DNA of 64,000 nt from Portulaca oleracea (lineage: Eukaryota > Streptophyta > Magnoliopsida > Caryophyllales > Portulacaceae). Below, piece by piece: positions 1 through 64,000 of the stretch (the first letter of the stretch is position 1; each line of letters begins with the position of its first letter). Where the stretch lies: NCBI GenBank assembly GCA_029582165.1, contig CM055892.1, positions 3,195,347-3,259,346 of the forward strand, given 5' to 3'. The position numbers and the translations under genes were made by a program. Below the pieces are notes generated by a model that did no database searches, was not told the origin of the DNA, and saw nothing but the letters and a program-made list of their open reading frames with translations.

Positions 1-1707
1 CTGGCCCAATACATGACCCCGAATGTCACCAATCCTCCTATGGCCATCAATGCTCCCAACATCGCGAACAATGATTTTGAGCTAAGAACTCCTTGATCAG
101 TCTGGTTAAAGCTGCGCCATTCCGTGGTCACCCTAGTGAGGACCCCAACCGACACCTTCGTATCTTCCGCCAAGTGTGCAATACGTTCTAGGCGAACGCG
201 GTCTCACCTGATGCAATCAAGCTGCGTTTGTTTCCATTTTCCCTGGAGGACCGAGCGTGGGAGTGGCTGGATTCCTTCCGGCGAACTCCATCACCACTTT
301 CGATCAGATGGTGAACACATTCCTTGCCAAATACTTCCCGCCGAGTAAGCTGACGAACATGCGCAACCAGATTTCCACTTTTGTCCAAGAGCCGGATGAG
401 AACCTGTACGACGCTTGGGAGCGGTTCAAGGATCTACTTCGCCGGTGTCAGCAACACGGTTTTGAGCCATGGGTGCCCATCCAGGCTTCTACAATGGAGT
501 GGACGACCAGTTGAGAGCGATGATTCTCGCAGCAGCTGGGGGGAACATAATGGACAAGGCGGTCGATGATCTCTACTCTTCGATCGAGCAAATGGCGTCT
601 AACAGTCATCAGTTGTCCAAGCCCCGTTCCTCGAGAACAGGAGGTAAGTATGATGTAGATGCCATTTCTGTTTTGACTACTAAAATAGATGCTGTGACTC
701 AAAAGATAGATCGCTTGCATGTGAATGCCAACCCTCCCCAACCATGTGCTTCTTGTAATTCATTTGAGCATGAGACTATGTTTTGTCCTGTTGGGTTAGC
801 TTGTCCCGAGACCTCGGACCAGGCCAATTACATTGGAAACTCAAGATAGAACTTTGACCCGTACTCTAGTGTTTACAACCCGGGATTGAGATATCATCCT
901 AATCTTTCCTATCGGAATAACAATCCCACGGGACCGCACCACCAACAACAGGCCCAAAGACCACCTGGTTTCCAAAGACAACAAGCCCAACCCCAACCTC
1001 GCCAAGCCCAAGAGCCTGACTGGAAGGCATTGGTGGAACGTATGTTGGTGTCTCATAATCAGCATGAAGAGACCATCAAGCTTTTAGTTGATAGAGTTGA
1101 CCAGTTGGCAACTCACAACAAAATACTTGAGTCTCAGATTGCTAGCCAGGCTAGTACTTCCTCCACTTCTCCAGGAAAGCTTCCTAGCCAACCTGTAGCG
1201 GACCCAAAAGACCAATGCAATGCCATAACCTTAAGAAGTGGGACGCAATTGGCGAGACCTAGGGCTATGTGTGATGAGCATGTTGTTGTTGATGTGCATG
1301 ATGATGCTGCTAAGAATGTGATTGATGCTAAAAATGTTGTTAATGATGTGAATGCTGATGTGAGTGATGGTGTGCATGAAGAGGTAAATGTGCCTTCAAA
1401 AGAACCTGTGACTGATGTTGATGTGCAAGGTGAGAAAGAAGTTTCTAAGGATGCAACGGGAATTCCCCAAAGAGTTTACACTCCACCCTTGCCTTTCCCT
1501 CAAAGAATGGCTAAGGTTAAGAGTGCTAAGAAATTCTGGAAGTTCTTGGAGGTCCTCAAGAAACTCCATATTAATATTCCCTTCACCAATGCCCTGTCTC
1601 AAATGCCTTCTTACGCTAAATTTTTGAAAGAAATTTTAACAAACAAGAGGAAGTTGGAAGAGCATGAGACCGTGGCATTGACGGAACAGTGTAGTGCCGT
1701 GCTCTAA
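1..1707 (+). pseudogene. gag: gag of element A (broken)
   Basis: This is the capsid/nucleocapsid part of the polyprotein. The start codon is just outside the window; the related copy in C begins at 24128. A base missing near 85 relative to C shifts the frame. Capsid-type sequence follows, for example LYDAWERFKDLL near 403-438. A perfect CX2CX4HX4C zinc knuckle (CASCNSFEHETMFC) lies at 745-786. A TAG at 847-849 replaces a CAG still present in C, and a TAA ends the segment at 1705-1707 where C has CAA. Beyond the knuckle is a Gln/Pro-rich linker and a variable Asp/Val-rich stretch (about 1265-1440). Confidence 0.88.
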
Positions 1708-4700
1708 AATAAGCTTCCCCCGAAGCTTAAGGATCCCGGTAGCTTCACCTTTCCTTGTGAAGTTGGAAAGATTTCCATTGACTGTGCATTATGTGATCTT
1801 GGTTCTAGTGTGAGTCTTATGCCTCTCTCTTTCTCCCAAAAGCTTGGTATGGGTGAACTAAAGCCCACTACTATTTCCCTCCAGTTGGCTGACCGATCGG
1901 TGAAGTTTCCCAAAGGAATCTTAGAGGATGTTCCCATTAAGTTTGGTAGTTTCTTTGTTCCTGTTGACTTTGTTATCCTTGAGATGGAGGAAGACACCCG
2001 TACCCCTATTATTCTTGGTAGACCTTTCATGGCTACGGCTGGGTGTTGCATTGATGTGAAAAATGGTAGGATGTCCTTTAGTATAGGAGGTGAGAAAGCT
2101 GTATTTAATCTGTTTGAAGCTGCTAAATTCCCTGCATTTGCTGATGATTGCCTTAGAGTGGATATCCTTGATTCCATTCTTAGGGAGGATAGCACTAACA
2201 TTCGTTCTCACGATCCTCTTGAGCTTTGTTTGTTGTCTAACAGTAAAACCCAGGATCACGATCCCGAGGTTGCCCATTGTGTGAAGCTCTTGCAGGTATC
2301 CCCAGAAATTCCACCGATGTTAGAAACGGTGGAGGCATTAGAGACTGAAAGCAAAAGCAAGCAAGCTTCGAGTGAGAAGGAAGCTCCAAAGGTAGAATTG
2401 AAACCTCTCCCTTCTTCCCTAAGGTATGAATTTCTTAGTCCCAATTCTTCTTATCTTGTGATTGTGAATGCAAATTTGAATGATGGTGAGATTGATTCAT
2501 TGTTGAGAGTCCTTAGGTTGCATCGTAAAGCCATTGGCTATATCATAGATGACCTTAAGGGCATTAGTCCCTAAGTTTGCATGCATAGGATTTTGATGGA
2601 AGATGACTATAAACCCACCATAGAAAGTCAAAGAAGGTTAAACCCTAACATGAAAGAGGTGGCGAAAAAGGAGGTCTTGAAATTACTTGATGCTGGGATT
2701 ATCTACCCTATTTCTGATAGAGAGTGGGTGAGTCCGGTGCATGTTGTGCTTAAGAAGGAGGGGGGGGGGGGAGGGATGACTGTGGTGAAAAATGAGAACA
2801 ATGAGCTGATTCCTACCAGGACTGTTACGGGGTGGAGGATGTGTATTGACTATCGCAAACTGAATGATGCCACCCGTAAAGACCATTTCCCTCTCCCTTT
2901 ATTGACCAAATTCTTGACAGACTGGCGAATAATTCATACTTTTGTTATCTAGATGGGTATTCCGGGTTTTTCCAAATCCTTATCCACCCTAGTGATCAGG
3001 AGAAGACTACCTTCACCTGTCCTTACGGTACATTTGTCTGTAGGAGAATGCCATTTGGGTTGTGTAATGCACCTACTACTTTCCAACGATGTATGATGGC
3101 TTTTTTCTCTAATTTTATTGAGGACATTATGGAGGTCTTTATGGATGATTTTTCAGTCTATGACAATTCTTTTGATCATTGTTTGAGAAATCTTGCTGAA
3201 GTGTTGTCTCGATGTGAAGAAGTGAATTTGGTTTTGAATTGGGAAAAGTGCCATTTCATGGTACAAGAGAGTGTAGTCCTTGGTCATGTTGTGTCAAGCA
3301 AAGGCATTGAGGTTGAAAAAGCAAAGGTTGAGGTGGTTGAAAGACTACCACCTCCAACCTCTGTTAAGGGTGTTAAGAGTTTTCTTGGACACGTTGGTTT
3401 CTACCGACGGTTCATAAAGGATTTTTCAAAAATTTCTAGACCTCTTACCCGATTGCTTGTCAAAGATGCACCTTTTGTATTTGATGATGTTTGCTTGAGT
3501 GCTTTCAACTGGTTGAAGGAAGCTTTGATCACTGCGCCCATTATGCAAGCCTGACTGAAATTTTCCATTTGAAGTGATGTGTGATGCGAGCGACTATGCA
3601 TTGGGGGCAGTTTTGGGGCAAAGAAGAGATGGCAAGCCTTTCGCCATCTACTATGTGAGCCAAACTCTGGATGAGGCTCAAGTCAACTACGCCACCACGG
3701 AGAAGGAATTCTTGGCGGTAGATTTTCGCCTTCGAGAAGTTTCGACCATACTTGATCAACTCCAAGATGATTGTGTTCACCGATCATGCCGCCATTCGAA
3801 ACCTCGTGAAGAAGTCGGACTCTAAACCTCGGCTCATTTGCTGGGTGTTATTGCTGCAAGAGTTCGATTTAGAGATTCGGGGCAAGCCCGGATTGCAAAA
3901 CGTGGTGGCCGATCATCTCTCTCGATTGGAGGATGTTCCGAAGGAGAAGCTCCCTATTGATGATTCTTTTCCGGAAGAGAAGCTCATGGCTGTGTGTACC
4001 CCATTTATTCCATGGTATGCCGACTACGTCAATTACCTTGTATGTGGAGTGTTACCACCAGATCTATCATATCAACAAAAGACGAGGTTCCTATTCGAGG
4101 TGAAGAGCTATGTATGGGAAGAACCACTTCTTTTAGAGGTGAAGAGCTATGTATGGGAAGAACCACTTCTTTTCAAGCTGTGTGCCGATGGGGTGTATCG
4201 AAGATGTATTCCGGAGGAGGAAGTTCAAGGAGTGTTGCATCATTGTCATTCCACTACTTATGGTGGACATTTTGGCCCCGACGAAACTGCTTCCAAGGTC
4301 TTGCAAGCCGGCTTCTATTGGCCGACCCTCACCAAGGATGCAAGGGAGTATGTGCTCACATGTGATCGGTGTCAAAGGATGGGCAACATTTAGAAGAGGC
4401 ACGAGATGCCCCAAAGCGGTGTCTAGAGGTTGAGCTCTTTAACGTGTAGGGGATAGACTTTATGGAACCTTTCCCTCCACCTCACAAGAACCTCTACATC
4501 CTTGTTGCCGTGGATTACGTATCCAAATGGGTGGAGGCGATTGCATCTCCGACCAATGATTCAAGGGTCGTCATCAAATTCGTCAAGAAGAACATTTTCA
4601 CTCGATTTGGCACTCCTAGAGCCTTGTTGTGTTACAATGGCACCCACTTTCGCAACCGACTGCTTGAAACTCTCCTGAAGAAGTATGGGGTGTTCCATAA

Positions 4701-5334
4701 GGTGGCAACGCCTTACCATCCTCAAACAAGTGGTCAAGTGGAGCTATCGATTAGGGAGTTGAAGAGCATTCTCTAGAAGACAGTTGACTGATCCCGGAAG
4801 GATTGGTCATTGAAGCTTGATGACGCCTTGTGGGCGTACCGCATGGCGTTCAAGACTCCCCTTGGCACCACTCTATTCCGGTTAGTGTATGGGAAGCCAT
4901 GTCATTTGCCCGTAGAGATGGAACATCGAGCATTTTGGGCAGTCCGAACTCTGAATTTTGATGCCAAGGCAACCGGTGAGAAGCAAATGCTTCAATTGCA
5001 AGAATTAGAGGAACTGCGGTTGCAAGCTTATGAGAGTTCGAGGATCTACAAGGAGAGGACCAAGAAGTGGCATGACAAGTTCATCTTGCCAAAGAGGTTC
5101 AAGGAAGGAGACATGGTCCTTTTGTTCAACTCAAGGTTGAGAATGTTTCCGGGAAAGCTGAAACCCCGGTGGTCCGGGCCATTCCAAGTAATGAAAGCAT
5201 ATCCCCATAGAGCTGTGGAAGTATGGAGTGAGTTTACCGCCACATTTAAAGTCAATGGGCAGCAACTAAAGCCCTACATCACGGGCCAAATTGAGGAGAA
5301 AGCCGAATGTTATACCCTCGCCGACCCCGTATGA
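1708..5334 (+). pseudogene. pol: pol of element A: protease, RT, RNase H, integrase (broken)
   Basis: Aspartic protease motif ALCDLGSSVSLMP lies near 1786-1824. A nonsense TAA at 2572-2574 precedes the RT. The RT keeps GWRMCIDYRKLN and the catalytic FMDD (about 3139-3150), with a one-base loss near 2900. RNase H starts near 3570 (MCDASDYALG), after a small indel near 3553. The integrase has an HHCC zinc region (about 4230-4380). Its core has the first Asp in IDFM near 4455, but the second catalytic Asp is Tyr (CYNGTHF, about 4630), and the Glu is in GQVEL (about 4735). A 39-bp in-frame tandem duplication starts at 4097. A G-run near 2760 lengthens a Gly stretch next to the RT start. The reading ends at 5334. 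Confidence 0.92.
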
Positions 5335-6638
5335 CTTGAGGTAAGTATCGTCTATCTTAAGACATTAAACTAGCGCTTCTTGGGAGGCAACCCAAGCTTT
5401 TTAGTTACTTTTCTTCCCTTTTCTTTCCTTTAGTCTTTTGTAGGAGTTTGTTTTTCCTTGTTTTTCATTTCTTTCCCCATTCCTAGTTTTCTCGTTTCCC
5501 TATTTCCTTTCATTCATATTAGTTTCTTTTCTTCGCTTTCCCTTTTGTTGTTTTAACCGTGTGCTTCTTTTGTATAGTGTGAGTATACTGAAAAAAAACA
5601 GAGAAAAAGAGGGAGAGAGAGTGAAGAAAAGAGAAGTTCGAGGGAGTGAAAGAGTTGAATTAGAACAAAAAAACTAGCATGGAGGGGTGAGATTGAGGGA
5701 GTCTTGAAGGTTATTGAGACTGAAGAAGAGCTTTGAGTGAGAAATGAAGGTAAAATAAGAGAGTGAAAATGTGTGTATATGGTTGAAGGTGAGAGAAAAG
5801 GAGGGAGTTAGTAGAGTTGGAATCTGTAAATATGAGTAAAAAGATGATAGAGAGAAGTGTGGAAGGTGTGCTCAGAAAACCGGCTCAATATGGCGCTTCA
5901 GCGCCAACCACGGCCTGCCCAAGGTCTTCACCACGGACCGTGGCCATTAGGGCTAGTTTTTTCCCAGCAAACTCCACTTCCAGCGCCAACCACGGTTAGC
6001 CCGTGGGATTGACCACGGACTGTGGCATCCATCCTCCCCTCTCTCCCAAAATCTCCCTCGAAACACCCACTTCCAACGCCAACCACGGTCTGCCCGTGGC
6101 ACCTGCCACGGACCGTGGCGGCTGGAAATCGCATAGAACTTCTTTTCTTTTCTTTTGTTTTCGCCCAATTCCTTTCTTTCCTTCTTCCTGAACCTTGCGC
6201 GACCCTAAACCCTAACTCTCAATGTCCATTCTACTCCTTCTCTTCTTCCTCCCTCATAAAACCTAACCCTAACCACAACCACCATTCGAGCCATCCTCAG
6301 CCACCAATTCATCCTCCTCCTTCTTCTGCTTCTTCATCTCCGTTCTTCCACCATTCTTTCTTTCTCTCACCAGACTCGCCTAACCCCACTCGACCCTCAC
6401 CATTCGCACCTCACCACACTCACCTAACCCCACTTGACCCTCACCATTCGAACACCACCCACACTCGCGCGAACGCTAACCCTAACCCTACTCGAGCCTT
6501 AGCCCTACTCTAGTCACATGTTCGATCCCCCACAACCCCCATTCGACCACCACATCCACAAATTCGAACCGCACCACCGTCTCTTCCATCCTTCATAGTC
6601 ACTTTTCCAAGTCACCATTGTTGGAGCTTCAAGTTGCA
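5335..6638 (+). other. Post-pol spacer and leader of ORF3, element A
   Basis: This stretch lies between pol and the third ORF. It starts with pyrimidine-rich sequence and a purine-rich stretch (5580-5830). A copy of the polypurine-tract motif TAGCATGGAGGGGT sits at 5675-5688. Three pairs of GC-rich palindromes (5908-6118) match the pair in the LTR. A CT- and C-rich segment with telomere-like CCCTAA units (about 6200-6500) follows. I see no coding sequence. The palindromes suggest a control region for the ORF at 6639. Confidence 0.6.
5908..6118 (+). repeat. Three palindrome pairs in the ORF3 leader of A
   Basis: Each pair is a 17-nt unit CCACGG-N5-CCGTGG followed after 6 nt by a 13-nt unit CCACGGACCGTGG. 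Unit positions are 5908-5924 with 5931-5943, 5990-6006 with 6013-6025, and 6083-6099 with 6106-6118. Centres are 21 bp apart in all three. The first unit of the first pair has a decayed right arm. The same pair occurs once in the LTR at 10161-10196. Function unknown; a dimer-binding site or RNA hairpins are possible. Confidence 0.85.
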
Positions 6639-7971
6639 ATGGCACCCAAGAAGAGACGAACCGATGCTGCAGGACCCTCGAACCAGCCGAATCCAAGGGA
6701 GCTTCATGCCTAGTGAGCCGCTAACCGTGCCGCTATGGAACCAGGTAACGATCCCATCCCTTTTTAGTTTAATAGTCCTATGCATACCGCTAATTACTTG
6801 CGTTTAAAATCCCATGGATTTGTTGCTACTCATTATATAGATGATGCTTTGTTGCAATCTATGGGTATTTTAGATGACATAAGATGGTTGTTTGCTAGAG
6901 GGGGGATGGGTGACTACTTAAACATCAAGGAACCCTCCTATTCGGACTTGACCTTAGAGTTTCTGAGTACTCTATACACTAAAGTTCAAAACGGACGAAA
7001 TTGTCAAGAGGGGGTCATCAGGTTCCGTCTGCGAGGCCAAGATTATCAGTTGAATTTGCGTACTTTCAATAACATTTTCCACCTCCCGCCTCCCCTAGAT
7101 GTGAGCGAGCGTTGTGTGCCACCGAGGTATAACCCGGATCCCTTCTAGGAAATGATCACCGGGGAGCCACATTTTGACTCTAGTAGATCAAAGCGACCGA
7201 AATTAAGAACCCCGTGATTATAGTAGCTCTATGTATCTTCGCGACGAGCTTTTTCACGAGAGATGACAGTACGAATATGCCTCGGATGGCGGAGTTGTTT
7301 TTGATGAGGAAAATGTATGAAAATGAACAAATGGACCCAGCTCCTTTTTAATAACACATCTACAGGAGATAGCTAATAGGAGTAAAGGAAAGATTACTTG
7401 CTGGGGGGGTTGTCACTAGGATTGCAAAATCTCTAGGAGTCATGCCGAATGAGGAGTATAGGATTCCAGGTTCTGAGAGGCTAGATCATAGCACTTTGAC
7501 TACCATGCTCTTTATTGTTTCTCGGGGGGGGGGGGGGGTAGTATTTACTGGAGGTACCCTAATAGGCAGCTCATGTAGTTGCTTAATGTAGCCCGAACAA
7601 TGATCCAAAATCGGGCCAACTTTTCCTTTTTACCAGGGGGGATGGTGACTCGATCCCCTAGACCTTATCAACTACGAGCCTGACTCCGACCAAGAACAAC
7701 CCCATCCCCCTCAATCATGTGGCCCTTCATCTTCTCACGCCTTTAACATGGATGACTTCTCTAGTGCACTCCACGAGATCCACAACGAGCAAACCTCCCT
7801 TAGGGAGTATGTCCAATCGGAGCATGTTGAGCTCTGGGGCATGATTGCGTCGCAAAACCAGCACTTGACCAACATGAGCGAGTGTTTATCCGCGATACGT
7901 GGTTGGTTCGAGAGCCATGGAGCCTAAATTCCTTACACTTACCCTCTGCCTCCTCCTGATGAGTGATGATT
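6639..7971 (+). pseudogene. Third ORF (ATHILA ORF-like) of element A, broken
   Basis: An ATG at 6639 opens MAPKKRRTDAAGPS, a basic start typical of post-pol ORFs of Athila elements. A stop follows within about 25 codons. The longest open stretch is 6780-7148 and includes FVATHYIDD, a GMGDYLNIKEPSYSDLT segment and FRLRGQDYQLNL, resembling the ATHILA ORF-1 family by memory. Downstream sequence is shifted and carries stops plus a 15-base G run (7524-7538). A C-terminal helical stretch SEHVELWGMIASQNQ is readable at about 7815-7860. Role unknown: such ORFs have been called env-like or putative transposon proteins, without proof. Its counterpart in D is far better preserved. Confidence 0.65.
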
Positions 7972-9877
7972 TGATCATTGACCTTTCTCCCTTCCCCCCT
8001 ATGATGATTGCTTCTTCTTAGCATTGAGGACAATGCTATGTCCTAGCATGGAGGGGTGGGTTTTGAGTGATTTGATTGTCTTGTTTGATTGATTTGGTTG
8101 CCATGTTTGATGTTTGGTGATAACTTGTTTGCATATACATTTGTACATATTCTACATCATGCATATAGTTTGCACAACATATAGTTATATTTCAGGATCT
8201 AGATGTGTCTTTTCTTTCGTTTGTTTTTCCTTCCTCTTTTTAGGTAGTTATATGAGCATATAGGTTGCATTTAGTTTAGTTCACATTTAGTTTAGTAAAA
8301 AAAAAATTAAAAAAACAAGGAAAAGCCAAAAATAGAAAAAAATCATGAAAAAAAATTTAGGATAGCTTTAGGATTAGATTAGGTAATCCTCCGGTGATGA
8401 TTGTAAGCTAAGTAGTGTTTCTTGTAGCTTGGTTTAGCCTTTGCCTAGCCCGATTGTGATTCAAAGTTTTGAAAAGAATTTTCGAAAACATCTTGATTTG
8501 GGATTGCATCTTGATAGTAAAGAATTGATTGCCCTTCTTGACCCATTGATGTGAGCTTGGCATATGAACGTTTATGTTCTCTGATTGGTTATTGAGCACA
8601 AACCCGTGAGGCCAAAATGACTAATCATTTTTATTAGTCTCATATTCCCATGTGTGACTCAACCTTGGTTGCGATCTCTATAACTTGCTTTTCATCTCTT
8701 TGAAACTGCATTTTGCATCATGCATTGACAGCATGATTGAGGCATTCACTCGCACGTATTGTAGCTACTTACATAGCCAGATAGCCACCCGAATCATGTA
8801 ATTTCCCGCCTTTAACCCTTCTTTTAGCCTTTGATTACTCTGTCCTTCTTGAAATAAACCGAAATTGTAAGCCTTGGCCGATTACATATCTTCCTACCTT
8901 AAGCCATTGCTTGGAGAATATTGAGTGTGGATAATAGGGTTACTTGTGAATACATTCGTAGAATGGTATGTTGGGAATGTCATGAATATGAAGTGATGGG
9001 TTGTTCCCACTTATGTAGTTTCACTTGCCATTGCTTGATTATACTAGTGAAACCCGGCGAGTTTTGTGCTGAATTTTGTATATAACTCACTTGCCATTCA
9101 CACGCTTCGAAAAAAAAGAAAGGAAGCAAAAATCGAAAAAAAGATAAAAAAACAACAAACAACAAACAAAAAAAAAGGAAGCACAAGTGTGACGACAATT
9201 GAGAAATCTAGTATTGAGGCGGTTTCCAATAAATGTTTCGGGATTATTATGAATGCTTATGGGTGAGTAAGGTTCGATAACATTGCGAGAATTTGGCAAA
9301 GTATTACTCCAAGCTTGGCTTCGAGCTCCACTTATCAAAATATTTTCCGTTCCTTACCCCTAACCTTAGCCCCGTTACAACCCCTTCAAAGACCTCTTGA
9401 TTGTCATTCGCATTTTGCATATAGCGGTAGAGAATCGAGATGATTAGCAAGCATATGGTAGATTGTTTCCTAGGCTAGAGTATTGAGAGAACCAAACATC
9501 GAATTCATTTTCAAAACACATGAGAGGAGTGTTTCTACATTCCCAAGAGTGAGGATTGCTCTCAACTGTCTTAGTTTCATACTCATACATGTGCTTTCTC
9601 GCTAATTTGGTGACGGAGGGGTGATTGATTTGATCTTGATGGTGTAACTCCCCAAAATCCTTTTCGAAAATTTCCCTCTATCTTGTGCCAAAATGTTTTA
9701 ACCACTTTTGGGCTGTGTTTTGGTTAGGCCTAGTTGCTTGAGAGTTCTGCTAACGCTTACCTGAGGGGGCTTGTACATAGAATGGTTGAGTCTTCTTGCG
9801 TTTTCATTTTTTCTTCTTCTTTTGATTTCTTTTTCCTAGTTTTGAGTCTAGTACTTGCTTAGGGACAAGCAAGGTTT
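7972..9877 (+). other. 3' noncoding region of element A
   Basis: No ORF of note. A second copy of the polypurine-type motif TAGCATGGAGGGG lies at 8044-8056. The rest is AT-rich with A-runs (8298-8360, 9105-9180). This length of noncoding DNA before the 3' LTR is usual for Athila-type elements. Confidence 0.6.
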
Positions 9878-9892
9878 TAGCATGGAGGGGTT
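9878..9892 (+). promoter_or_regulatory. Polypurine tract of element A
   Basis: TAGCATGGAGGGGT lies directly before the LTR start TGATAAGT at 9893. This is the position of the plus-strand primer in LTR retrotransposons. Two further copies of the motif (5675, 8044) flank the ORF3 block. Confidence 0.75.
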
Positions 9893-11240
9893 TGATAAGT
9901 ACATTATTTGCACTTATTTCTAGGTATTTTAGAAGCATAATCATGGTAGATTTAGGCCAAAAATGTGTTTAATCTTCCCCATTTCTCTATTTACGCTTGG
10001 TCTTTGTGTTTTTGGTATTGATTTTCAGGTTCAAGGCAAAAAATTCTATCTTAGGAGCAAATTTGGTAAGACCAAGGGTACCACGGGCTTCAACTATTGT
10101 TGATTAGACCTGGTACAAGTTTCAGCAAGAAACGAGCAGAGAACAGCCAGGCGGCGCCAACCACTGGCTGCCCGTGGTGACCGCCATGAACCGTGGTGGC
10201 CGCTGTTTCCTCGCTTTGGCGGTTATTTTTACGGAAATAAACCGGGAAGAGAGATAGAAGGTCGTTCATCATTCATTCTGGGCAGAAAAAGAGAGCTTCT
10301 TGAGTAATTCATCACCAAAACATCTACATCCATCAAGAATCAATCTGAAGAATTTGAAGAATTGGGATTCGAGAGAAAGCACGCGACACTCGTGAAGTAC
10401 TTTCCAATGAACACTCGTGAATTTGAAGAATTGGGATTCGAGAGAAAGCACGCGAGACTCTTCGGAATTCCTCCTAGTGTTTGCTTTACTCTTCTCATAT
10501 TTCTTTCTTAGTTCTAGAATTGATTATCATGTTTAGGACGTATTTCTTGTTTCCAATGAATATTTGTGAGTAGATTTCGTTCTTTCTAGGGTTCTATGAA
10601 CTAACATTATGGTGTTTGATTAGAATGTTTTAGTTTGTGCTTGAATTCTTGATTGAATCAATAGAAAGTTACGTTTTTCATGCTTACGAACGTTCTTAAG
10701 GCCTTGGATGTTTGTAATTCTGAGATTAACCTGAGAAGTACCCAAAGGTGAATTAGGGGAATTTGACTACCAACCTGTCTACCTAGGCTTACGAAAGTTG
10801 AAAAAGGAGTAGTAAACTAGGGAATCATTAGATAACCCGACTTTTTGAGACCTTCAATTCTATTTAACCTGAAAGGCAGAAAAAAGTTGTTGATTGGGTT
10901 AGTCAGGATAATTCTATTTAGCATAAAGGGCGATAGAATTTAGAGGTTATCGATTCTTGATTTATTTGAGTTACTTTCTTGCGCATGCTTTAACTTGTCT
11001 TTCAGACCCTGTTGTTAGGTGAATAAAACCCTAGAAGCCTTCATCCATTGAATTACCTCAAGCTCAACTTTTCCTGTCGACCTTAATTTTAGTTAGTTCG
11101 TTAGAAATCATCAAAAATCATCAAACCCGATTGGCTTAGCAATTAAGTAGAGGGATAGTTCACTGTGTTACTAGACTAAGTCCCTGTGGGATCGACCTTG
11201 ACATTGCTACAACAGTACCCGTGCGCTTGCGACCCTGTCA
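9893..11240 (+). repeat. 3' LTR of element A
   Basis: The LTR starts TGATAAGTAC and ends GACCCTGTCA. Limits are supported by the polypurine tract on the left, by foreign sequence on the right (element C from 11241), and by the matching LTR of element C on the minus strand (24406-25663). One palindrome pair sits at 10161-10196 in U3, ahead of an AT-rich TATA-like stretch near 10230. A repeated segment containing GAAGAATTGGGATTCGAGAG occurs at about 10347 and 10422. Confidence 0.93.
10161..10196 (+). promoter_or_regulatory. Palindrome pair in U3 of LTR A
   Basis: A 17-nt unit (10161-10177, CCACTG-N5-CCGTGG) and a 13-nt unit (10184-10196) have centres 21 bp apart. This is the same layout as the three pairs ahead of ORF3 in this element. 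One arm of each unit has a substitution. Confidence 0.75.
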
Positions 11241-11262
11241 CCCCCAATGCGAAGTCGCTTGC
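11241..11262 (-). mobile_element. 22-bp remnant of element C RNase H between A and B
   Basis: On the minus strand this reads as RNase H sequence. It joins seamlessly to 20738 once element B and one TSD copy are removed. The equivalent stretch of A is 3580-3605 (GCGAGCGACTATGCATTGGG). It is the only piece of C left between the two insertions. Confidence 0.88.
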
Positions 11263-12728
11263 TATTTAGACCCAATTTTGTTTCTAAATAGCGCCTTAAT
11301 TCTTTGGCTTTTGACTCATTTCGTGTTTTAATTTCGTAACTTTTAATACGTTTTTGGTTATTTTGTAGATTTTGGAGTTTTTACTCAAAACGTGGTAAAA
11401 AGGGCCATTTTAGAGCTATTTTGGGACTCCTGAAGTTTCCCGGGTCAAAAGCGAAGTAAAGAAGATGATCCAAGCCAGTCGAGGAGGACCGCAGCTGCGG
11501 TCCCATAGACAGCAGCTGCGGTGATCGACCCCAAGGCTGGGGCAAGGAGCATGTAACCCGAGAGGGACCGCACCTGCGGTCCCCTAGACCGCACCTGCGG
11601 TCTTGCAAAGGGAGAAGAGAAGAATCGCCTGAGCTTCGGAGGACCGCACCTGCGGTCTCCTACGGGTTCAAAAATTCTGTTATACTAAGTGTTGTGTTTT
11701 GAGTAACCACCTTGAGTTGTATATATTACCTCTTGAACGATTAGGTTAAAGAGGCAACTATCTATGGTAATATCAACATTTTAGCTTTCAATTAGAGAGA
11801 GACTAGAGTGATTTCTTAGTGATTAGTGAGTAATTACACTTGGTTTATTGCATTTGCTGTGGATTTTATCGGAATTCCATTGAAGTTCTGAAGATTTATC
11901 TTATTTTGGAGCTTGGATTACTTATTATTCAGGATCATCCTTCCATTGGCATCAAATTAATGAGCATTTCTTACCCTTACTCTCTTTAATTCATCTATTT
12001 ACTTTACAATCTTTGTTTTTGTTGTTTGATGTTTGTTGTTACTAGTTTGTTGCTTTGATTATCTATATTCTCTGTTTTAAGCATGAATAGTGAAGTTATT
12101 ATTATTGTTAGTATGTTAATTAAAGATGATTAGAGGCTAGAACCCTTATGGGTTAGGGAGAAACTAAGGATGTGAATGGTTGATTTGGATTGGGTTGACA
12201 ATTTTAGGAGGTAATTCGCTTTGGAGTCAATTTCCTAACCCTATCGTTCCCTCAAGTGGGATGTATTCGATTTCAAAAGCTCTTGAATACATCCAACACT
12301 CGTTGGAAGATGGGAATTGGGATAGTTAACGCTAGCCCACGAGAGTGGAAAGAGGTTAACTAGAGAGTCCCGTTCCTCAAACCCTCCGGGTCCGTGGAGG
12401 ACTTGTAGGAAGTTAATCCGGATTGCCTTGAAAAAGGAAATCTGGTGGGTTGTTATAATGGTATTTTCATTTGATTCTATTGATTTATTGCTTCCTGATT
12501 GCCAAACCCTCGTCCTAATTACTGTTTGCATCCCGAAATCTCCCGACACCCATAGTTTCTTTCCTGACCGAACCTTAGCTGTGTTGCGTTCTGTTGTGTA
12601 GTCGTTTACCTGAAAACCTCTTGTTGTCTTGTGATCCTTAAACCTCACCTAAAGTCAGATTAACCTAGCCAAGGCCCCTAGCTCCCTGAGAGAGAACGAC
12701 AAAACCGGGGTACATAAATCACGTTACA
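11263..12728 (+). repeat. 5' LTR of element B
   Basis: 1466 bp, ends in ACGTTACA. U3 carries five GC-rich palindromes (11487-11657), followed about 65 bp later by a TATA-like GTATATATTACC near 11722. U5 runs to the tRNA-Asp PBS. The 3' partner is 1100 bp because it lost the palindromes and TATA box. Confidence 0.94.
11487..11657 (+). promoter_or_regulatory. Palindrome array in U3 of B
   Basis: 16-nt units of the form GACCGCANNTGCGGTC lie at 11487, 11508, 11566, 11587 and 11642 (start positions). The first is a perfect palindrome, GACCGCAGCTGCGGTC. Two pairs have starts exactly 21 bp apart (16-nt unit plus 5-nt spacer); the fifth unit is single. The array ends about 65 bp before the TATA-like sequence. 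Confidence 0.88.
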
Positions 12729-12733
12729 CAAAA

Positions 12734-12751
12734 TGGTGCCGTTGCCGGGGA
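12734..12751 (+). promoter_or_regulatory. Primer binding site of B (tRNA-Asp)
   Basis: TGGTGCCGTTGCCGGGGA lies five bases after the LTR end. It complements the 3' end of plant tRNA-Asp except for one C-to-T change, judged by the form TGGCGCCGTTGCC seen in element C. Confidence 0.85.
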
Positions 12752-12867
12752 GCAAGCGCACCTAGCTTAGTTTTTCGTCTTTAGGTTGTTTAAGATCATT
12801 TCATTTGCTAGAGATTTGATATCCTTGGTTGTTGGGAATTTGATTCTTCTATTTGTTCTTTTTGTGC

Positions 12868-14760
12868 ATACAGACTCGATCTCGACGAGGCCGAACGCCT
12901 AAAACTCCACTGATTTCGAATCCAGAAAGTATTATTCGCAAGGCAAACGCTAGCTCGAGACGAGAAAGGCGACATAGGGAGCAAGTGAGAGTTGAAATTC
13001 CAATGGCTGAGGGAGAAGCAAGTCCACCCCGTACCTTAGCATCATATTCGTTCCCATCGTGGGGTACGGGAGGCGATCCCATAATATTACCTACATTACC
13101 ACCAAACGCATCGTTCAAGTTTAAACCATATTTGCTGGAGATATTCGAGAACACTCCATACCATGGAGAAGACCATGAAAATCCAATAGATCACATCAAT
13201 AGGTTCGAGCAACGAATCGGTTTCGTGCAAATGAACGGAGTTTCTGCCGAATACATGAAGCTGAAGTTTTTCCCACTCACTTTTAAGGGAAAAGCACTAT
13301 TGGGCTCAACACATGTCCACCGGGTACTTATTCTACATGGGATGCCCTCAGTCGTGATTTTCTTCAAAGGTTTTTTCCCAATGATGAGACGTGTCGTTTG
13401 AGGCAAGCCATTATGAGTTTACAACAAGAGTCCGGTGAGTCATTATTCGAAGCATGGGGGAGATTCAAAGGTCTCCAACGGAGGTGTCCTCACCACAATC
13501 TGGAGGATTGGCTACTTTTACACCATTTTTACTCGGGATTATGTAGCTCTTGGCGAAAATCTATCGATCATGCCTCCGGTGGCATGTTTCTTAAGAAGAC
13601 GGCGGATGAAGCAAATGTATTTCTCCATGAGTTATCTCAAAACTCTCCACATTGGAGAGGCGATGATGGTCCAAAAGATGGAGGTCCTTCTTTAGAGAGT
13701 AACCCTACAATTAAATTTCTTATGAATGTCGTATTGGAGATGCAATAAAAGAAGGCCTTAGAAGAGTCTACGAGGCAAGTAAAGGCAGCTCAAGAGGTAC
13801 CTATGCTTATTCCGGATGTCAGAGTTCTTATGTGCGATTTTTGTGGAGGGCAACATTCTTTGCAACAGTGTGAAGAGTACCAAGCCGAGTAAGTTCAAGC
13901 AATTTATCCAAATAATAACCTTTCTTATTCTACTCAAAATCCAGTTCGTCCTCCTGGAAATTATGTCTACAACCAACGAGCTCCACAAAACCAAAACACA
14001 CCCCCCGGTTTCCAAAATCAAAACCGTCGCCAATACCAACAAAACCCTCACCATGGTCAAACTTCCTAAGCACCCAGACCACCACAACAAGAATTTTTCA
14101 TCGAGCAAATATTACAACAGATCTCATTAACTCAAGATAGAGACTAAGCACGCATCAAGAATCTTGAGTTACAACTTTCTCAAATGGCACAACAAGCCAA
14201 GCCTATCCAATCCCTTCCGAGCCAACCTCAACCAAACCCTAAGGGGCAACTAAATGCTATTACATTGAGGAGTGGTAGGGAGATTGAAGGCCCTAACTTG
14301 GTGGAGGAGGATGTTTTGGGAGAAAAAGAAGGTGATGTGGTGGACGTCACGGATGAGGAGGATTTGATAGAGAAAACAGAGAGTGAATTTGTTTTTGTGA
14401 AGGGAAATGAGGGAGTTCATGAGGAGGAGTTAGAAGAATCTAGTATTGAGAGAGAATTGATTGAGAAAGAAAGAGAAGAGATGGAAAAAGTAAGAAAAGG
14501 GAAAGGAGTGATGATAGAAGAAGAACCAATTCAAGCTATTAAGAAGTCGAAGTTACCGTCGGTTCCTTTTCCCGAGAGGTTAGCCAAGCCCAAGTCGGAG
14601 TCTAAATTTTTAAAGTTCATAGAAATGCTCAAGAAACTTCAAGTGAATATTCCATTCCTCGATGCTATTTCCGAGGTTCCATCCTTTAAAAAGCACTTAA
14701 AGGAACTTCTCACTAGCAAGAGGAGAATGCAAGAGAAGACTATTATCCACTTGACGGCCG
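12868..14760 (+). pseudogene. gag: gag of element B (broken)
   Basis: The start used in D (ATGCAGACTCG, 29507) is ATA here, so the likely start codon is lost; the next ATG opens MAEGEASPPRTL at 13003. The capsid region is readable, for example FKPYLLEIFENTPYHGE. A frameshift near 13300 loses the WLNTCPPGT segment, and sequence returns to frame near 13398. The knuckle is CDFCGGQHSLQQC near 13835, a CX2CX3HX4C variant. A stop lies at the end of the 13398-13748 frame (TAA for CAA). A charged linker rich in Glu (about 14280-14530) leads to the protease. Confidence 0.87.
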
Positions 14761-17700
14761 ATTGTAGTGCTATTATTGACGACAAAACCCTGAAGAAGCT
14801 CGCTGAGCCCGGGAGTTTTTCCATTCCTTGCACCATTGGTGACATGAGGATTAGTCATGCTCTTTGTGATTTAGGGGCTAGCGTGAGCATTATACCTTAT
14901 TCTATATGTAAGAGGTTGAATCTAGACGATTTAACTCCTACGACCATCAATCTTCAATTGGATGATCGATCCGTGCGAAGACCCATGGGTATATTGGAGG
15001 ACATTCCAGTCCAAGTGGGAAGATTTTTGATACCGTGTGATTTCGTGATTTTAGAGATGGAGGAAGACCACAACATTCCTATCATTTTGGGAAGGCCATT
15101 CCTTGCTACGGCCGGAGTACTAATAGATGTGAAACATGGTAGTATGTCATTGAATGTCGGTGATGAAAGCACTATTTTCAACCTCGAGGGGTCCTTGAAA
15201 AATCCTTCGTATGGGGATTCATGTTACGCTATTGATATGATGGAGGTGCTAGTTGATGAATATCTTGAAGAATCTCATCTACTTGAGTCTACTTGCGATG
15301 ATCCTTTGGGAGCTTGTCTCTTAGAATCTTTCCAATTTGAGACCGACGGCACTGACATCACGTTTCTCACCAACCTCCTTGATTCATCACCAACGCATGA
15401 GGAGATTACTATTGACGAGCCTCATATTGAGTGTATGGAAATTCAAGAAGTGATCTGCAATGGTATGTCTTCTTCCCAAGTTAAATCCTCTACTTCTTCT
15501 TTAGAGCTTAAACCCTTACCCCCTTCCTTGCAATATGCTTTCTTGGATGATGAAAAGTCTTTTCCTGTTATTGTGAATGCTAAGTTGCATGACTCTGATT
15601 TGTCTAAGTTGCTTGATTTGTTAAGAAAGCATAGGGGTGCATTAGGTTATAAAATTAAGGATTTGAAAGGTTTGTCCTCATCCATATGTATGCATTCCAT
15701 TGATTTATTAGAAGAAGCAAAGCCAACTAGGCAACCACAACGTAGATTGAACCCTAATATGCAAGATGTGGTTAAGAAAGAAGTAGTCAAGCTTTTAGCC
15801 GCTGGGATCATCTTCCCTATCGCAAATAGCGAATGGGTAAGCCCAGTTCAGTGTGTGCCAAAGAAGGGCGGGATGACAGTCATTGAAAATGAAAAGAAAG
15901 AGCTAGTTAGTACCCGAACCGTCACAGGGTGGCGGATGTGCATTGACTATCGCCAGTTGAACAAAGTGACCAAGAAATACCATTTCCCTCTCCCCTTCAT
16001 TGACCAAATGTTAGAGAGGTTGGCGGGTCATTCATACTTTTGCTTTTTAGATGGGTACTCAGGTTTTTTCCAGATTCCAATCCATCCTGCGCATCAAGAA
16101 AAGACTACTTTTAGTTGTCCATATGGTACATTTGCTTACAGACTTGTGCCATTTGGTTTGTGCAATGCACTTGGAACATTTCAACGATGCATGATGGCCT
16201 TTTTTTAGTGATTTCATTGAACAATGTGTGGAATTTTTCATGGATGATTTTTCTGTCTATGATAATACCTTTGATGATTGTTTGGCTAACTTAGAGAAAA
16301 GTCTTATTCGTTGTGAGGAGGTCGACTTAGTTTTGAACTGGGAAAAATGTCATTTCATGGTAAAAGAAGGTATTGTTTTGAGGCACTTGATTTCTTCGAG
16401 GGGCATCGAAGTCGACAAGGCAAAAGTTGAAGTGGTAGAGCGCCTACCACCCCCAATTTACGTAAAAGGGGCGCGTAGTTTCCTTTGCCATGCCGATTTT
16501 TACCGCCGGTTCGTCCATGATTTTTCTAAAATCGCTCGTCCTTTAACTGATCTCTTGTGCAAGGATGCCCCATTCTCTTTTACTGATGAATGTCTCGAGT
16601 CCTTTTTCAGGTTAAAGCAAGCTTTGATATTCGCGCCGGTTGTCCAACCTCCGGATTGGACATTGTCTTTCGAGATTATGGCCGATGCGAGCGATTTCGC
16701 AATTGGAGCATGTTTGACTCAAACCAAAGAGAGGAAGTCGTGGGTCATCTACTATGCAAGCCATGCGTTTGATAGCGCACAGAAAAATTATATGACCAAG
16801 GAAAAGGAGCTTTTGGCTATTATCTTTGCTCTAAACAAATTTCGGTAATACCTCATGTTTTCCAAGGTTATTATATACACGGACCATGCCGCGATTAAGT
16901 TCTTGATGGGACAGAAAGAAACAAAGCCAAGACTCATTCGTTGGGTTTTGCTTATGCAAGAGTTCGATTTGGAAATTCGCGACAAGGTCGGGACTAAGAA
17001 TGTTATAGCCGACCACCTGTCGAGGATCCTTGTTGATTTGGATGATACTCAACCCATCATGGACTCATTTCCGGATAAACGCCTATTGTCCGTCAAGCAT
17101 TCTCACCCATGGGACGCTGATATCTTCAACTACTTGTCTAGTGAGGTGATTCCTAAAAATTTGACCCCTCATCAAAAGAAAAAGTTCTTTCATGACGTGA
17201 AACATTTCTTTTGGGACGATCCATTCTTGTTCCGTTTATGTAATGATGGGATGTATAGAAGATGCTTACCCGAGAGTGAAGTGAAGTCCGTATTGACGCA
17301 TTGTCATGAGTTCCCGGTTGGACGTCATGGTGGATCTCAAAAGACGGTTGCAAGAGTCTTACAAGCCGGTTATTGGTGGTCGACCCTCTTTCGAGATGCC
17401 TATCTTCATGTCAAGTCGTGCGATAAATGCCAAAGGTCTGGAAATATTTCCCGGAAAAATGAGTCACCGCTGAATTTCATTCTCGAGGTAGAGGTTTTCG
17501 ATGTGTGGGGGTTAGATTTTATGGGTCCCTTTCTATCATCAAGAGGTCATCAATATATTTTAGTGGCGGTAGACTATGTGTCGAAGTGGGTTGAAGCGAT
17601 TCGATGCGTGAGATGCGATGGAAAATCCGTATCAAGATTTTTGAAGAAGGTTATTTTCACAAGATTTGGTATTCCGAGGGTCATTATTAGCGATAATGGA

Positions 17701-18298
17701 TCTCATTTTATTGAGAAGAGGTTTCAGTCCCTCTTAGCAAAGTATGGTATCACTCACAAAAGAGGACTCCCATATCACCCTCAAACGCAAGGTCAAGTAG
17801 AGATTTCGAATCGTGCTATTAAGGAGATTTTGGAGAAAACGGTTAGTTCTTCACAAAGAGATTGGACGGAGAAACTAGATGATGTCTTGTGGGCATATCG
17901 CACCGCTTTCAAAACTCTAATAGGGACTACCTCATACCGCCTTGTCTACGGGAAATCATGCCATTTTCCTGTGGAACTTGAACACAAGACGATGTGGGCA
18001 ATCAAAAAGATGAATTATGATCTCAAGGCGGCCGGGGCAAGTCGTTTATTCCAATTGGAGTAGCTTGAGGAATTGAGACGTCACTTCTATGAAAACAATA
18101 GGATTTACAAGGAGCGAACTAAAGCATGGCACGACAAGAGATTGAACCGTTGCGATTTAGTGGTTGGTGATAGAGTCCTCATCTTCAATTCGAGGCTCAA
18201 ACTCTTCTCCGGAAAGTTAAGATCGAGATGGTCAGGGCCTTTTGAAATCAGAAAGATTCTTCCCGCCGGAGTTGTTGAACTTAAGAATGCAAATGGAG
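14761..18298 (+). pseudogene. pol: pol of element B (near-open but truncated)
   Basis: One frame stays open from 14184 to 16208. The protease has ALCDLGASVSIIP (about 14856-14895). The RT has GWRMCIDYRQLN (about 15929-15964), then an extra T in a T-run near 16206 shifts the frame. FMDDFSVY follows at about 16237. RNase H starts near 16680 (MADASDFAIG). CAA became TAA near 16847. The integrase keeps an HHCC-type region (about 17300-17435) and all three core acids: Asp in LDFMGP (about 17515), Asp in SDNGSHF (about 17690) and Glu in GQVEIS (about 17800). GAG became TAG at 18061-18063. The C-terminus is cut by the deletion at 18298. Confidence 0.92.
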
Positions 18299-19632
18299 TT
18301 TTAAGTGTGGGGGGGAGATATTTTCTTATTTGCTTCAAGGGTAGATCATCTAGCTCTTTGTTTTTGTTTTCTTAGTTTTTGCCTAAATTTTGAAAAAATT
18401 TTGTGTGAAAAAGGAGAAAAAAGGGAGTGAAAACCTTAAAAGTGTTCTTTCGGTTTTCGTTTTCGCTTTGTTTTTGCTTTGTTTCTTGGGTCTTGTTGTC
18501 GAAATTGAGAAGTCGTTCTTAAACTTTTTTAAAAGAAACCGGTCTGAGCGTTTTCGACCCTGTCTCGGGTGCTAATCATGACTTATCTCTTTAGATGTCT
18601 TTCATTGAGTGTCTAGTGAGACCCCCGATTCCTTTCACGTTCTGGTTGAAACCGGGAGATTCTAGGGGTTTGTGTCCGAGCTTGTTCTTTTCCCTGTTTA
18701 GCAAAAGCAAAAGCAAAGTCAAAAAGAAAGAAAAAGAAAGAAAAAAACTAAATAATCATATTAAGTGGGGCGTGTCGGCTGAACGACATCAACCACCATA
18801 CACTTAGCCAACCTACACGGGACCGGTATTAGCGGTACGACGCCATTACCCCTTAAGCTCCTCCTATATCGAATTCTCGACGGAAGTGTGTATGGAAAAG
18901 ACTGTGTTGGGAGGGTAAACCCCGAATTATGGGCCGTCCAATACCTGAAAGTAAGGCTAATACCGACCTTTAAAAAGCAAAAGAAAAAAAAAAGAAAGAG
19001 AATTTTATTGGGATTACCCAACCCCAAAAAGAAAGGTTTAAGCGTTAATAAAGTGTGGGGCCTCTCCTTGCATCACCTACGGCCCTCACCAAGCCAAGGG
19101 CGACCAAATGCGGGGAAGGGCAACTCTTTTCTTTCCTTGTTCGTTTCGTTGTTTTTGAGCTCGGGCATGAGTCTTTGGAGTCTTTTGGAATCGGTTAGAA
19201 CCCACTAGCACTTATGCACATGGGGTTTTGCTTGGCATTAGGAGTAGGACATCGAAAATCTCAAAGACTGACTTTTATTTGGGATAGGTGCTCGTGAGAC
19301 GCTCATAACGGTTCCTTTTGGAGGTTTAATAATGTTTTCCTAATGTTAGATTTCAAGATCCTTTGAAGCGAAGTTTTTGTTTTTCCTTCCTTTTGTTTTC
19401 TTTGGTTTTGTTTTCACTTTTCCTCTTTCCTTTTTCTTTGGCTTTTGTTGGTACAGCCGCTACAAACCCTCACGAGTCCATCTCGTCCACTCGGGCTGCC
19501 GGGGGATTCAAAGGGCTTGCTGCATACGCTAAATGCACTCGTTTCTCTCCCACGACAGAGGAGTTTGAGTTACTCTAGGTAGTTTCTTGTTTTGCTTTGC
19601 TCGGGAGAAGCAAAAGTTCAAGTGTGGGGGGG
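18299..19632 (+). other. 3' noncoding region of element B with two polypurine tracts
   Basis: This segment begins at the deletion junction with AAGTGTGGGGGGGAGA (about 18303), a polypurine-like tract. It ends with AAGTGTGGGGGGG (about 19620-19632) directly before the LTR. It is closely similar to 38442-39768 of D and has no long ORF. AAAAGCAAAAGCAAAG-type purine repeats lie near 18700. The true plus-strand primer should be the copy touching the LTR. Confidence 0.75.
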
Positions 19633-20732
19633 TGTTTAGACCAAATTTTGTGTCTAAATAGCGCCTTAATTCTTAGGCTTTTGACTCGTTTCATGTTTTA
19701 ATTTCGTAACTTTTAATACGTTTTTGGTTATTTTGTAGATTTTGGATCTTTTACTCAAAACGTGGTAAAAAGGGCTATTTTAGAGCTATTTTGGGACTCC
19801 CGAAGTTTCCCGGGTCAAAAGCGAAGTAAAGAAGTTTTTGGTTATTTTGTAGATTTTGGAGTTGTGGATTTTATCGGAATTCCATTGAAGTTCTGAAGAT
19901 TTATCTTATTTTGGAGCTTGGATTACTTGTTATTCAGGATCATCCTTCCATTGGCATCAAATTAATGAGCATTTCTTACCCTTACTCTCTTTAATTCATC
20001 TATTTACTTTACAATCTCTGTTTTCGTTGTTTGGTGTTTGTTATTACTAATTTGTTGCTTTGATTATCTATATTCTCTGTTTTAAGCATGAATAGTGAAG
20101 TTATTATTATTGTTAGTATGTTAATTAAGATGATTAGAGGCTAGAACCCTTATGGGTTAGGGAGAAACTAAGGATGTGAATGGTTGATTTGGATTGGGTT
20201 AACAATTTTAGGAGGTAATTCGCTGTGGAGTCAATTTCCTAACCCTATCCTTCCCTCAAGTGGGATGTATTCGATTTCGAAAGCTCTTGAATACATCCAA
20301 CACTCGTTGGAAGATGGGAATTGGGATAGTTAACGCTAGCCCACGAGAGTGGAAAGAGGTTAACTAGAGAGTCCCGTCCCTCAAACCCTTCAGGTCCGTG
20401 GAGGACTTGTAGGAAGTTAATCCGGATTGCCTTGAAAAAGGAAATCTGGTGGGTTGTTATAATGGTATTGTCATTTGATTCTATTGATTTATTGCTTCCT
20501 GATTGCGAAACTCTATTCCTAATTACTGTTTGCATCCCGAAATCTCCCGACACCCATAGTTTCTTTCCTGACCGAACCTTAGCTGTGTTGCGTTCTGTTG
20601 TACAATCCTTTACCTGAAAACCTCTTGTTGTCTTGTGATCCTTAAACCTCACCTAAAGTCAGATTGACCTAGCCAAGGCCCCTAGCTCCCTAAGAGAGAA
20701 CGACAAAACTGGGGTACAAAAACCACGTTACA
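19633..20732 (+). repeat. 3' LTR of element B with promoter deletion
   Basis: It starts TGTTTAGACC and ends CGTTACA. Compared with the 5' LTR it lacks bases equivalent to 11465-11857, which contain all five palindromes and the TATA-like box. In their place is a 28-bp copy (19835-19862) of the segment TTTTTGGTTATTTTGTAGAT... that occurs about 110 bp upstream in the same LTR. The TSD CTTGC follows at 20733-20737. Confidence 0.93.
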
Positions 20733-22490
20733 CTTGCATCGCACATCACTTCAAATGGCAAATTTCAGTCCGGGGCTTGCATAATGGGCGCGGTGATCAA
20801 TGCTTCTTTCAACCTGTTGAAAGCACTCAAGCAAACATCATCAAATACAAAAGTTACATCTTTGACAAGAAATAGGGTGAGAGGTCTAGCAATTTTAGAA
20901 AAATCCTTTCAACCACCTCAACCTTTGTTTGTCAACTTCAATGCCTTTGCTTGACACAACATGACCAAGGACTACATCTTTTTGTACCATAAAATGGCAC
21001 TTCTCCCAATTCAAAACCAAATTAACCTCTTCACAATGAGACAACATTTTAGCAAGATTTCTCAAACAATGATCAAAAGTGTCGCCATAGACTGAAAAAC
21101 CATCCATAAAAACCTCCATAATATCCTCAATAAAATCAGAGAAAATAGCCATCATACAGCGTTGAAAAGTAGCAGGTGCATTACACAACCCAAATGGCAT
21201 TCTCCTATAGGCAAAGGTACCGTAAGGACATGTGAAGGTAGCCTTCTCCTGGTCACTAGGGTGGATAAGGATTTGGAAAAACCTGGAATACCCATCTAGA
21301 TAGCAAAAGTATGAATTATTCACCAGTCTTTCAAGCATTTGGTCAATAAATGGGAGAGGGAAATGGTCTTTACGGGTGGCATCATTCAGTTTGCGATGAT
21401 CAATACACATCCTCCACCCCGTAACAGTCCTAGTGGGGATCAGCTCATTGTTTTCATTCTTTACTACCGTTATCCCCCCTTTCTTAGGCACAACATGCAC
21501 CGGACTCACCCACTCACTATCATAAATAGGGTAGATAATTCCATCATCAAACAATTTCAAGACCTCCTTTTTCACCACCTCTTTCATGTTAAGGTTTAAC
21601 CTTCTTTGATTTTCTATGGTGGTTTTATAGTCATCTTCCATCAAAATCCTATGCATGCAAACTGAGGGACTAATGCCCTTAAGGTCATCTATGGTATAGC
21701 CAATGGCCTTACGATGCGACCTAAAGACTCTCAACAATGAATCAATTTCAGCAGCATTCAAATTTGCATTTACAATCACAGGATAAGAAATTCATACCTT
21801 AGGGAAGAAGGGAGACGTTTCAGTTCTATCTTTAGAGCTTCTTTCTCACTTGAAGCTTGCTTGCTTTCATTTCCATTCTTCAATGCTTCCACCGTTTTCA
21901 GCGACGATGGAACTTCTGGGGATGCCTTTAAGAGTTTCACATAATAGGCAACTTCGAGATCGTGATCCTGTATTGGACTGTTAGACAACAAACAACGCTC
22001 AAGAGGATCGTGAGAACAAGTGTTACTGCTATCTTCCCTAAGAATGGAATCAAGGATATCCACTCTAAGGCAATCATCAACAAATGCAGGGAATTTAGCA
22101 GCTTCAAACAGATTAAACTTAGCTTTCTCACCTCCTATACAAAAGGACTTCCTACCATTTTTCACATCAATGCAACACCCAACTATAGCCATAAAAGGTC
22201 TACCAAGAATAATAGGGGTACATGTGTGTTCCCCCATCTCAAGAATAACAAAATCAACGGGAACAAAGAAACTACCCAACTTAATGGGAACATCCTCTAA
22301 GATTCCTATGGGAAACTTGACTGGTCAGTCGGCCAACTGGAGGGAAATGTTAGTAGGCTTTAGTTCACCCACACCAAGCTTTTTGGACAAAGAGAGAGGC
22401 ATAAGACTCACACTAGAACCAAGATCACATAATGCATGATCAATGGAAATCTTTTCGGCTTCACAAGGAATGGTGAAGCTACCGGGATCC
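20733..22490 (-). pseudogene. pol: pol of element C (protease, RT, start of RNase H)
   Basis: Protease motif ALCDLGSSVSLMP lies near 22400-22440. The RT is readable at 21779-20895 with PFGLCNAPATFQRC (about 21200-21160). The catalytic FMDD is FMDG (near 21105), so one of the two metal-binding Asp residues is lost. RNase H begins at about 20780 and is interrupted by element B. The RT frame is otherwise open for 294 codons. Confidence 0.91.
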
Positions 22491-24128
22491 TTAAGCTTCG
22501 AGGGAAGCTTATTTTGGAGCACGACGCTACACTGTTCTGTCAATGCCACTGTCTCATGCTCTTCCAACTTCCTTTTGTTCGTCATATTCTTTTTCAAAAA
22601 CTTAGCATAGGAAGGCATTTGAGACAGGGCATTGGTGAAGGGAATTCTCGTTGCATCCTTATAAACTTCCTTCTCACCTTGCACATCAACATCAATAACA
22701 GGTTCTTTGGAAGGTACAATTACCTCTTCATGCACACCAACATTCACATCATTCATATTCACATCATTCACAACATTCTCAACATCGATCACATTCTCAG
22801 CAATATCATCATGCACATCAACAACATGCTCATCACACATAGCCCTAGACCCCATCAATTATGTCCCACTCCTTAAGGTTATGGCATTACATTGGTCCTT
22901 TGGGTTCACTACAGGTTAGCTTGGAAGCTTGCCTGGAGGGGTAGAAGAAGTACTAGCTTGGTTAGCAATCTGAGTCTCAAGCATTTTGTTATGAGTGGCC
23001 AACTCATCAACCTTATTAACTAGAAGCTTGATGGTCTCTTCTTGCTGACGTTGAGCCAACATCATGCGTTCCATCATCGCCTCCAAGTTAGGCTTTTAAG
23101 GTGCTTGTTGAGGTTGGGGTTGGGCCTATTGTCTTTGGAAACCAGGTGGTCTTTGGGCTTGTTGTTGTTGGTGAGGTCCAGTGGGATTGTTATTCCGATA
23201 GGAAAAATTAGGATGGTATCTCAATCCTGGTTTGTAGATATTAGAGTATGGGTCAAAGTTCTGTCTTGGGTTTCGAATGTAATTGGCCTGGTCTGAGGTC
23301 TCAGTACTAGCTAACCCATTAGGACAAAACAAGGTCTCATGCTCAAATGAACTACAAGAAGCACATGGTTGGGGAGGGTTGGCATTCACATTCAAGCAGT
23401 ATATCTTTTGAGTCACAACATCTATTTTAGCAGTTAAAACAGAAATAGCATGAATTTCAAGCTTACCTCCCGTTCTCGAGGAACGGGGCTTGGACCATTG
23501 ATGAATGTTAGACACCATTTGCTCGATCAAAGTGTAGAGCTCATCGACCGTCTTGCTCATGGCATTTCCCCTAACTGTTGCGAGAATCATCGTCCTCACC
23601 CATTGTAGAAGGCCTGGATGGGCACCCATGGCTCAAAACCATGTTGTGGACACTGGCGAAGTAGATCCTTGAACCACTCCCAAGCGTCGTACAGGTTCTC
23701 ATTCGGCTCTTGGACAAAAGTGGATATCTGGTTTCGCAGGCTCGTCAATTTACTCAGCGGGAAGTATTTAGCAAGGAACGCACTTGCCAGCTGATCGAAA
23801 GTAGTGATGGAGTTCGCCGGAAGGGAGACTAGCCACTCTCATGCTCGATCCTCCAAGGAAAATGGGAACAATCGCAGCTTGATTGCATCCGGTGAGGCCC
23901 CGTTCGCCTTGAACGTATCACACGCCTCGCGGAAGATACAAAGGTGTCAGTTGGGGTCTTCACTAGGGAGACCACGGATGGCGTAGCTCGAACTAGATTG
24001 ATCAAGGAGTTCTTCAATTCAAAGTCATTGTTGGCGATGTTGGGAGCATTGATGGTCGTAGGAGGATTGGTGACATTCGGAGTCATGTACTGGTCGAGCG
24101 TCTTCCGTTGTTCTTCTTCACCGGCCAT
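22491..24128 (-). pseudogene. gag: gag of element C (broken)
   Basis: The start is MAGEEEQRKTLDQYM at 24128, giving the N-terminus that is missing in A. A frameshift follows near 23990. Capsid and zinc knuckle (CASCSSFEHETLFC, about 23370-23325) are readable in the 23629-23126 frame. Compared with A, 114 bp (38 codons; A 1462-1575) are missing in frame near 22650, with ATTCCC at both deletion ends. Confidence 0.88.
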
Positions 24129-24381
24129 CTTGATTGCGATGTAGATTTTGCTTCTTGCGTCTTGCTAGCCTCCTCTAATCGCAGTCTCTTCAAGCGTGAA
24201 TGGAGAGTACGTTCAATCTCGGGATCGAACTCAAACTCCGGAATCTTTTGCATACACTGAGAGTACCTAGCAAAAACAAGAAATTAAACTCAATCAAGAT
24301 CAAGAAAGGGAAAGAAAAAGAAAGAAAAAAGAAAGCTTAGTCAATTTAAGAGTCTTACCTTAATGGATACTAGGGACAAAG

Positions 24382-24399
24382 TGCTCGGCAACGGCGCCA
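24382..24399 (-). promoter_or_regulatory. Primer binding site of C (tRNA-Asp)
   Basis: On the minus strand this reads TGGCGCCGTTGCCGAGCA, six bases after the LTR end. The first 14 bases complement the 3' end of plant tRNA-Asp; the last four have drifted. Confidence 0.85.
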
Positions 24400-24405
24400 A
24401 AAACT

Positions 24406-25663
24406 TGACAAGGCCGCAAGCGCAGGGGTACTAACGCAATGAACTATCCCTCTACTTAATTACTAAGCCAATCGGGTTCTTGATGTTTTTGCTGATTTCT
24501 AATAAACTAATAAAAACTAAGGTCGACAGAAAGAGTTGAGTCTACGGTAATTCAATGGATGAAGACTTCTAGGGTTTTACTCACCTAACAACAGTGTTTG
24601 AAAGACAGGTTAAAGCGTGTACAATAAATAACTTAAACGAATCAAGAATCGACACCCTCTGAATTCTATTGCCCTTTCAATGCTAAATAGAATTATTCTA
24701 AACAACCTAACCAACAACTTTCGTATGCCTTTTAAGTTAAACAGAATTGAAGGTCTCAAAAAGTCAGGTTATCTAATTGATTCCCTAGTTTACTACTCCT
24801 TTATCAACTTTCTAAGCCTAGGTAGACAGGTTGGTAGTCAGATTCCCCAAATTCACCTTTCAGTACTTCTCATGTTAATCTCAGAATTACAAGCATCCAA
24901 GGCTATAGAACACTCATAAGCATGAAAAACGCAACCTTCTATTGATTTATTCAAGAATTCAAACACAAACTAAAACATTCTAATCAAACACAATAATTTC
25001 AGTTTATAAAACCCTAGAAAGAACGAAATCTACTCACGAATAGTCATTGAAAACAAGAAATACGTTCTAAACATGATAACCAATTCCAGAAACTAAGAAA
25101 GAAACGTGAAAAGAATAAAGCAAACTCTGAGGCGGATTCCGTAGAGTCTTTCGATCTCCGGGGCGGAAATTTCTTCGCGAGTGTTGCACGTTTCCTCTCG
25201 AATTTCAATTCTTGGAAATCTTCAAAATGATTCTCAATGAAACGGAGGTGTTTTTGTGATGAATTACTCAAGAAGCTCTCTCTTTCTGCTGGGAATAACT
25301 GATGAACGACGCTAATTTTCTCTCCCCCTTTTATCTGCTGCGAAAATAACCGCCAAAGAGCATCTCCAGCGGCCACCACGGGCAGCCCGTGGTGGGCACC
25401 GCCTGGCGCTTCTTTGATCGGTTCCTCCTGAAATTCATGCCACGGGTTGATCAACAGTGGTTGATGCCCGTGGTACCCTTGGTCTTGCCAAATTTGCTCC
25501 TAAAGTCGGCTTTTTTTGCTTCTGAATCTGCAAATCAACACTAAAAACGCAAAGACCAAGCGTAAATAGAGAAATGGGGGAGATTAAACACATTTTTGGC
25601 CTAAATATACCATGATTATGCTTCTAAAACACCTAGAAATAAGTGCAAATAACACACTTATCA
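24406..25663 (-). repeat. 5' LTR of element C
   Basis: 1258 bp, starting TGATAAGTGTG at 25663 (minus) and ending TGTCA at 24406. It matches LTR A. A perfect 17-nt palindrome CCACGGGCAGCCCGTGG lies at 25376-25392, about 40 bp before a TATA-like AGATAAAAGGGG (minus strand, about 25337-25326). A longer dyad, CCACGGG...GCCCGTGG, spans 25440-25473. Confidence 0.92.
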
Positions 25664-26080
25664 CATACATTGTGCAAGATGTGGCATCGTACCTAGTTGC
25701 ACCCCTATCGATAAATGAGAAGTCACTCGTGGAAAGGGTGAGGGTAAGTTACAAGGGCCTAAAGCCATACAGTGACGGATGGTAATGGTGCATTTAATGA
25801 AAATATGTCTTAGCGGGAATGGATGATTATGCCCTCAATGGAATGCATGGGCAAGCGTATTCCCTAGTCTGAGGGGTGGCAGATGGAGGCGGACTGGGTT
25901 TGGGACCTGTTGATGAAAATAACGCATGGCGGAGCAGTGGTGAAACCGGGCAGTACAACATATCAAGTACAGTTCTACAATACTACACTGGCCTCCTTAG
26001 TGAAACGATCAGAAGAGTACCCTAATATTTGTTAACGGGAACTGCTTCCTCTACTAGCCAAAGTTGTAAGTGGTTACCAT
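25664..26080 (+). pseudogene. Unrecognised degenerate coding-like segment
   Basis: This is the first non-Athila sequence right of element C. Plus-strand reading gives coding-like stretches, for example VASYLVAPLSINEKSLVERV at about 25680 and WVWDLLMKITHGGAVVKPG at about 25895, separated by stops. A splice-donor-like GTAAGTGG occurs near 26064. It may be an upstream part of the Ulp1-like gene at 27683, but I cannot identify a domain. Confidence 0.35.
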
Positions 26081-26199
26081 TGGTGAATTCGTTGGACCTA
26101 AAAACATATATCTTATTAAGTTGCATATGGAATCCGATGTTGATAAAGTGATTTGTAGGACAAGTTTGCGGTTGATATTGGGGCCCAATTTTCTATTTC

Positions 26200-27480
26200 G
26201 ACCCCTTTAACGAAGGAAAATAGATGCAGGGACATTGAACACATTGTAATACGTAAGTGACATTCATAACACCAAAACCTACAACATTAATATATCGAGC
26301 GTATCGTGATGGGAAAATAAGAATTCCATGCTTAAAGAGGTTGATAATAGAGTTCTTGTTGATGATAATAATAGTAAGACCTTGATCGAGGAACATTAAT
26401 AACACACCAATGATGTCACTCTAAGCCTATGAACCAAAGAAGACTTGATATGAAGTTGGGTAAAGGAAATTACACCAAGAGCTAAAAATCCACCATGATT
26501 AGATAAAGGAAGAATCCACCACTAATCACTAAAAAGGAGAGACTTGCAGCACCACCATCAATCAATCAATCAATTGATAAAGTAAACGAGATAGGGAGAG
26601 AGTTTTAAGTCTCAAAAATACCATATATTTCATTCAACTTACATAAGTCTTCGTCTTTTCCACTTACCCATATATAGGTAAGGATAGGGACATAACCCCA
26701 AGAGAGATTAGCTTTAAAAAGGGTCATTAACCTACAAGTTAATTACATTCCATAGCCTAATCCAACTCAATAATACATTGAGGAGAATTGGCTCATAATT
26801 ACATTGATCAAAAGATGAAAGACAAAACAACCCTTAATGAAGGAGTAAATATTTCGGATCAACATGTGCATCGTGGGCGCGACACAGGACATCGCGACCG
26901 TGACAAGATGGCTCGTGCAAGGAGGCAGCGTCCAGGTGCGAGCGTCGCAAGCAGGACGATGACTGTCGCGATGAGGCAATGGGAGATTCCACCCCAAGAA
27001 CGGATTCGATGTGTCACGAGCGCGACACTGAGACATAGAGAAAAAATGTCACAGCCATGACAATGTCGTTGCACGCATGACATCCAGGAGGCTTCCAATG
27101 TCGCGGTCGCGACATGGGCTTTGCGGGCATGATGCCCTTCGGGCACAACCCCCTCCAAGATCCCCGCTAAGTCATGGGATAGGGGACAAAAAGGGGTCGC
27201 CGCCGCGACCTGACTTTCGTGAGCTTGACACCCTTCGGTCACATTCCCTCCAAAACTTCAACCAAAATGTGGGATAGGGAAGAGAGGGGTCGCAGTCCGA
27301 CTAGTGCAGTCACACCCACGATGTCCTTGTCTCCCAGCCAAGACGACCCTGAACAAATATGTGCCACAGTCATGACACTGAACGTCACGACCGTGACAAC
27401 CCTGCTGCACTTCCAAAAATGGTTTTCTTTCACCCTTGCACCTCTTCTCCAGTCTCCGTCCTCGTTATTTGTGTCGATAT
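26200..27480 (-). repeat. LTR-like segment, minus orientation, limits uncertain
   Basis: The minus strand shows an array of short GC-rich palindromes (27396-26871), then a TATA-like CTATATATGGGTAAGTGG near 26691. A leader-like segment rich in CTCTCTCCC and a short ATTG repeat (about 26560) follows. This layout matches the solo LTR at 43218-44970, although the sequence is different. I could not find TG/CA ends with a TSD, so the limits are approximate. It lies inside what looks like an intron of the Ulp1-like gene. Confidence 0.45.
26871..27396 (-). promoter_or_regulatory. Palindrome array of the minus-strand LTR-like segment
   Basis: 12-nt imperfect palindromes of the form TCGCGNNCGCGA / TCACGNCCGTGA. 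Starts of pairs: 26871 and 26892 (21 bp), 27049 and 27069 (20), 27101 and 27121 (20), 27197 and 27217 (20), 27290 and 27310 (20), 27364 and 27385 (21). TCGCGGTCGCGA at 27101 has one central mismatch. CpG-rich, unlike its AT-rich surroundings. Confidence 0.65.
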
Positions 27481-27682
27481 GGAAAAATGCCTCCCTAGAG
27501 GCTATTCCGACCCATCCATTGGATGGTCGTGATCATCCCACTCGGGCCTGGGTCGACATAAAGTTGGAGTTCCTCGAGTGGAAGGGAAGCGACCCTTTTA
27601 TCACATGCTACGAGGACAGAGAAGGGACCCCGGGACGCTTCAATATATCAGTTATAACTTACTTTATCTTGTGATGTTTCAG

Positions 27683-27878
27683 GTTGTTCAAATAATATTC
27701 GATGAGCCCATGTGCCATTATTTCATATTAGCTGCGGACCTTGTGAAAGACAAGTATCTTCTGTTTGGCTCATTACCACCACACAGGGACCTAGAAATCT
27801 TGAAAATATACAATTTCACGGTATTGAACAACTACTGTTGTCGCCCATATTCAAACTTGAAGGCAATGTGTTGTCGTG
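27683..27878 (+). pseudogene. Ulp1-like exon, His region, left of element D
   Basis: It follows an acceptor-like TGTTTCAG. Reading VVQIIFDEPMCHYFILAAD is open up to the insertion point, where TCGTG (27874-27878) is the target duplicated by D. A Gly replaces the expected Asp. Confidence 0.65.
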
Positions 27879-29368
27879 TGTTTAGACCCAATTTTGTGTC
27901 TAAATAGCGCCTTAATTCTTAGGCTTTTAACTCGTTTCATGTTTCAATTTCATAACTTTTAATATGTTTTTCGTTATTTTGTAGATTTTGGAGTTTTTAC
28001 TCAAAACATGGTAACAAGAGCCATTTTAGAGATATTTTGGGAATCCCGAGGTTTCCCAGGTCTTGACCGGGTCAAAGGCGAAGTAAAGAAGGAATTTCCA
28101 GCCAGCCAGGAGGACCGCACCTGTGGTCCAGTAGACTGCAGCTGCGGTGGTTGCCAAGACTTGGGCTGGGAACAAAGTCACGTCTGTGGGACCGTACCTG
28201 CGGTCCCACATACCGCACCTACGGTCATGCGAAGGGAGAAGACTAAAAATCGTCTGTGCTTCGGAGGACCGCACCTGCGGTCCCCTGCGGGTTCAAAAAA
28301 TCTGTTATATGAAGTGCTGCGTTTTGAGTAACTACTTGGAGTTGTATATATCACCTCTTGAACGATTAGAGTGAGAGAGGCAGCTATCTATTGTAATATC
28401 AACATTTTAGCTTTCAATTAGAGTGAGATTAGTGTGATTTTTTAGTGATTAGTGAGTGTTTACACTTGGTTTATTGCATTTGCACTGGATTTTATTGGAA
28501 TTCTATTGAAGTTCTGAAGATTTATCTTCTTTTGGAGCTTCAATTCTTATTACTCTTGACCATCCTTCCATTGGCATCAACTAATGAGCATTTCTCAACC
28601 CTTACTCTCTTTAAGTCATCTATTTATGTTTTAATCTCTGCTTTTGTTATTAGATTGCTTGGTGTTTGTTGTTATTTGATTGTTGCCTTGATTATCTAGA
28701 TTCTCTGTTTTAAGTATGAATGATGAAGTTATTATTATTGTTAGCATGTTAATTAAGATGATTAGAGGCTAGAACCCTTATGGGTTAGGGAGAAACTTAG
28801 GATGTGAATGGTTGATTTGGATTGGGTTAGCAATTTTAGGAGGTAATTCGTAGTGGAATCAATTTCCCAATCTTATCCTTCCATCAAGTGGGATGTATTC
28901 GAGATCGAAAGCACTTGAATACATCAAACACTTGTGTTGGAAGGTGAGAATTGGGATAGTTAACGCTCGCCCACGAAAGTGGAAAGAGGTTAACTAGAGA
29001 GTCTCGTTTCTTTAACCCTCCGGGTCCGTGGTTGGCTTGTAGGAAGTTAATCCGGGTTGTCCTTGAAAAAGGAAATCCGGTGGGTTTATTCTAATGGGAT
29101 TGTCACTTGATTCTACTGATTTGTAGTTTCCTAATTGCGAACCCCTCGTCCTAATTACCGTTTTCATCCCGAAATCTCCCGACACCCATTGTTTCCTTCT
29201 TGACCGAACTTTAGTCGTGTTTGCGTTCTTTTTGTGTTGTCCTTTACCTGAAAAACCTCTTATTATCTTGTGAACCTAAACCTTACCTAAAGTCAAGTTC
29301 TCCTAGCCAAGGCCCCTAGCTCCTCGAGAAGAACGATAAAAAAACCGGGGTACAAAAACCACGTTACA
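27879..29368 (+). repeat. 5' LTR of element D
   Basis: 1490 bp. Five palindromes lie at 28113, 28134, 28190, 28211 and 28267, with a TATA-like GTATATATCACC near 28343. It ends ACGTTACA next to the PBS. It is very similar to the 3' LTR, with scattered substitutions. Confidence 0.95.
28113..28282 (+). promoter_or_regulatory. Palindrome array in U3 of the D 5' LTR
   Basis: Pairs 28113/28134 and 28190/28211 both have starts 21 bp apart, plus a single unit at 28267 (GACCGCACCTGCGGTC). Several arms carry C-to-T changes. The last unit ends about 60 bp before the TATA-like box. Confidence 0.87.
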
Positions 29369-29373
29369 CAAAA

Positions 29374-29391
29374 TGGCGCTGTTGCCGGGGA
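29374..29391 (+). promoter_or_regulatory. Primer binding site of D (tRNA-Asp)
   Basis: TGGCGCTGTTGCCGGGGA lies five bases after the LTR. It complements plant tRNA-Asp with one mismatch. Confidence 0.87.
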
Positions 29392-29506
29392 GCAAGCGCA
29401 CCTAGCTTAGCTCTTTGTCTTTAGGTTGCTTAAGATCATTTCCTTTGCTAGAGATTTGGTATCCTTAGTTGTTAAGAATTTGATTCTTCTATTGTTCTTT
29501 TTGTGC

Positions 29507-31420
29507 ATGCAGACTCGATCTCGACGAGGCCGAACGGCTAAAACTCCACCGATTTCGAACCCGGAAAGTATTATTCGCAAGGCAAACGCTAGCTCGAGAC
29601 GAGAAAGGCAAAAAAGGGAGCAAGAGAGAGGTGAAATTCCAATGGCTGACGGAGATCAAAATCCACCCCGTACCTTGGCTTCATATTCATTACCATCATC
29701 GAGTACGGGAGGCGACCCCATAGTATTACCTACATTACCACCAAACGCATCATTCGAATTTAAACCATACTTGCTTGAGATATTCGAGAATACTCCATAC
29801 CATGGAGATGAACATGAGAATCCCATTGATCACATCAATAGGTTTGAGCAACCTATCCGTTTCGTGCAAATGAACGGAGTTTCTGCTAAATATATGAAGT
29901 TGAAGTTTTTCCCTCTCACCTTGAAGGGGAAAGCACTATTGTGGCTCAATACTTGTCCGCCGGGTACTTATTCTTCATGGGACGTCCTCAGTCGTGATTT
30001 TCTTCGAAGGTTTTTCCCCAATGATGAGACGTGTCGTTTGAGGCAAGCCATTATGAGTTTTCAACAAGAGTCCGGTGAGACTTTATTCGAAGCATGGGGG
30101 AGGTTTAAAGGTCTCCAACGGAGATGCCCTCACCACAATCTGGAAGATTGGCTACTTTTACACCATTTTTACTTAGGATTATGTAGTTCTTTGCGAGAGT
30201 CTATCGATCATGCCTCCGGTGGCATGTTTCTCAAGAAGACGGCAGATGAGGCAAACGTATTTCTTCATGAGTTATCTCAAAACTCTCCACATTGGTGAGG
30301 TGGCCGTGGTCCAACAGATGGAGGCGCTTCTTTAGAGAGTAACCCTACAATTAAATTTCTTATGAATGTCGTATTGGAGATGCAACAGAAGAAGGCCTTA
30401 GAAGAGACTACGAGACAACTAAAGGCAGCTCAAGAGGTACTGATGCTTATTCCGGATGTCAGAGTTGTTGTGTGTGATTTTTGTGGAGGACCACACCCTT
30501 TGCAACAATGGGGTGAATGCCAATCCGAGCAAGTTCAAGCAATTTACCCTAATAATAACCTTTCCTATTCCACTCAAAATCCAATTCGTCCTCGTGGAAA
30601 TTATGCCTATAACCAACAAGTCCCACAAAACCAAAACCCACCCCCCGGATTCCAAAATCAAAACCGTCGTCCGTATCAACAAAACCCTCACCATGGTCAA
30701 TCTTTCCAAGTATCCAAACCACCACAACAAGAATTTTCCATTGAGCAAATATTACAAAAGATCTCATTGGCTCAAGATAGAGACCAAGCACGCATTAAGA
30801 ATCTTGAGTTACAACTTGCTCAAATGACGTAACAAGCCAAGCCTATCCAATCCCTTCCTAGCCAACCTCAACCCAACCCTAAGGGACAACTTAATGCAAT
30901 CACATTGAGGAGTGGTAGGGAGATTGAAGGTCTTAAAATGGTGGAGGAGGGTGTTTGGGGAGAAAAAGAAGGTGATGTAGTGGATGTCACGGATGAGGAG
31001 GATTTGATAGAGAAAAGGGAGAGTGAGTTTGTTTTCGTGAAGGGAAATGAGGGAGTTCATGAGGTGGAGTTAGAAGAATCTAGTATTGAGAGAGAATTGA
31101 TTGAGAAAGAAAGAGATGAGTTGGAGAAAGTAAGAAAAAGGAAAGGAGTGATGATAGAAGAAGAACCAATTCAAGCTATTGAGAAGTCGAAGTTGTCGTC
31201 GGTTCCTTTTCCCGAGAGGTTAGCCAAGCCCAAGTCGGAGTCTAAATTTTTAAAGTTCATAGAAATGCTCAAGAAACTTGAAGTGAATATTCCATTCCTA
31301 GATGCTATTTTGAGGTTCCATCCTTTAAAAAGCACTTGAAGGAACTTCTTACTAGCAAGAGGAGAATTCAAGAGAAGACTATTATCCACTTGACGGCCGA
31401 TTGTAGTGCTATTATTGACA
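29507..31420 (+). pseudogene. gag: gag of element D (broken)
   Basis: ATG at 29507 opens MQTRSRRGRTAKTPP; a second ATG at 29642 opens MADGDQNPPRTL. The capsid region is complete to 30298, where TGA interrupts it. The knuckle reads CDFCGGPHPLQQW near 30474, with the last Cys changed to Trp. A Gln/Pro-rich segment and a Glu-rich linker (about 30950-31200) follow. A TAA lies near 30830 and a one-base loss near 31309. Confidence 0.9.
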
Positions 31421-34400
31421 ACAAAACCCCGGAGAAGCTCGCTGACCCCGGGAGTTTTTCCATTCCTTGCACTATTGGTAACATGAGGATTAGTCGTGCT
31501 CTTTGTGATTTAGGGGCTAGCGTGAGCGTTATGCCTCATTCTATATGCAAGAAGTTGAACCTTGACGATTTAACTCCCACAACCATTAATCTTCAATTGG
31601 CCGATCGTTCCGTACGTAGACCCTTGGGTATATTGGAGGATATTCCGGTCCAAGTGGGAAGATTTTTGATACCATGTGATTTCGTGATTTTAGAGATGGA
31701 TGAAGATTTCAACATTCCTATTATTTTGGGAAGGTTATTTCTTGCTACGGTCGGAGCAATAATAGATGTGAAGCATGGTAGTATGTCATTGAATGTCGGT
31801 AATGAGAGCATTATTTTCAACCTCGAGGGGTCTTTGAAAAATCCTTCTTATGGGGATTCATGCTATGCTATCGATATGAATGAAGTGCTAGTCGACGAAT
31901 ATATTGAAGAATCTCATCTACTTGAATCTACTTGCGATGATCCTTTGGGAGCATGTCTCTTGGAGTCTTTCTAATTCGAGACCGACGGCACCGACATCAT
32001 ATTTCTTACCAACCTTCTTGATTCGTCACCAACGCATGAGGAGATTACTATTGATGAGCCTCATATTGAGTGTATGGAAATTCAAGAAGTTATCTACAAG
32101 GGTATGTCTTGTTCCCAAACTAAATCCTCTACTTCTTCTTTAGAGCTTAAACCTTTACCCCCTTCCTTACAATATGCTTTCTTGGATGATAAAAAGTCTT
32201 TGCCTGTTATTGTGAATGCTAAATTGCATGACTTTGATTTATCTAAGTTGCTTCATTTGTTGAGAAAACATAGGGGTGCATTAGGTTATAAAATTGAGGA
32301 TTTGAAAGGTTTGTCCCCATCCATATGCATGCATTCCATTGATTTATTAGAAGATGCAAAGCCAACTAGGCAACCACAACATAGGTTGAATCCTAATATG
32401 CAAGAAGTGGTAAAGAAAGAAGTAGTCAAGCTTATAGCCGCTGGGATCATCTTCCCCATCGCAAATAGCGAATGGGTAAGCCCGGTTCAATGTGTACCTA
32501 AGAAGGGCGGGATGACAGTTATTGAGAATGAAAAGAATGAGCTAGTTAGTACCCGAACCGTCACAAGGTAGCGGATATGCATTAACTATCACCAATTGAA
32601 AAAAGTGACCAAGAAAGACCATTTCCCTCTCCCCTTCATTGACCAAATGTTAGAGAGGTTGACGGGTCACTCATATTTCAGTTTTTTAGATGGGTACTCA
32701 GGGTTTTCCCAAATTCCAATCCATCCCGCGCATCAAGGGAAGACTACTTTTACTTGTCCATACGGTACATTGGCTTATAGACATATGCGATTTGGTTTGT
32801 GCAATGCAAATGGAACATTTCAATGATGCATGATGGCCATTTTTAGTGACTTCATTGAACAATGTATGGAAATCTTCATGGATGACTTTTCTGTTTATGG
32901 TAATACCTTTGATGATTGTTTGGCTAACTTAGAGAAAGTTCTAATTCGTTGTGAGGAAGTCGACTTAGTTTTAAACTAGGAAAAATGTCATTTCATGGTA
33001 GAAGAAGGTATTGTTTTAGGGCATTTAATTTCTTCAAGGGGCATCGAAGTTGACAAGGCAAAAGTTGAAGTGATAGAGCGCCTACCACCCCCGGTTTCTG
33101 TTAAAGGGGTGCGTAGTTTCCTTGGCCATGCGAGCGCCTACTGCCGGTTCATCAAGGATTTTTCTAAAATCGCTCGTCCTTTAACTGATCTCTTGTGCAA
33201 AGATGCCCCATTTTCTTTTACTGATGAATGTCTCGAGTCCTTTTACAGGTTAAAGCAAGCCTTGGTATCCGCGCCGGTTGCCCAACCTCCGCATTGGACA
33301 TTACCTTTCGAGATCATGGACGATGCGAGCGATTTCGCAATTGGAGCATGTTTGGCTCAAACCAAAGAGAGGAAGTCGCGGGTCATTTACTATGCAAGTC
33401 GTACACTCGATAGTGCACAGAAAAATTATACGACCACGGAAAAGGAGCTTTTGGCTATCATCTTTGCTCTAAACAAATTTCGACAATACCTCATGTTTTC
33501 CATGGTTGTTGTGTACAAGGATCATGTTGCGATCAAGTTCTTAATGGGGAAGAAAGAAACGAAACCAAGACTCATTCGTTGGGTTTTGCTTATGCAAGAG
33601 TTTGACTTGGAGATTCGTGACAAGGCCAGGACTAATAATGCTATAGCCGACCACCTGCCGAGGATCCTTGTTGATTTGGATGATACTCAACCCATCATGG
33701 ACTCTTTTCCGGATGAACTTCTTATGTCCGTCAAGCATTCTCACCCATAGTACGCCCATATCATCAACTACTTGTCTAGTGAGATGATTCCTCAAAATTT
33801 GAGCCCTCATCAAAAGAAAAAGTTCTTTCATGACGTGAAACATTTCTTTTGGGACGATCCATTCATGTTCCGTTTATGTAATGACGGAATATATAGAAGA
33901 TGCTTACCTGAGAGTGAAGTGAAGTCCGTATTGACGCATTGCCATGAGTTCCCGGTTGGAGGTCATGGTGGATATCAAAAGACGGTTGCGAGAGTTTTAC
34001 AAGCCGGTTATTGGTGGCCGACCCTCTTTCGAGATGCCTATCTTCATGTTAAGTCATGCGATAAAAGCCAAAGGTCCGGAAACATTTCTCGAAAAAATGA
34101 GACGCCGCTGAATTTCATTCTCGAGGTGGAGGTTTTCGATGTGTGGGGGTTGGATTTTATGGGTCCCTTTCCATCATCAAGAGGTCATCAATATATTTTA
34201 GTGGCAGTAGACTATGTGTTAAAGTGGGTTGAAGCTATTCCATGTGTGAGATGCGATGGAAAATCTGTGTCAAGATTTTTGAAGAAGGTTATTTTCTCAA
34301 GATTTGGTATTCCGAGGGTCATTATTAGCGAAAATAGATCTTATTTTATTGAGAAGAGGTTTGAGTCCCTCTTAGCAAAGTATGGTATCACTCACAAAAG

Positions 34401-35034
34401 AGGACTCCCCTATCATCTTCAAACGCAAGGTTAAGTAGAGATTTCGAATCGTGCTATTAAGGAGATTTTAGAAAAGACGGTTAGTTCTTCACGAAAAGAT
34501 TAGGCGGAGAAACTAGATGATGTCTTGTGGGCATATCGCACCGCCTTCAAAACGCCGATAGGGACTAATCCATACCGCCTTGTCTACAGGAAAGCATGCC
34601 ATTTTCCCGTGGAACTTAAACACAAGACGATGTGGGCAATCAAAAAGATGAACTATGATCTCAAGGCGGCCGGGGCAAGTCGTTTGTTCCAATTGGAGGA
34701 GCTCGAGGAATTGAGACGTCACTCCTATGAAAACAATAGGATTTACAAGGAACAAACCAAAGCATGGCACGACAAGAAATTGAACCATCGCGATTATGTG
34801 GTTGGAGATAGAGTTCTCATCTTCAACTCGAGGCTCAAACTCTTTTCCGGAAAGCTGAGATCGAGATGATCGGGGCCCTTCAAAATAGTAAAGATTCTTC
34901 CCACCGGAGTTGTTGAACATAAGAATGCAAATGGAGATTGTTTCAAAGTCAATTCCTCAAAGATCAAGTGGTACATTATAGGAGAAGAGTATGCGGAGAC
35001 GGTTGTGATGTTCCTTGCTGATTTCGATAGTTGA
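31421..35034 (+). pseudogene. pol: pol of element D (many nonsense codons)
   Basis: Protease motif ALCDLGASVSVMP (about 31498). TAA near 31972 and TAG near 32570 (in GWRM) precede the RT. TGA occurs near 32825, FMDDFSVY near 32877, and TAG near 32978. RNase H region: MDDASDFAIG (about 33318). TAG near 33750. The integrase has an HHCC-like region with one Cys changed to Ser (CDKS, about 34062), LDFMGP (about 34152), and SENRSYF in place of the usual SDNG motif (about 34328). A stop lies just before VEIS (about 34434), with further stops at 34503 and 34868. The end of pol is SSKIKWYIIGEE and TGA at 35032-35034. Confidence 0.92.
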
Positions 35035-36196
35035 AAGAGCGGATTAGGTCGAGCTAGGACCTAAAACAAGCAACTGGGAGGAGGTACGAGCTATTCTCCT
35101 CTTCCTTAGTGTTTTCTTTTATTTCTTGCACTTTTATTTCTTTTGTTCTAATGTTCTTGTTTCGTTCATATTGAAGTTTGAGAAAAGAAAAAAAAGAGAG
35201 GAGTGGAAAATTTTAAAAAAGAAGAAAAACAAGAAGAAAAAATTGAGAAAATAGAAAAATTCGAGTGTGAGAAGAAAATTTGTGAAGAAAGTTGTTTATT
35301 ATGGTTTTTGAATGTTGAATGTTGTTGAGTGTGAAGAAAAGAAAAAAGGGTTTGATAATGAGAAGAGTAGAAATCTTAGGACTTAACATTATTTTCAAGG
35401 AGTTTTGAGTCTTGTAGGTGCAGGGCATCAACAGAGGAAGACCGCACCTGCGGTACCCATTACCGCAGCTACGGTCTTGTCACAACGTGTTGATCAGTCT
35501 TGCTCCAGGAGGAGACCGCACCTGCGGTCTCGCTATTTCACTTTTCACTAATTTTGGTTCCAGGAGAAGACAGCGGCTGCGGTGTGCCATACCGCACCTA
35601 TGGTCTCAACAGACGATTTTCCCTCTCATGAAGGTTCTAGCAGGAGACCGCACCTGCGGTCCCTCGAAGGTTTGCGATTTCTGTCGGGGTTAATACCCTT
35701 TTCTCTCTCATTTTCTTTTACTTCTTTTCCCTCTCACTCACTCGAAAAACCCTCTTTCTCCCTCTAAACCCTAAACCCTTATCCCAATTGCTCAAATCCT
35801 TCACAAATTCCTCTTCCCCACTCTCCATTTCCACGAATTTATGCCCTAGCCGAGGCACTTCACCATTTTCGCACCTTTTGTGGAGCTTTTCAAGTGCAAA
35901 TTCTGGGTAGAGTTCATCCTTGGGGTTCGAAAATGGCAAGGGAGTGCTCCTAAGTATCAAATCAGGTACTCCTTGTTCTTTTGTGTGCCAAAGTTCATTT
36001 TTCTTGCTAATTGTGTGCACAATTTCATCATTTGCTTCTTGGATATTGTTGAATGCTCTTGGTTGAGGCTTAGAGGTATCGGTATTGTGTGCAATTTTGT
36101 TGTTGATTGGAGTCTGGTTGGTGAAGTTCTTGGTGGAAACTAGGAGTTTAGATATTGTGTGCATATTGTTGTTGTTGTTACTCCTTGTTTACTCCA
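35035..36196 (+). other. Leader ahead of ORF3 in element D
   Basis: AT- and GA-rich sequence to 35420, then six palindromes (35440-35661), then CT-rich sequence containing TCTAAACCCTAAACCC near 35765. No conserved ORF. It is equivalent in position to 5335-6638 of A and has the same layout. Confidence 0.65.
35440..35661 (+). repeat. Six palindromes in the ORF3 leader of D
   Basis: 16-nt units start at 35440, 35461, 35514, 35569, 35590 and 35646. The pairs 35440/35461 and 35569/35590 are exactly 21 bp apart, as in the LTR of the same element. Units 35514 and 35646 are single and intact, GACCGCACCTGCGGTC. The order pair, single, pair, single resembles the LTR order pair, pair, single. Confidence 0.87.
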
Positions 36197-37543
36197 ATGG
36201 GTCGCGCTAAACGAGCCTGGACCGAGAAAGAACCAATCCCTCCTCAATCTTCGTCGACGGAGCCCGACAAGAACCGATACAAAGCACAACCCGCCTCCTT
36301 GATTCAATGTGACCTGAAGGTGAAGGTTACTTTTCAGGATGAGATGCATAAACAGAGGTATGCACGGTTGAAACAGAGGAAAATTTGTGCTCCCGATATT
36401 TATGATGAGCAAACGGCAAAAGATATCTATTGCAAACCGACCATGGATTTCTTCATCAAAACTTTTGGTTGGGAAGTTTTCATCACCATCAGTGAGCCTA
36501 TCGTAGATCAACCGGTGCTCGAATTCTTGAGCTCTTTAGTGGTAAAGGAGGATGGCATATCGAATGCATCTTTTACTTTCGGGGTTGCTAAGGAGGAAAT
36601 TGAGTGTTCAGTTCAGGATCTTTGCGATGCTTTGGGTCTCCATGTGGATGGATTGTACTACGGAGAGTGCGTTAGATTCAATGAACAAGAGGCAATGAAG
36701 GCTCTCACCTGTTGGCGGAGGCGATATCCAAAGTCTCGAAATCGTCAATCGAGGATTCATTGGCCGAATAACTCCAAAGCTCGAGATTTCTACAATTTAA
36801 GTGTTCGACTCTTCCATCGGATCATTTCAAGTTCTGTCTTCGGCCACGACATTGGGCGATCAAACGTCCGCAAAGACGATCTTTTCGTCATCTTCAATGC
36901 AATCAATGGTCGTCGTGTCAACACCGGCTCTTGCATTCTCCACTGTCTTCGGGAAATCAGCCTCGAACTCTGCAACATGACCATTGGCATGGGTCATATA
37001 ATCTGTCACTTTCTCAAGAGGAAAGGCTTCGAGTCTTACCTCGCCAAATGGACTCCACGGTATTTCCCCGACCCTATTGACGGTGTGAAATTGTGGAAGA
37101 TGGAATTCTTGGAGAAACACAAGACGCAAACTCTATACCGCCATGGGTATGACTCCCACAGTATCGCGATTCGATTGGATCACGATCATACTGAAGAATG
37201 GTTGAATGTCACCGACCAACGAAACTGGTCATGTGGGAAAAGGCACGGAGGTCGCCGAATAGTGGGTGGTCCTTTTGAACCCGTGGAGGAGATTGAAGAG
37301 GAAGAGGAAGAATAAGAGCAAGGAGAAGATGCGGGTGCAAGCCAAGCTAGAGATTCTACATTGGAGCGTATCAGTGATCAACTCGAGGAACTACACAATG
37401 AGTTCCAAAAGCAGCGAGAATTAATCCAAAACCAACAAATTCTGATTGAGAATTTGCAAGAGCTTCTTGAGGCGCAACAAGAGATCCTTGTTGGCATTCA
37501 ATCGCAGCTCCAACCCCATCCTCCTCCGGGAGGATCCGCTTGA
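36197..37543 (+). pseudogene. Third ORF of D (putative plant transposon protein), one internal stop
   Basis: ATG at 36197 starts MGRAKRAWTEKEP, a basic N-terminus like that of A ORF3. It is open to TAA at 37313-37315 in an acidic EEEEEE run, then continues in the same frame to TGA at 37541-37543, about 448 codons. The central region (DFFIKTFGWEVFITISEP, then a DLCDALGLHVDG segment) resembles the putative plant transposon protein domain of post-pol ORFs in Athila-type elements, from memory. The C-terminal part is Gln/Glu/Leu-rich and likely coiled-coil (RISDQLEELHNEF onward). No transmembrane segment or signal peptide is evident, which argues against an envelope role. It is less damaged than gag-pol. 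Confidence 0.7.
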
Positions 37544-39768
37544 GGGACAGTTTGTAAGTATCCCCGCCCCCACTTGATCCTTTTCACTGTTTTTATGTTC
37601 TACTTTGTAAAATGTAAGTGTGGGGGGGTGCCTCATCGGAGGGTTTGGACGGGAAGGCAAGGCTTTGTGGTTTTGGCATGTTAGTATCTCGGGTTTTTGG
37701 CTTGTTTCGATGTTGGTATCAAGGATGGTTGGGCATGGTTTGTGGTGGTCAACTTTTGGTTTTTAGTTGGGATGTTTTTGTTTGTATTGATGTTGTTGTT
37801 CTTTTGGGCTGGTTGTGGTTTGGTTTGTCTTGCAATGGTTGTATTTTGGTCATGCATGGTTCAGGCTGGCATGTAATGAAATGGTTGTTCTGTTGGAATG
37901 AAATGAATTAGTTTGTTTGGTTAGTTTGGTTTTGAGATGTGTTTCACCCTTATTTCCCGCCTCAATGAGTGAGATTCGGGGATAAGGTATGTCATTGGCA
38001 ATGTATATATTGTTCATAGTTTTCTTTTCTTCTTTTTAGTTCTTTATTGTTCAGAAGTCTAGTTAGTCAGTTTCTCTCTGATTTTGTTTTCAATCTAGCA
38101 TGTGAATTTTGTCATGTATAAGTCATCCTTTTGCTCTAATATCGTTGTGATTCAATTGAACGACGACTTCGGATCACGGCGTGAACATTTATGAAGAGCC
38201 CAAGGTAATATCTTTCTACCTTGCTCTTTCCTATGTGAATTATTATTTTGATCCGTCGCATGCTTGGTTTTCTTTTGGGTGGCGAACCCCTCTGAATGTC
38301 TGTGTTGGGTCGATCTTGTTGTTGGAGCCGTGTGGGCTCGGGTCACCACCATTTGTTGGATTGATGTTTTTGTTTGTTTGTTTCTCTAGGTTCTCTACCC
38401 TTTTTCATGTGACACCTTCCCATAATAAGGACATTATGAAGTTTTAAGTGTGGGGGGAGATATTCTGTTTCAAGGGCAGATCACCTAGCTCTTTGTTTTT
38501 GTTTCCTTTTGTTTTTGTTTTCTTAGTTTTCGCCTAAAATTTTAAAAAAAAATTGTGTGAAAAAGGAGAGAAAAGGGAGTGAAAACCTTAAAAGTTTTCT
38601 TTCGGTTTTCGTTTTCGCTTTGTTTTTGTGTTGTTTCTTGGATCTTGTTGTCGAAATTGAGAAGTTATTCTTAAACTTCTTTAAAAGAAACCGATCTGAG
38701 CGTTTTCGACCCTGTCTCGGGGGCTAGTCATGACTTATCTCTTTAGATGTCCTTCATTGAGTGTCTAAGTGAGACCCCCGATTCCTTTCACATTCTGGTT
38801 GAAACCGGGAGATTCTAGGGGTTTGTGTCCGAGCTTGTTCTTTTTCCTGTTTAGCAAAAGCAAAAGTAAAGTCAAAAGCAAAAGCAAAAAGAAAGAAAAA
38901 GGAAAGCAAAGTTTAATAACCGGATTCAGTGGGGAGAGTCGGCTGAACGACATCAAACCACCATAAAGCTAGACGACCTACACGGGACCGGTATTAACGG
39001 TACGGCGTTGATACCCCTTAAGCTCCTCCCATATCGAATTTTCGACGGAGGTGTGTATGGAAAAGACTGTGTTGGGAGGGTAGACCCCGCATTATGGGCC
39101 GTGCAATTCCCGTAAAACTAGCCTTGACCTTTAAAAAATTTCGTTTGGAAAACCTAACCCAAAATGAAAAGTTTAAGCGTTAATAAAGTGTGGGGCCTCT
39201 CCTTGCATCACCTACGACCCTCACCAAGCCAAGGGCAACCAAATGCGGGGAAGGGCAACTCTTTTCTTTCCTTGTTCGTTTTGTTTGTTTTTGAGCTCGG
39301 GCATGAGTCTTTGGACTCTTTTGGAATCGGTTAAAACCCACTAGCACATTTGCATGTGGGGTTTTGCTTGGCATTAGGTATAGGACATCGAAAATCTCAA
39401 AGACTGACTTTTGCTTGGGATAGGTGCTTGTAAGACGCTCATAACGGTTCCTTTTGGAAGTTTATTTACATTTTTCTTAATTAAGATTTAGAGATCCTTA
39501 GAAACGAAGCTTTTGTTTTTCTTTCCTTTTGTTTTCTTCGGTTTTGTTTTCACTTTCCCTCTCTCCTTTTTCTTTGGCTTTTGTGGGTATAGCCGCTACA
39601 AACCCTCACAAGTCCATCTCGTCCACCCGGGCTGCCGGGGGGTTCAAAGGGCTTGGTGCATACACTAAATGCACCCGTTTCTCTCCCACGATAGAGGAGT
39701 TTGTGTTAGTCTAGGTAGTTTCTTGTTTTGTTTTGCTCGGGACGAGCAAAAGTTTAAGTGTGGCGGGG
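37544..39768 (+). other. 3' noncoding region of D with repeated polypurine tracts
   Basis: Polypurine-like AAGTGTGGGGGGG lies near 37614, AAGTGTGGGGGGAGA near 38445, and AAGTGTGGCGGGG (39756-39768) touches the LTR. 37650-37920 is TGG-rich. 38442-39768 is closely similar to 18299-19632 of B. No supported ORF. Confidence 0.7.
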
Positions 39769-41287
39769 TGTTTAGACCCAATTTTGTGTCTAAATAGCGC
39801 CTTAATTCTTAGGCTTTTAACTCGTTTCGTGTTTTAATTTCATAACTTTTAATACGTTTTTCGTTATTTTGTAGATTTTGGAGTTTTTACTCAAAACGTG
39901 GTAAAAAGGGTTGTTTTAAAGCTATTTTGGGAATCCCGAGGTTTCTCGGGTCTTGACGGGTCAATGGCGAAGCAAAGAAGGAATTTCCAGCCAACCGAGG
40001 AGGACCGCACCTGCGGTCCTGCGGTCCAGTAGACAGCAGCTGCGGTGGTTGCCAAGACTTGGGCTGGGAACAAAATCACCCGAGAGGGACCGCACCTGCG
40101 GTTCCACAGACCGCACCTGCGGTCATGCGAAGGGAGAAGACTGAAAATCGCATGTGCTTCGAAGGACCGCACCTGCGCTCCCCGAGACCACACCTATGGT
40201 CCCCTGCGGGTTCAGAAAATCTGTTATATGAAGTGTTGTGTTTTGAGTCACTACTTGGAGTTGTATATATCACCTCTTGAACGATTAGAGTGAGAGAGGC
40301 AGCTATCTATTGTAATATCAACATTTTAGCTTTCAATTAGAGTGAGATTAGTGTGATTTCTTAGTGATTAGTGAGTGATTACACTTGGTTTATTGCATTT
40401 GCACTGGATTTTATTGGAATTCTATTGAAGTTCTAAAGATTTATCTTATTTTGGAGCTTCGATTCTTATTACTCTTGATCATCCTTCCATTGGCATCAAC
40501 TAATGAGCATTTCTCAACCCTTAATCTCTTTAATTCATCTATTTATGTTTTAATCTCTGCTTTTGTTATTAGATTGCTTGGTGTTTGTTGTTATTTGATT
40601 GTTGCCTTGATTATCTAGATTCTCTGTTTTAAGTATGAATGATGAAGTTATTATTGTTGTTAGCATGTTAATTAAGATGATTAGAGGCTAGAACCCTTAT
40701 GGGTTAGGGAGAAACTAAGGATGTGAATGGTTGATTTGGATTGGGTTAGCAATTTTAGGAGGTAATTCGTAGTGGAATCAATTTCCCAATCTTATCCTTC
40801 CCTCAAGTGGGATGTATTCGAGATCGAAAGCTCTTGAATACATCCAACACTTGTGTTGGAAGGTGGGAATTGGGATAGTTAACGCTCGCCCACGAAAGTG
40901 GAAAGAGGTTAACTAGAGAGTCCCGTTTCTTTAACCCTCCGGGTCCGTGGTTGGCTTGTAGAAAGTTAATCCATATTGTCCTTGAGAAAGGAAATCCGGT
41001 GGGTTTATTCTAATGGGATTGTCACTTGATTCTACTGATTTGTTGCTTCCTAATTGCGAACCCCTCGTCCTAATTACCGTTTGCATCCCGAAATCTCCCG
41101 ACACCCATTGTTTCCTTCTTGACCGAACTTTAGTCGTGTTTGCGTTCTTTTTGTGTTGTCCTTTACCTGAAAAACCTCTTATTATCTTGTGAACCTAAAC
41201 CTTACCTAAAGTCAAGTTCTCCTAGCCAAGGCCCCTAGCTCCTCGAGAAGAACGATACAAAAATTGGGGTACAAAAACCACGTTACA
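39769..41287 (+). repeat. 3' LTR of element D
   Basis: 1519 bp, TGTTTAGACC to CGTTACA, followed by TSD TCGTG. Palindromes start at 40003, 40032, 40088, 40109, 40165 and 40186, with a TATA-like GTATATATCACC near 40263. Compared with the 5' LTR it has one extra unit at the end and an 8-bp duplication between the first two units. Confidence 0.95.
40003..40201 (+). promoter_or_regulatory. Palindrome array in U3 of the D 3' LTR
   Basis: Three pairs. 40088/40109 and 40165/40186 are 21 bp apart. 40003/40032 is 29 bp apart because CTGCGGTC is duplicated in tandem at its junction, 21 plus 8. Confidence 0.85.
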
Positions 41288-41336
41288 TCGTGCAAAGTGG
41301 ATAATAATTAATTTTCATTCGTGGATTTGCACACAG

Positions 41337-41684
41337 AAAGTAATGATGGCACGCGCTCCAAAGGGAGGTTGTGTTAAAGGGAACGTGACGGATTGGGAAA
41401 TGACGAACGGACCATGTCAGGAGCAGCGGAAGTAAGTGTATTGACGTGTATGTTGCAATAGTTAACTATTGAATGTGACCAATCAGATTAACATGTTAAA
41501 TCTGTTTCCATTAAATTTGTGCAGTGGCCATGATTGTTGGGTTTTGTCATGGGATGCATGGATTTGTTGATGCTGAGAGGAGATACAGTTCAATTTTTCC
41601 AAGATTATGTTGACCTATATTGTGACAAATGTCTGCTATCAATATTGAAGGGAAAGGTTGTTCATTTTCCAAATCGATTTCGAG
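41337..41684 (+). pseudogene. Ulp1-like exons with catalytic Cys region, right of D
   Basis: Exon 41337-41431 (after ACACAG, ending before GTAAGT) and exon 41525-41684 (after TTGTGCAG, ending before GTAAAT) join as an Asn codon to give NGHDC. Two extra bases after the Cys codon shift the frame; the rest reads FVMGCMDLLMLRGDTVQFF. Confidence 0.7.
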
Positions 41685-41689
41685 GTAAA

Positions 41690-42250
41690 TGTCACATAAT
41701 TTACTAAGTATTACTTAGTCAACAATGGAGTTGATGTGTAATCCCCAAATTAGTCAATAGTTAGCCTTAAGAAGTGCATTATAATGTCCACTGCTTACAT
41801 TGGACCATATGCCACATACTTAACAATTTGATTACCTTGATTTGGCTGCCCCAATATTAGAAGACTGCATGGGTAACACATAGATAAACAGAAGCATGTG
41901 CTCTCGTGTTGAGCTTTTGAATTGAATTTATAAGCTGATAATATTGGGTCTTATTGATCGTAATGAAAGGAGAGTGTACTTTTTCCATTTTGGTATGGTG
42001 GTCCGTTGTTGTTTTGTGTCGCATATTGTATCCTTTTACACTCCCATTTTGTTACTCTCTGATGTTGGTCTAACAGAAAGGGTTTATTATGACATATTGA
42101 TCACTAGGTTGGTTTGGACATGATATGGATTAATCCTTTGAAGTTGGATACACAATGCTGCACACGACTTGGCAAAGGAAAACATATTTTTGGTTGACGT
42201 ATGGGAGGATGCAACCATTAATTTGTACATGTATGTTCAACCGACATTTC
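41690..42250. other. Intergenic or intronic sequence without recognised features
   Basis: AT-rich, no long ORF, no repeat boundary recognised. It may be the last intron or 3' flank of the Ulp1-like gene. Confidence 0.4.
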
Positions 42251-42252
42251 TC

Positions 42253-43160
42253 ATATGTAAATGTTCACTTGTAAACCCGTGAATATGCAATGGTGAACCT
42301 AGTGCTGAATGGGTAAACCCTAAACCTCATGTATGGCCCAATTTAGCTAGTAAATGTAAATGTTGATGTCCATAAGTGTAAAACCAAGGTTTTGCTTTGG
42401 TTTACCCTCCTCCTTTTGTGGGTGAACCTAGTGCTGAATGGGTTTACATTTTTCCTTTACTGTGTTCATCAATACGAAAATAAATATGCAAGAGTTGGTC
42501 TAATTTTGGCTATATAAGTTATTAGGTTGATTATTATCGGCCTACATTAACAGGTCCACCCCATGGTATGACCCAATTTAGTCGTAGCAGGTACATGGGA
42601 ATGTTCATATATGTCTAAACCCAAGTTTCTGTAAGGGTGAACCTAGTGCTGAATGAGTTTACCTTCATCCTTTGGTGGGTTCATCAATACAGAAAAAATA
42701 TGTGAGAGTTGTTCTAATTTTGGCTTGACTTGTCAATCTTTCAGCTGACTCGATAACTCGACCCGAACGCGCAACTCATTCATATGTTATTTCTCTTATT
42801 TAAGTTGAAACAACAACATTAATCTATCGTTACTAGAAAATAATCATATTTTATTATGTATATTGTATGAAAAATAATAATTAGAGACAAAGTTTTTAAT
42901 GAAAAAGCAGAAAACAGTCGCACTCATAACCCGTTTTACCATAACAAAATTGAAGCTAGTGTTATTCAATTCCTTAATTGTCACACATGTTTTTTTCAGG
43001 TACCCTTCTTGGTCATTCATCTAAAACATGTAAATGTTGGTGTTCAAATGTGTAAATCTACAACTTTATTTATGTGAACCCAACGCTGACTGAGTTTACG
43101 TTCCTCCTTTGGTGGGCTCATCAATATAGAAAAAAGAAGTGATCTTTCATATTCAGCAAC
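42253..43160 (+). repeat. Degenerate tandem repeats of roughly 150-300 bp
   Basis: The block GTGAACCTAGTGCTGAATG recurs at about 42292, 42421 and 42638, with a weaker copy near 43073. Each lies near GTTTAC and TGGGTTCATCAATA-type sequence, and copies of ATGTAAATGTTG...TGTAAACC lie upstream of them. Another partial unit resumes at 44971 after the solo LTR. Confidence 0.65.
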
Positions 43161-43217
43161 AAAATTCAAGTTAATGTTATTCAATTCCTTAATTGTCAAA
43201 CATGTTTTTTTGGCTAC

Positions 43218-44970
43218 TGTTGACGTTCTCCTAGGGGTTAGGACAACGGTCGTATTGGTTTGAGGAGTCAGGATTCCAACCTAAGAATCTCACGAGAGCA
43301 CTCACCAACTAGGTTTGGGAGTCGATGTTTGTGGTGGTGAATAAACTACTAAACTAAGGTCGAAAGGGAAAAACATGGTAAAAAGGTAAGGGCTCGGGGG
43401 TAGTATCGGGCCTCCCAACGAAGAACTAAACGCGGATTTCGTGGTTTTAGGAACGATCGGTATTCGGTCGTTAGGTGTGGGGATTACATGCATACCAAGC
43501 TAGTATCGATTTCCCTCGCCACTATTTGCTTCCTATGCATGAGCTAGTGTCAATCTCCCTCACTAGAGTGATAGATTGACTTCCCAAGTCCCGTCATCAC
43601 TCTCATGTATTAGTAGTATAAGAACGCAATCATAAGTAATCAATTCTGAATCCCTCTCATCAGAGTTAGGATTTCCAAATGATTAAACCACCCTAGAGTT
43701 ACAATTCGATGCTTGGAAGGATCCATAACCTCCCGGGACCTGGTATCCTTCAATTGGCGAGTGGAAAACTAGGGTGGAACACCTACTCACCCCCTAACCT
43801 TAAGGGAACTACTCATACATAATGAAGGCTAAAACTAATTCAACAATCGAACCAAAACTTATCATAGAACTAGCAAAGCAATGGAAAGAACAAATAACAA
43901 CACTAATCAAATTAATCAAAATCATAAATAAGATAATCAAGACAAGAAGTAAACCAATTAAGAGCATAAAATAAAGGAGGAGAAAGAAGAACTTACAAAG
44001 AATTAGGAATAGATTCAAGCTTCAAAGTAGAAAGAACGAGAATGAGAGATTCAATTACAAAAACTAAACCCTAATCCAATTACAAAGAAATTAAACCTAA
44101 TCTAAGAACTAATATAAGGGCTAAATAAACTAAGCTAGGGAATAAAAGCTTCCCCCTGAAAAGCTCTAGGTTTACAATATATATATATAGTCAGGGCAAA
44201 AATGGCCACAACACAAGCGTTTTGGGCCGAAAATAATTACGTAGATCAGGGGGGTCACGGGCGTGATATAGGGCATCATGACCGTGACCCCTGGAGAAGT
44301 CCGGATATGTTCACTGAATCCCGCAAACCTCACGGGCATGACCAATGGTGCTTACGGCCGTGAGGTACCTCCTAGAGGGGGCGCCTCTGGTAGGTCACGG
44401 TCGTGAGGCCTAGTCTCGATGGAAAACCTCTTCACCCCTTACGGGAGTGACAAGTGAGGGTTATGGCTGTGAGGGCCTTGCTGTCTGGGCCTCTTCTTCA
44501 AGGTCACGGCCTTGAGAATGTAGATCATGGCGTGAGGTAGTGTTCTATGAAATCCAGGGTTCTGGAGTGTCACGGCCGTGAGAATGGTGGTTACGGTCGT
44601 GACCCCTCTTATGTCCTTTGCCTCTTTTCGACTCATCTTCACACCCAAGTAACCATAAGGGTCACGGCTGTGAGGTCAAGGGTCACGTCCATGACTCCCT
44701 TGCTCAGGGTTTCCTTCTTGTTTCTCCTCTAGTGTCGGGATTGAGGCTCGGTTCTTCTTTTCTAGGGCAGGGTTTCCTTGATATATCCCGACTCTTATGT
44801 ATTTAGGCCTGAATTGGCCTTGTTTTGTGCACTTTTGCTCCACAAGCATCTAAGGACTATGAAATCTGCAAAAGGAAGAAATAAAGTGAAAATACTAACA
44901 AACATACATAGAACAGAGTCAAAACCTAAGGGAAAAGGAACGGATTTAGGCTCAAAACCGAGCCAAAACA
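43218..44970 (-). repeat. Solo LTR with 5-bp TSD
   Basis: 1753 bp, TGTTGACG...CCAAAACA, flanked by GCTAC at 43213-43217 and 44971-44975. With it removed, the flanks rejoin a sequence seen uninterrupted at 42995-43060. No internal retroelement sequence. Orientation is taken as minus because the TATA-like run (44177-44195) then lies just after the palindrome array. Unrelated in sequence to the two Athila families here. Confidence 0.85.
44255..44694 (-). promoter_or_regulatory. Palindrome array in the solo LTR
   Basis: 12-nt units of the form TCACGGCCGTGA (perfect at 44570-44581). Pairs by start: 44255/44276 (21), 44330/44352 (22), 44439/44461 (22), 44504/44525 (21), 44570/44591 (21), 44662/44683 (21), plus a single unit at 44395. 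On the minus strand the array ends about 60 bp before the TATA-like run. Confidence 0.85.
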
Positions 44971-44999
44971 GCTACCCTTCTTGGTCATTCATCCAAAAC

Positions 45000-45430
45000 A
45001 TGTAAATGTTGGTGTTCAAATGTGTAAACCCATGGTTTTGTTTCCGTACACAATCCACCACACCAAATTACATCATCTGAAAACAACATTAACAAAAAAA
45101 CAAAAAAGCTCATGTCGTATGAAATTTACTGTTTACCACTTGTATGTAACATGAAACTAGTGGTTCTACTAAAAAAAGATCCGAAGTTGGAGTGTTGCAG
45201 CGAATAAATCATTACGTGCTTCTGACATGATTACACAAGTAGCCATCAATGATGTGAATAGTAGGGAGGATTACCCCCAACTGACAATCGACTTGGTTGC
45301 TTAGTTTTTCTGAATTGGAAATAGAAGTTGCTTTATGCCGAAGGTTGACAGCTGGGACATGGTTTACATCAAACGTCATATTGAATCATAATATATGAAG
45401 TATATTATTTACAGATTGGAATTTTGATTT
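45000..45430. other. Intergenic, nothing recognised
   Basis: AT-rich sequence after the repeat unit that resumes beyond the solo LTR. No ORF or repeat structure that I can support. Confidence 0.4.
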
Positions 45431-45439
45431 ATTTTCGTT

Positions 45440-45957
45440 AAAACTAACAACACATGGAAACTTAACAAAGTTTATGTTTAGCTAATTAATTTAGGATTTG
45501 ACAAATAAGCATGGATTTATATTTTGAAAAATTATGTTATTTCAAATTAATTTAGGGTTTAGACAAATAAATAACCCTAAATACTAACAACACATTCAAA
45601 CTTAACACGTAATGTTTAGTAAATTAATTTAGGGTTACCCATATAAGTATGGATTAATATCATGAAAAATTATGTTTTTCAAATTAATTTTGTGTTAGAA
45701 AAATAAATAACCATAAATACTAACACATTCAAACTTTACACATTTCGTGTTTAACAAATTAATTTAGGGTTACACAAATGAGTATGGATTAATATCATGA
45801 AAATTTATGTTTTCCAAATTGATTTAAGGTTAGACAAACAAATTGTCGTTAATACTAACAAGACATTCACACTTAACACAAACTATGTTGAGCAAATTAA
45901 TTTAGGGTTGGACAAATAAGTACGGATTAATATCATGAAAATTACCTTTTCAAATTA
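45440..45957. repeat. Tandem array, unit about 137 bp, about four copies
   Basis: ATTAATTTAGG-type sequence recurs at 45485, 45623, 45758 and 45896 (steps 138, 135, 138). Each copy is followed by ACAAATAAGTATGGATTAATAT-like sequence and then ACTAACAACACATTCA-like sequence. AT-rich, satellite-like. Confidence 0.8.
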
Positions 45958-45958
45958 A

Positions 45959-46325
45959 GGGCGTGTTTGGTGCAAAGGAAAACTATTTTCCAAGAAAATG
46001 GTTTTCTTGGAAAATGATTTTCTTAAAAAATGAATTTTCATTTGATATTTTTCCGTATTTGGTACATAGGAAAATGATTTTTTTTTTGAAAAACAATTTT
46101 CACCTATTTGTCAATAAGAAGACAGATACTAAAATGCGTATGTGAGAGAGAGTGGTGGAGAGGGAAAGAGAAAAAGAAAACACACACACACACAAAGAGA
46201 GAGAGAGAGAGAGAGAGAGTATTAAAATGGGTGTATGAGAGAGAGTGGTGGGGAGAGAGAGAGATAGAGATAGAGAAATATTCAAATCGGTGCAGTGTGT
46301 GAGAGAGAATAGTGGAGAGGGAGAA

Positions 46326-46371
<46 letters not shown>

Positions 46372-46460
46372 AAATGGTTTTTATTAGGTTGGAGTTTAGA
46401 AAATAATTTACAAAAGGGGTGGGGGAAAATTATTTTCTCGGCCGATCAAAGTGAGGTTAA
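45959..46460. repeat. MITE-like start plus GA microsatellites
   Basis: GGGCGTGTTTGGTGCAAAGG followed by repeated TTTTCTTGGAAAATGA-like palindromes resembles the start of hAT-type MITEs. (GA)n runs lie at about 46196-46220 and 46328-46366. A clear right end was not found; ACCAAACAACC near 46870 is a candidate. Confidence 0.4.
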
Positions 46461-47730
46461 ATGGAAGCCAATTCTTGTGGAAATGGTCAGGGAAGGGTGG
46501 TGGGTTCGCAAGTTGGAAGGTTCTCTAACTCTGATCGCAGTAGGGTGGTTTTGACATCCAGGAAAAACACCCTTCCTCAGTTTTTGTTGATCATGGGGTT
46601 GTTGAAATCATCCTCCACGATCAGGTCAGAAACAAGCTCGTATTTTTGAGCCTCCATGATTACATTTCTAGCACAAACTCAGGATCCCCTTCTCCTCTGC
46701 CTCCTCCTTCACCCACTTTTCCTCCATAAAAGGCGCGTACATCTGCCAGTCGTCATATGGGAGTTGATCCATTGATGAGGGTGTTGGTTGGCGTATTTGG
46801 TTGGATGGGAGGAGTGTGGTGAATGAGTTGTGGCTTATCAGTGGAAAGTATTGGGACAGTGATATATACCAAACAACCATTGAACTTACACCGCTTTATA
46901 GATATTTGAGGCGGATGATTTGTGATTGATACATGTGGCATTATTTATGGTAAAAGTTCGCTAAAATTGTTTAGAAGATAACAAGTCGTCCCCAATGAGG
47001 TTATCTGTTCGTCGTTATTATCATTCCAGAGAAGGTTACGTGACTTGGTAACTATGCATGCATGAAGATTTTTCAATTTCAAAATGACGGGCATATACTT
47101 TGTAATCTGATAGTGGTTCAATACTAGTATCACTTAACGAACATGAATATGGTGTTGGCCCAAATATTTTTGTCCCAAGTTTATGATATTCTGATTTGAA
47201 TATTTTAGACCCTAAACCCAAATTAAACCTAAACATGTTTTTACCGTTCAAAGTATTTCAGACGAAGACGCCATCCAATTAAAACCTAATAACATATGCA
47301 CATGGAATAATTCCCATCATCAACTTTACTAGTTATACACCCTCCCTATACGAACCAAACATGTATCCACATTAGTTTTCAACCCAACTCTCTTCCCATC
47401 TTGATTACCCCTCCATCACGATAATATTCTATCATCCCATTACATACACAAATCTTCATTATGAACATACCACAAAATCATACACTTGTCTCAGTCGGTT
47501 AGGTTGAGGGGGATACACTTCACCAACTAGACAATCTGAAGGTTCTTATGGATTTCCCATGAAGCTATGGGTTTGATTTTATTGAACTAGAGTGGCAAAT
47601 GTATATGAATCTAAAATGTCAGATATCATGTGTGAGAATTGTGTCTGGTCAAATTCCACTAGAGATTGAATTCTTGGACGAGTGGTCCACATCCAGAATA
47701 CATGCCTGCTTTGAGGATGGACGAAGATGA
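46461..47730. other. Intergenic, short coding-like traces only
   Basis: Minus strand near 46782-46670 reads MDQLPYDDWQMYAPFMEEKW, which I do not recognise. 46940-47450 shows nothing. 47500-47730 has plus-strand traces such as FIELEWQMYMNLKC, unidentified. Confidence 0.3.
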
Positions 47731-47904
47731 TTCAACTTGGAACACGTGTTTGAAGATGCCGACATGGTTGAAGAATTTGACATTGAGCCACTTACAAACG
47801 TCAAGTTCATGCCTGGATTAGGGTTGAACTTGGGCTCCGATCATCAGGAAGTCAACTACGGTGGGTGGATAGACAATACTTACATTTCTTTCCTCCCACA
47901 TGGT

Positions 47905-48330
47905 CCAGAATTGGTCAATTTTGCGTGACACTAACCCTAAATGATGAACTAAATGGGTTCTTGTATAATGTGAGAGGGAACGTCATTCCTTTGTCTGCAG
48001 ATATTCCAGCTCAACACCTTGGGGTTTCCTGTAACAAGGTTGCATTATACGTTTGGAATTTTCATGGCATTCCTCATGCTTCATTCAGGCCAAACTTGCA
48101 CAGTATTATGTGGCTTAGTCAAGCTTCTGTCATCATAGCAACTGAAATAATAGTTAGCGGATCTAACATAAATGAATTGTTGAATGCGATTAACAGTTTG
48201 AACTTCTACTGTCCGGATGCTCTAGGGTTTTTCGGGGAAGTAGCCATCATTTAGGATTCATCTAAAGTGTTTGTTGCCGTTACAGTTTCAGAAGACACTG
48301 AAATATGCATTGTTGTTAAAGTAAGAGCAT
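47905..48330 (+). pseudogene. L1-type LINE endonuclease N-terminus remnant
   Basis: LYVWNFHGIPHASFRPNLHS (about 48048-48107) matches the start of the apurinic-type endonuclease of plant L1 elements (WN.RG...FR..L). It is followed by a TEIIVSG segment where the catalytic ETR/ETK is usual, then GFFGEVAII, a TAG, and DSSKVFVAV in the same order as L1 ORF2. The Glu is kept; stops and frameshifts make it dead. The open frame 47737-47928 just upstream may be a linked part but is not recognised. Confidence 0.55.
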
Positions 48331-49948
48331 TTACAATGATATGGTTTATTTTTAGGAATTTAACTATCAAAATAATGCTAAACGTAGAATCAATGTAACA
48401 TACCTATACAATGCAAATATTTTGGAATGTAACTATCACTCACAATCCCTCTTAGATACATCACATTGGAAATGATCTAATAACATTAACACATCAACCC
48501 TTAAAAAATTAAAACGACTACATCATCAATTGTTAACATGATTTCCATGCTTAACCTTTATAAATTGTAATGATAAGTTTATTCATTTTTGGAGGGGGTC
48601 ATTTAACTGTGAGCAACTAGTTGGAGTGGCTAAATGTGTCAATATATCAGTTCAACACTTATCGAGGACAAAACTCCAGTTATGTGTTGTGAATTTTGAA
48701 TATACTTTTTATTAGCAACATTGTCATCTTATAAATACAACAAATAACAAATAACCAACATGAGTGGTTGTTTACTATTTGTCAAATATATAGTGGTGAA
48801 CATTTTAGATAACATTAGGTAACATTTAAATATATAATTGTTTGAGTTATCATGTGAGGATAACCATCCATTGGGTTACTTTCAGTAAACAACGACTATT
48901 TTGCACATGGATAATTTATTGGTGGAAGTAATATTTAATAACATTCAAGTATATATTTGGTCAAGTTTAGGGTTAGAAAAAAGATATTAAGTGGATATGT
49001 TTCTCAATGGTTGTACATCTAATAAACGCTTCCCATATAAATACCGAGGCAAAAATTGCAGTTGATGAAATTATATTCCTGCGGTTGACAAGACTACACA
49101 AGCAGTCATTAATTCCTCGTCCTGACATTCGATTTGAAATGACAACAAGCTGGATTCAGGGTTTACATGGACAAGTGGAAGATTCTCGACCATATCTACA
49201 CGACACTATGACTCGACCATATCTACACGACACTATGATTCATCACAGACTGATTCATCACAGACGTTAAAGTTAGGGTCCGGACACGAACTTCTCATCC
49301 AAATTTTGACATTAACCAAAGTTGATCGACCTGAATTTACCCAACCTGAATTTTTGCAAGCGCTAGTCCATATCTACTTTCAAAAACTAACCTAAGTAAT
49401 AAGTAATAACAAATATACGTTCTTGATCAAGAACACACCTTTAATCCTTGTCACAACAATCATCATCTAGATTCTTAAGTTGAAAATTACAGATTATTGT
49501 CTGAAGTTGGATGCCACAATTCGATGAAACAGTAAATATGAACAATCTATGATTGAACCAATAAAGAACATGCCATGGGTATGAATGCATTGAGAGACAA
49601 ATATGGTAAAAACAACACGGTAAAAAGTAAAAATGGTGTAAATCCCCAAGGGCAAGCACTAGTGCAAATATTATTTGTTATAAACAGAAGAACAATATTG
49701 TTTTATTTCAGACATGGAAGAATATCCTCCAATACTCCACTTTACATAATTATACATGATTTGTCTGGAGTGAGCGCTGGACCTGATGACAGAGAGACGA
49801 AGGCAAACGACTGAAAGGTGATTCAGGTTAACACACAACAAAACAATTTTTACAGTGTTCCCAATATTCTCTCTTTCTGTTCTGCCTTGGAACATCAAAT
49901 CTCCTGTTTCTTGATCGTAAAAGAAAGGTTTCAGTGTTGAGTACTACC
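48331..49948. other. Intergenic; 3' flank and UTR of the BRO1-like gene
   Basis: AT-rich. A direct repeat of 27 bp (TCGACCATATCTACACGACA...) starts at about 49188 and 49215, followed by a doubled CATCACAGACTGATT-like block near 49242-49265. On the minus strand AATAAAA near 49706 could be the poly(A) signal about 240 bp after the stop at 49951. Confidence 0.4.
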
Positions 49949-50102
49949 TTACTTAGCCGTGATACAAGCTGTAGTGTTGGGCTCGTTCTGTGCATGATCG
50001 GCGTTGCCTTCATTCCATGAACGATGCACTGGGGGCAACTGATATTCATCCGGCTTCAGTGCCAATGCAAAATCAGGTAACGTTGGTGCAGTTTCCATGA
50101 TC
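49949..50102 (-). CDS. BRO1-like gene, last coding exon
   Basis: 154 nt: completes Lys, then IMETAPTLPDFALALK, PDEYQLPP and a polar tail ending ACITAK before TAA. Acceptor ATGTTCAG. Confidence 0.8.
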
Positions 50103-53100
50103 CTGAACATAATTTCAAAATGTTTGAGCTTAATATTTGTGATACTGAACTAGAACCTGAAATCCAGGCCAAATGACCAGGATCCATACCAAGCCCAACC
50201 TAAGATTCAGAAGAGCTAACCTCATTTGGAACTTGAAAAAGAATTGCCCAGTCTAAACTCTAAACTAGCCCTCAATACTTGTTTGGTTTTCTTAGCTAGA
50301 GAAACTTACAAGATCGAACATCAACCAACTTGAAGTTATTACCTAACACAGCTTGTATTGAAAATGAAGCCACCTGAAATGTCATCAGCCTTAATTGGCT
50401 CAACAGAACCTAACCCCAAATTAATGTAAACCGAACAACTTGGGCTTGCCAAGTCTAAAGGAGCTTAGATAACTGTTAGGATTAGAGGTGATACCATAGG
50501 GAATATGATCTGGTTTCCAATTTTAGTATATAATTTGCAGCTTAAGGATGATGGTAAGACATCCCTCCAATATTAGACTCTCTTTGAAAAAAATTTCGGC
50601 CTGAACCCAAGCTCAAAATAAGGTGATCCAACTTTGACTAGAACTAGAAGCACGACAGACCAGACTTGGAACTGAACTGAGGGAGTTTGCTTCAACAATA
50701 TGTTGCCTCTAGTTCTAGGCAACTGGACAAATTGATAGCAAAATGCACAGAATCTTAAAGCAATGCCGCCAAATATTTCAACTTTCAAATATCAGACTAA
50801 ATAAACCCACTATGGACCAACTCTTTGCAAGGCTTAAAGTTCACTGTCAAGTGTCAACTGCAAAAATTAAACAAACAAGAACGAGAAAAAATAAACACAG
50901 AACTAGACATGAGGAGTTAGCATGAGGCTAGTGTCTAGAAACTTACTTTTCATACGTGTACAAGTCCCGATTGATTCGCACCTTACTGGCAGTATCTTTA
51001 GGGATCTTCTCATGCAAATACTTCATGGTTCCCCATAAAGGTGGATTTCTGCACAGTAGATGGGGCATTAACCCATTATAACAGATTGGCAAAAAGAATC
51101 AATCTGGAAACAAGCCATAAATCAGAAACTTTTCCACAGAATTGTACAACTTTAGACTATCAATTCAATCTACAAAAGATTTCACCAAGGAACCTAACTA
51201 GAAACATCAGACAAGAGAAGCACTGATGCTTCCAGCATCAAATGACAGAATCATTAAATCTAGGTATTGCAAGCCCAGGACACTGTCCTACAACATGCTT
51301 CATGTAAGGGAACTAGTAACACTCTCACCTTGGTGAAGGGAGCATGCTGCATCTCACTAAGTATAGTGTTCGCTTTAGGTTTATTTGGAGGGTAATAAAA
51401 TGAGTATTAAAAATATACCAACGAAACATCATCCAAGTACAAAAGGGGCCGATACAAACATCACCATGCCTTCTAGCCCCATGCTATCTACAAAATCTTG
51501 ATGAGACAGCTTTCCCCTAAAATTTCAACAGTCCTTCGCATCTCATCCACGAAATGATCAAAAGTAGTCAGCCTCCACATTCCTTACACCCCCAGCTCAT
51601 CTTTGTCCTTTTTCTCCCACTCATCACGACATTGTCGCCATTCAAAAATTGCACCCAGCCCTCCCGCATCAAGAAGAAAACACATGCCAAAGCAAATACA
51701 CTGTCATTTTCGGATAAGAAGGTGGTCACCCTCCTCTGTCCAAAAGGCACATTGTTCACCTACTTGGTCGATCAGGCTGTCTCTGCAAATTTATGGCCTA
51801 ACTTGATCTTATTCGAATCCCTAAAAAGCAACCAAGTTTCAAGACAATCTAAATGGAACCAAGGAAGCAAAATACCATATTCAACCCTATTATGGGGTTC
51901 ATTGCACTGCACTTGTGTGCACCAGTGGGTCAACAAAGAAAGAAACAAAACTCCAAACATAATCTGACAAGCAACCAAGGTCGACCTGCTGGAGCAATGA
52001 ATCAGATGAGCAAAGTGCAAATAACTAGCAAGGTCAGCTTTCAAGTGATAACTTTACCATAAAGCTATAGCAGTACTAGCTAATTATAAGGTGATATTGT
52101 ACAAAGCAATTCAAATGCCAATATGATTTAGTTAATGGATATAGAGCAAACTGATCAGTCCAGTTTATTAAGTCAGCCCAATTTCTTGTAATTGCCTCAG
52201 ACAAATGGCAGCACAAATACAAATGGATTGGTGACAATACTTATTGGGATTGATATTTGTGAGAAGTCTTAATGATTGGGAAAAGGATTACATTTGTAGT
52301 TTGTTGGCTTTACTTGCTGAGGGGTAGTTTTGTTTTATCTCATGGTCACAATGATATGATTTGGCCTCGTGAATCTAAGGGGTTATTGTATTTGGGAGTT
52401 TTGCACTACGTCTATTGGGGTTCTTAATTGACCAGAATTCCCCACCAAGGCCATTTGGAATTCCAGTGCACCCCCTAAATTTTGTTACTTTGCTTGGTTG
52501 CCATGGAAGGTAAGATTCCCACAGAGAACGCATTTAACAGAGGAGGTTTTAGTGGCCCTAGTAGATGTTCAATGCGGTTTGAGGGGAAAGCATTAGTAAT
52601 CTTCTTTTGCCTTCTTGGCGGGTCTCTTTGCTTTGGTACCTAGGCCTCTCTCTGATAGGGATAAGTTGGGTTCAACCATCTAGTGTGAAGGATGTGTCAA
52701 GGATGTACCGGTGGCTAGCAGGAGGATAGAGAAAGGTTGGTTCGTGAAGTTTGAAATCCGGTTCCTTTCGTCATTTGATGGGCAACTTGGAAGGAGAAGA
52801 GGTTTTATGTGTCCTAGTAGGTGTTTAATGTGTTTTGAGGCGGAACTGATGATAATCTTCTTTTTGCATTTTCTGAGTGTTTTGAGGCAGAACTGATGAT
52901 CATCTTCTTTTTACTTGGGTCCAGCCATCTAGTATAAAGGATGTATTGGTGGCTTGAAGAAGGATGAAGATATGTTGGATCCATGGAGTTTGGACTTTGG
53001 TTCCTTTCTATTAGATGGACTACTTGGAAGATGAGAAACTGGGGATTGTTTGACGACAAGGTGTTGCCCCTCAATGATTTCGAGCTCTGCTTTTTGAGGA

Positions 53101-56100
53101 AGTTGTATAGTTGGAGTGTTGTGCTTATGAGCAATAGTACTTTAAATTTTTTGGATTTTGTTGATAGCATCATGGCTGAGAGTTTGAGGGTATAGCATGT
53201 TTGTATTTGCGCCTTTTGCATCTGGGTGGCATCCGCTTGGTGTCATTTCAATGCATCTTTCAATTACTTTAGAAAAACAATTAAATAAAACATAAGAATA
53301 CAAAAATACCCAGCTGTCAACAATCTATATTTGTATGATCTGCACAGAAACCGAGCTCAAAACATTGAAAACAAATATCGTAACCAACCAACTTAAGTGA
53401 TTTACAAATAAGAAATCTGAAGTTCAAGCAGGCAACTAATGCCTTAAAACATATGTAAATGTGACATAAAGTACACTGAGGGCACACACACAGAACGCGG
53501 ACAAAGTTCCGAAACCGGAACCTGAAAGCTGACCGGAACCAATCAACAGGTAAGGGTATGGTTCTTAAAATTCAGGAACCTGTCCTATGGGTAAGGATAA
53601 GGTTCTTAATATGCTACCCTGAACGGAACCTGGAACTTGTTAGATAGGTTCAAGTTCCGAGCATTTGGAACCAAAATCCCAGATCGAACGAATACATAAA
53701 ACATGTGTGATTCTTAAATTTTCTTGTTCGTGCTAAAATCAAGTATGATATTGCGGCCATGATAATCAGAGGGTGTTGTGTAACGGTGCTTAAGTAATAA
53801 AAAAAGAAAAGTATTTTTTTAAAAAAAATATGTCAAAAACTAAAGTGTTCATACTTAGGGGGTACCCTACAAATGGAACCTGAACCATAGGTAAGGGTCA
53901 CGTTCCTAAAGTTCCTAACATATCCTAACGGGTAAGGTTCCTACTTCTTAGTTTTAGGAAAGAGTACCCGGAACCACTCACCTCTGCTTGCAGAGGGCAT
54001 TGTAGACCATAATTTGGCACTATTTCATCATGTGCAATGTATTTCTGCCAAAAGGAATGATTTTTGAGGCAGGTAAAAAATAACATCAATACATCATCCA
54101 TTCAGACAATCCACACATAATGTTATGGACCAAACCCCCCCCCCCCCCCCCCCCCCCAAAAAACCAAAACCAAAAAATAATCCTGGGGCCAATATAGAAA
54201 TACAAGAAAAACTGCAGATGGTTCTGTTACATCATTTATATGAGGGCCCCAAAAGTTCACCTGATGGCTGATGATTCAAAGGAAAGAAAAGGAAGATCGA
54301 TCAGTTGAAGATTATATGTAGCATTCGTATGTGGTAACACCTATATCCAAGCTTCTAAAGATCCAATGGTCAATGAGAAAACAAGTGTCTTTTACACCAG
54401 GAACCAGCCCTAGACATATTGACCAATCTAAACTTGGGTAAAGCCACATCAAATGCTGAAAATCTTGGTTCTGCAGATCTGCATTGTTACTTACAGTTTA
54501 TCAGAATCACTGAAGGCTGAATTTAATCATTAATGCCATCTTATATATGTTAATAGATACTCTATGCTTTGTGTAGTGCTTAGCCTGTTTAACCTTCAAT
54601 AAAATCTAAACCACATCTGACCTTTGTTTCATCATATTATCTGACAATAAGATACTTTTTATGCCCACAACATTTCCATTATGCCCACAACATTTCCAGC
54701 TACAGCCAAACCTAGAACCTAATAATAGCATCATCATTTATTTACAACTTTACTATATAATTTAATTTAGGAATGTATACATATAAACTCCCCCCCCCCC
54801 CTCTTCTCTTCCCAAACCCCCCGAGTTTCGCAATATTCATTTTAAAGACCCTCACCATCGTAAAATCATTTTTACCCCCTTTCACCTTTCTGATATTAAC
54901 ATTTGCCCCCCATGGACATCATTTTTACAGTGACAAGTTTTTTTTTTTTTTTGGGTATCTTTTTTACATGATAAATGCAGCCAACCACAAATAAAATAAT
55001 GATCAAATATGTCGTTTTATCATGTTCAATAATAAATAAATAAATTGGGGCCAGAAAAATGATGTCCAAGGGGGCAAATATAAATATTAGAAAGGTGAAG
55101 GGGGATAACAATGATTTTATAAAGGTGAGGGTGCTTAAAATAATTACAACAAAATGCAAGGAGGGTATATGTATATATTCCAGGGTTTTTGCATTTTGAA
55201 CCCCGAATTTTATGGGTATTTATATTCTGGACCCTTGGTTTTCAACTTTAACTTTTTGAGTTTGTAGGCTGAGAAAAAAAGGAACCTCAAGTTTGTGAGC
55301 TGAGAAAAAAGCTCGTTTTCCATTTTTCTTTTTCTTTTCATGTTTGAATTTCTCTCCCGATTGGCATCAAACTTCAAGACCAAGGTTAAAACTGATATTA
55401 AAGTTATAATAAACCTCTCTTATTCATGTTGGAGTTACTTAAAACCATGTACTCAGTGGTCTAAGTAGCCCTGATATGAATAAGAGAGGTGTATTATAGC
55501 TTCAATATTAGTTTTAACCATAGTCCTGAAGTTTGACGTCAATCGGGAGATAAATTCGAACATGGGAGGAAAACAAAGAATGAGATAGGGGCCTTTTTCT
55601 TCAGCCCATAAACTTTAAGGTCCTTTTTTTATTCAGCCTACAAACTTTAGGGTCTAAAAAATTAATGTTGAAAACCAAGGGTTCAAAATATAAATACCCC
55701 TAAAGTTTGGGGTCCAAAATGCCAAAAACCCTATATATTCCTATTTAATTTATGATAAAATCATCAAAAAGATGGAAATAAGTCTCGGTTATATTTTGAG
55801 AACATGTTTCTTATGTTCAAGATAATAGTGATTCCTTTAGTCAACTACTCAATTGATTCATATTTACTCACATTCAACATGTAGTATAAGTTATAACTCT
55901 ATACCATCTCTGCAGCTTTAGTATTTCATCTTTGTAGCCTCTTTCCACTTTAACTGCTTTGCCATTTCATTTATTTTTATTTAGTTGTGCATTACCTCTT
56001 TATTACCATCATCTTTAAACTTAATTCTTTTTTGTAAACCTCTTTTGAAATCTTTTCCTGGACTCCAGAACCTTTAGAATGTTCATTGGCTGTTGGAAAC

Positions 56101-59100
56101 AGTCTTAGCTTACAGCTTTAAAGCTACCTATATATCGTAGCCTGATTTCAGAAGGACCTACAGCTGGTGATTATGGAGCTCTTGTTGGAGGCAGTCAAGT
56201 GGACATGAACAGGCTTAACACATTCATATCCAACTAATAGAGAACGGAAAATAAATAAAGGCTAAAGATAAGATTCAACATTCCCGTGTTGAATTCAGGA
56301 GAAGAATTAAGCATCCCCGCGTTGGATTCAAGAAAAGATTAGCATCCCCGTGCATAATCAATAAGAATTCATGTAGTTAATATTCAATATCAATGTAGTG
56401 TGTTTCATAAAGGCTAGCAAAGCCCTTATTTATACGTAAACAACCTTCCAAATACTAAACATAATAGAAATAGGAAACTAGAATAATATTCCTAAAAAAA
56501 CAGGAAATTATAACATTCCTAACAAGAATAGGAAACTAAATATAATAAAATCATAAATCTTCTAAATATTATTATTCCTAAATATTCTAATTCTACTTTC
56601 CATCACCAAGTTAACAGATTGGCCATGGAATGCAGTAAGATGACCATATATAGACTATATGTTTGCTTTCTCTTGTAACTTCATTGCATCTTGTCTCCAA
56701 ATACTTTGAAAGCTTTTAATTTTATTCACAAAATATTTTTGAAGGTCCATTGGAAATGTTTTCTCTGGTTATTGGAGGCCGCCTACATATAGACCTACCT
56801 TAAGAATACTTTGGCAGGAACTACAGTGAATGGTGGCACGGCTATAGCGGTGATCAGGTTAGATGTCAACAATTCTACACAAACAAAAACTCCTGACATA
56901 GAGGGCACGGAGTACAGCAACACCAGCTATACAGATCGTTACATGTAGTAAGATATGCTACCTTGATTGAGGGGGAGCCATATTGAATGATTCACATAAT
57001 TTTTTGCTTTCCTTCAGATATTCATCAGCTGCTTGTAAAGCAGCAATAGCCATCCCATGTGATTTCTCTGTGTTACCCTCATCCAAAATTAGTCCATGGT
57101 AATAATAAGCGCTAGCCTGCCATAGTCAACAAATGTTAAAAATCAGTAAGCATACAATTTGAATGCATTAATTGTGATTTGCATGGGGATAAGCTAGACA
57201 GAAATTAATTTCAAGAAGCTCCTCCGCAGAAAGTGACCTAATCAAATAATTTGAATGATAAGACAAATTAGAACCAGTAAAACTCTCGGCACAACAATGT
57301 GGCCCATTCCTATAACTTTGGTTTCTAACAAAAGAAATATCAGATAAGGTTTAAGAAAGGTGACTCAACAAGGCACGTATTTTAGTGCAGTTCACATAAA
57401 ACTGCCCATACACAGAAGATCAATTAGCAGCTGAATGCTTTCTACAGTAAGGAATATTTGGTATCCTAGAATGACAAAGATGATTTAATATATTGGCAAC
57501 ACACAAAATCTGGCGCTAGATTACTTCTCCTAGCTAGTACTACTCTACACAAGTCACCAGTTCACTAAACCAAAACCAATACACTGAAATCCCACCTAAG
57601 CAAGGTACAGGTGGGATCGGATGTAGCAATCTTACCCCTAAAGTTTGCAATTTAGAGAGACTAGTTCCAATTGACCCAAGATAAAACTTTTTGCTACCTA
57701 CTACTCCATGGAAAAGAAATGGCGGAAGTTTGATGAGGCATTTTGCTTAAGTTTCATTAAAATCAAAGGTTAAAAGAAATAATCTTTTTCAACTATCTAG
57801 GTTATGGAATTATGGACATTAACTCACCAAAAACACATGGCAGCCTGGTGCACAAAGCATCCCCGCAAGCGGGGGTCCGGGGAAGAGTCCCACCACAAAG
57901 GTGTAAATGTAGGCAAACCTTACCTTGCATTTTCTACAAAAGGCTGCTACCGGGACTCGAACCCATGACCTCACAATCACAAGGCAACAACTCAACCGTT
58001 GTGCCAATGCTCCCCTTCGAACATTAACTCACTAGTTCACTCAATATATAAATTCTATATTGCCCCCAATATACCCCAAGTTACGAACATGGAATACTTG
58101 GGTTGGGGGGGGGGAGAGGGAGACAAAAAAACAAAAGCATTAATCCATCAGGAACTCGGACTAACATTTCAGTCTGTCTCCCTATTCAAACTCGAATCTA
58201 CCATTGTCCTTCATAATTTAGGATGCTTCCATTCCTTATCAAGCAGCGCAAAGAAACGCATAAACTACTTAGCTTATTATGAAACAAGGAATACAAGGCT
58301 ACAATTTCCACATCCTCTTAACTTAGAGAAGATAAAACAAAAGGCCATAGTTTGGGGGACGAAATTTCAGACACCATTCAATCCACTTGGCAATTTCATC
58401 ATAAACAAGAAAAGAAATATAGCAAGCACATGTCACGTATCCCTTTGAACCGAGCAATATTTTTCTCCCCTACCTAGGGTTGGTTTGGGAGAACATGACG
58501 GGATATGAACCTAAAGAACATAAGAATTGAGGGGGTGTTTGGATGATGGGTTTTTGGGAGTTTTTGGTTGTTTGACTAATCAAAAACTATTATAGAGTGT
58601 TTAGTGGGATGGCTTTTGGACTAACTTTTCAACCCGAAAAGCCATTTTTTTAAAAGCTACTTTGAGTAGCTTTCAGAGAATAGGGTTTTAATTTTTATAT
58701 TCTAAATTACCATATTGACCTAAATTTTGATAAAATTACATCAAATGCCATTTACTACTATTACAATTTATTTATTGATTGTGCATGCAACTTTTGTTTA
58801 GGATATTGTGGAATAGACTAATAATTTATCAAATATCTACATTGCATGGTAGAAGTAAATTGGTATAAAAACTTTAATCTTACTCAAGAAAATTCGATAA
58901 CCAATGAACAAGATAAGTATTAGCCTACAAATACAAGTATTAATCTTTAGTGGTTATTTGTTGGTCACAAATATGAAGGGAAAAAATTAACAATAAATAA
59001 AAAACAAAATGTTCAAATAAACATTAAAAATAAAAACTAAGGTGCAACTAGAATTGAAGCAAAAGGAAATGTTACAAACAGCTAATTCCACCAAACACTC

Positions 59101-59447
59101 TTTACAAAAAGACCTAATGCAAATAGTTCAAAGTAACAACTAACAAAACAGTCAAAAGTCCAACAACTAGCAACTAAAAACAACCAACAGTTGGTTGCCT
59201 CAGGGGAAAATTTAGGGTGGGTTCACATGGGGTCGCCTGACCCCACTTAAAAAACAAATATGTAAGTATTGGAAAAAAAAATAAATAGGTTAATTATATT
59301 AATAATAAGAAACAAATTAGAAGCACAATTAGTATCGTAGCTTAGTGGTCAGCAAATAGACCTTTGGAGGGTTGTAGTTGTGATCTGTTCAGTAGCGTAC
59401 CAGGTTCGATTCTTTGTAGGAGCATTTCTTTTGCAAGATGGTTTTTA

Positions 59448-59491
<44 letters not shown>

Positions 59492-62253
59492 ATAGACCTG
59501 TCAATTTGGTCGGGCGGGCGGGTTTCGGGTCGGTCGTATATCAGGTTCGGGTAAATACAGGCGGTGTATTTCAGTTTCGGGTCAATCCAACGGGTTATGA
59601 TTGCGACCTTTTTCCGTTTTTTTCTTTTAAAAAAACGGTCTCTAAATACTACTTTTTGTACAATATACATAATAAAATATGATTATCTTCTAGTAACAAT
59701 TGATTATTGTAACTATTTTAACTTAAATTAGAGAAATAACAAATAAATAAGTTGTACTTATAGTTTAACGTTAAAAATTACAAAGAAAAGTCACAAATTC
59801 TAATAAAGTTGAACTTAAAAAAATAATTTTTCGGGTCAAACGGGCGGGTCAGGTTTGACCCGCTAATTTTCGGATTCGGTATACTTCGGGTTTAGTTGAA
59901 AATTCGTGTTCAAAACCGAGAAATTTCGGACAGGTTCGGGTCGGGTCAGAAACTGCCAGGTCTATATATAATATATATATATATTACTTTTCTAAGTTTG
60001 ACATTGACCCCACTTAATTTTACTAGTGAATTCACCATTGGGTTGCTAACAAGGCCTATATATTTCTCTTGGTACTTGATTTGTCTTATCTTTACTCTTT
60101 TCTATATAGGGAGAATAAGGGAGGGGTAATTACAGTGTATGGGCTCTAGACATAAGTAGGGCCCAAAAAATTCCCAGATCAAGGCTTCTAAAATATTTGT
60201 CAAACTGTCAAAGGGGAAAAGCGAGCAAACATATAAGCAAAGAAGAAATAAAGGATAATGAATATGGAATTCTACAACTCCCACCAAAGCTTGTTGGTAA
60301 GATTCTAACAGATGACATTCTTAAAAGAAGTGTTAGAAGTTCATGGTGTTCTATGTGTTGTCGGGATGAAGAATACGAGATAATTTACTTGTGAATTGTT
60401 TATGGGCTTCTTTGCTTTGGCACATACACCTTTTATTGATGGGGGTTTCATAGGTTCAAGCATTTACCGTGAAGGATGTGTTTGGTGGCTTGGATGAGAA
60501 AGGTTGGGTTCATGGTGTTTGCAATTCGATCCCTTTAGCCATTTGGGGTGCCATTTAGAGGAGAGAAGTCAGCAAATATTTGAGGACATAGCTTTGTCTC
60601 TAGATACTTTCAAGCTCTACATGTTCAAGATGTTATACAATTGGCATATGGTGCTTAACGGTGATATAAATTTGAATTTTTTTCAATTTTTTCAATGATA
60701 TGAGATCTTGAAGACATAGTGTTTTAATATTTGCCCTTTTTAGTACAAGGGTAACATCCACTTGGTGACTGTGCAATATATCTTTTTATTACTTATTCAA
60801 AAAGAGATACAGGGTAATGAATATCTCAAAAAGGTAGGGGGAAAAAACCGTATACAAGGGTGCGAAGAAACATAAAGAAATGGGAAAACTACAATAAGAC
60901 CTCTTTCTTCCAAAAGATTTGCATTTTTGACCTTAGATTATGTACAATGGTTTTAGATAATCAAATAATTTCATGTTAACTATCTAGACATATATGCTCC
61001 CACTATGTAGTTGAATACCCATGACTGCCTTTTTTTTTTTTTTTTTACAATTACCAAGAATTTGGATGATATGGCGACAGTTACATTAAACTAAGTTGAA
61101 TTAAATAAAACGAAGGTACAATGCGATATTCTCGAGGATATTGGACACATAGAGCAAGAGTCATAGTAAGTAGGGAAAAAAAAAAGGAATTTATCCTTTA
61201 ATACCTTGGCTTCAATGTACTTCCACTTGATAAACAACTTATGCTTTTCACCCCAACCATTGCCTAACGGAAGATTCATTATATTATCTTGTGCCTGCAC
61301 AAGTTTTGGCATTTGCATAAGGATTTAGATGGATGGAATTTTCTTGATGCAATTTCAATCAATCAGAACTAATGCAATAGGCAACAAGCAACAAGCAACA
61401 ACAGTACGTTATACAGTCATAGTTAACATAATGAATCAATAACACCCCATGCAGTCATAGTTCACATGAGCATGAAAATTTGGTGAGAATGGATGGACAT
61501 CAAGTATTGTTTTTGAGGAACTATTGGTTTAGGGACATCAAGTTTGCATGGTGAACATCAAGAATCGATGTCCTCTAAGACAAACTGCAAACTTGATGTC
61601 CCCAAAAACAATACTTGATGTCCATCTATGCTCACATGCTCACCAAATTACCATGCTCATGTCATCAGTTTCCTATATATATATACATCCCACTCACAGC
61701 CAGAAACCAATGACTGATGGTCAGAAAAATCCCACCAGTTGAGTCAAAGCTTTTACTCGACCAACAACCCTCAGCTTCCACCTCGAATACCCATCAATTA
61801 GCCATCCAATTGTTGGATCTAGGGTTTTCATTTGTTCTCTCTCCATACTCAACCGTCGGCAGCCGGAAACTAGCAACTAGTGGCCGGAGAAGACCCAGCG
61901 GTGGAGTCGCAGTTTCCGGTTGACCAAAAGCCATCAATTTCCACCTGAAATACCAATCAATTGATCATCCAATTGATAGATCTAGGGTTTTTTCTTTCTT
62001 CTTCCTCAACCTGTTACTGTTGACAGGGTCGATACAGATACTGTGTCCGGATCCGGGCCGTGTCGACACTGGTACAGCTACCCAAACAGTCGAGTCCGGT
62101 AAGATAGCAAATGACTATGACAGATAGTAAGTATTAGAATATGGTTTAACACACCTGTTGCCAATATTTCACCATTTCACAAGCAAGCCTTCTCTTCACG
62201 GCAAGAGTAGCTTTAGCACTATCAATCGCCATCCCAAGTTGGATATCTACACC
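49949..62253 (-). CDS. BRO1-like domain protein gene, five 3' exons (5' end outside the window)
   Basis: Exons in gene order: 62253-62155, 61294-61205, 57116-56962, 51048-50947 and 50102-49949. All have GT/AG borders and join to 199 codons plus TAA; positions may be off by one base. BRO1 domains bind ESCRT-III on endosomes; plants have several short BRO1-like proteins of uncertain role. Diagnostic pieces in order: AIDSAKATLAVKRRLACEMV, GEKHKLFIKWKYIEAK, SAYYYHGLILDEGN, LQAADEYLKESKKLC, PPLWGTMKYLHEKIPKDTAS, VRINRDLYTYEK and APTLPDFALALKPDEYQLPP. These match the C-terminal part of that family from memory. The frame is undamaged, so the gene is probably functional although two introns exceed 4 kb and are packed with transposons. 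Confidence 0.82.
50947..51048 (-). CDS. BRO1-like gene, exon d
   Basis: 102 nt: completes Arg, then NPPLWGTMKYLHEK to DLYTYE plus two bases of Lys. Acceptor CTGTGCAG, donor GTAAGT. Confidence 0.85.
51049..52400. other. Intron of the BRO1-like gene, no clear element
   Basis: 51550-51970 shows a 137-codon plus-strand open stretch of low complexity that I do not recognise. The rest is AT-rich intron. Confidence 0.35.
52400..53290 (+). pseudogene. L1-type LINE 3' end remnant with internal duplications
   Basis: APPKFCYFAWLPWKVRFPQR (about 52470) fits the zinc-finger-like region near the end of plant L1 ORF2. KMRNWGLFDDKVLPL and NSTLNFLDFVDSI (about 53025-53170) fit its last residues. CATCTAGTRTRAAGGATGT occurs near 52677 and 52928, and GAGGCRGAACTGATGAT near 52839 and 52884, so parts are tandemly duplicated. 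It lies antisense in the BRO1-like intron. Confidence 0.55.
53485..53992. mobile_element. hAT-like MITE in intron
   Basis: Flanked by GAGGGCA (53478-53484 and 53993-53999, followed by C/T). Inner sequence is rich in GGAACC / GGTTCC units and ends CCGGAACCACTCACCTCTGC, as in hAT-type elements with GGTTCC-rich ends. Terminal repeats are imperfect. Confidence 0.5.
54135..54157. repeat. Homopolymer run of 23 C
   Basis: Uninterrupted C run followed by an A-run; length may be affected by sequencing error. Confidence 0.85.
54770..55742. mobile_element. Fold-back MITE 1 (Mutator-type TSD), interrupted by MITE 2
   Basis: Ends GGAATGTATACATATA (54770-54785) and the reverse complement GGAATATATACATATA (55181-55166). 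The arms stay complementary for over 150 bp (CTCACC...TCATTTTTACCCCC against its partner). A 10-bp TSD, ATTTAATTTA, lies at 54760-54769 and 55743-55752 once MITE 2 is removed. Non-coding; antisense ORFs across it are by-products of the palindrome. Confidence 0.75.
55182..55731. mobile_element. Fold-back MITE 2, nested in the end of MITE 1
   Basis: Starts AGGGTTTTTGCATTTTGAAC and ends GGGTCCAAAATGCCAAAAAC-CC as an imperfect reverse complement. Long arms meet near 55450. A 10-bp TSD, TATATATTCC, lies at 55172-55181 and 55732-55741. Fits a Mutator-like non-autonomous element. Confidence 0.8.
56204..56612 (-). repeat. LTR-like sequence, limits unproven
   Basis: The minus strand begins TGTTAACTTGGTGATGG and has a TATA-like TATAAATAAGGG near 56435. 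It then carries repeated CGGGGATGCT blocks, CACGGGAATGTT and GGATATGAATG. This resembles a short copia-type LTR. No TSD found. Confidence 0.4.
56962..57116 (-). CDS. BRO1-like gene, exon c
   Basis: 155 nt: ASAYYYHGLILDEG to MAPPQS plus two bases of an Arg codon. Acceptor TATGGCAG, donor GTAGCA. Confidence 0.82.
57828..58020 (-). mobile_element. Au-family SINE with 12-bp TSD
   Basis: The minus strand reads GGGGAGCATTGGCACAACGG (tRNA-like A box) and GGTTCGAGTCCC (B box), then TTGTAGAAAATGCAAGGTAAG, CTTCCCCGGACCCC and GCACCAGGCTGCCATGTG. This is the layout of the angiosperm Au SINE. TSD ACATTAACTCAC lies at 57816-57827 and 58021-58032. It sits in an intron of the BRO1-like gene, same strand. 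Confidence 0.93.
58530..59205. mobile_element. Putative non-autonomous DNA transposon with long imperfect inverted repeats
   Basis: Begins GGGGGTGTTTGGATGATGGG. AGAGTGTTTAGTGG (58594-58607) pairs with CCACCAAACACTCT (59088-59101). TTTTTGGTTGTTTGAC-type sequence on the left has a counterpart near 59170-59190. Interior AT-rich, non-coding. TSD not identified. Confidence 0.5.
59206..60050. mobile_element. hAT-like non-autonomous element, interrupted
   Basis: GGGTCGCCTGACCCCACTTAA (about 59234) at one side and TTGACCCCACTTAATTTTAC (about 60005) at the other. Inside is CCAGGTTCGATTCTTT (59400), as found in some plant hAT-type elements. It holds a TA microsatellite into which another MITE is inserted. 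Limits uncertain. Confidence 0.35.
59494..59963. mobile_element. MITE with GACCTG ends, inserted in a TA microsatellite
   Basis: AGACCTGTCAATTTGG at the left and the reverse complement AGACCTGGCAGTTT at the right. GGGTCGGGC-rich ends flank an AT-rich centre, with TATATATA on both sides. Length about 470 bp. Confidence 0.7.
60260..60810 (+). pseudogene. L1-type LINE 3' end remnant
   Basis: KLVGKILTDDILKRS and SMCCRDEE (about 60285-60370) fit the end region of plant L1 ORF2. ERSQQIFEDIALSLDTFKLY and LNFFQFFQ follow near 60575-60695. It ends in an AT-rich tail. Related to the remnant at 52400-53290 (shared GTGAAGGATGT...GGTGGCTTG). Confidence 0.55.
61205..61294 (-). CDS. BRO1-like gene, exon b
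   Basis: 90 nt, 30 codons AQDNIMNLPLGNGW to KYIEAK. Acceptor TTGTGCAG, donor GTATTA. Confidence 0.8.
61466..61663. repeat. Imperfect inverted repeat of about 55-bp arms
   Basis: GACATCAAGTATTGTTTTTG (about 61497) pairs with AAAAACAATACTTGATGTCC (about 61603). CATGAGCATG at the outer left pairs with CATGCTCATG at the right. It could be a small fold-back MITE. Lies in the intron between exons a and b. Confidence 0.65.
62155..62253 (-). CDS. BRO1-like gene, exon a
   Basis: 99 nt, phase 0 at both ends, 33 codons from GVDIQLGMAIDS to KYWQQ. The acceptor is GACATAG; the donor GTGTGT follows CAACAG. Upstream exons are not seen between 62254 and 64000. Confidence 0.8.
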
Positions 62254-62926
62254 CTATGTCATCAGCAATGAGGTGTGAGATAGAGGGAATGAGCTTTCAT
62301 AATATAGCTTCCTATAAGACTCTAATCAATCATACAGATAATGACAAAATGCAATGAACATATACAGCAATGGGTCTAACAAGCGGGTAGCACATCAAAT
62401 TGAAAATATTCAATACTCAACATGAAAGGAAATGAAAAAATACAGCACCTGACATGTGATGATTAACAAGCAAGGCACATTAATTTTTGTAAGTTGTGCT
62501 TGGCAAACTAAGTGAGGTGAAAAGATATTTTTAGTACGGAAAACTTTCCCATAATAAAGGTACAATTGGGGGATGATTTTCCTAAAACAGCTTTCCAATT
62601 TTCCATTGTTTGGCGACATAAAGGATGTAAAATCATTTTTATAACAGCAGGCGAAAACATTTTCCTTTCGGTAAAGGGTGAACATCTGCTTTTCCCAACT
62701 ACTCTATGGTACCTCGACTCGGGGGACACAGAACTCTGAGGATCAGGACCTAAGGGTCAGATACGTCAAGCTATAAATTTGAGGCACCATGACACTATCC
62801 AAAATTTGAAGTGCCTATGGGCATGATACAAAAGTAGGATAGTTTCAGTATCAAAATTTTCTTGGTGAGAAAAAAAACATAAAATTACAATAAAATTTAT
62901 CTACCATATGGGTTTATTTAATGGAT

Positions 62927-63482
62927 TTTTGGCGGGTAATATACTGACCTTTGGGGTTATTGTATTGTAATATACCGACCATTACTATTGGACAACAATA
63001 TCTCTATCCTTTATATCTAGGTGATATTATTATACCAAAACTGACTCAAAGGGTGGTGAACTGGTCTCTGTTCTAATGTGGTTGGCAGAGGGGAAAAAAA
63101 CCTATCCCAACCCAATAATCTTGTTAACCCCTTCATTTTTCTCATTAACCCATGTTACAAGACATTGGTTGGTTGTGTTCCAAGTCAGCACAGAGACCGA
63201 TTCACCACCCCTTAGTCACTGTGTTGGGGCCGATTTTTTAACGTGGGTTAATTAGAAAACTGGAGGGGTTAACGGGGTTTCTGGGCATGTACCCATTTTT
63301 TCCCTTTGCTTGCCACGTTCGCACGAAGACTAGTTCACCAGTCACCACCTTCTTAGTTACTGTTAATATAATAATATCACCTAACTATAAAGGTCAGGGA
63401 TATTGTTGTCCAATAATAAAGATGGGTATATTACAATCCAATACCCCCAAAGGTCGGTATATTATCATCCAATATCCCTTTG
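62927..63482. mobile_element. Fold-back MITE, about 555 bp
   Basis: The left arm (TAATATACTGACCTTTGGGG from about 62938, then TATTGGACAACAATATCTCT) is matched by the right arm in reverse (ACCTTTGGGGGTATT, then TATTGGACAACAATATCCCT). The arms are over 150 bp. A 9-bp TSD like TTTAATGGA / TTTAATAGT is possible but imperfect. Lies upstream of the first visible BRO1-like exon. Confidence 0.65.
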
Positions 63483-64000
63483 TTTAATAGTTAATAGTAT
63501 CTATGCAATGGACCCACATAGCCAAGAGAACAAAGAAATAAAAAATGAACTCTGCTGGCCCATCAATAGAAAAGTAAAAAGTAAATCAATAAGTATCATG
63601 GGTCTGACACCATTCAGTGTTGCACCGCCAAATGTAGAAAGTAACAGTGTAGGTATGTGCATTTAAGGTGGTGGACTTGTTCTAATTGTAGCATATAGGT
63701 TAAAGGCGCCATTTACAAGACCAATTTCATATGGTCCTATATGATGCATTGGATTGCAAATTCTCCAACCACCCATACCTAGTTCCCAGAACTTTCATCT
63801 ATAAAGGGCGAGGGCCCACAGGGTCAAATGTAGCAGAACACCATCACTCCCTTAACTACAGAAAAGGTGGTTTCATTAGACGCTAAATTAAACATTAGTC
63901 ACTAGTACTTCATAGAAGGAAAGCATAAGACATTCTAGAAGCATTTTGTTTAGTAAACTAAGTTGAAAAACTTGCCCAAATTTGTATAATTGAACTGCTT
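63483..64000. other. Presumed intron or upstream sequence, nothing recognised
   Basis: No ORF with recognisable similarity and no repeat structure seen. Probably an intron of the BRO1-like gene, since its 5' exons are missing from the window. Confidence 0.4.

Follow-up and report, generated by a model that had tools for sequence, protein, structure and literature searches.

Paired dyads about two helical turns apart in LTR retrotransposon families of Portulaca oleracea

In a 64,000-nucleotide stretch of Portulaca oleracea DNA (GCA_029582165.1, contig CM055892.1, positions 3,195,347-3,259,346 of the forward strand; hereafter the window), pairs of dyads with centres 20-22 bp apart are present in all four LTR families, weakly so in family 3. 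The arm letters vary by family, the centres lie about 21 bases, or two turns of the helix, apart, and the pairs are often found just upstream of a promoter. In its best reading, this pattern suggests a control switch of fixed geometry and changing recognition sequence. The initial annotation had reported such pairs in all four LTR types, and they indeed stand out above shuffled sequence, with family 3 as a weak and degenerate case, and reach beyond what it noted; its phrase "motif turnover under fixed geometry" is also a fair description, as the geometry is common to families with different arms. Taken as a whole, that interpretation holds in part: the geometry is real and lies near the TATA in several families, but the module is not "previously undescribed", as the available part of a 2010 paper on Ty1/copia Sireviruses already describes repeated palindromic motifs ahead of the LTR TATA and ahead of ENV (Bousios et al., 2010; PMC2829016).

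Dyad pairs in the window and across the genome

A tolerant dyad scan of nine blocks of the window, set against 200 shuffles, returned 10 pairs at 21 bp, where 0.31 were expected, and 17 at about 10 bp, where 1.33 were expected. Pooled over 20-22 bp there were 14 pairs, with a shuffle mean of 2.40 and a maximum of 8, and none of these lay in the family 3 block or the outer LTR (+) block. Together with the absence of any pair genome-wide for a made-up control arm, the shuffles disfavour a chance origin. Direct repeats in 12 blocks, all picked for dyads already seen there, had lags of 21 (17 cases), 20 (5) and 22 (1), with at most one case at any other lag below 41; lags of 20-22 were absent from the AthInt, family 3 and L024 blocks among them. 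A direct-repeat control that drops the palindrome requirement is noisy. The distances between successive pairs vary without clear phase.

Six pairs lie in LTRs of family T, which has the arms GACCGCA..TGCGGTC; their spacing is 21 bp in five cases and 29 bp in one:

11487..11657, plus strand: element A 5' LTR, pairs 11487/11508 and 11566/11587 (both 21 bp), single dyad 11642, TATA at 11720
28113..28282, plus strand: element B 5' LTR, pairs 28113/28134 and 28190/28211 (both 21 bp), single dyad 28267, TATA at 28345
40003..40201, plus strand: element B 3' LTR, pairs 40003/40032 (29 bp, 8-bp insertion) and 40088/40109 (21 bp)

Comparison with the 5' LTR of element B shows that a 21-bp indel doubles the third dyad (40165) of its 3' LTR. 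On the minus strand, family 4 (arms TCACGG..CCGTGA) yields 12 motif hits that form five pairs at 21, 22, 22, 21 and 21 bp, with a TATA run at 44180-44189. Family 3 (arms GTCGCG..CGCGAC) is degenerate; with as many as 4 mismatches allowed, 12 hits are obtained that form three pairs (21, 20 and 20 bp), whereas shuffling the block yields 2.9 hits on average and 7 at most.

44255..44694, minus strand: family 4 cluster TCACGGCCGTGA, pairs 44255/44276, 44330/44352, 44439/44461, 44570/44591 and 44662/44683, plus 44395 and 44504
43218..44970, minus strand: family 4 solo LTR, TG..CA ends and GCTAC at both flanks, by-eye reading
26870..27397, minus strand (sense strand, LTR ends provisional): family 3 degenerate cluster GTCGCGNNCGCGAC, pairs 26870/26891, 27048/27068 and 27196/27216, with further hits

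From the last dyad to the TATA, the distance is often 69-73 bp. In family T it is 69 bp in two of three LTRs and 90 bp in the third, and in family 4 it is 71 bp. The sampled families gave 71 bp (L028), 71-73 bp (L013 and L024), 82-84 bp (L012) and 91 bp (L025), offsets that are partly circular because the sense strand of these families was partly picked by the TATA seen; an independent frame agrees with the strand only for L028 (Athila-type frame) and L013 (RT frame). The initial annotation had placed the pairs beside the core promoter, which applies to families T and 4 but not to the outer family, where 300 bp of the sense side hold no TATA motif, and is doubtful for family 3, where the TATA lies at 201 bp, outside the usual distance.

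Across the genome, three arm types were searched with distances of 13-45 bp allowed. Among the 150 places listed, 111 lie at 20-23 bp, 14 at 29-33, 23 at 39-45 and 2 at 16, with none at 24-28 or 34-38; these places are family copies and hence not independent, and the 29-31 group stems mostly from a single copied spacer. Of 25 further 10-kb stretches, six also contained same-arm pairs at 20-21 bp. For the CCACGG family, 91 places were listed, of which 80 combine a loop of 5, a spacer of 6 and a loop of 1 with a centre distance of 21.0 bp. Where both dyads have a loop of 1, seven of the nine places listed have spacers of 7-9, so that the centres remain 20-22 bp apart, and the remaining two lie at 41-42. 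The inner loop of this family thus changes from 5 to 1, yet the centres mostly stay 20-22 bp apart. Spacer letters are variable and spacer length is nearly constant.

Clusters downstream of pol

The outer family (arms CCACGG..CCGTGG) has one LTR pair and three internal pairs in the window, the latter lying within the outer element downstream of pol and outside the LTR:

10161..10196, plus strand: outer element LTR, pair 10161/10184 (21.0 bp), loop-5/loop-1 order and arms as in the internal cluster
5908..6118, plus strand: outer element internal cluster after pol, pairs 5908/5931, 5990/6013 and 6083/6106
6768..7148, plus strand: open piece of a broken reading region downstream of the 5908-6118 cluster, PF03078 ATHILA ORF-1
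25376..25392, minus strand: inverted LTR copy of the outer family, loop-5 (first) dyad retained
35440..35661, plus strand: element B internal cluster after pol, pairs 35440/35461 and 35569/35590, single dyads 35514 and 35646
36152..37315, plus strand: element B open frame, 3' of the internal cluster

Each internal pair of the outer element consists of a loop-5 dyad followed by a loop-1 dyad with centres 21.0 bp apart, and the open piece scores 49.1 bits against PF03078 (cut-off 20.2). No partner for the dyad at 25376 was found in the inverted copy at up to 3 mismatches. The frame of element B matches PF20167 Transposase_32 weakly (31.5 bits, short of the cut-off of 45) and is related to the ATHILA ORF-1 piece of the outer element in a direct comparison (BLASTP E 2e-06). 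None of 863 candidates in the protein database was a relative at E 0.001, PDB gave none, and against the whole window at E 0.01 the frame matched only itself.

Two elements have an internal cluster; in each, its arms match the LTR of that element, and the outer element has a matching loop order too. In both, the cluster lies upstream of an Athila-type ORF or piece. The third, element A, has neither: it is without the block that carries the cluster and ORF of element B, and no strict dyads were found between its pol and 3' LTR. Element A holds protease, RT, RNase H and integrase in Ty3 order (14148-18063), and gag is seen in element B. Domain matches in the elements tested comprise RVT_1, RT_RNaseH, Integrase_H2C2, rve, Retrotrans_gag and ATHILA, and assignment to Ty3/gypsy Athila is supported by the domain order of element A and the above-cut-off match of the outer piece.

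Known palindromes in LTRs and operators

In Ty1/copia Sireviruses, element-specific palindromic repeated motifs lie in the LTR upstream of the TATA, with extra copies upstream of ENV when it is present and none in the linker when it is absent; the available part of the source describes them as Sirevirus-specific in comparison with classic Ty1/copia elements and states no spacing rule (Bousios et al., 2010). Likewise, palindromes are repeated upstream of the LTR TATA in families T and 4, though not in the outer family and only doubtfully in family 3, and in the three elements here extra copies stand upstream of the post-pol ORF and are absent without it. In contrast, the hosts are Ty3/gypsy where tested, the dyads are paired at 20-22 bp, and several arm types (GTAGCG, GCGCT and TGGCTC) are missing the CGG-CCG core found in the CCACGG and TCACGG types. 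Neither Ty3/gypsy hosts nor a fixed spacing for such palindromes was found in the literature searched, and Sirevirus-type CGGTC pairs (CGGTCNGACCG) occur at no place within 42 bp in the Portulaca oleracea genome.

Maize Sirevirus LTRs have clusters of fast-evolving palindromes, as related in the accessible parts of papers citing Bousios et al. (2016, via PMC10760457 and PMC5311732). These also sit in the LTR regulatory region, but belong to Ty1/copia elements of a grass host and form a small-RNA hotspot. Box I of Tnt1 is a symmetric element, as far as the available text goes (Bousios et al., 2010). It resembles our dyads as a symmetric regulatory site in a plant LTR, but is a single element. 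We know of no 21-bp pair rule for it. Lambdoid phage operators are dyads that differ by phage, lie about two helical turns apart and are each read by their own dimeric repressor. The likeness lies in variable dyad letters and the two-turn spacing. These are bacterial viruses with known repressors, and the comparison is used here as an analogy of layout only.

Proposed control and its alternatives

Based on positions, spacing and the matching of LTR and internal arms within one element, we lean towards the pairs being promoter-proximal sites on double-stranded DNA for a putative dimeric protein, cooperative and two turns apart, with additional internal control of the Athila-type ORF. Each dyad would be bound by a homodimer of a putative sequence-specific protein, and two dimers on one face of the DNA, two helical turns apart, would bind cooperatively. 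Bound about 70 bp upstream of the TATA, they would set LTR transcription; transcription of the post-pol Athila-type ORF would be under the second, same-arm cluster inside the element. Arms may differ by family because the putative protein, or what it recognises, changes without altering the geometry between dimers. We infer the binding protein, its cooperativity, a promoter inside the element and the direction of the effect. A point against this reading is that the arm diversity is so large that many proteins, or one fast-evolving protein, would be required. The unphased distances between pairs also count against it, as do the outer family and family 3 with no TATA at the usual distance. If the 21-bp rule is true across plants, it would be an LTR-promoter signature independent of sequence, with a regulatory logic perhaps common to two retroelement superfamilies, and a route to factors that switch LTR promoters. 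It would also make the role of the post-pol ORF in Athila-type elements testable, as LTR-type sites stand in front of this ORF.

Descent with slippage is unlikely, but fares best among the alternatives: an ancestral LTR would have carried a 21-bp duplicated dyad, and copying and slippage would keep the unit and like arms without any function of the spacing. In line with this, one LTR of element B has an exact 21-bp unit, and with it a dyad, that the other does not have. The arms at L020 match within each of its two pairs and differ between them, and at one CCACGG locus a 20-bp unit is repeated in tandem. However, spacer length is nearly fixed despite varying letters, and a shift of the inner loop by 4 leaves the centre distance mostly unchanged. 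Slippage alone also gives no preference for about 21, 30 and 42 bp with 24-28 and 34-38 empty, although the copied families weaken this point. Tandem duplication, raised by the initial annotation as a possible full explanation, does occur as gain or loss of the 21-bp unit, but alone it leaves the equal distance across differing arms and inner loops unexplained.

That the dyads act as hairpins in the element RNA (for packaging, stability or as Dicer substrates leading to small RNAs, a role considered for maize Sireviruses) is quite improbable. Small RNAs are in excess over Sirevirus palindromes (Bousios et al., 2016, as cited in the available part of PMC10760457), and in the folding check suggested earlier z falls below -1 for 17 of the 18 pair segments, but the fold is not uniform, with one hairpin in 14 and two in 4. 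Arm mismatches on the sense strand (31 G.T, 31 A.C, 37 other) have no RNA-type bias, changes on both sides occur in 3 of 522 cells, and nothing in RNA would call for centres two helical turns apart. Symmetric mismatches and mixed folds thus disfavour RNA hairpins as the constrained form.

As a more specific and highly doubtful version of protein binding, drawn from the phage analogy, each family might encode its own dimeric regulator, perhaps the Athila-type ORF after pol, that would recognise the family-specific paired dyads both in the LTR and upstream of the regulator gene, in a lambdoid-like immunity circuit. Operator letters would then diverge while the two-turn geometry persists, so that each family would control only its own kind. 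The least probable reading, in which a methyl-DNA reader or methyltransferase would act on methylated CpGs that the arms hold at helical intervals, is consistent with CpGs in most arms seen and with Sirevirus repeats bordering CpG islands (Bousios et al., 2010, in the part available), but the arms of L013 (TGGCTC) and L024 (GAACCC) carry no CpG and arm pairing extends over up to 12 bp.

Host elements and dyad pairs in the window

All counts below come from a single genome, an assembly of 1.13 Gb, which the nested LTR elements of the window identify as that of a plant. Dyads are short palindromes of two arms and an inner loop, and distances between them are given centre to centre. Four LTR families were followed: family T (GACCGCA..TGCGGTC), comprising the LTRs of elements A and B, an outer family (CCACGG..CCGTGG), family 3 (GTCGCG..CGCGAC) and family 4 (TCACGG..CCGTGA). 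The outer element occurs in both orientations according to self-comparison of the window; the others lie as follows.

11265-12729 and 19632-20733: LTRs of element A, from window self-comparison
27879 (LTR start) to 41287 (LTR end): element B, same family as A, TCGTG flanks on both sides
near 26640-27480: family 3 stretch, approximate bounds
43218-44970: family 4 solo LTR, GCTAC flanks on both sides, read by eye

Frames of the outer element, A and B match Ty3/gypsy-type models for reverse transcriptase (RVT_1), RNase H, integrase and gag, and a piece of the outer element after pol matches ATHILA ORF-1 (PF03078) at 49.1 bits (cut-off 20.2). In L028, one of the 10-kb stretches sampled elsewhere in the genome, relatives of the element B open frame (36152-37315) adjoin dyads of the family 4 type; no coding evidence was found for family 3. 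The 3' LTR of element A (19632-20733) is without the block of ~390 bp that holds the dyads and TATA box in its 5' LTR, and a tandem array with a period of ~138 bp (45439-45958) lies near the family 4 insertion.

A strict scan across the 64 kb (arms of at least 6, loop of at most 5, GC at least 60%) gave 38 dyads, 24 of them within the named clusters. Using nine blocks and 200 shuffles, we found 10 pairs at 21 bp against 0.31 expected and 17 at ~10 bp against 1.33, the latter signal largely representing alternating half-sites of the 21-bp pairs; 38 bp (6 against 0.90) and 56 bp (7 against 0.80) were also raised. Per-family distances came from motif scans with mismatch tolerance. The initial annotation had pairs at 20-22 bp in all four families, which holds well for family T (21 bp in 5/6 LTR pairs, the sixth at 29, and in both internal pairs), the outer element (21.0 bp in 4/4, besides a partnerless dyad in its inverted LTR copy) and family 4 (21-22 bp in 5/5), but family 3 contributes three pairs, at 20-21 bp, among 12 hits. 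Since the two LTRs of element B (28267-28282 versus 40165-40201) differ by an exact 21-bp unit, which turns a single dyad into a pair, and also by an 8-bp unit within another pair, dyads expand or contract after insertion.

Spacing across the genome

The genome samples were 25 stretches, each 10 kb long, whose round-number coordinates had been fixed before viewing. Same-arm pairs within 120 bp made up 49 of 159 pairs, and none appeared in 20 shuffles of these stretches. Among nearest same-arm neighbours at 12-40 bp, 8/12 lay at 20.0 or 21.0, spread over six stretches (L012, L013, L020, L025, L026, L028); the remaining four lay at 24.0, 24.5, 37.5 and 40.0. With the same-arm condition dropped the excess was broader, with 12 pairs at 20-22.5 (0.40 expected) and also 13 at 48.5-55 (1.10 expected). 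GC-rich direct repeats with an inverted repeat in the unit occurred at lags 20 (4), 21 (4) and 24 (1) and at no other lag within 10-26; dropping the inverted-repeat condition left a noisy profile (17 at lag 21, 14 at 20, 14 at 12, 12 at 24). Arm types at 20-21 bp in the samples include CAACACGG, TGGCTC, GACCGT, CGTAGC, GCGCT, GTAGCG and TCACG, and because some have cores in common, samples and window together hold about six distinct cores. At L020:5051-5149, a 21-bp pair of GACCGT type adjoins one of CGTAGC type, dyad starts at L028:3740-4080 follow a rhythm of 21, 44, 21, 44, 21, 44, 74, 21, and AAACCCGCGCGGGTTT-type dyads at L016:5130-6300 are repeated without 21-bp pairing.

Whole-genome patterns for three arm types, allowing 13-45 bp, gave 126 matches per strand for CCGCANNTGCGG pairs (reverse-read control 0), 987 for GTAGCGNNCGCTAC and 1170 for TCACGNNCGTGA (control 0 each). 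CCACGG pairs with the first loop free gave 305 and 274 matches (control 0). The following tallies were counted by eye from the first places printed, which are no random draw and for two of the patterns all lie on contig 1; these places are family copies and hence non-independent. Among 50 distinct CCGCANNTGCGG places listed, 25 lay at 21, 17 at 22, 5 at 42, 1 at 20 and 2 at 16; among 50 for GTAGCGNNCGCTAC, 33 at 21, 1 at 20, 2 at 30, 4 at 39 and 10 at 42-45; among 50 for TCACGNNCGTGA, 20 at 21, 10 at 22, 1 at 20, 3 at 23, 11 at 29-31, 1 at 33, 1 at 39 and 3 at 42-43. For CCACGG, 80 of the 91 distinct places listed combined loop 5, spacer 6 and loop 1 at 21.0, the rest lying at 20 (5), 20.5 (1), 21 (1), 22 (1) and 41-42 (3). 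An invented control arm, GATGCG, had no place genome-wide. At G000:C2:26405838-26405891, a dyad with a CAACAC-type arm sits between CCACGG dyads 41 bp apart.

In CCACGG pairs, the first dyad has an inner loop of either 5 or 1. Where both dyads have loop 1, 7/9 places listed show a spacer of 7-9 rather than 6, which leaves the centres 20-22 apart; the other two lie at 41-42. Across families, the half-site distance within a dyad varies from ~6 to 11 bp at centres fixed at 20-22. As the centres hold despite changing loop, spacer and half-site distance, our data favour dimer position along the helix as the constraint over hairpin size or spacer.

Promoter position and the RNA alternative

That the dyads stand beside the core promoter, as initially annotated, fits family T and family 4 (69-90 bp), but not the outer family, where neither copy has a TATA box within 300 bp, or family 3, where it lies at 201 bp. 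From the last dyad centre, TATA follows at 69 bp in two T LTRs; the third, the 3' LTR of element B with its extra 21-bp unit and additional dyad, has it at 90. Corresponding distances are 71 for family 4 and L028, 71-73 for L013 and L024, 82-84 for L012 and 91 for L025, where the sense strand of sampled families was chosen partly by TATA itself, the coding frame agreeing for L028 and L013. The assignment is ambiguous for L014 and L020, and L026 has no TATA on either strand.

Alternatively, the dyads could be constrained as hairpins in RNA. Folding of 18 pair segments gave one hairpin in 14 and two in 4 (z 0.0 to -6.5). Selection for RNA pairing would favour G.T mismatches, yet across 83 dyads in 14 sets, sense-strand arms held 31 G.T, 31 A.C and 37 other mismatches, with 3 cells changed on both sides and 420 unchanged. 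This supports a reading other than RNA pairing but does not decide it, being blurred by decay after insertion and by a guessed sense strand for L026 and family 3.

A second site and the Sirevirus parallel

Between pol and the Athila-type piece or frame, both the outer element and element B contain a dyad cluster whose arms are those of the element's own LTR; for the outer element, loop 5 precedes loop 1 at both sites. Element A is without B's block of cluster and frame, and no strict dyad was found there. According to PMC2829016, 77/79 linker copies in Sireviruses, a Ty1/copia group, lie upstream of ENV and none occur in elements without ENV; like the elements described here, Sireviruses have extra dyad copies ahead of an ORF after pol that are missing when the ORF is missing. 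Tentatively, from three elements, a trans-acting factor reading each element's own dyads may explain this two-site pattern better than local RNA folding.

The literature comparison covered passages of PMC2829016, PMC10760457, PMC5311732 and PMC6911290; a word search of PMC1142308 gave no match. Palindromic repeats in LTRs and ahead of ENV are already described for Sireviruses in PMC2829016, so that the kind of module is known, contrary to the suggestion that it may be previously undescribed. No Ty3/gypsy case or spacing rule was found by title or abstract, subscription papers being mostly outside reach, and on the basis of these sources three features appear new: hosts of the Ty3/gypsy kind, dyads paired two helical turns apart across several arm types, and a TATA offset that is frequently ~70 bp. 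Sirevirus-type CGGTCNGACCG pairs have no place in this genome. A link to Sireviruses is strengthened by the ATHILA match and slightly weakened by the zero CGGTC pairs; the odds of the explanations are unchanged.
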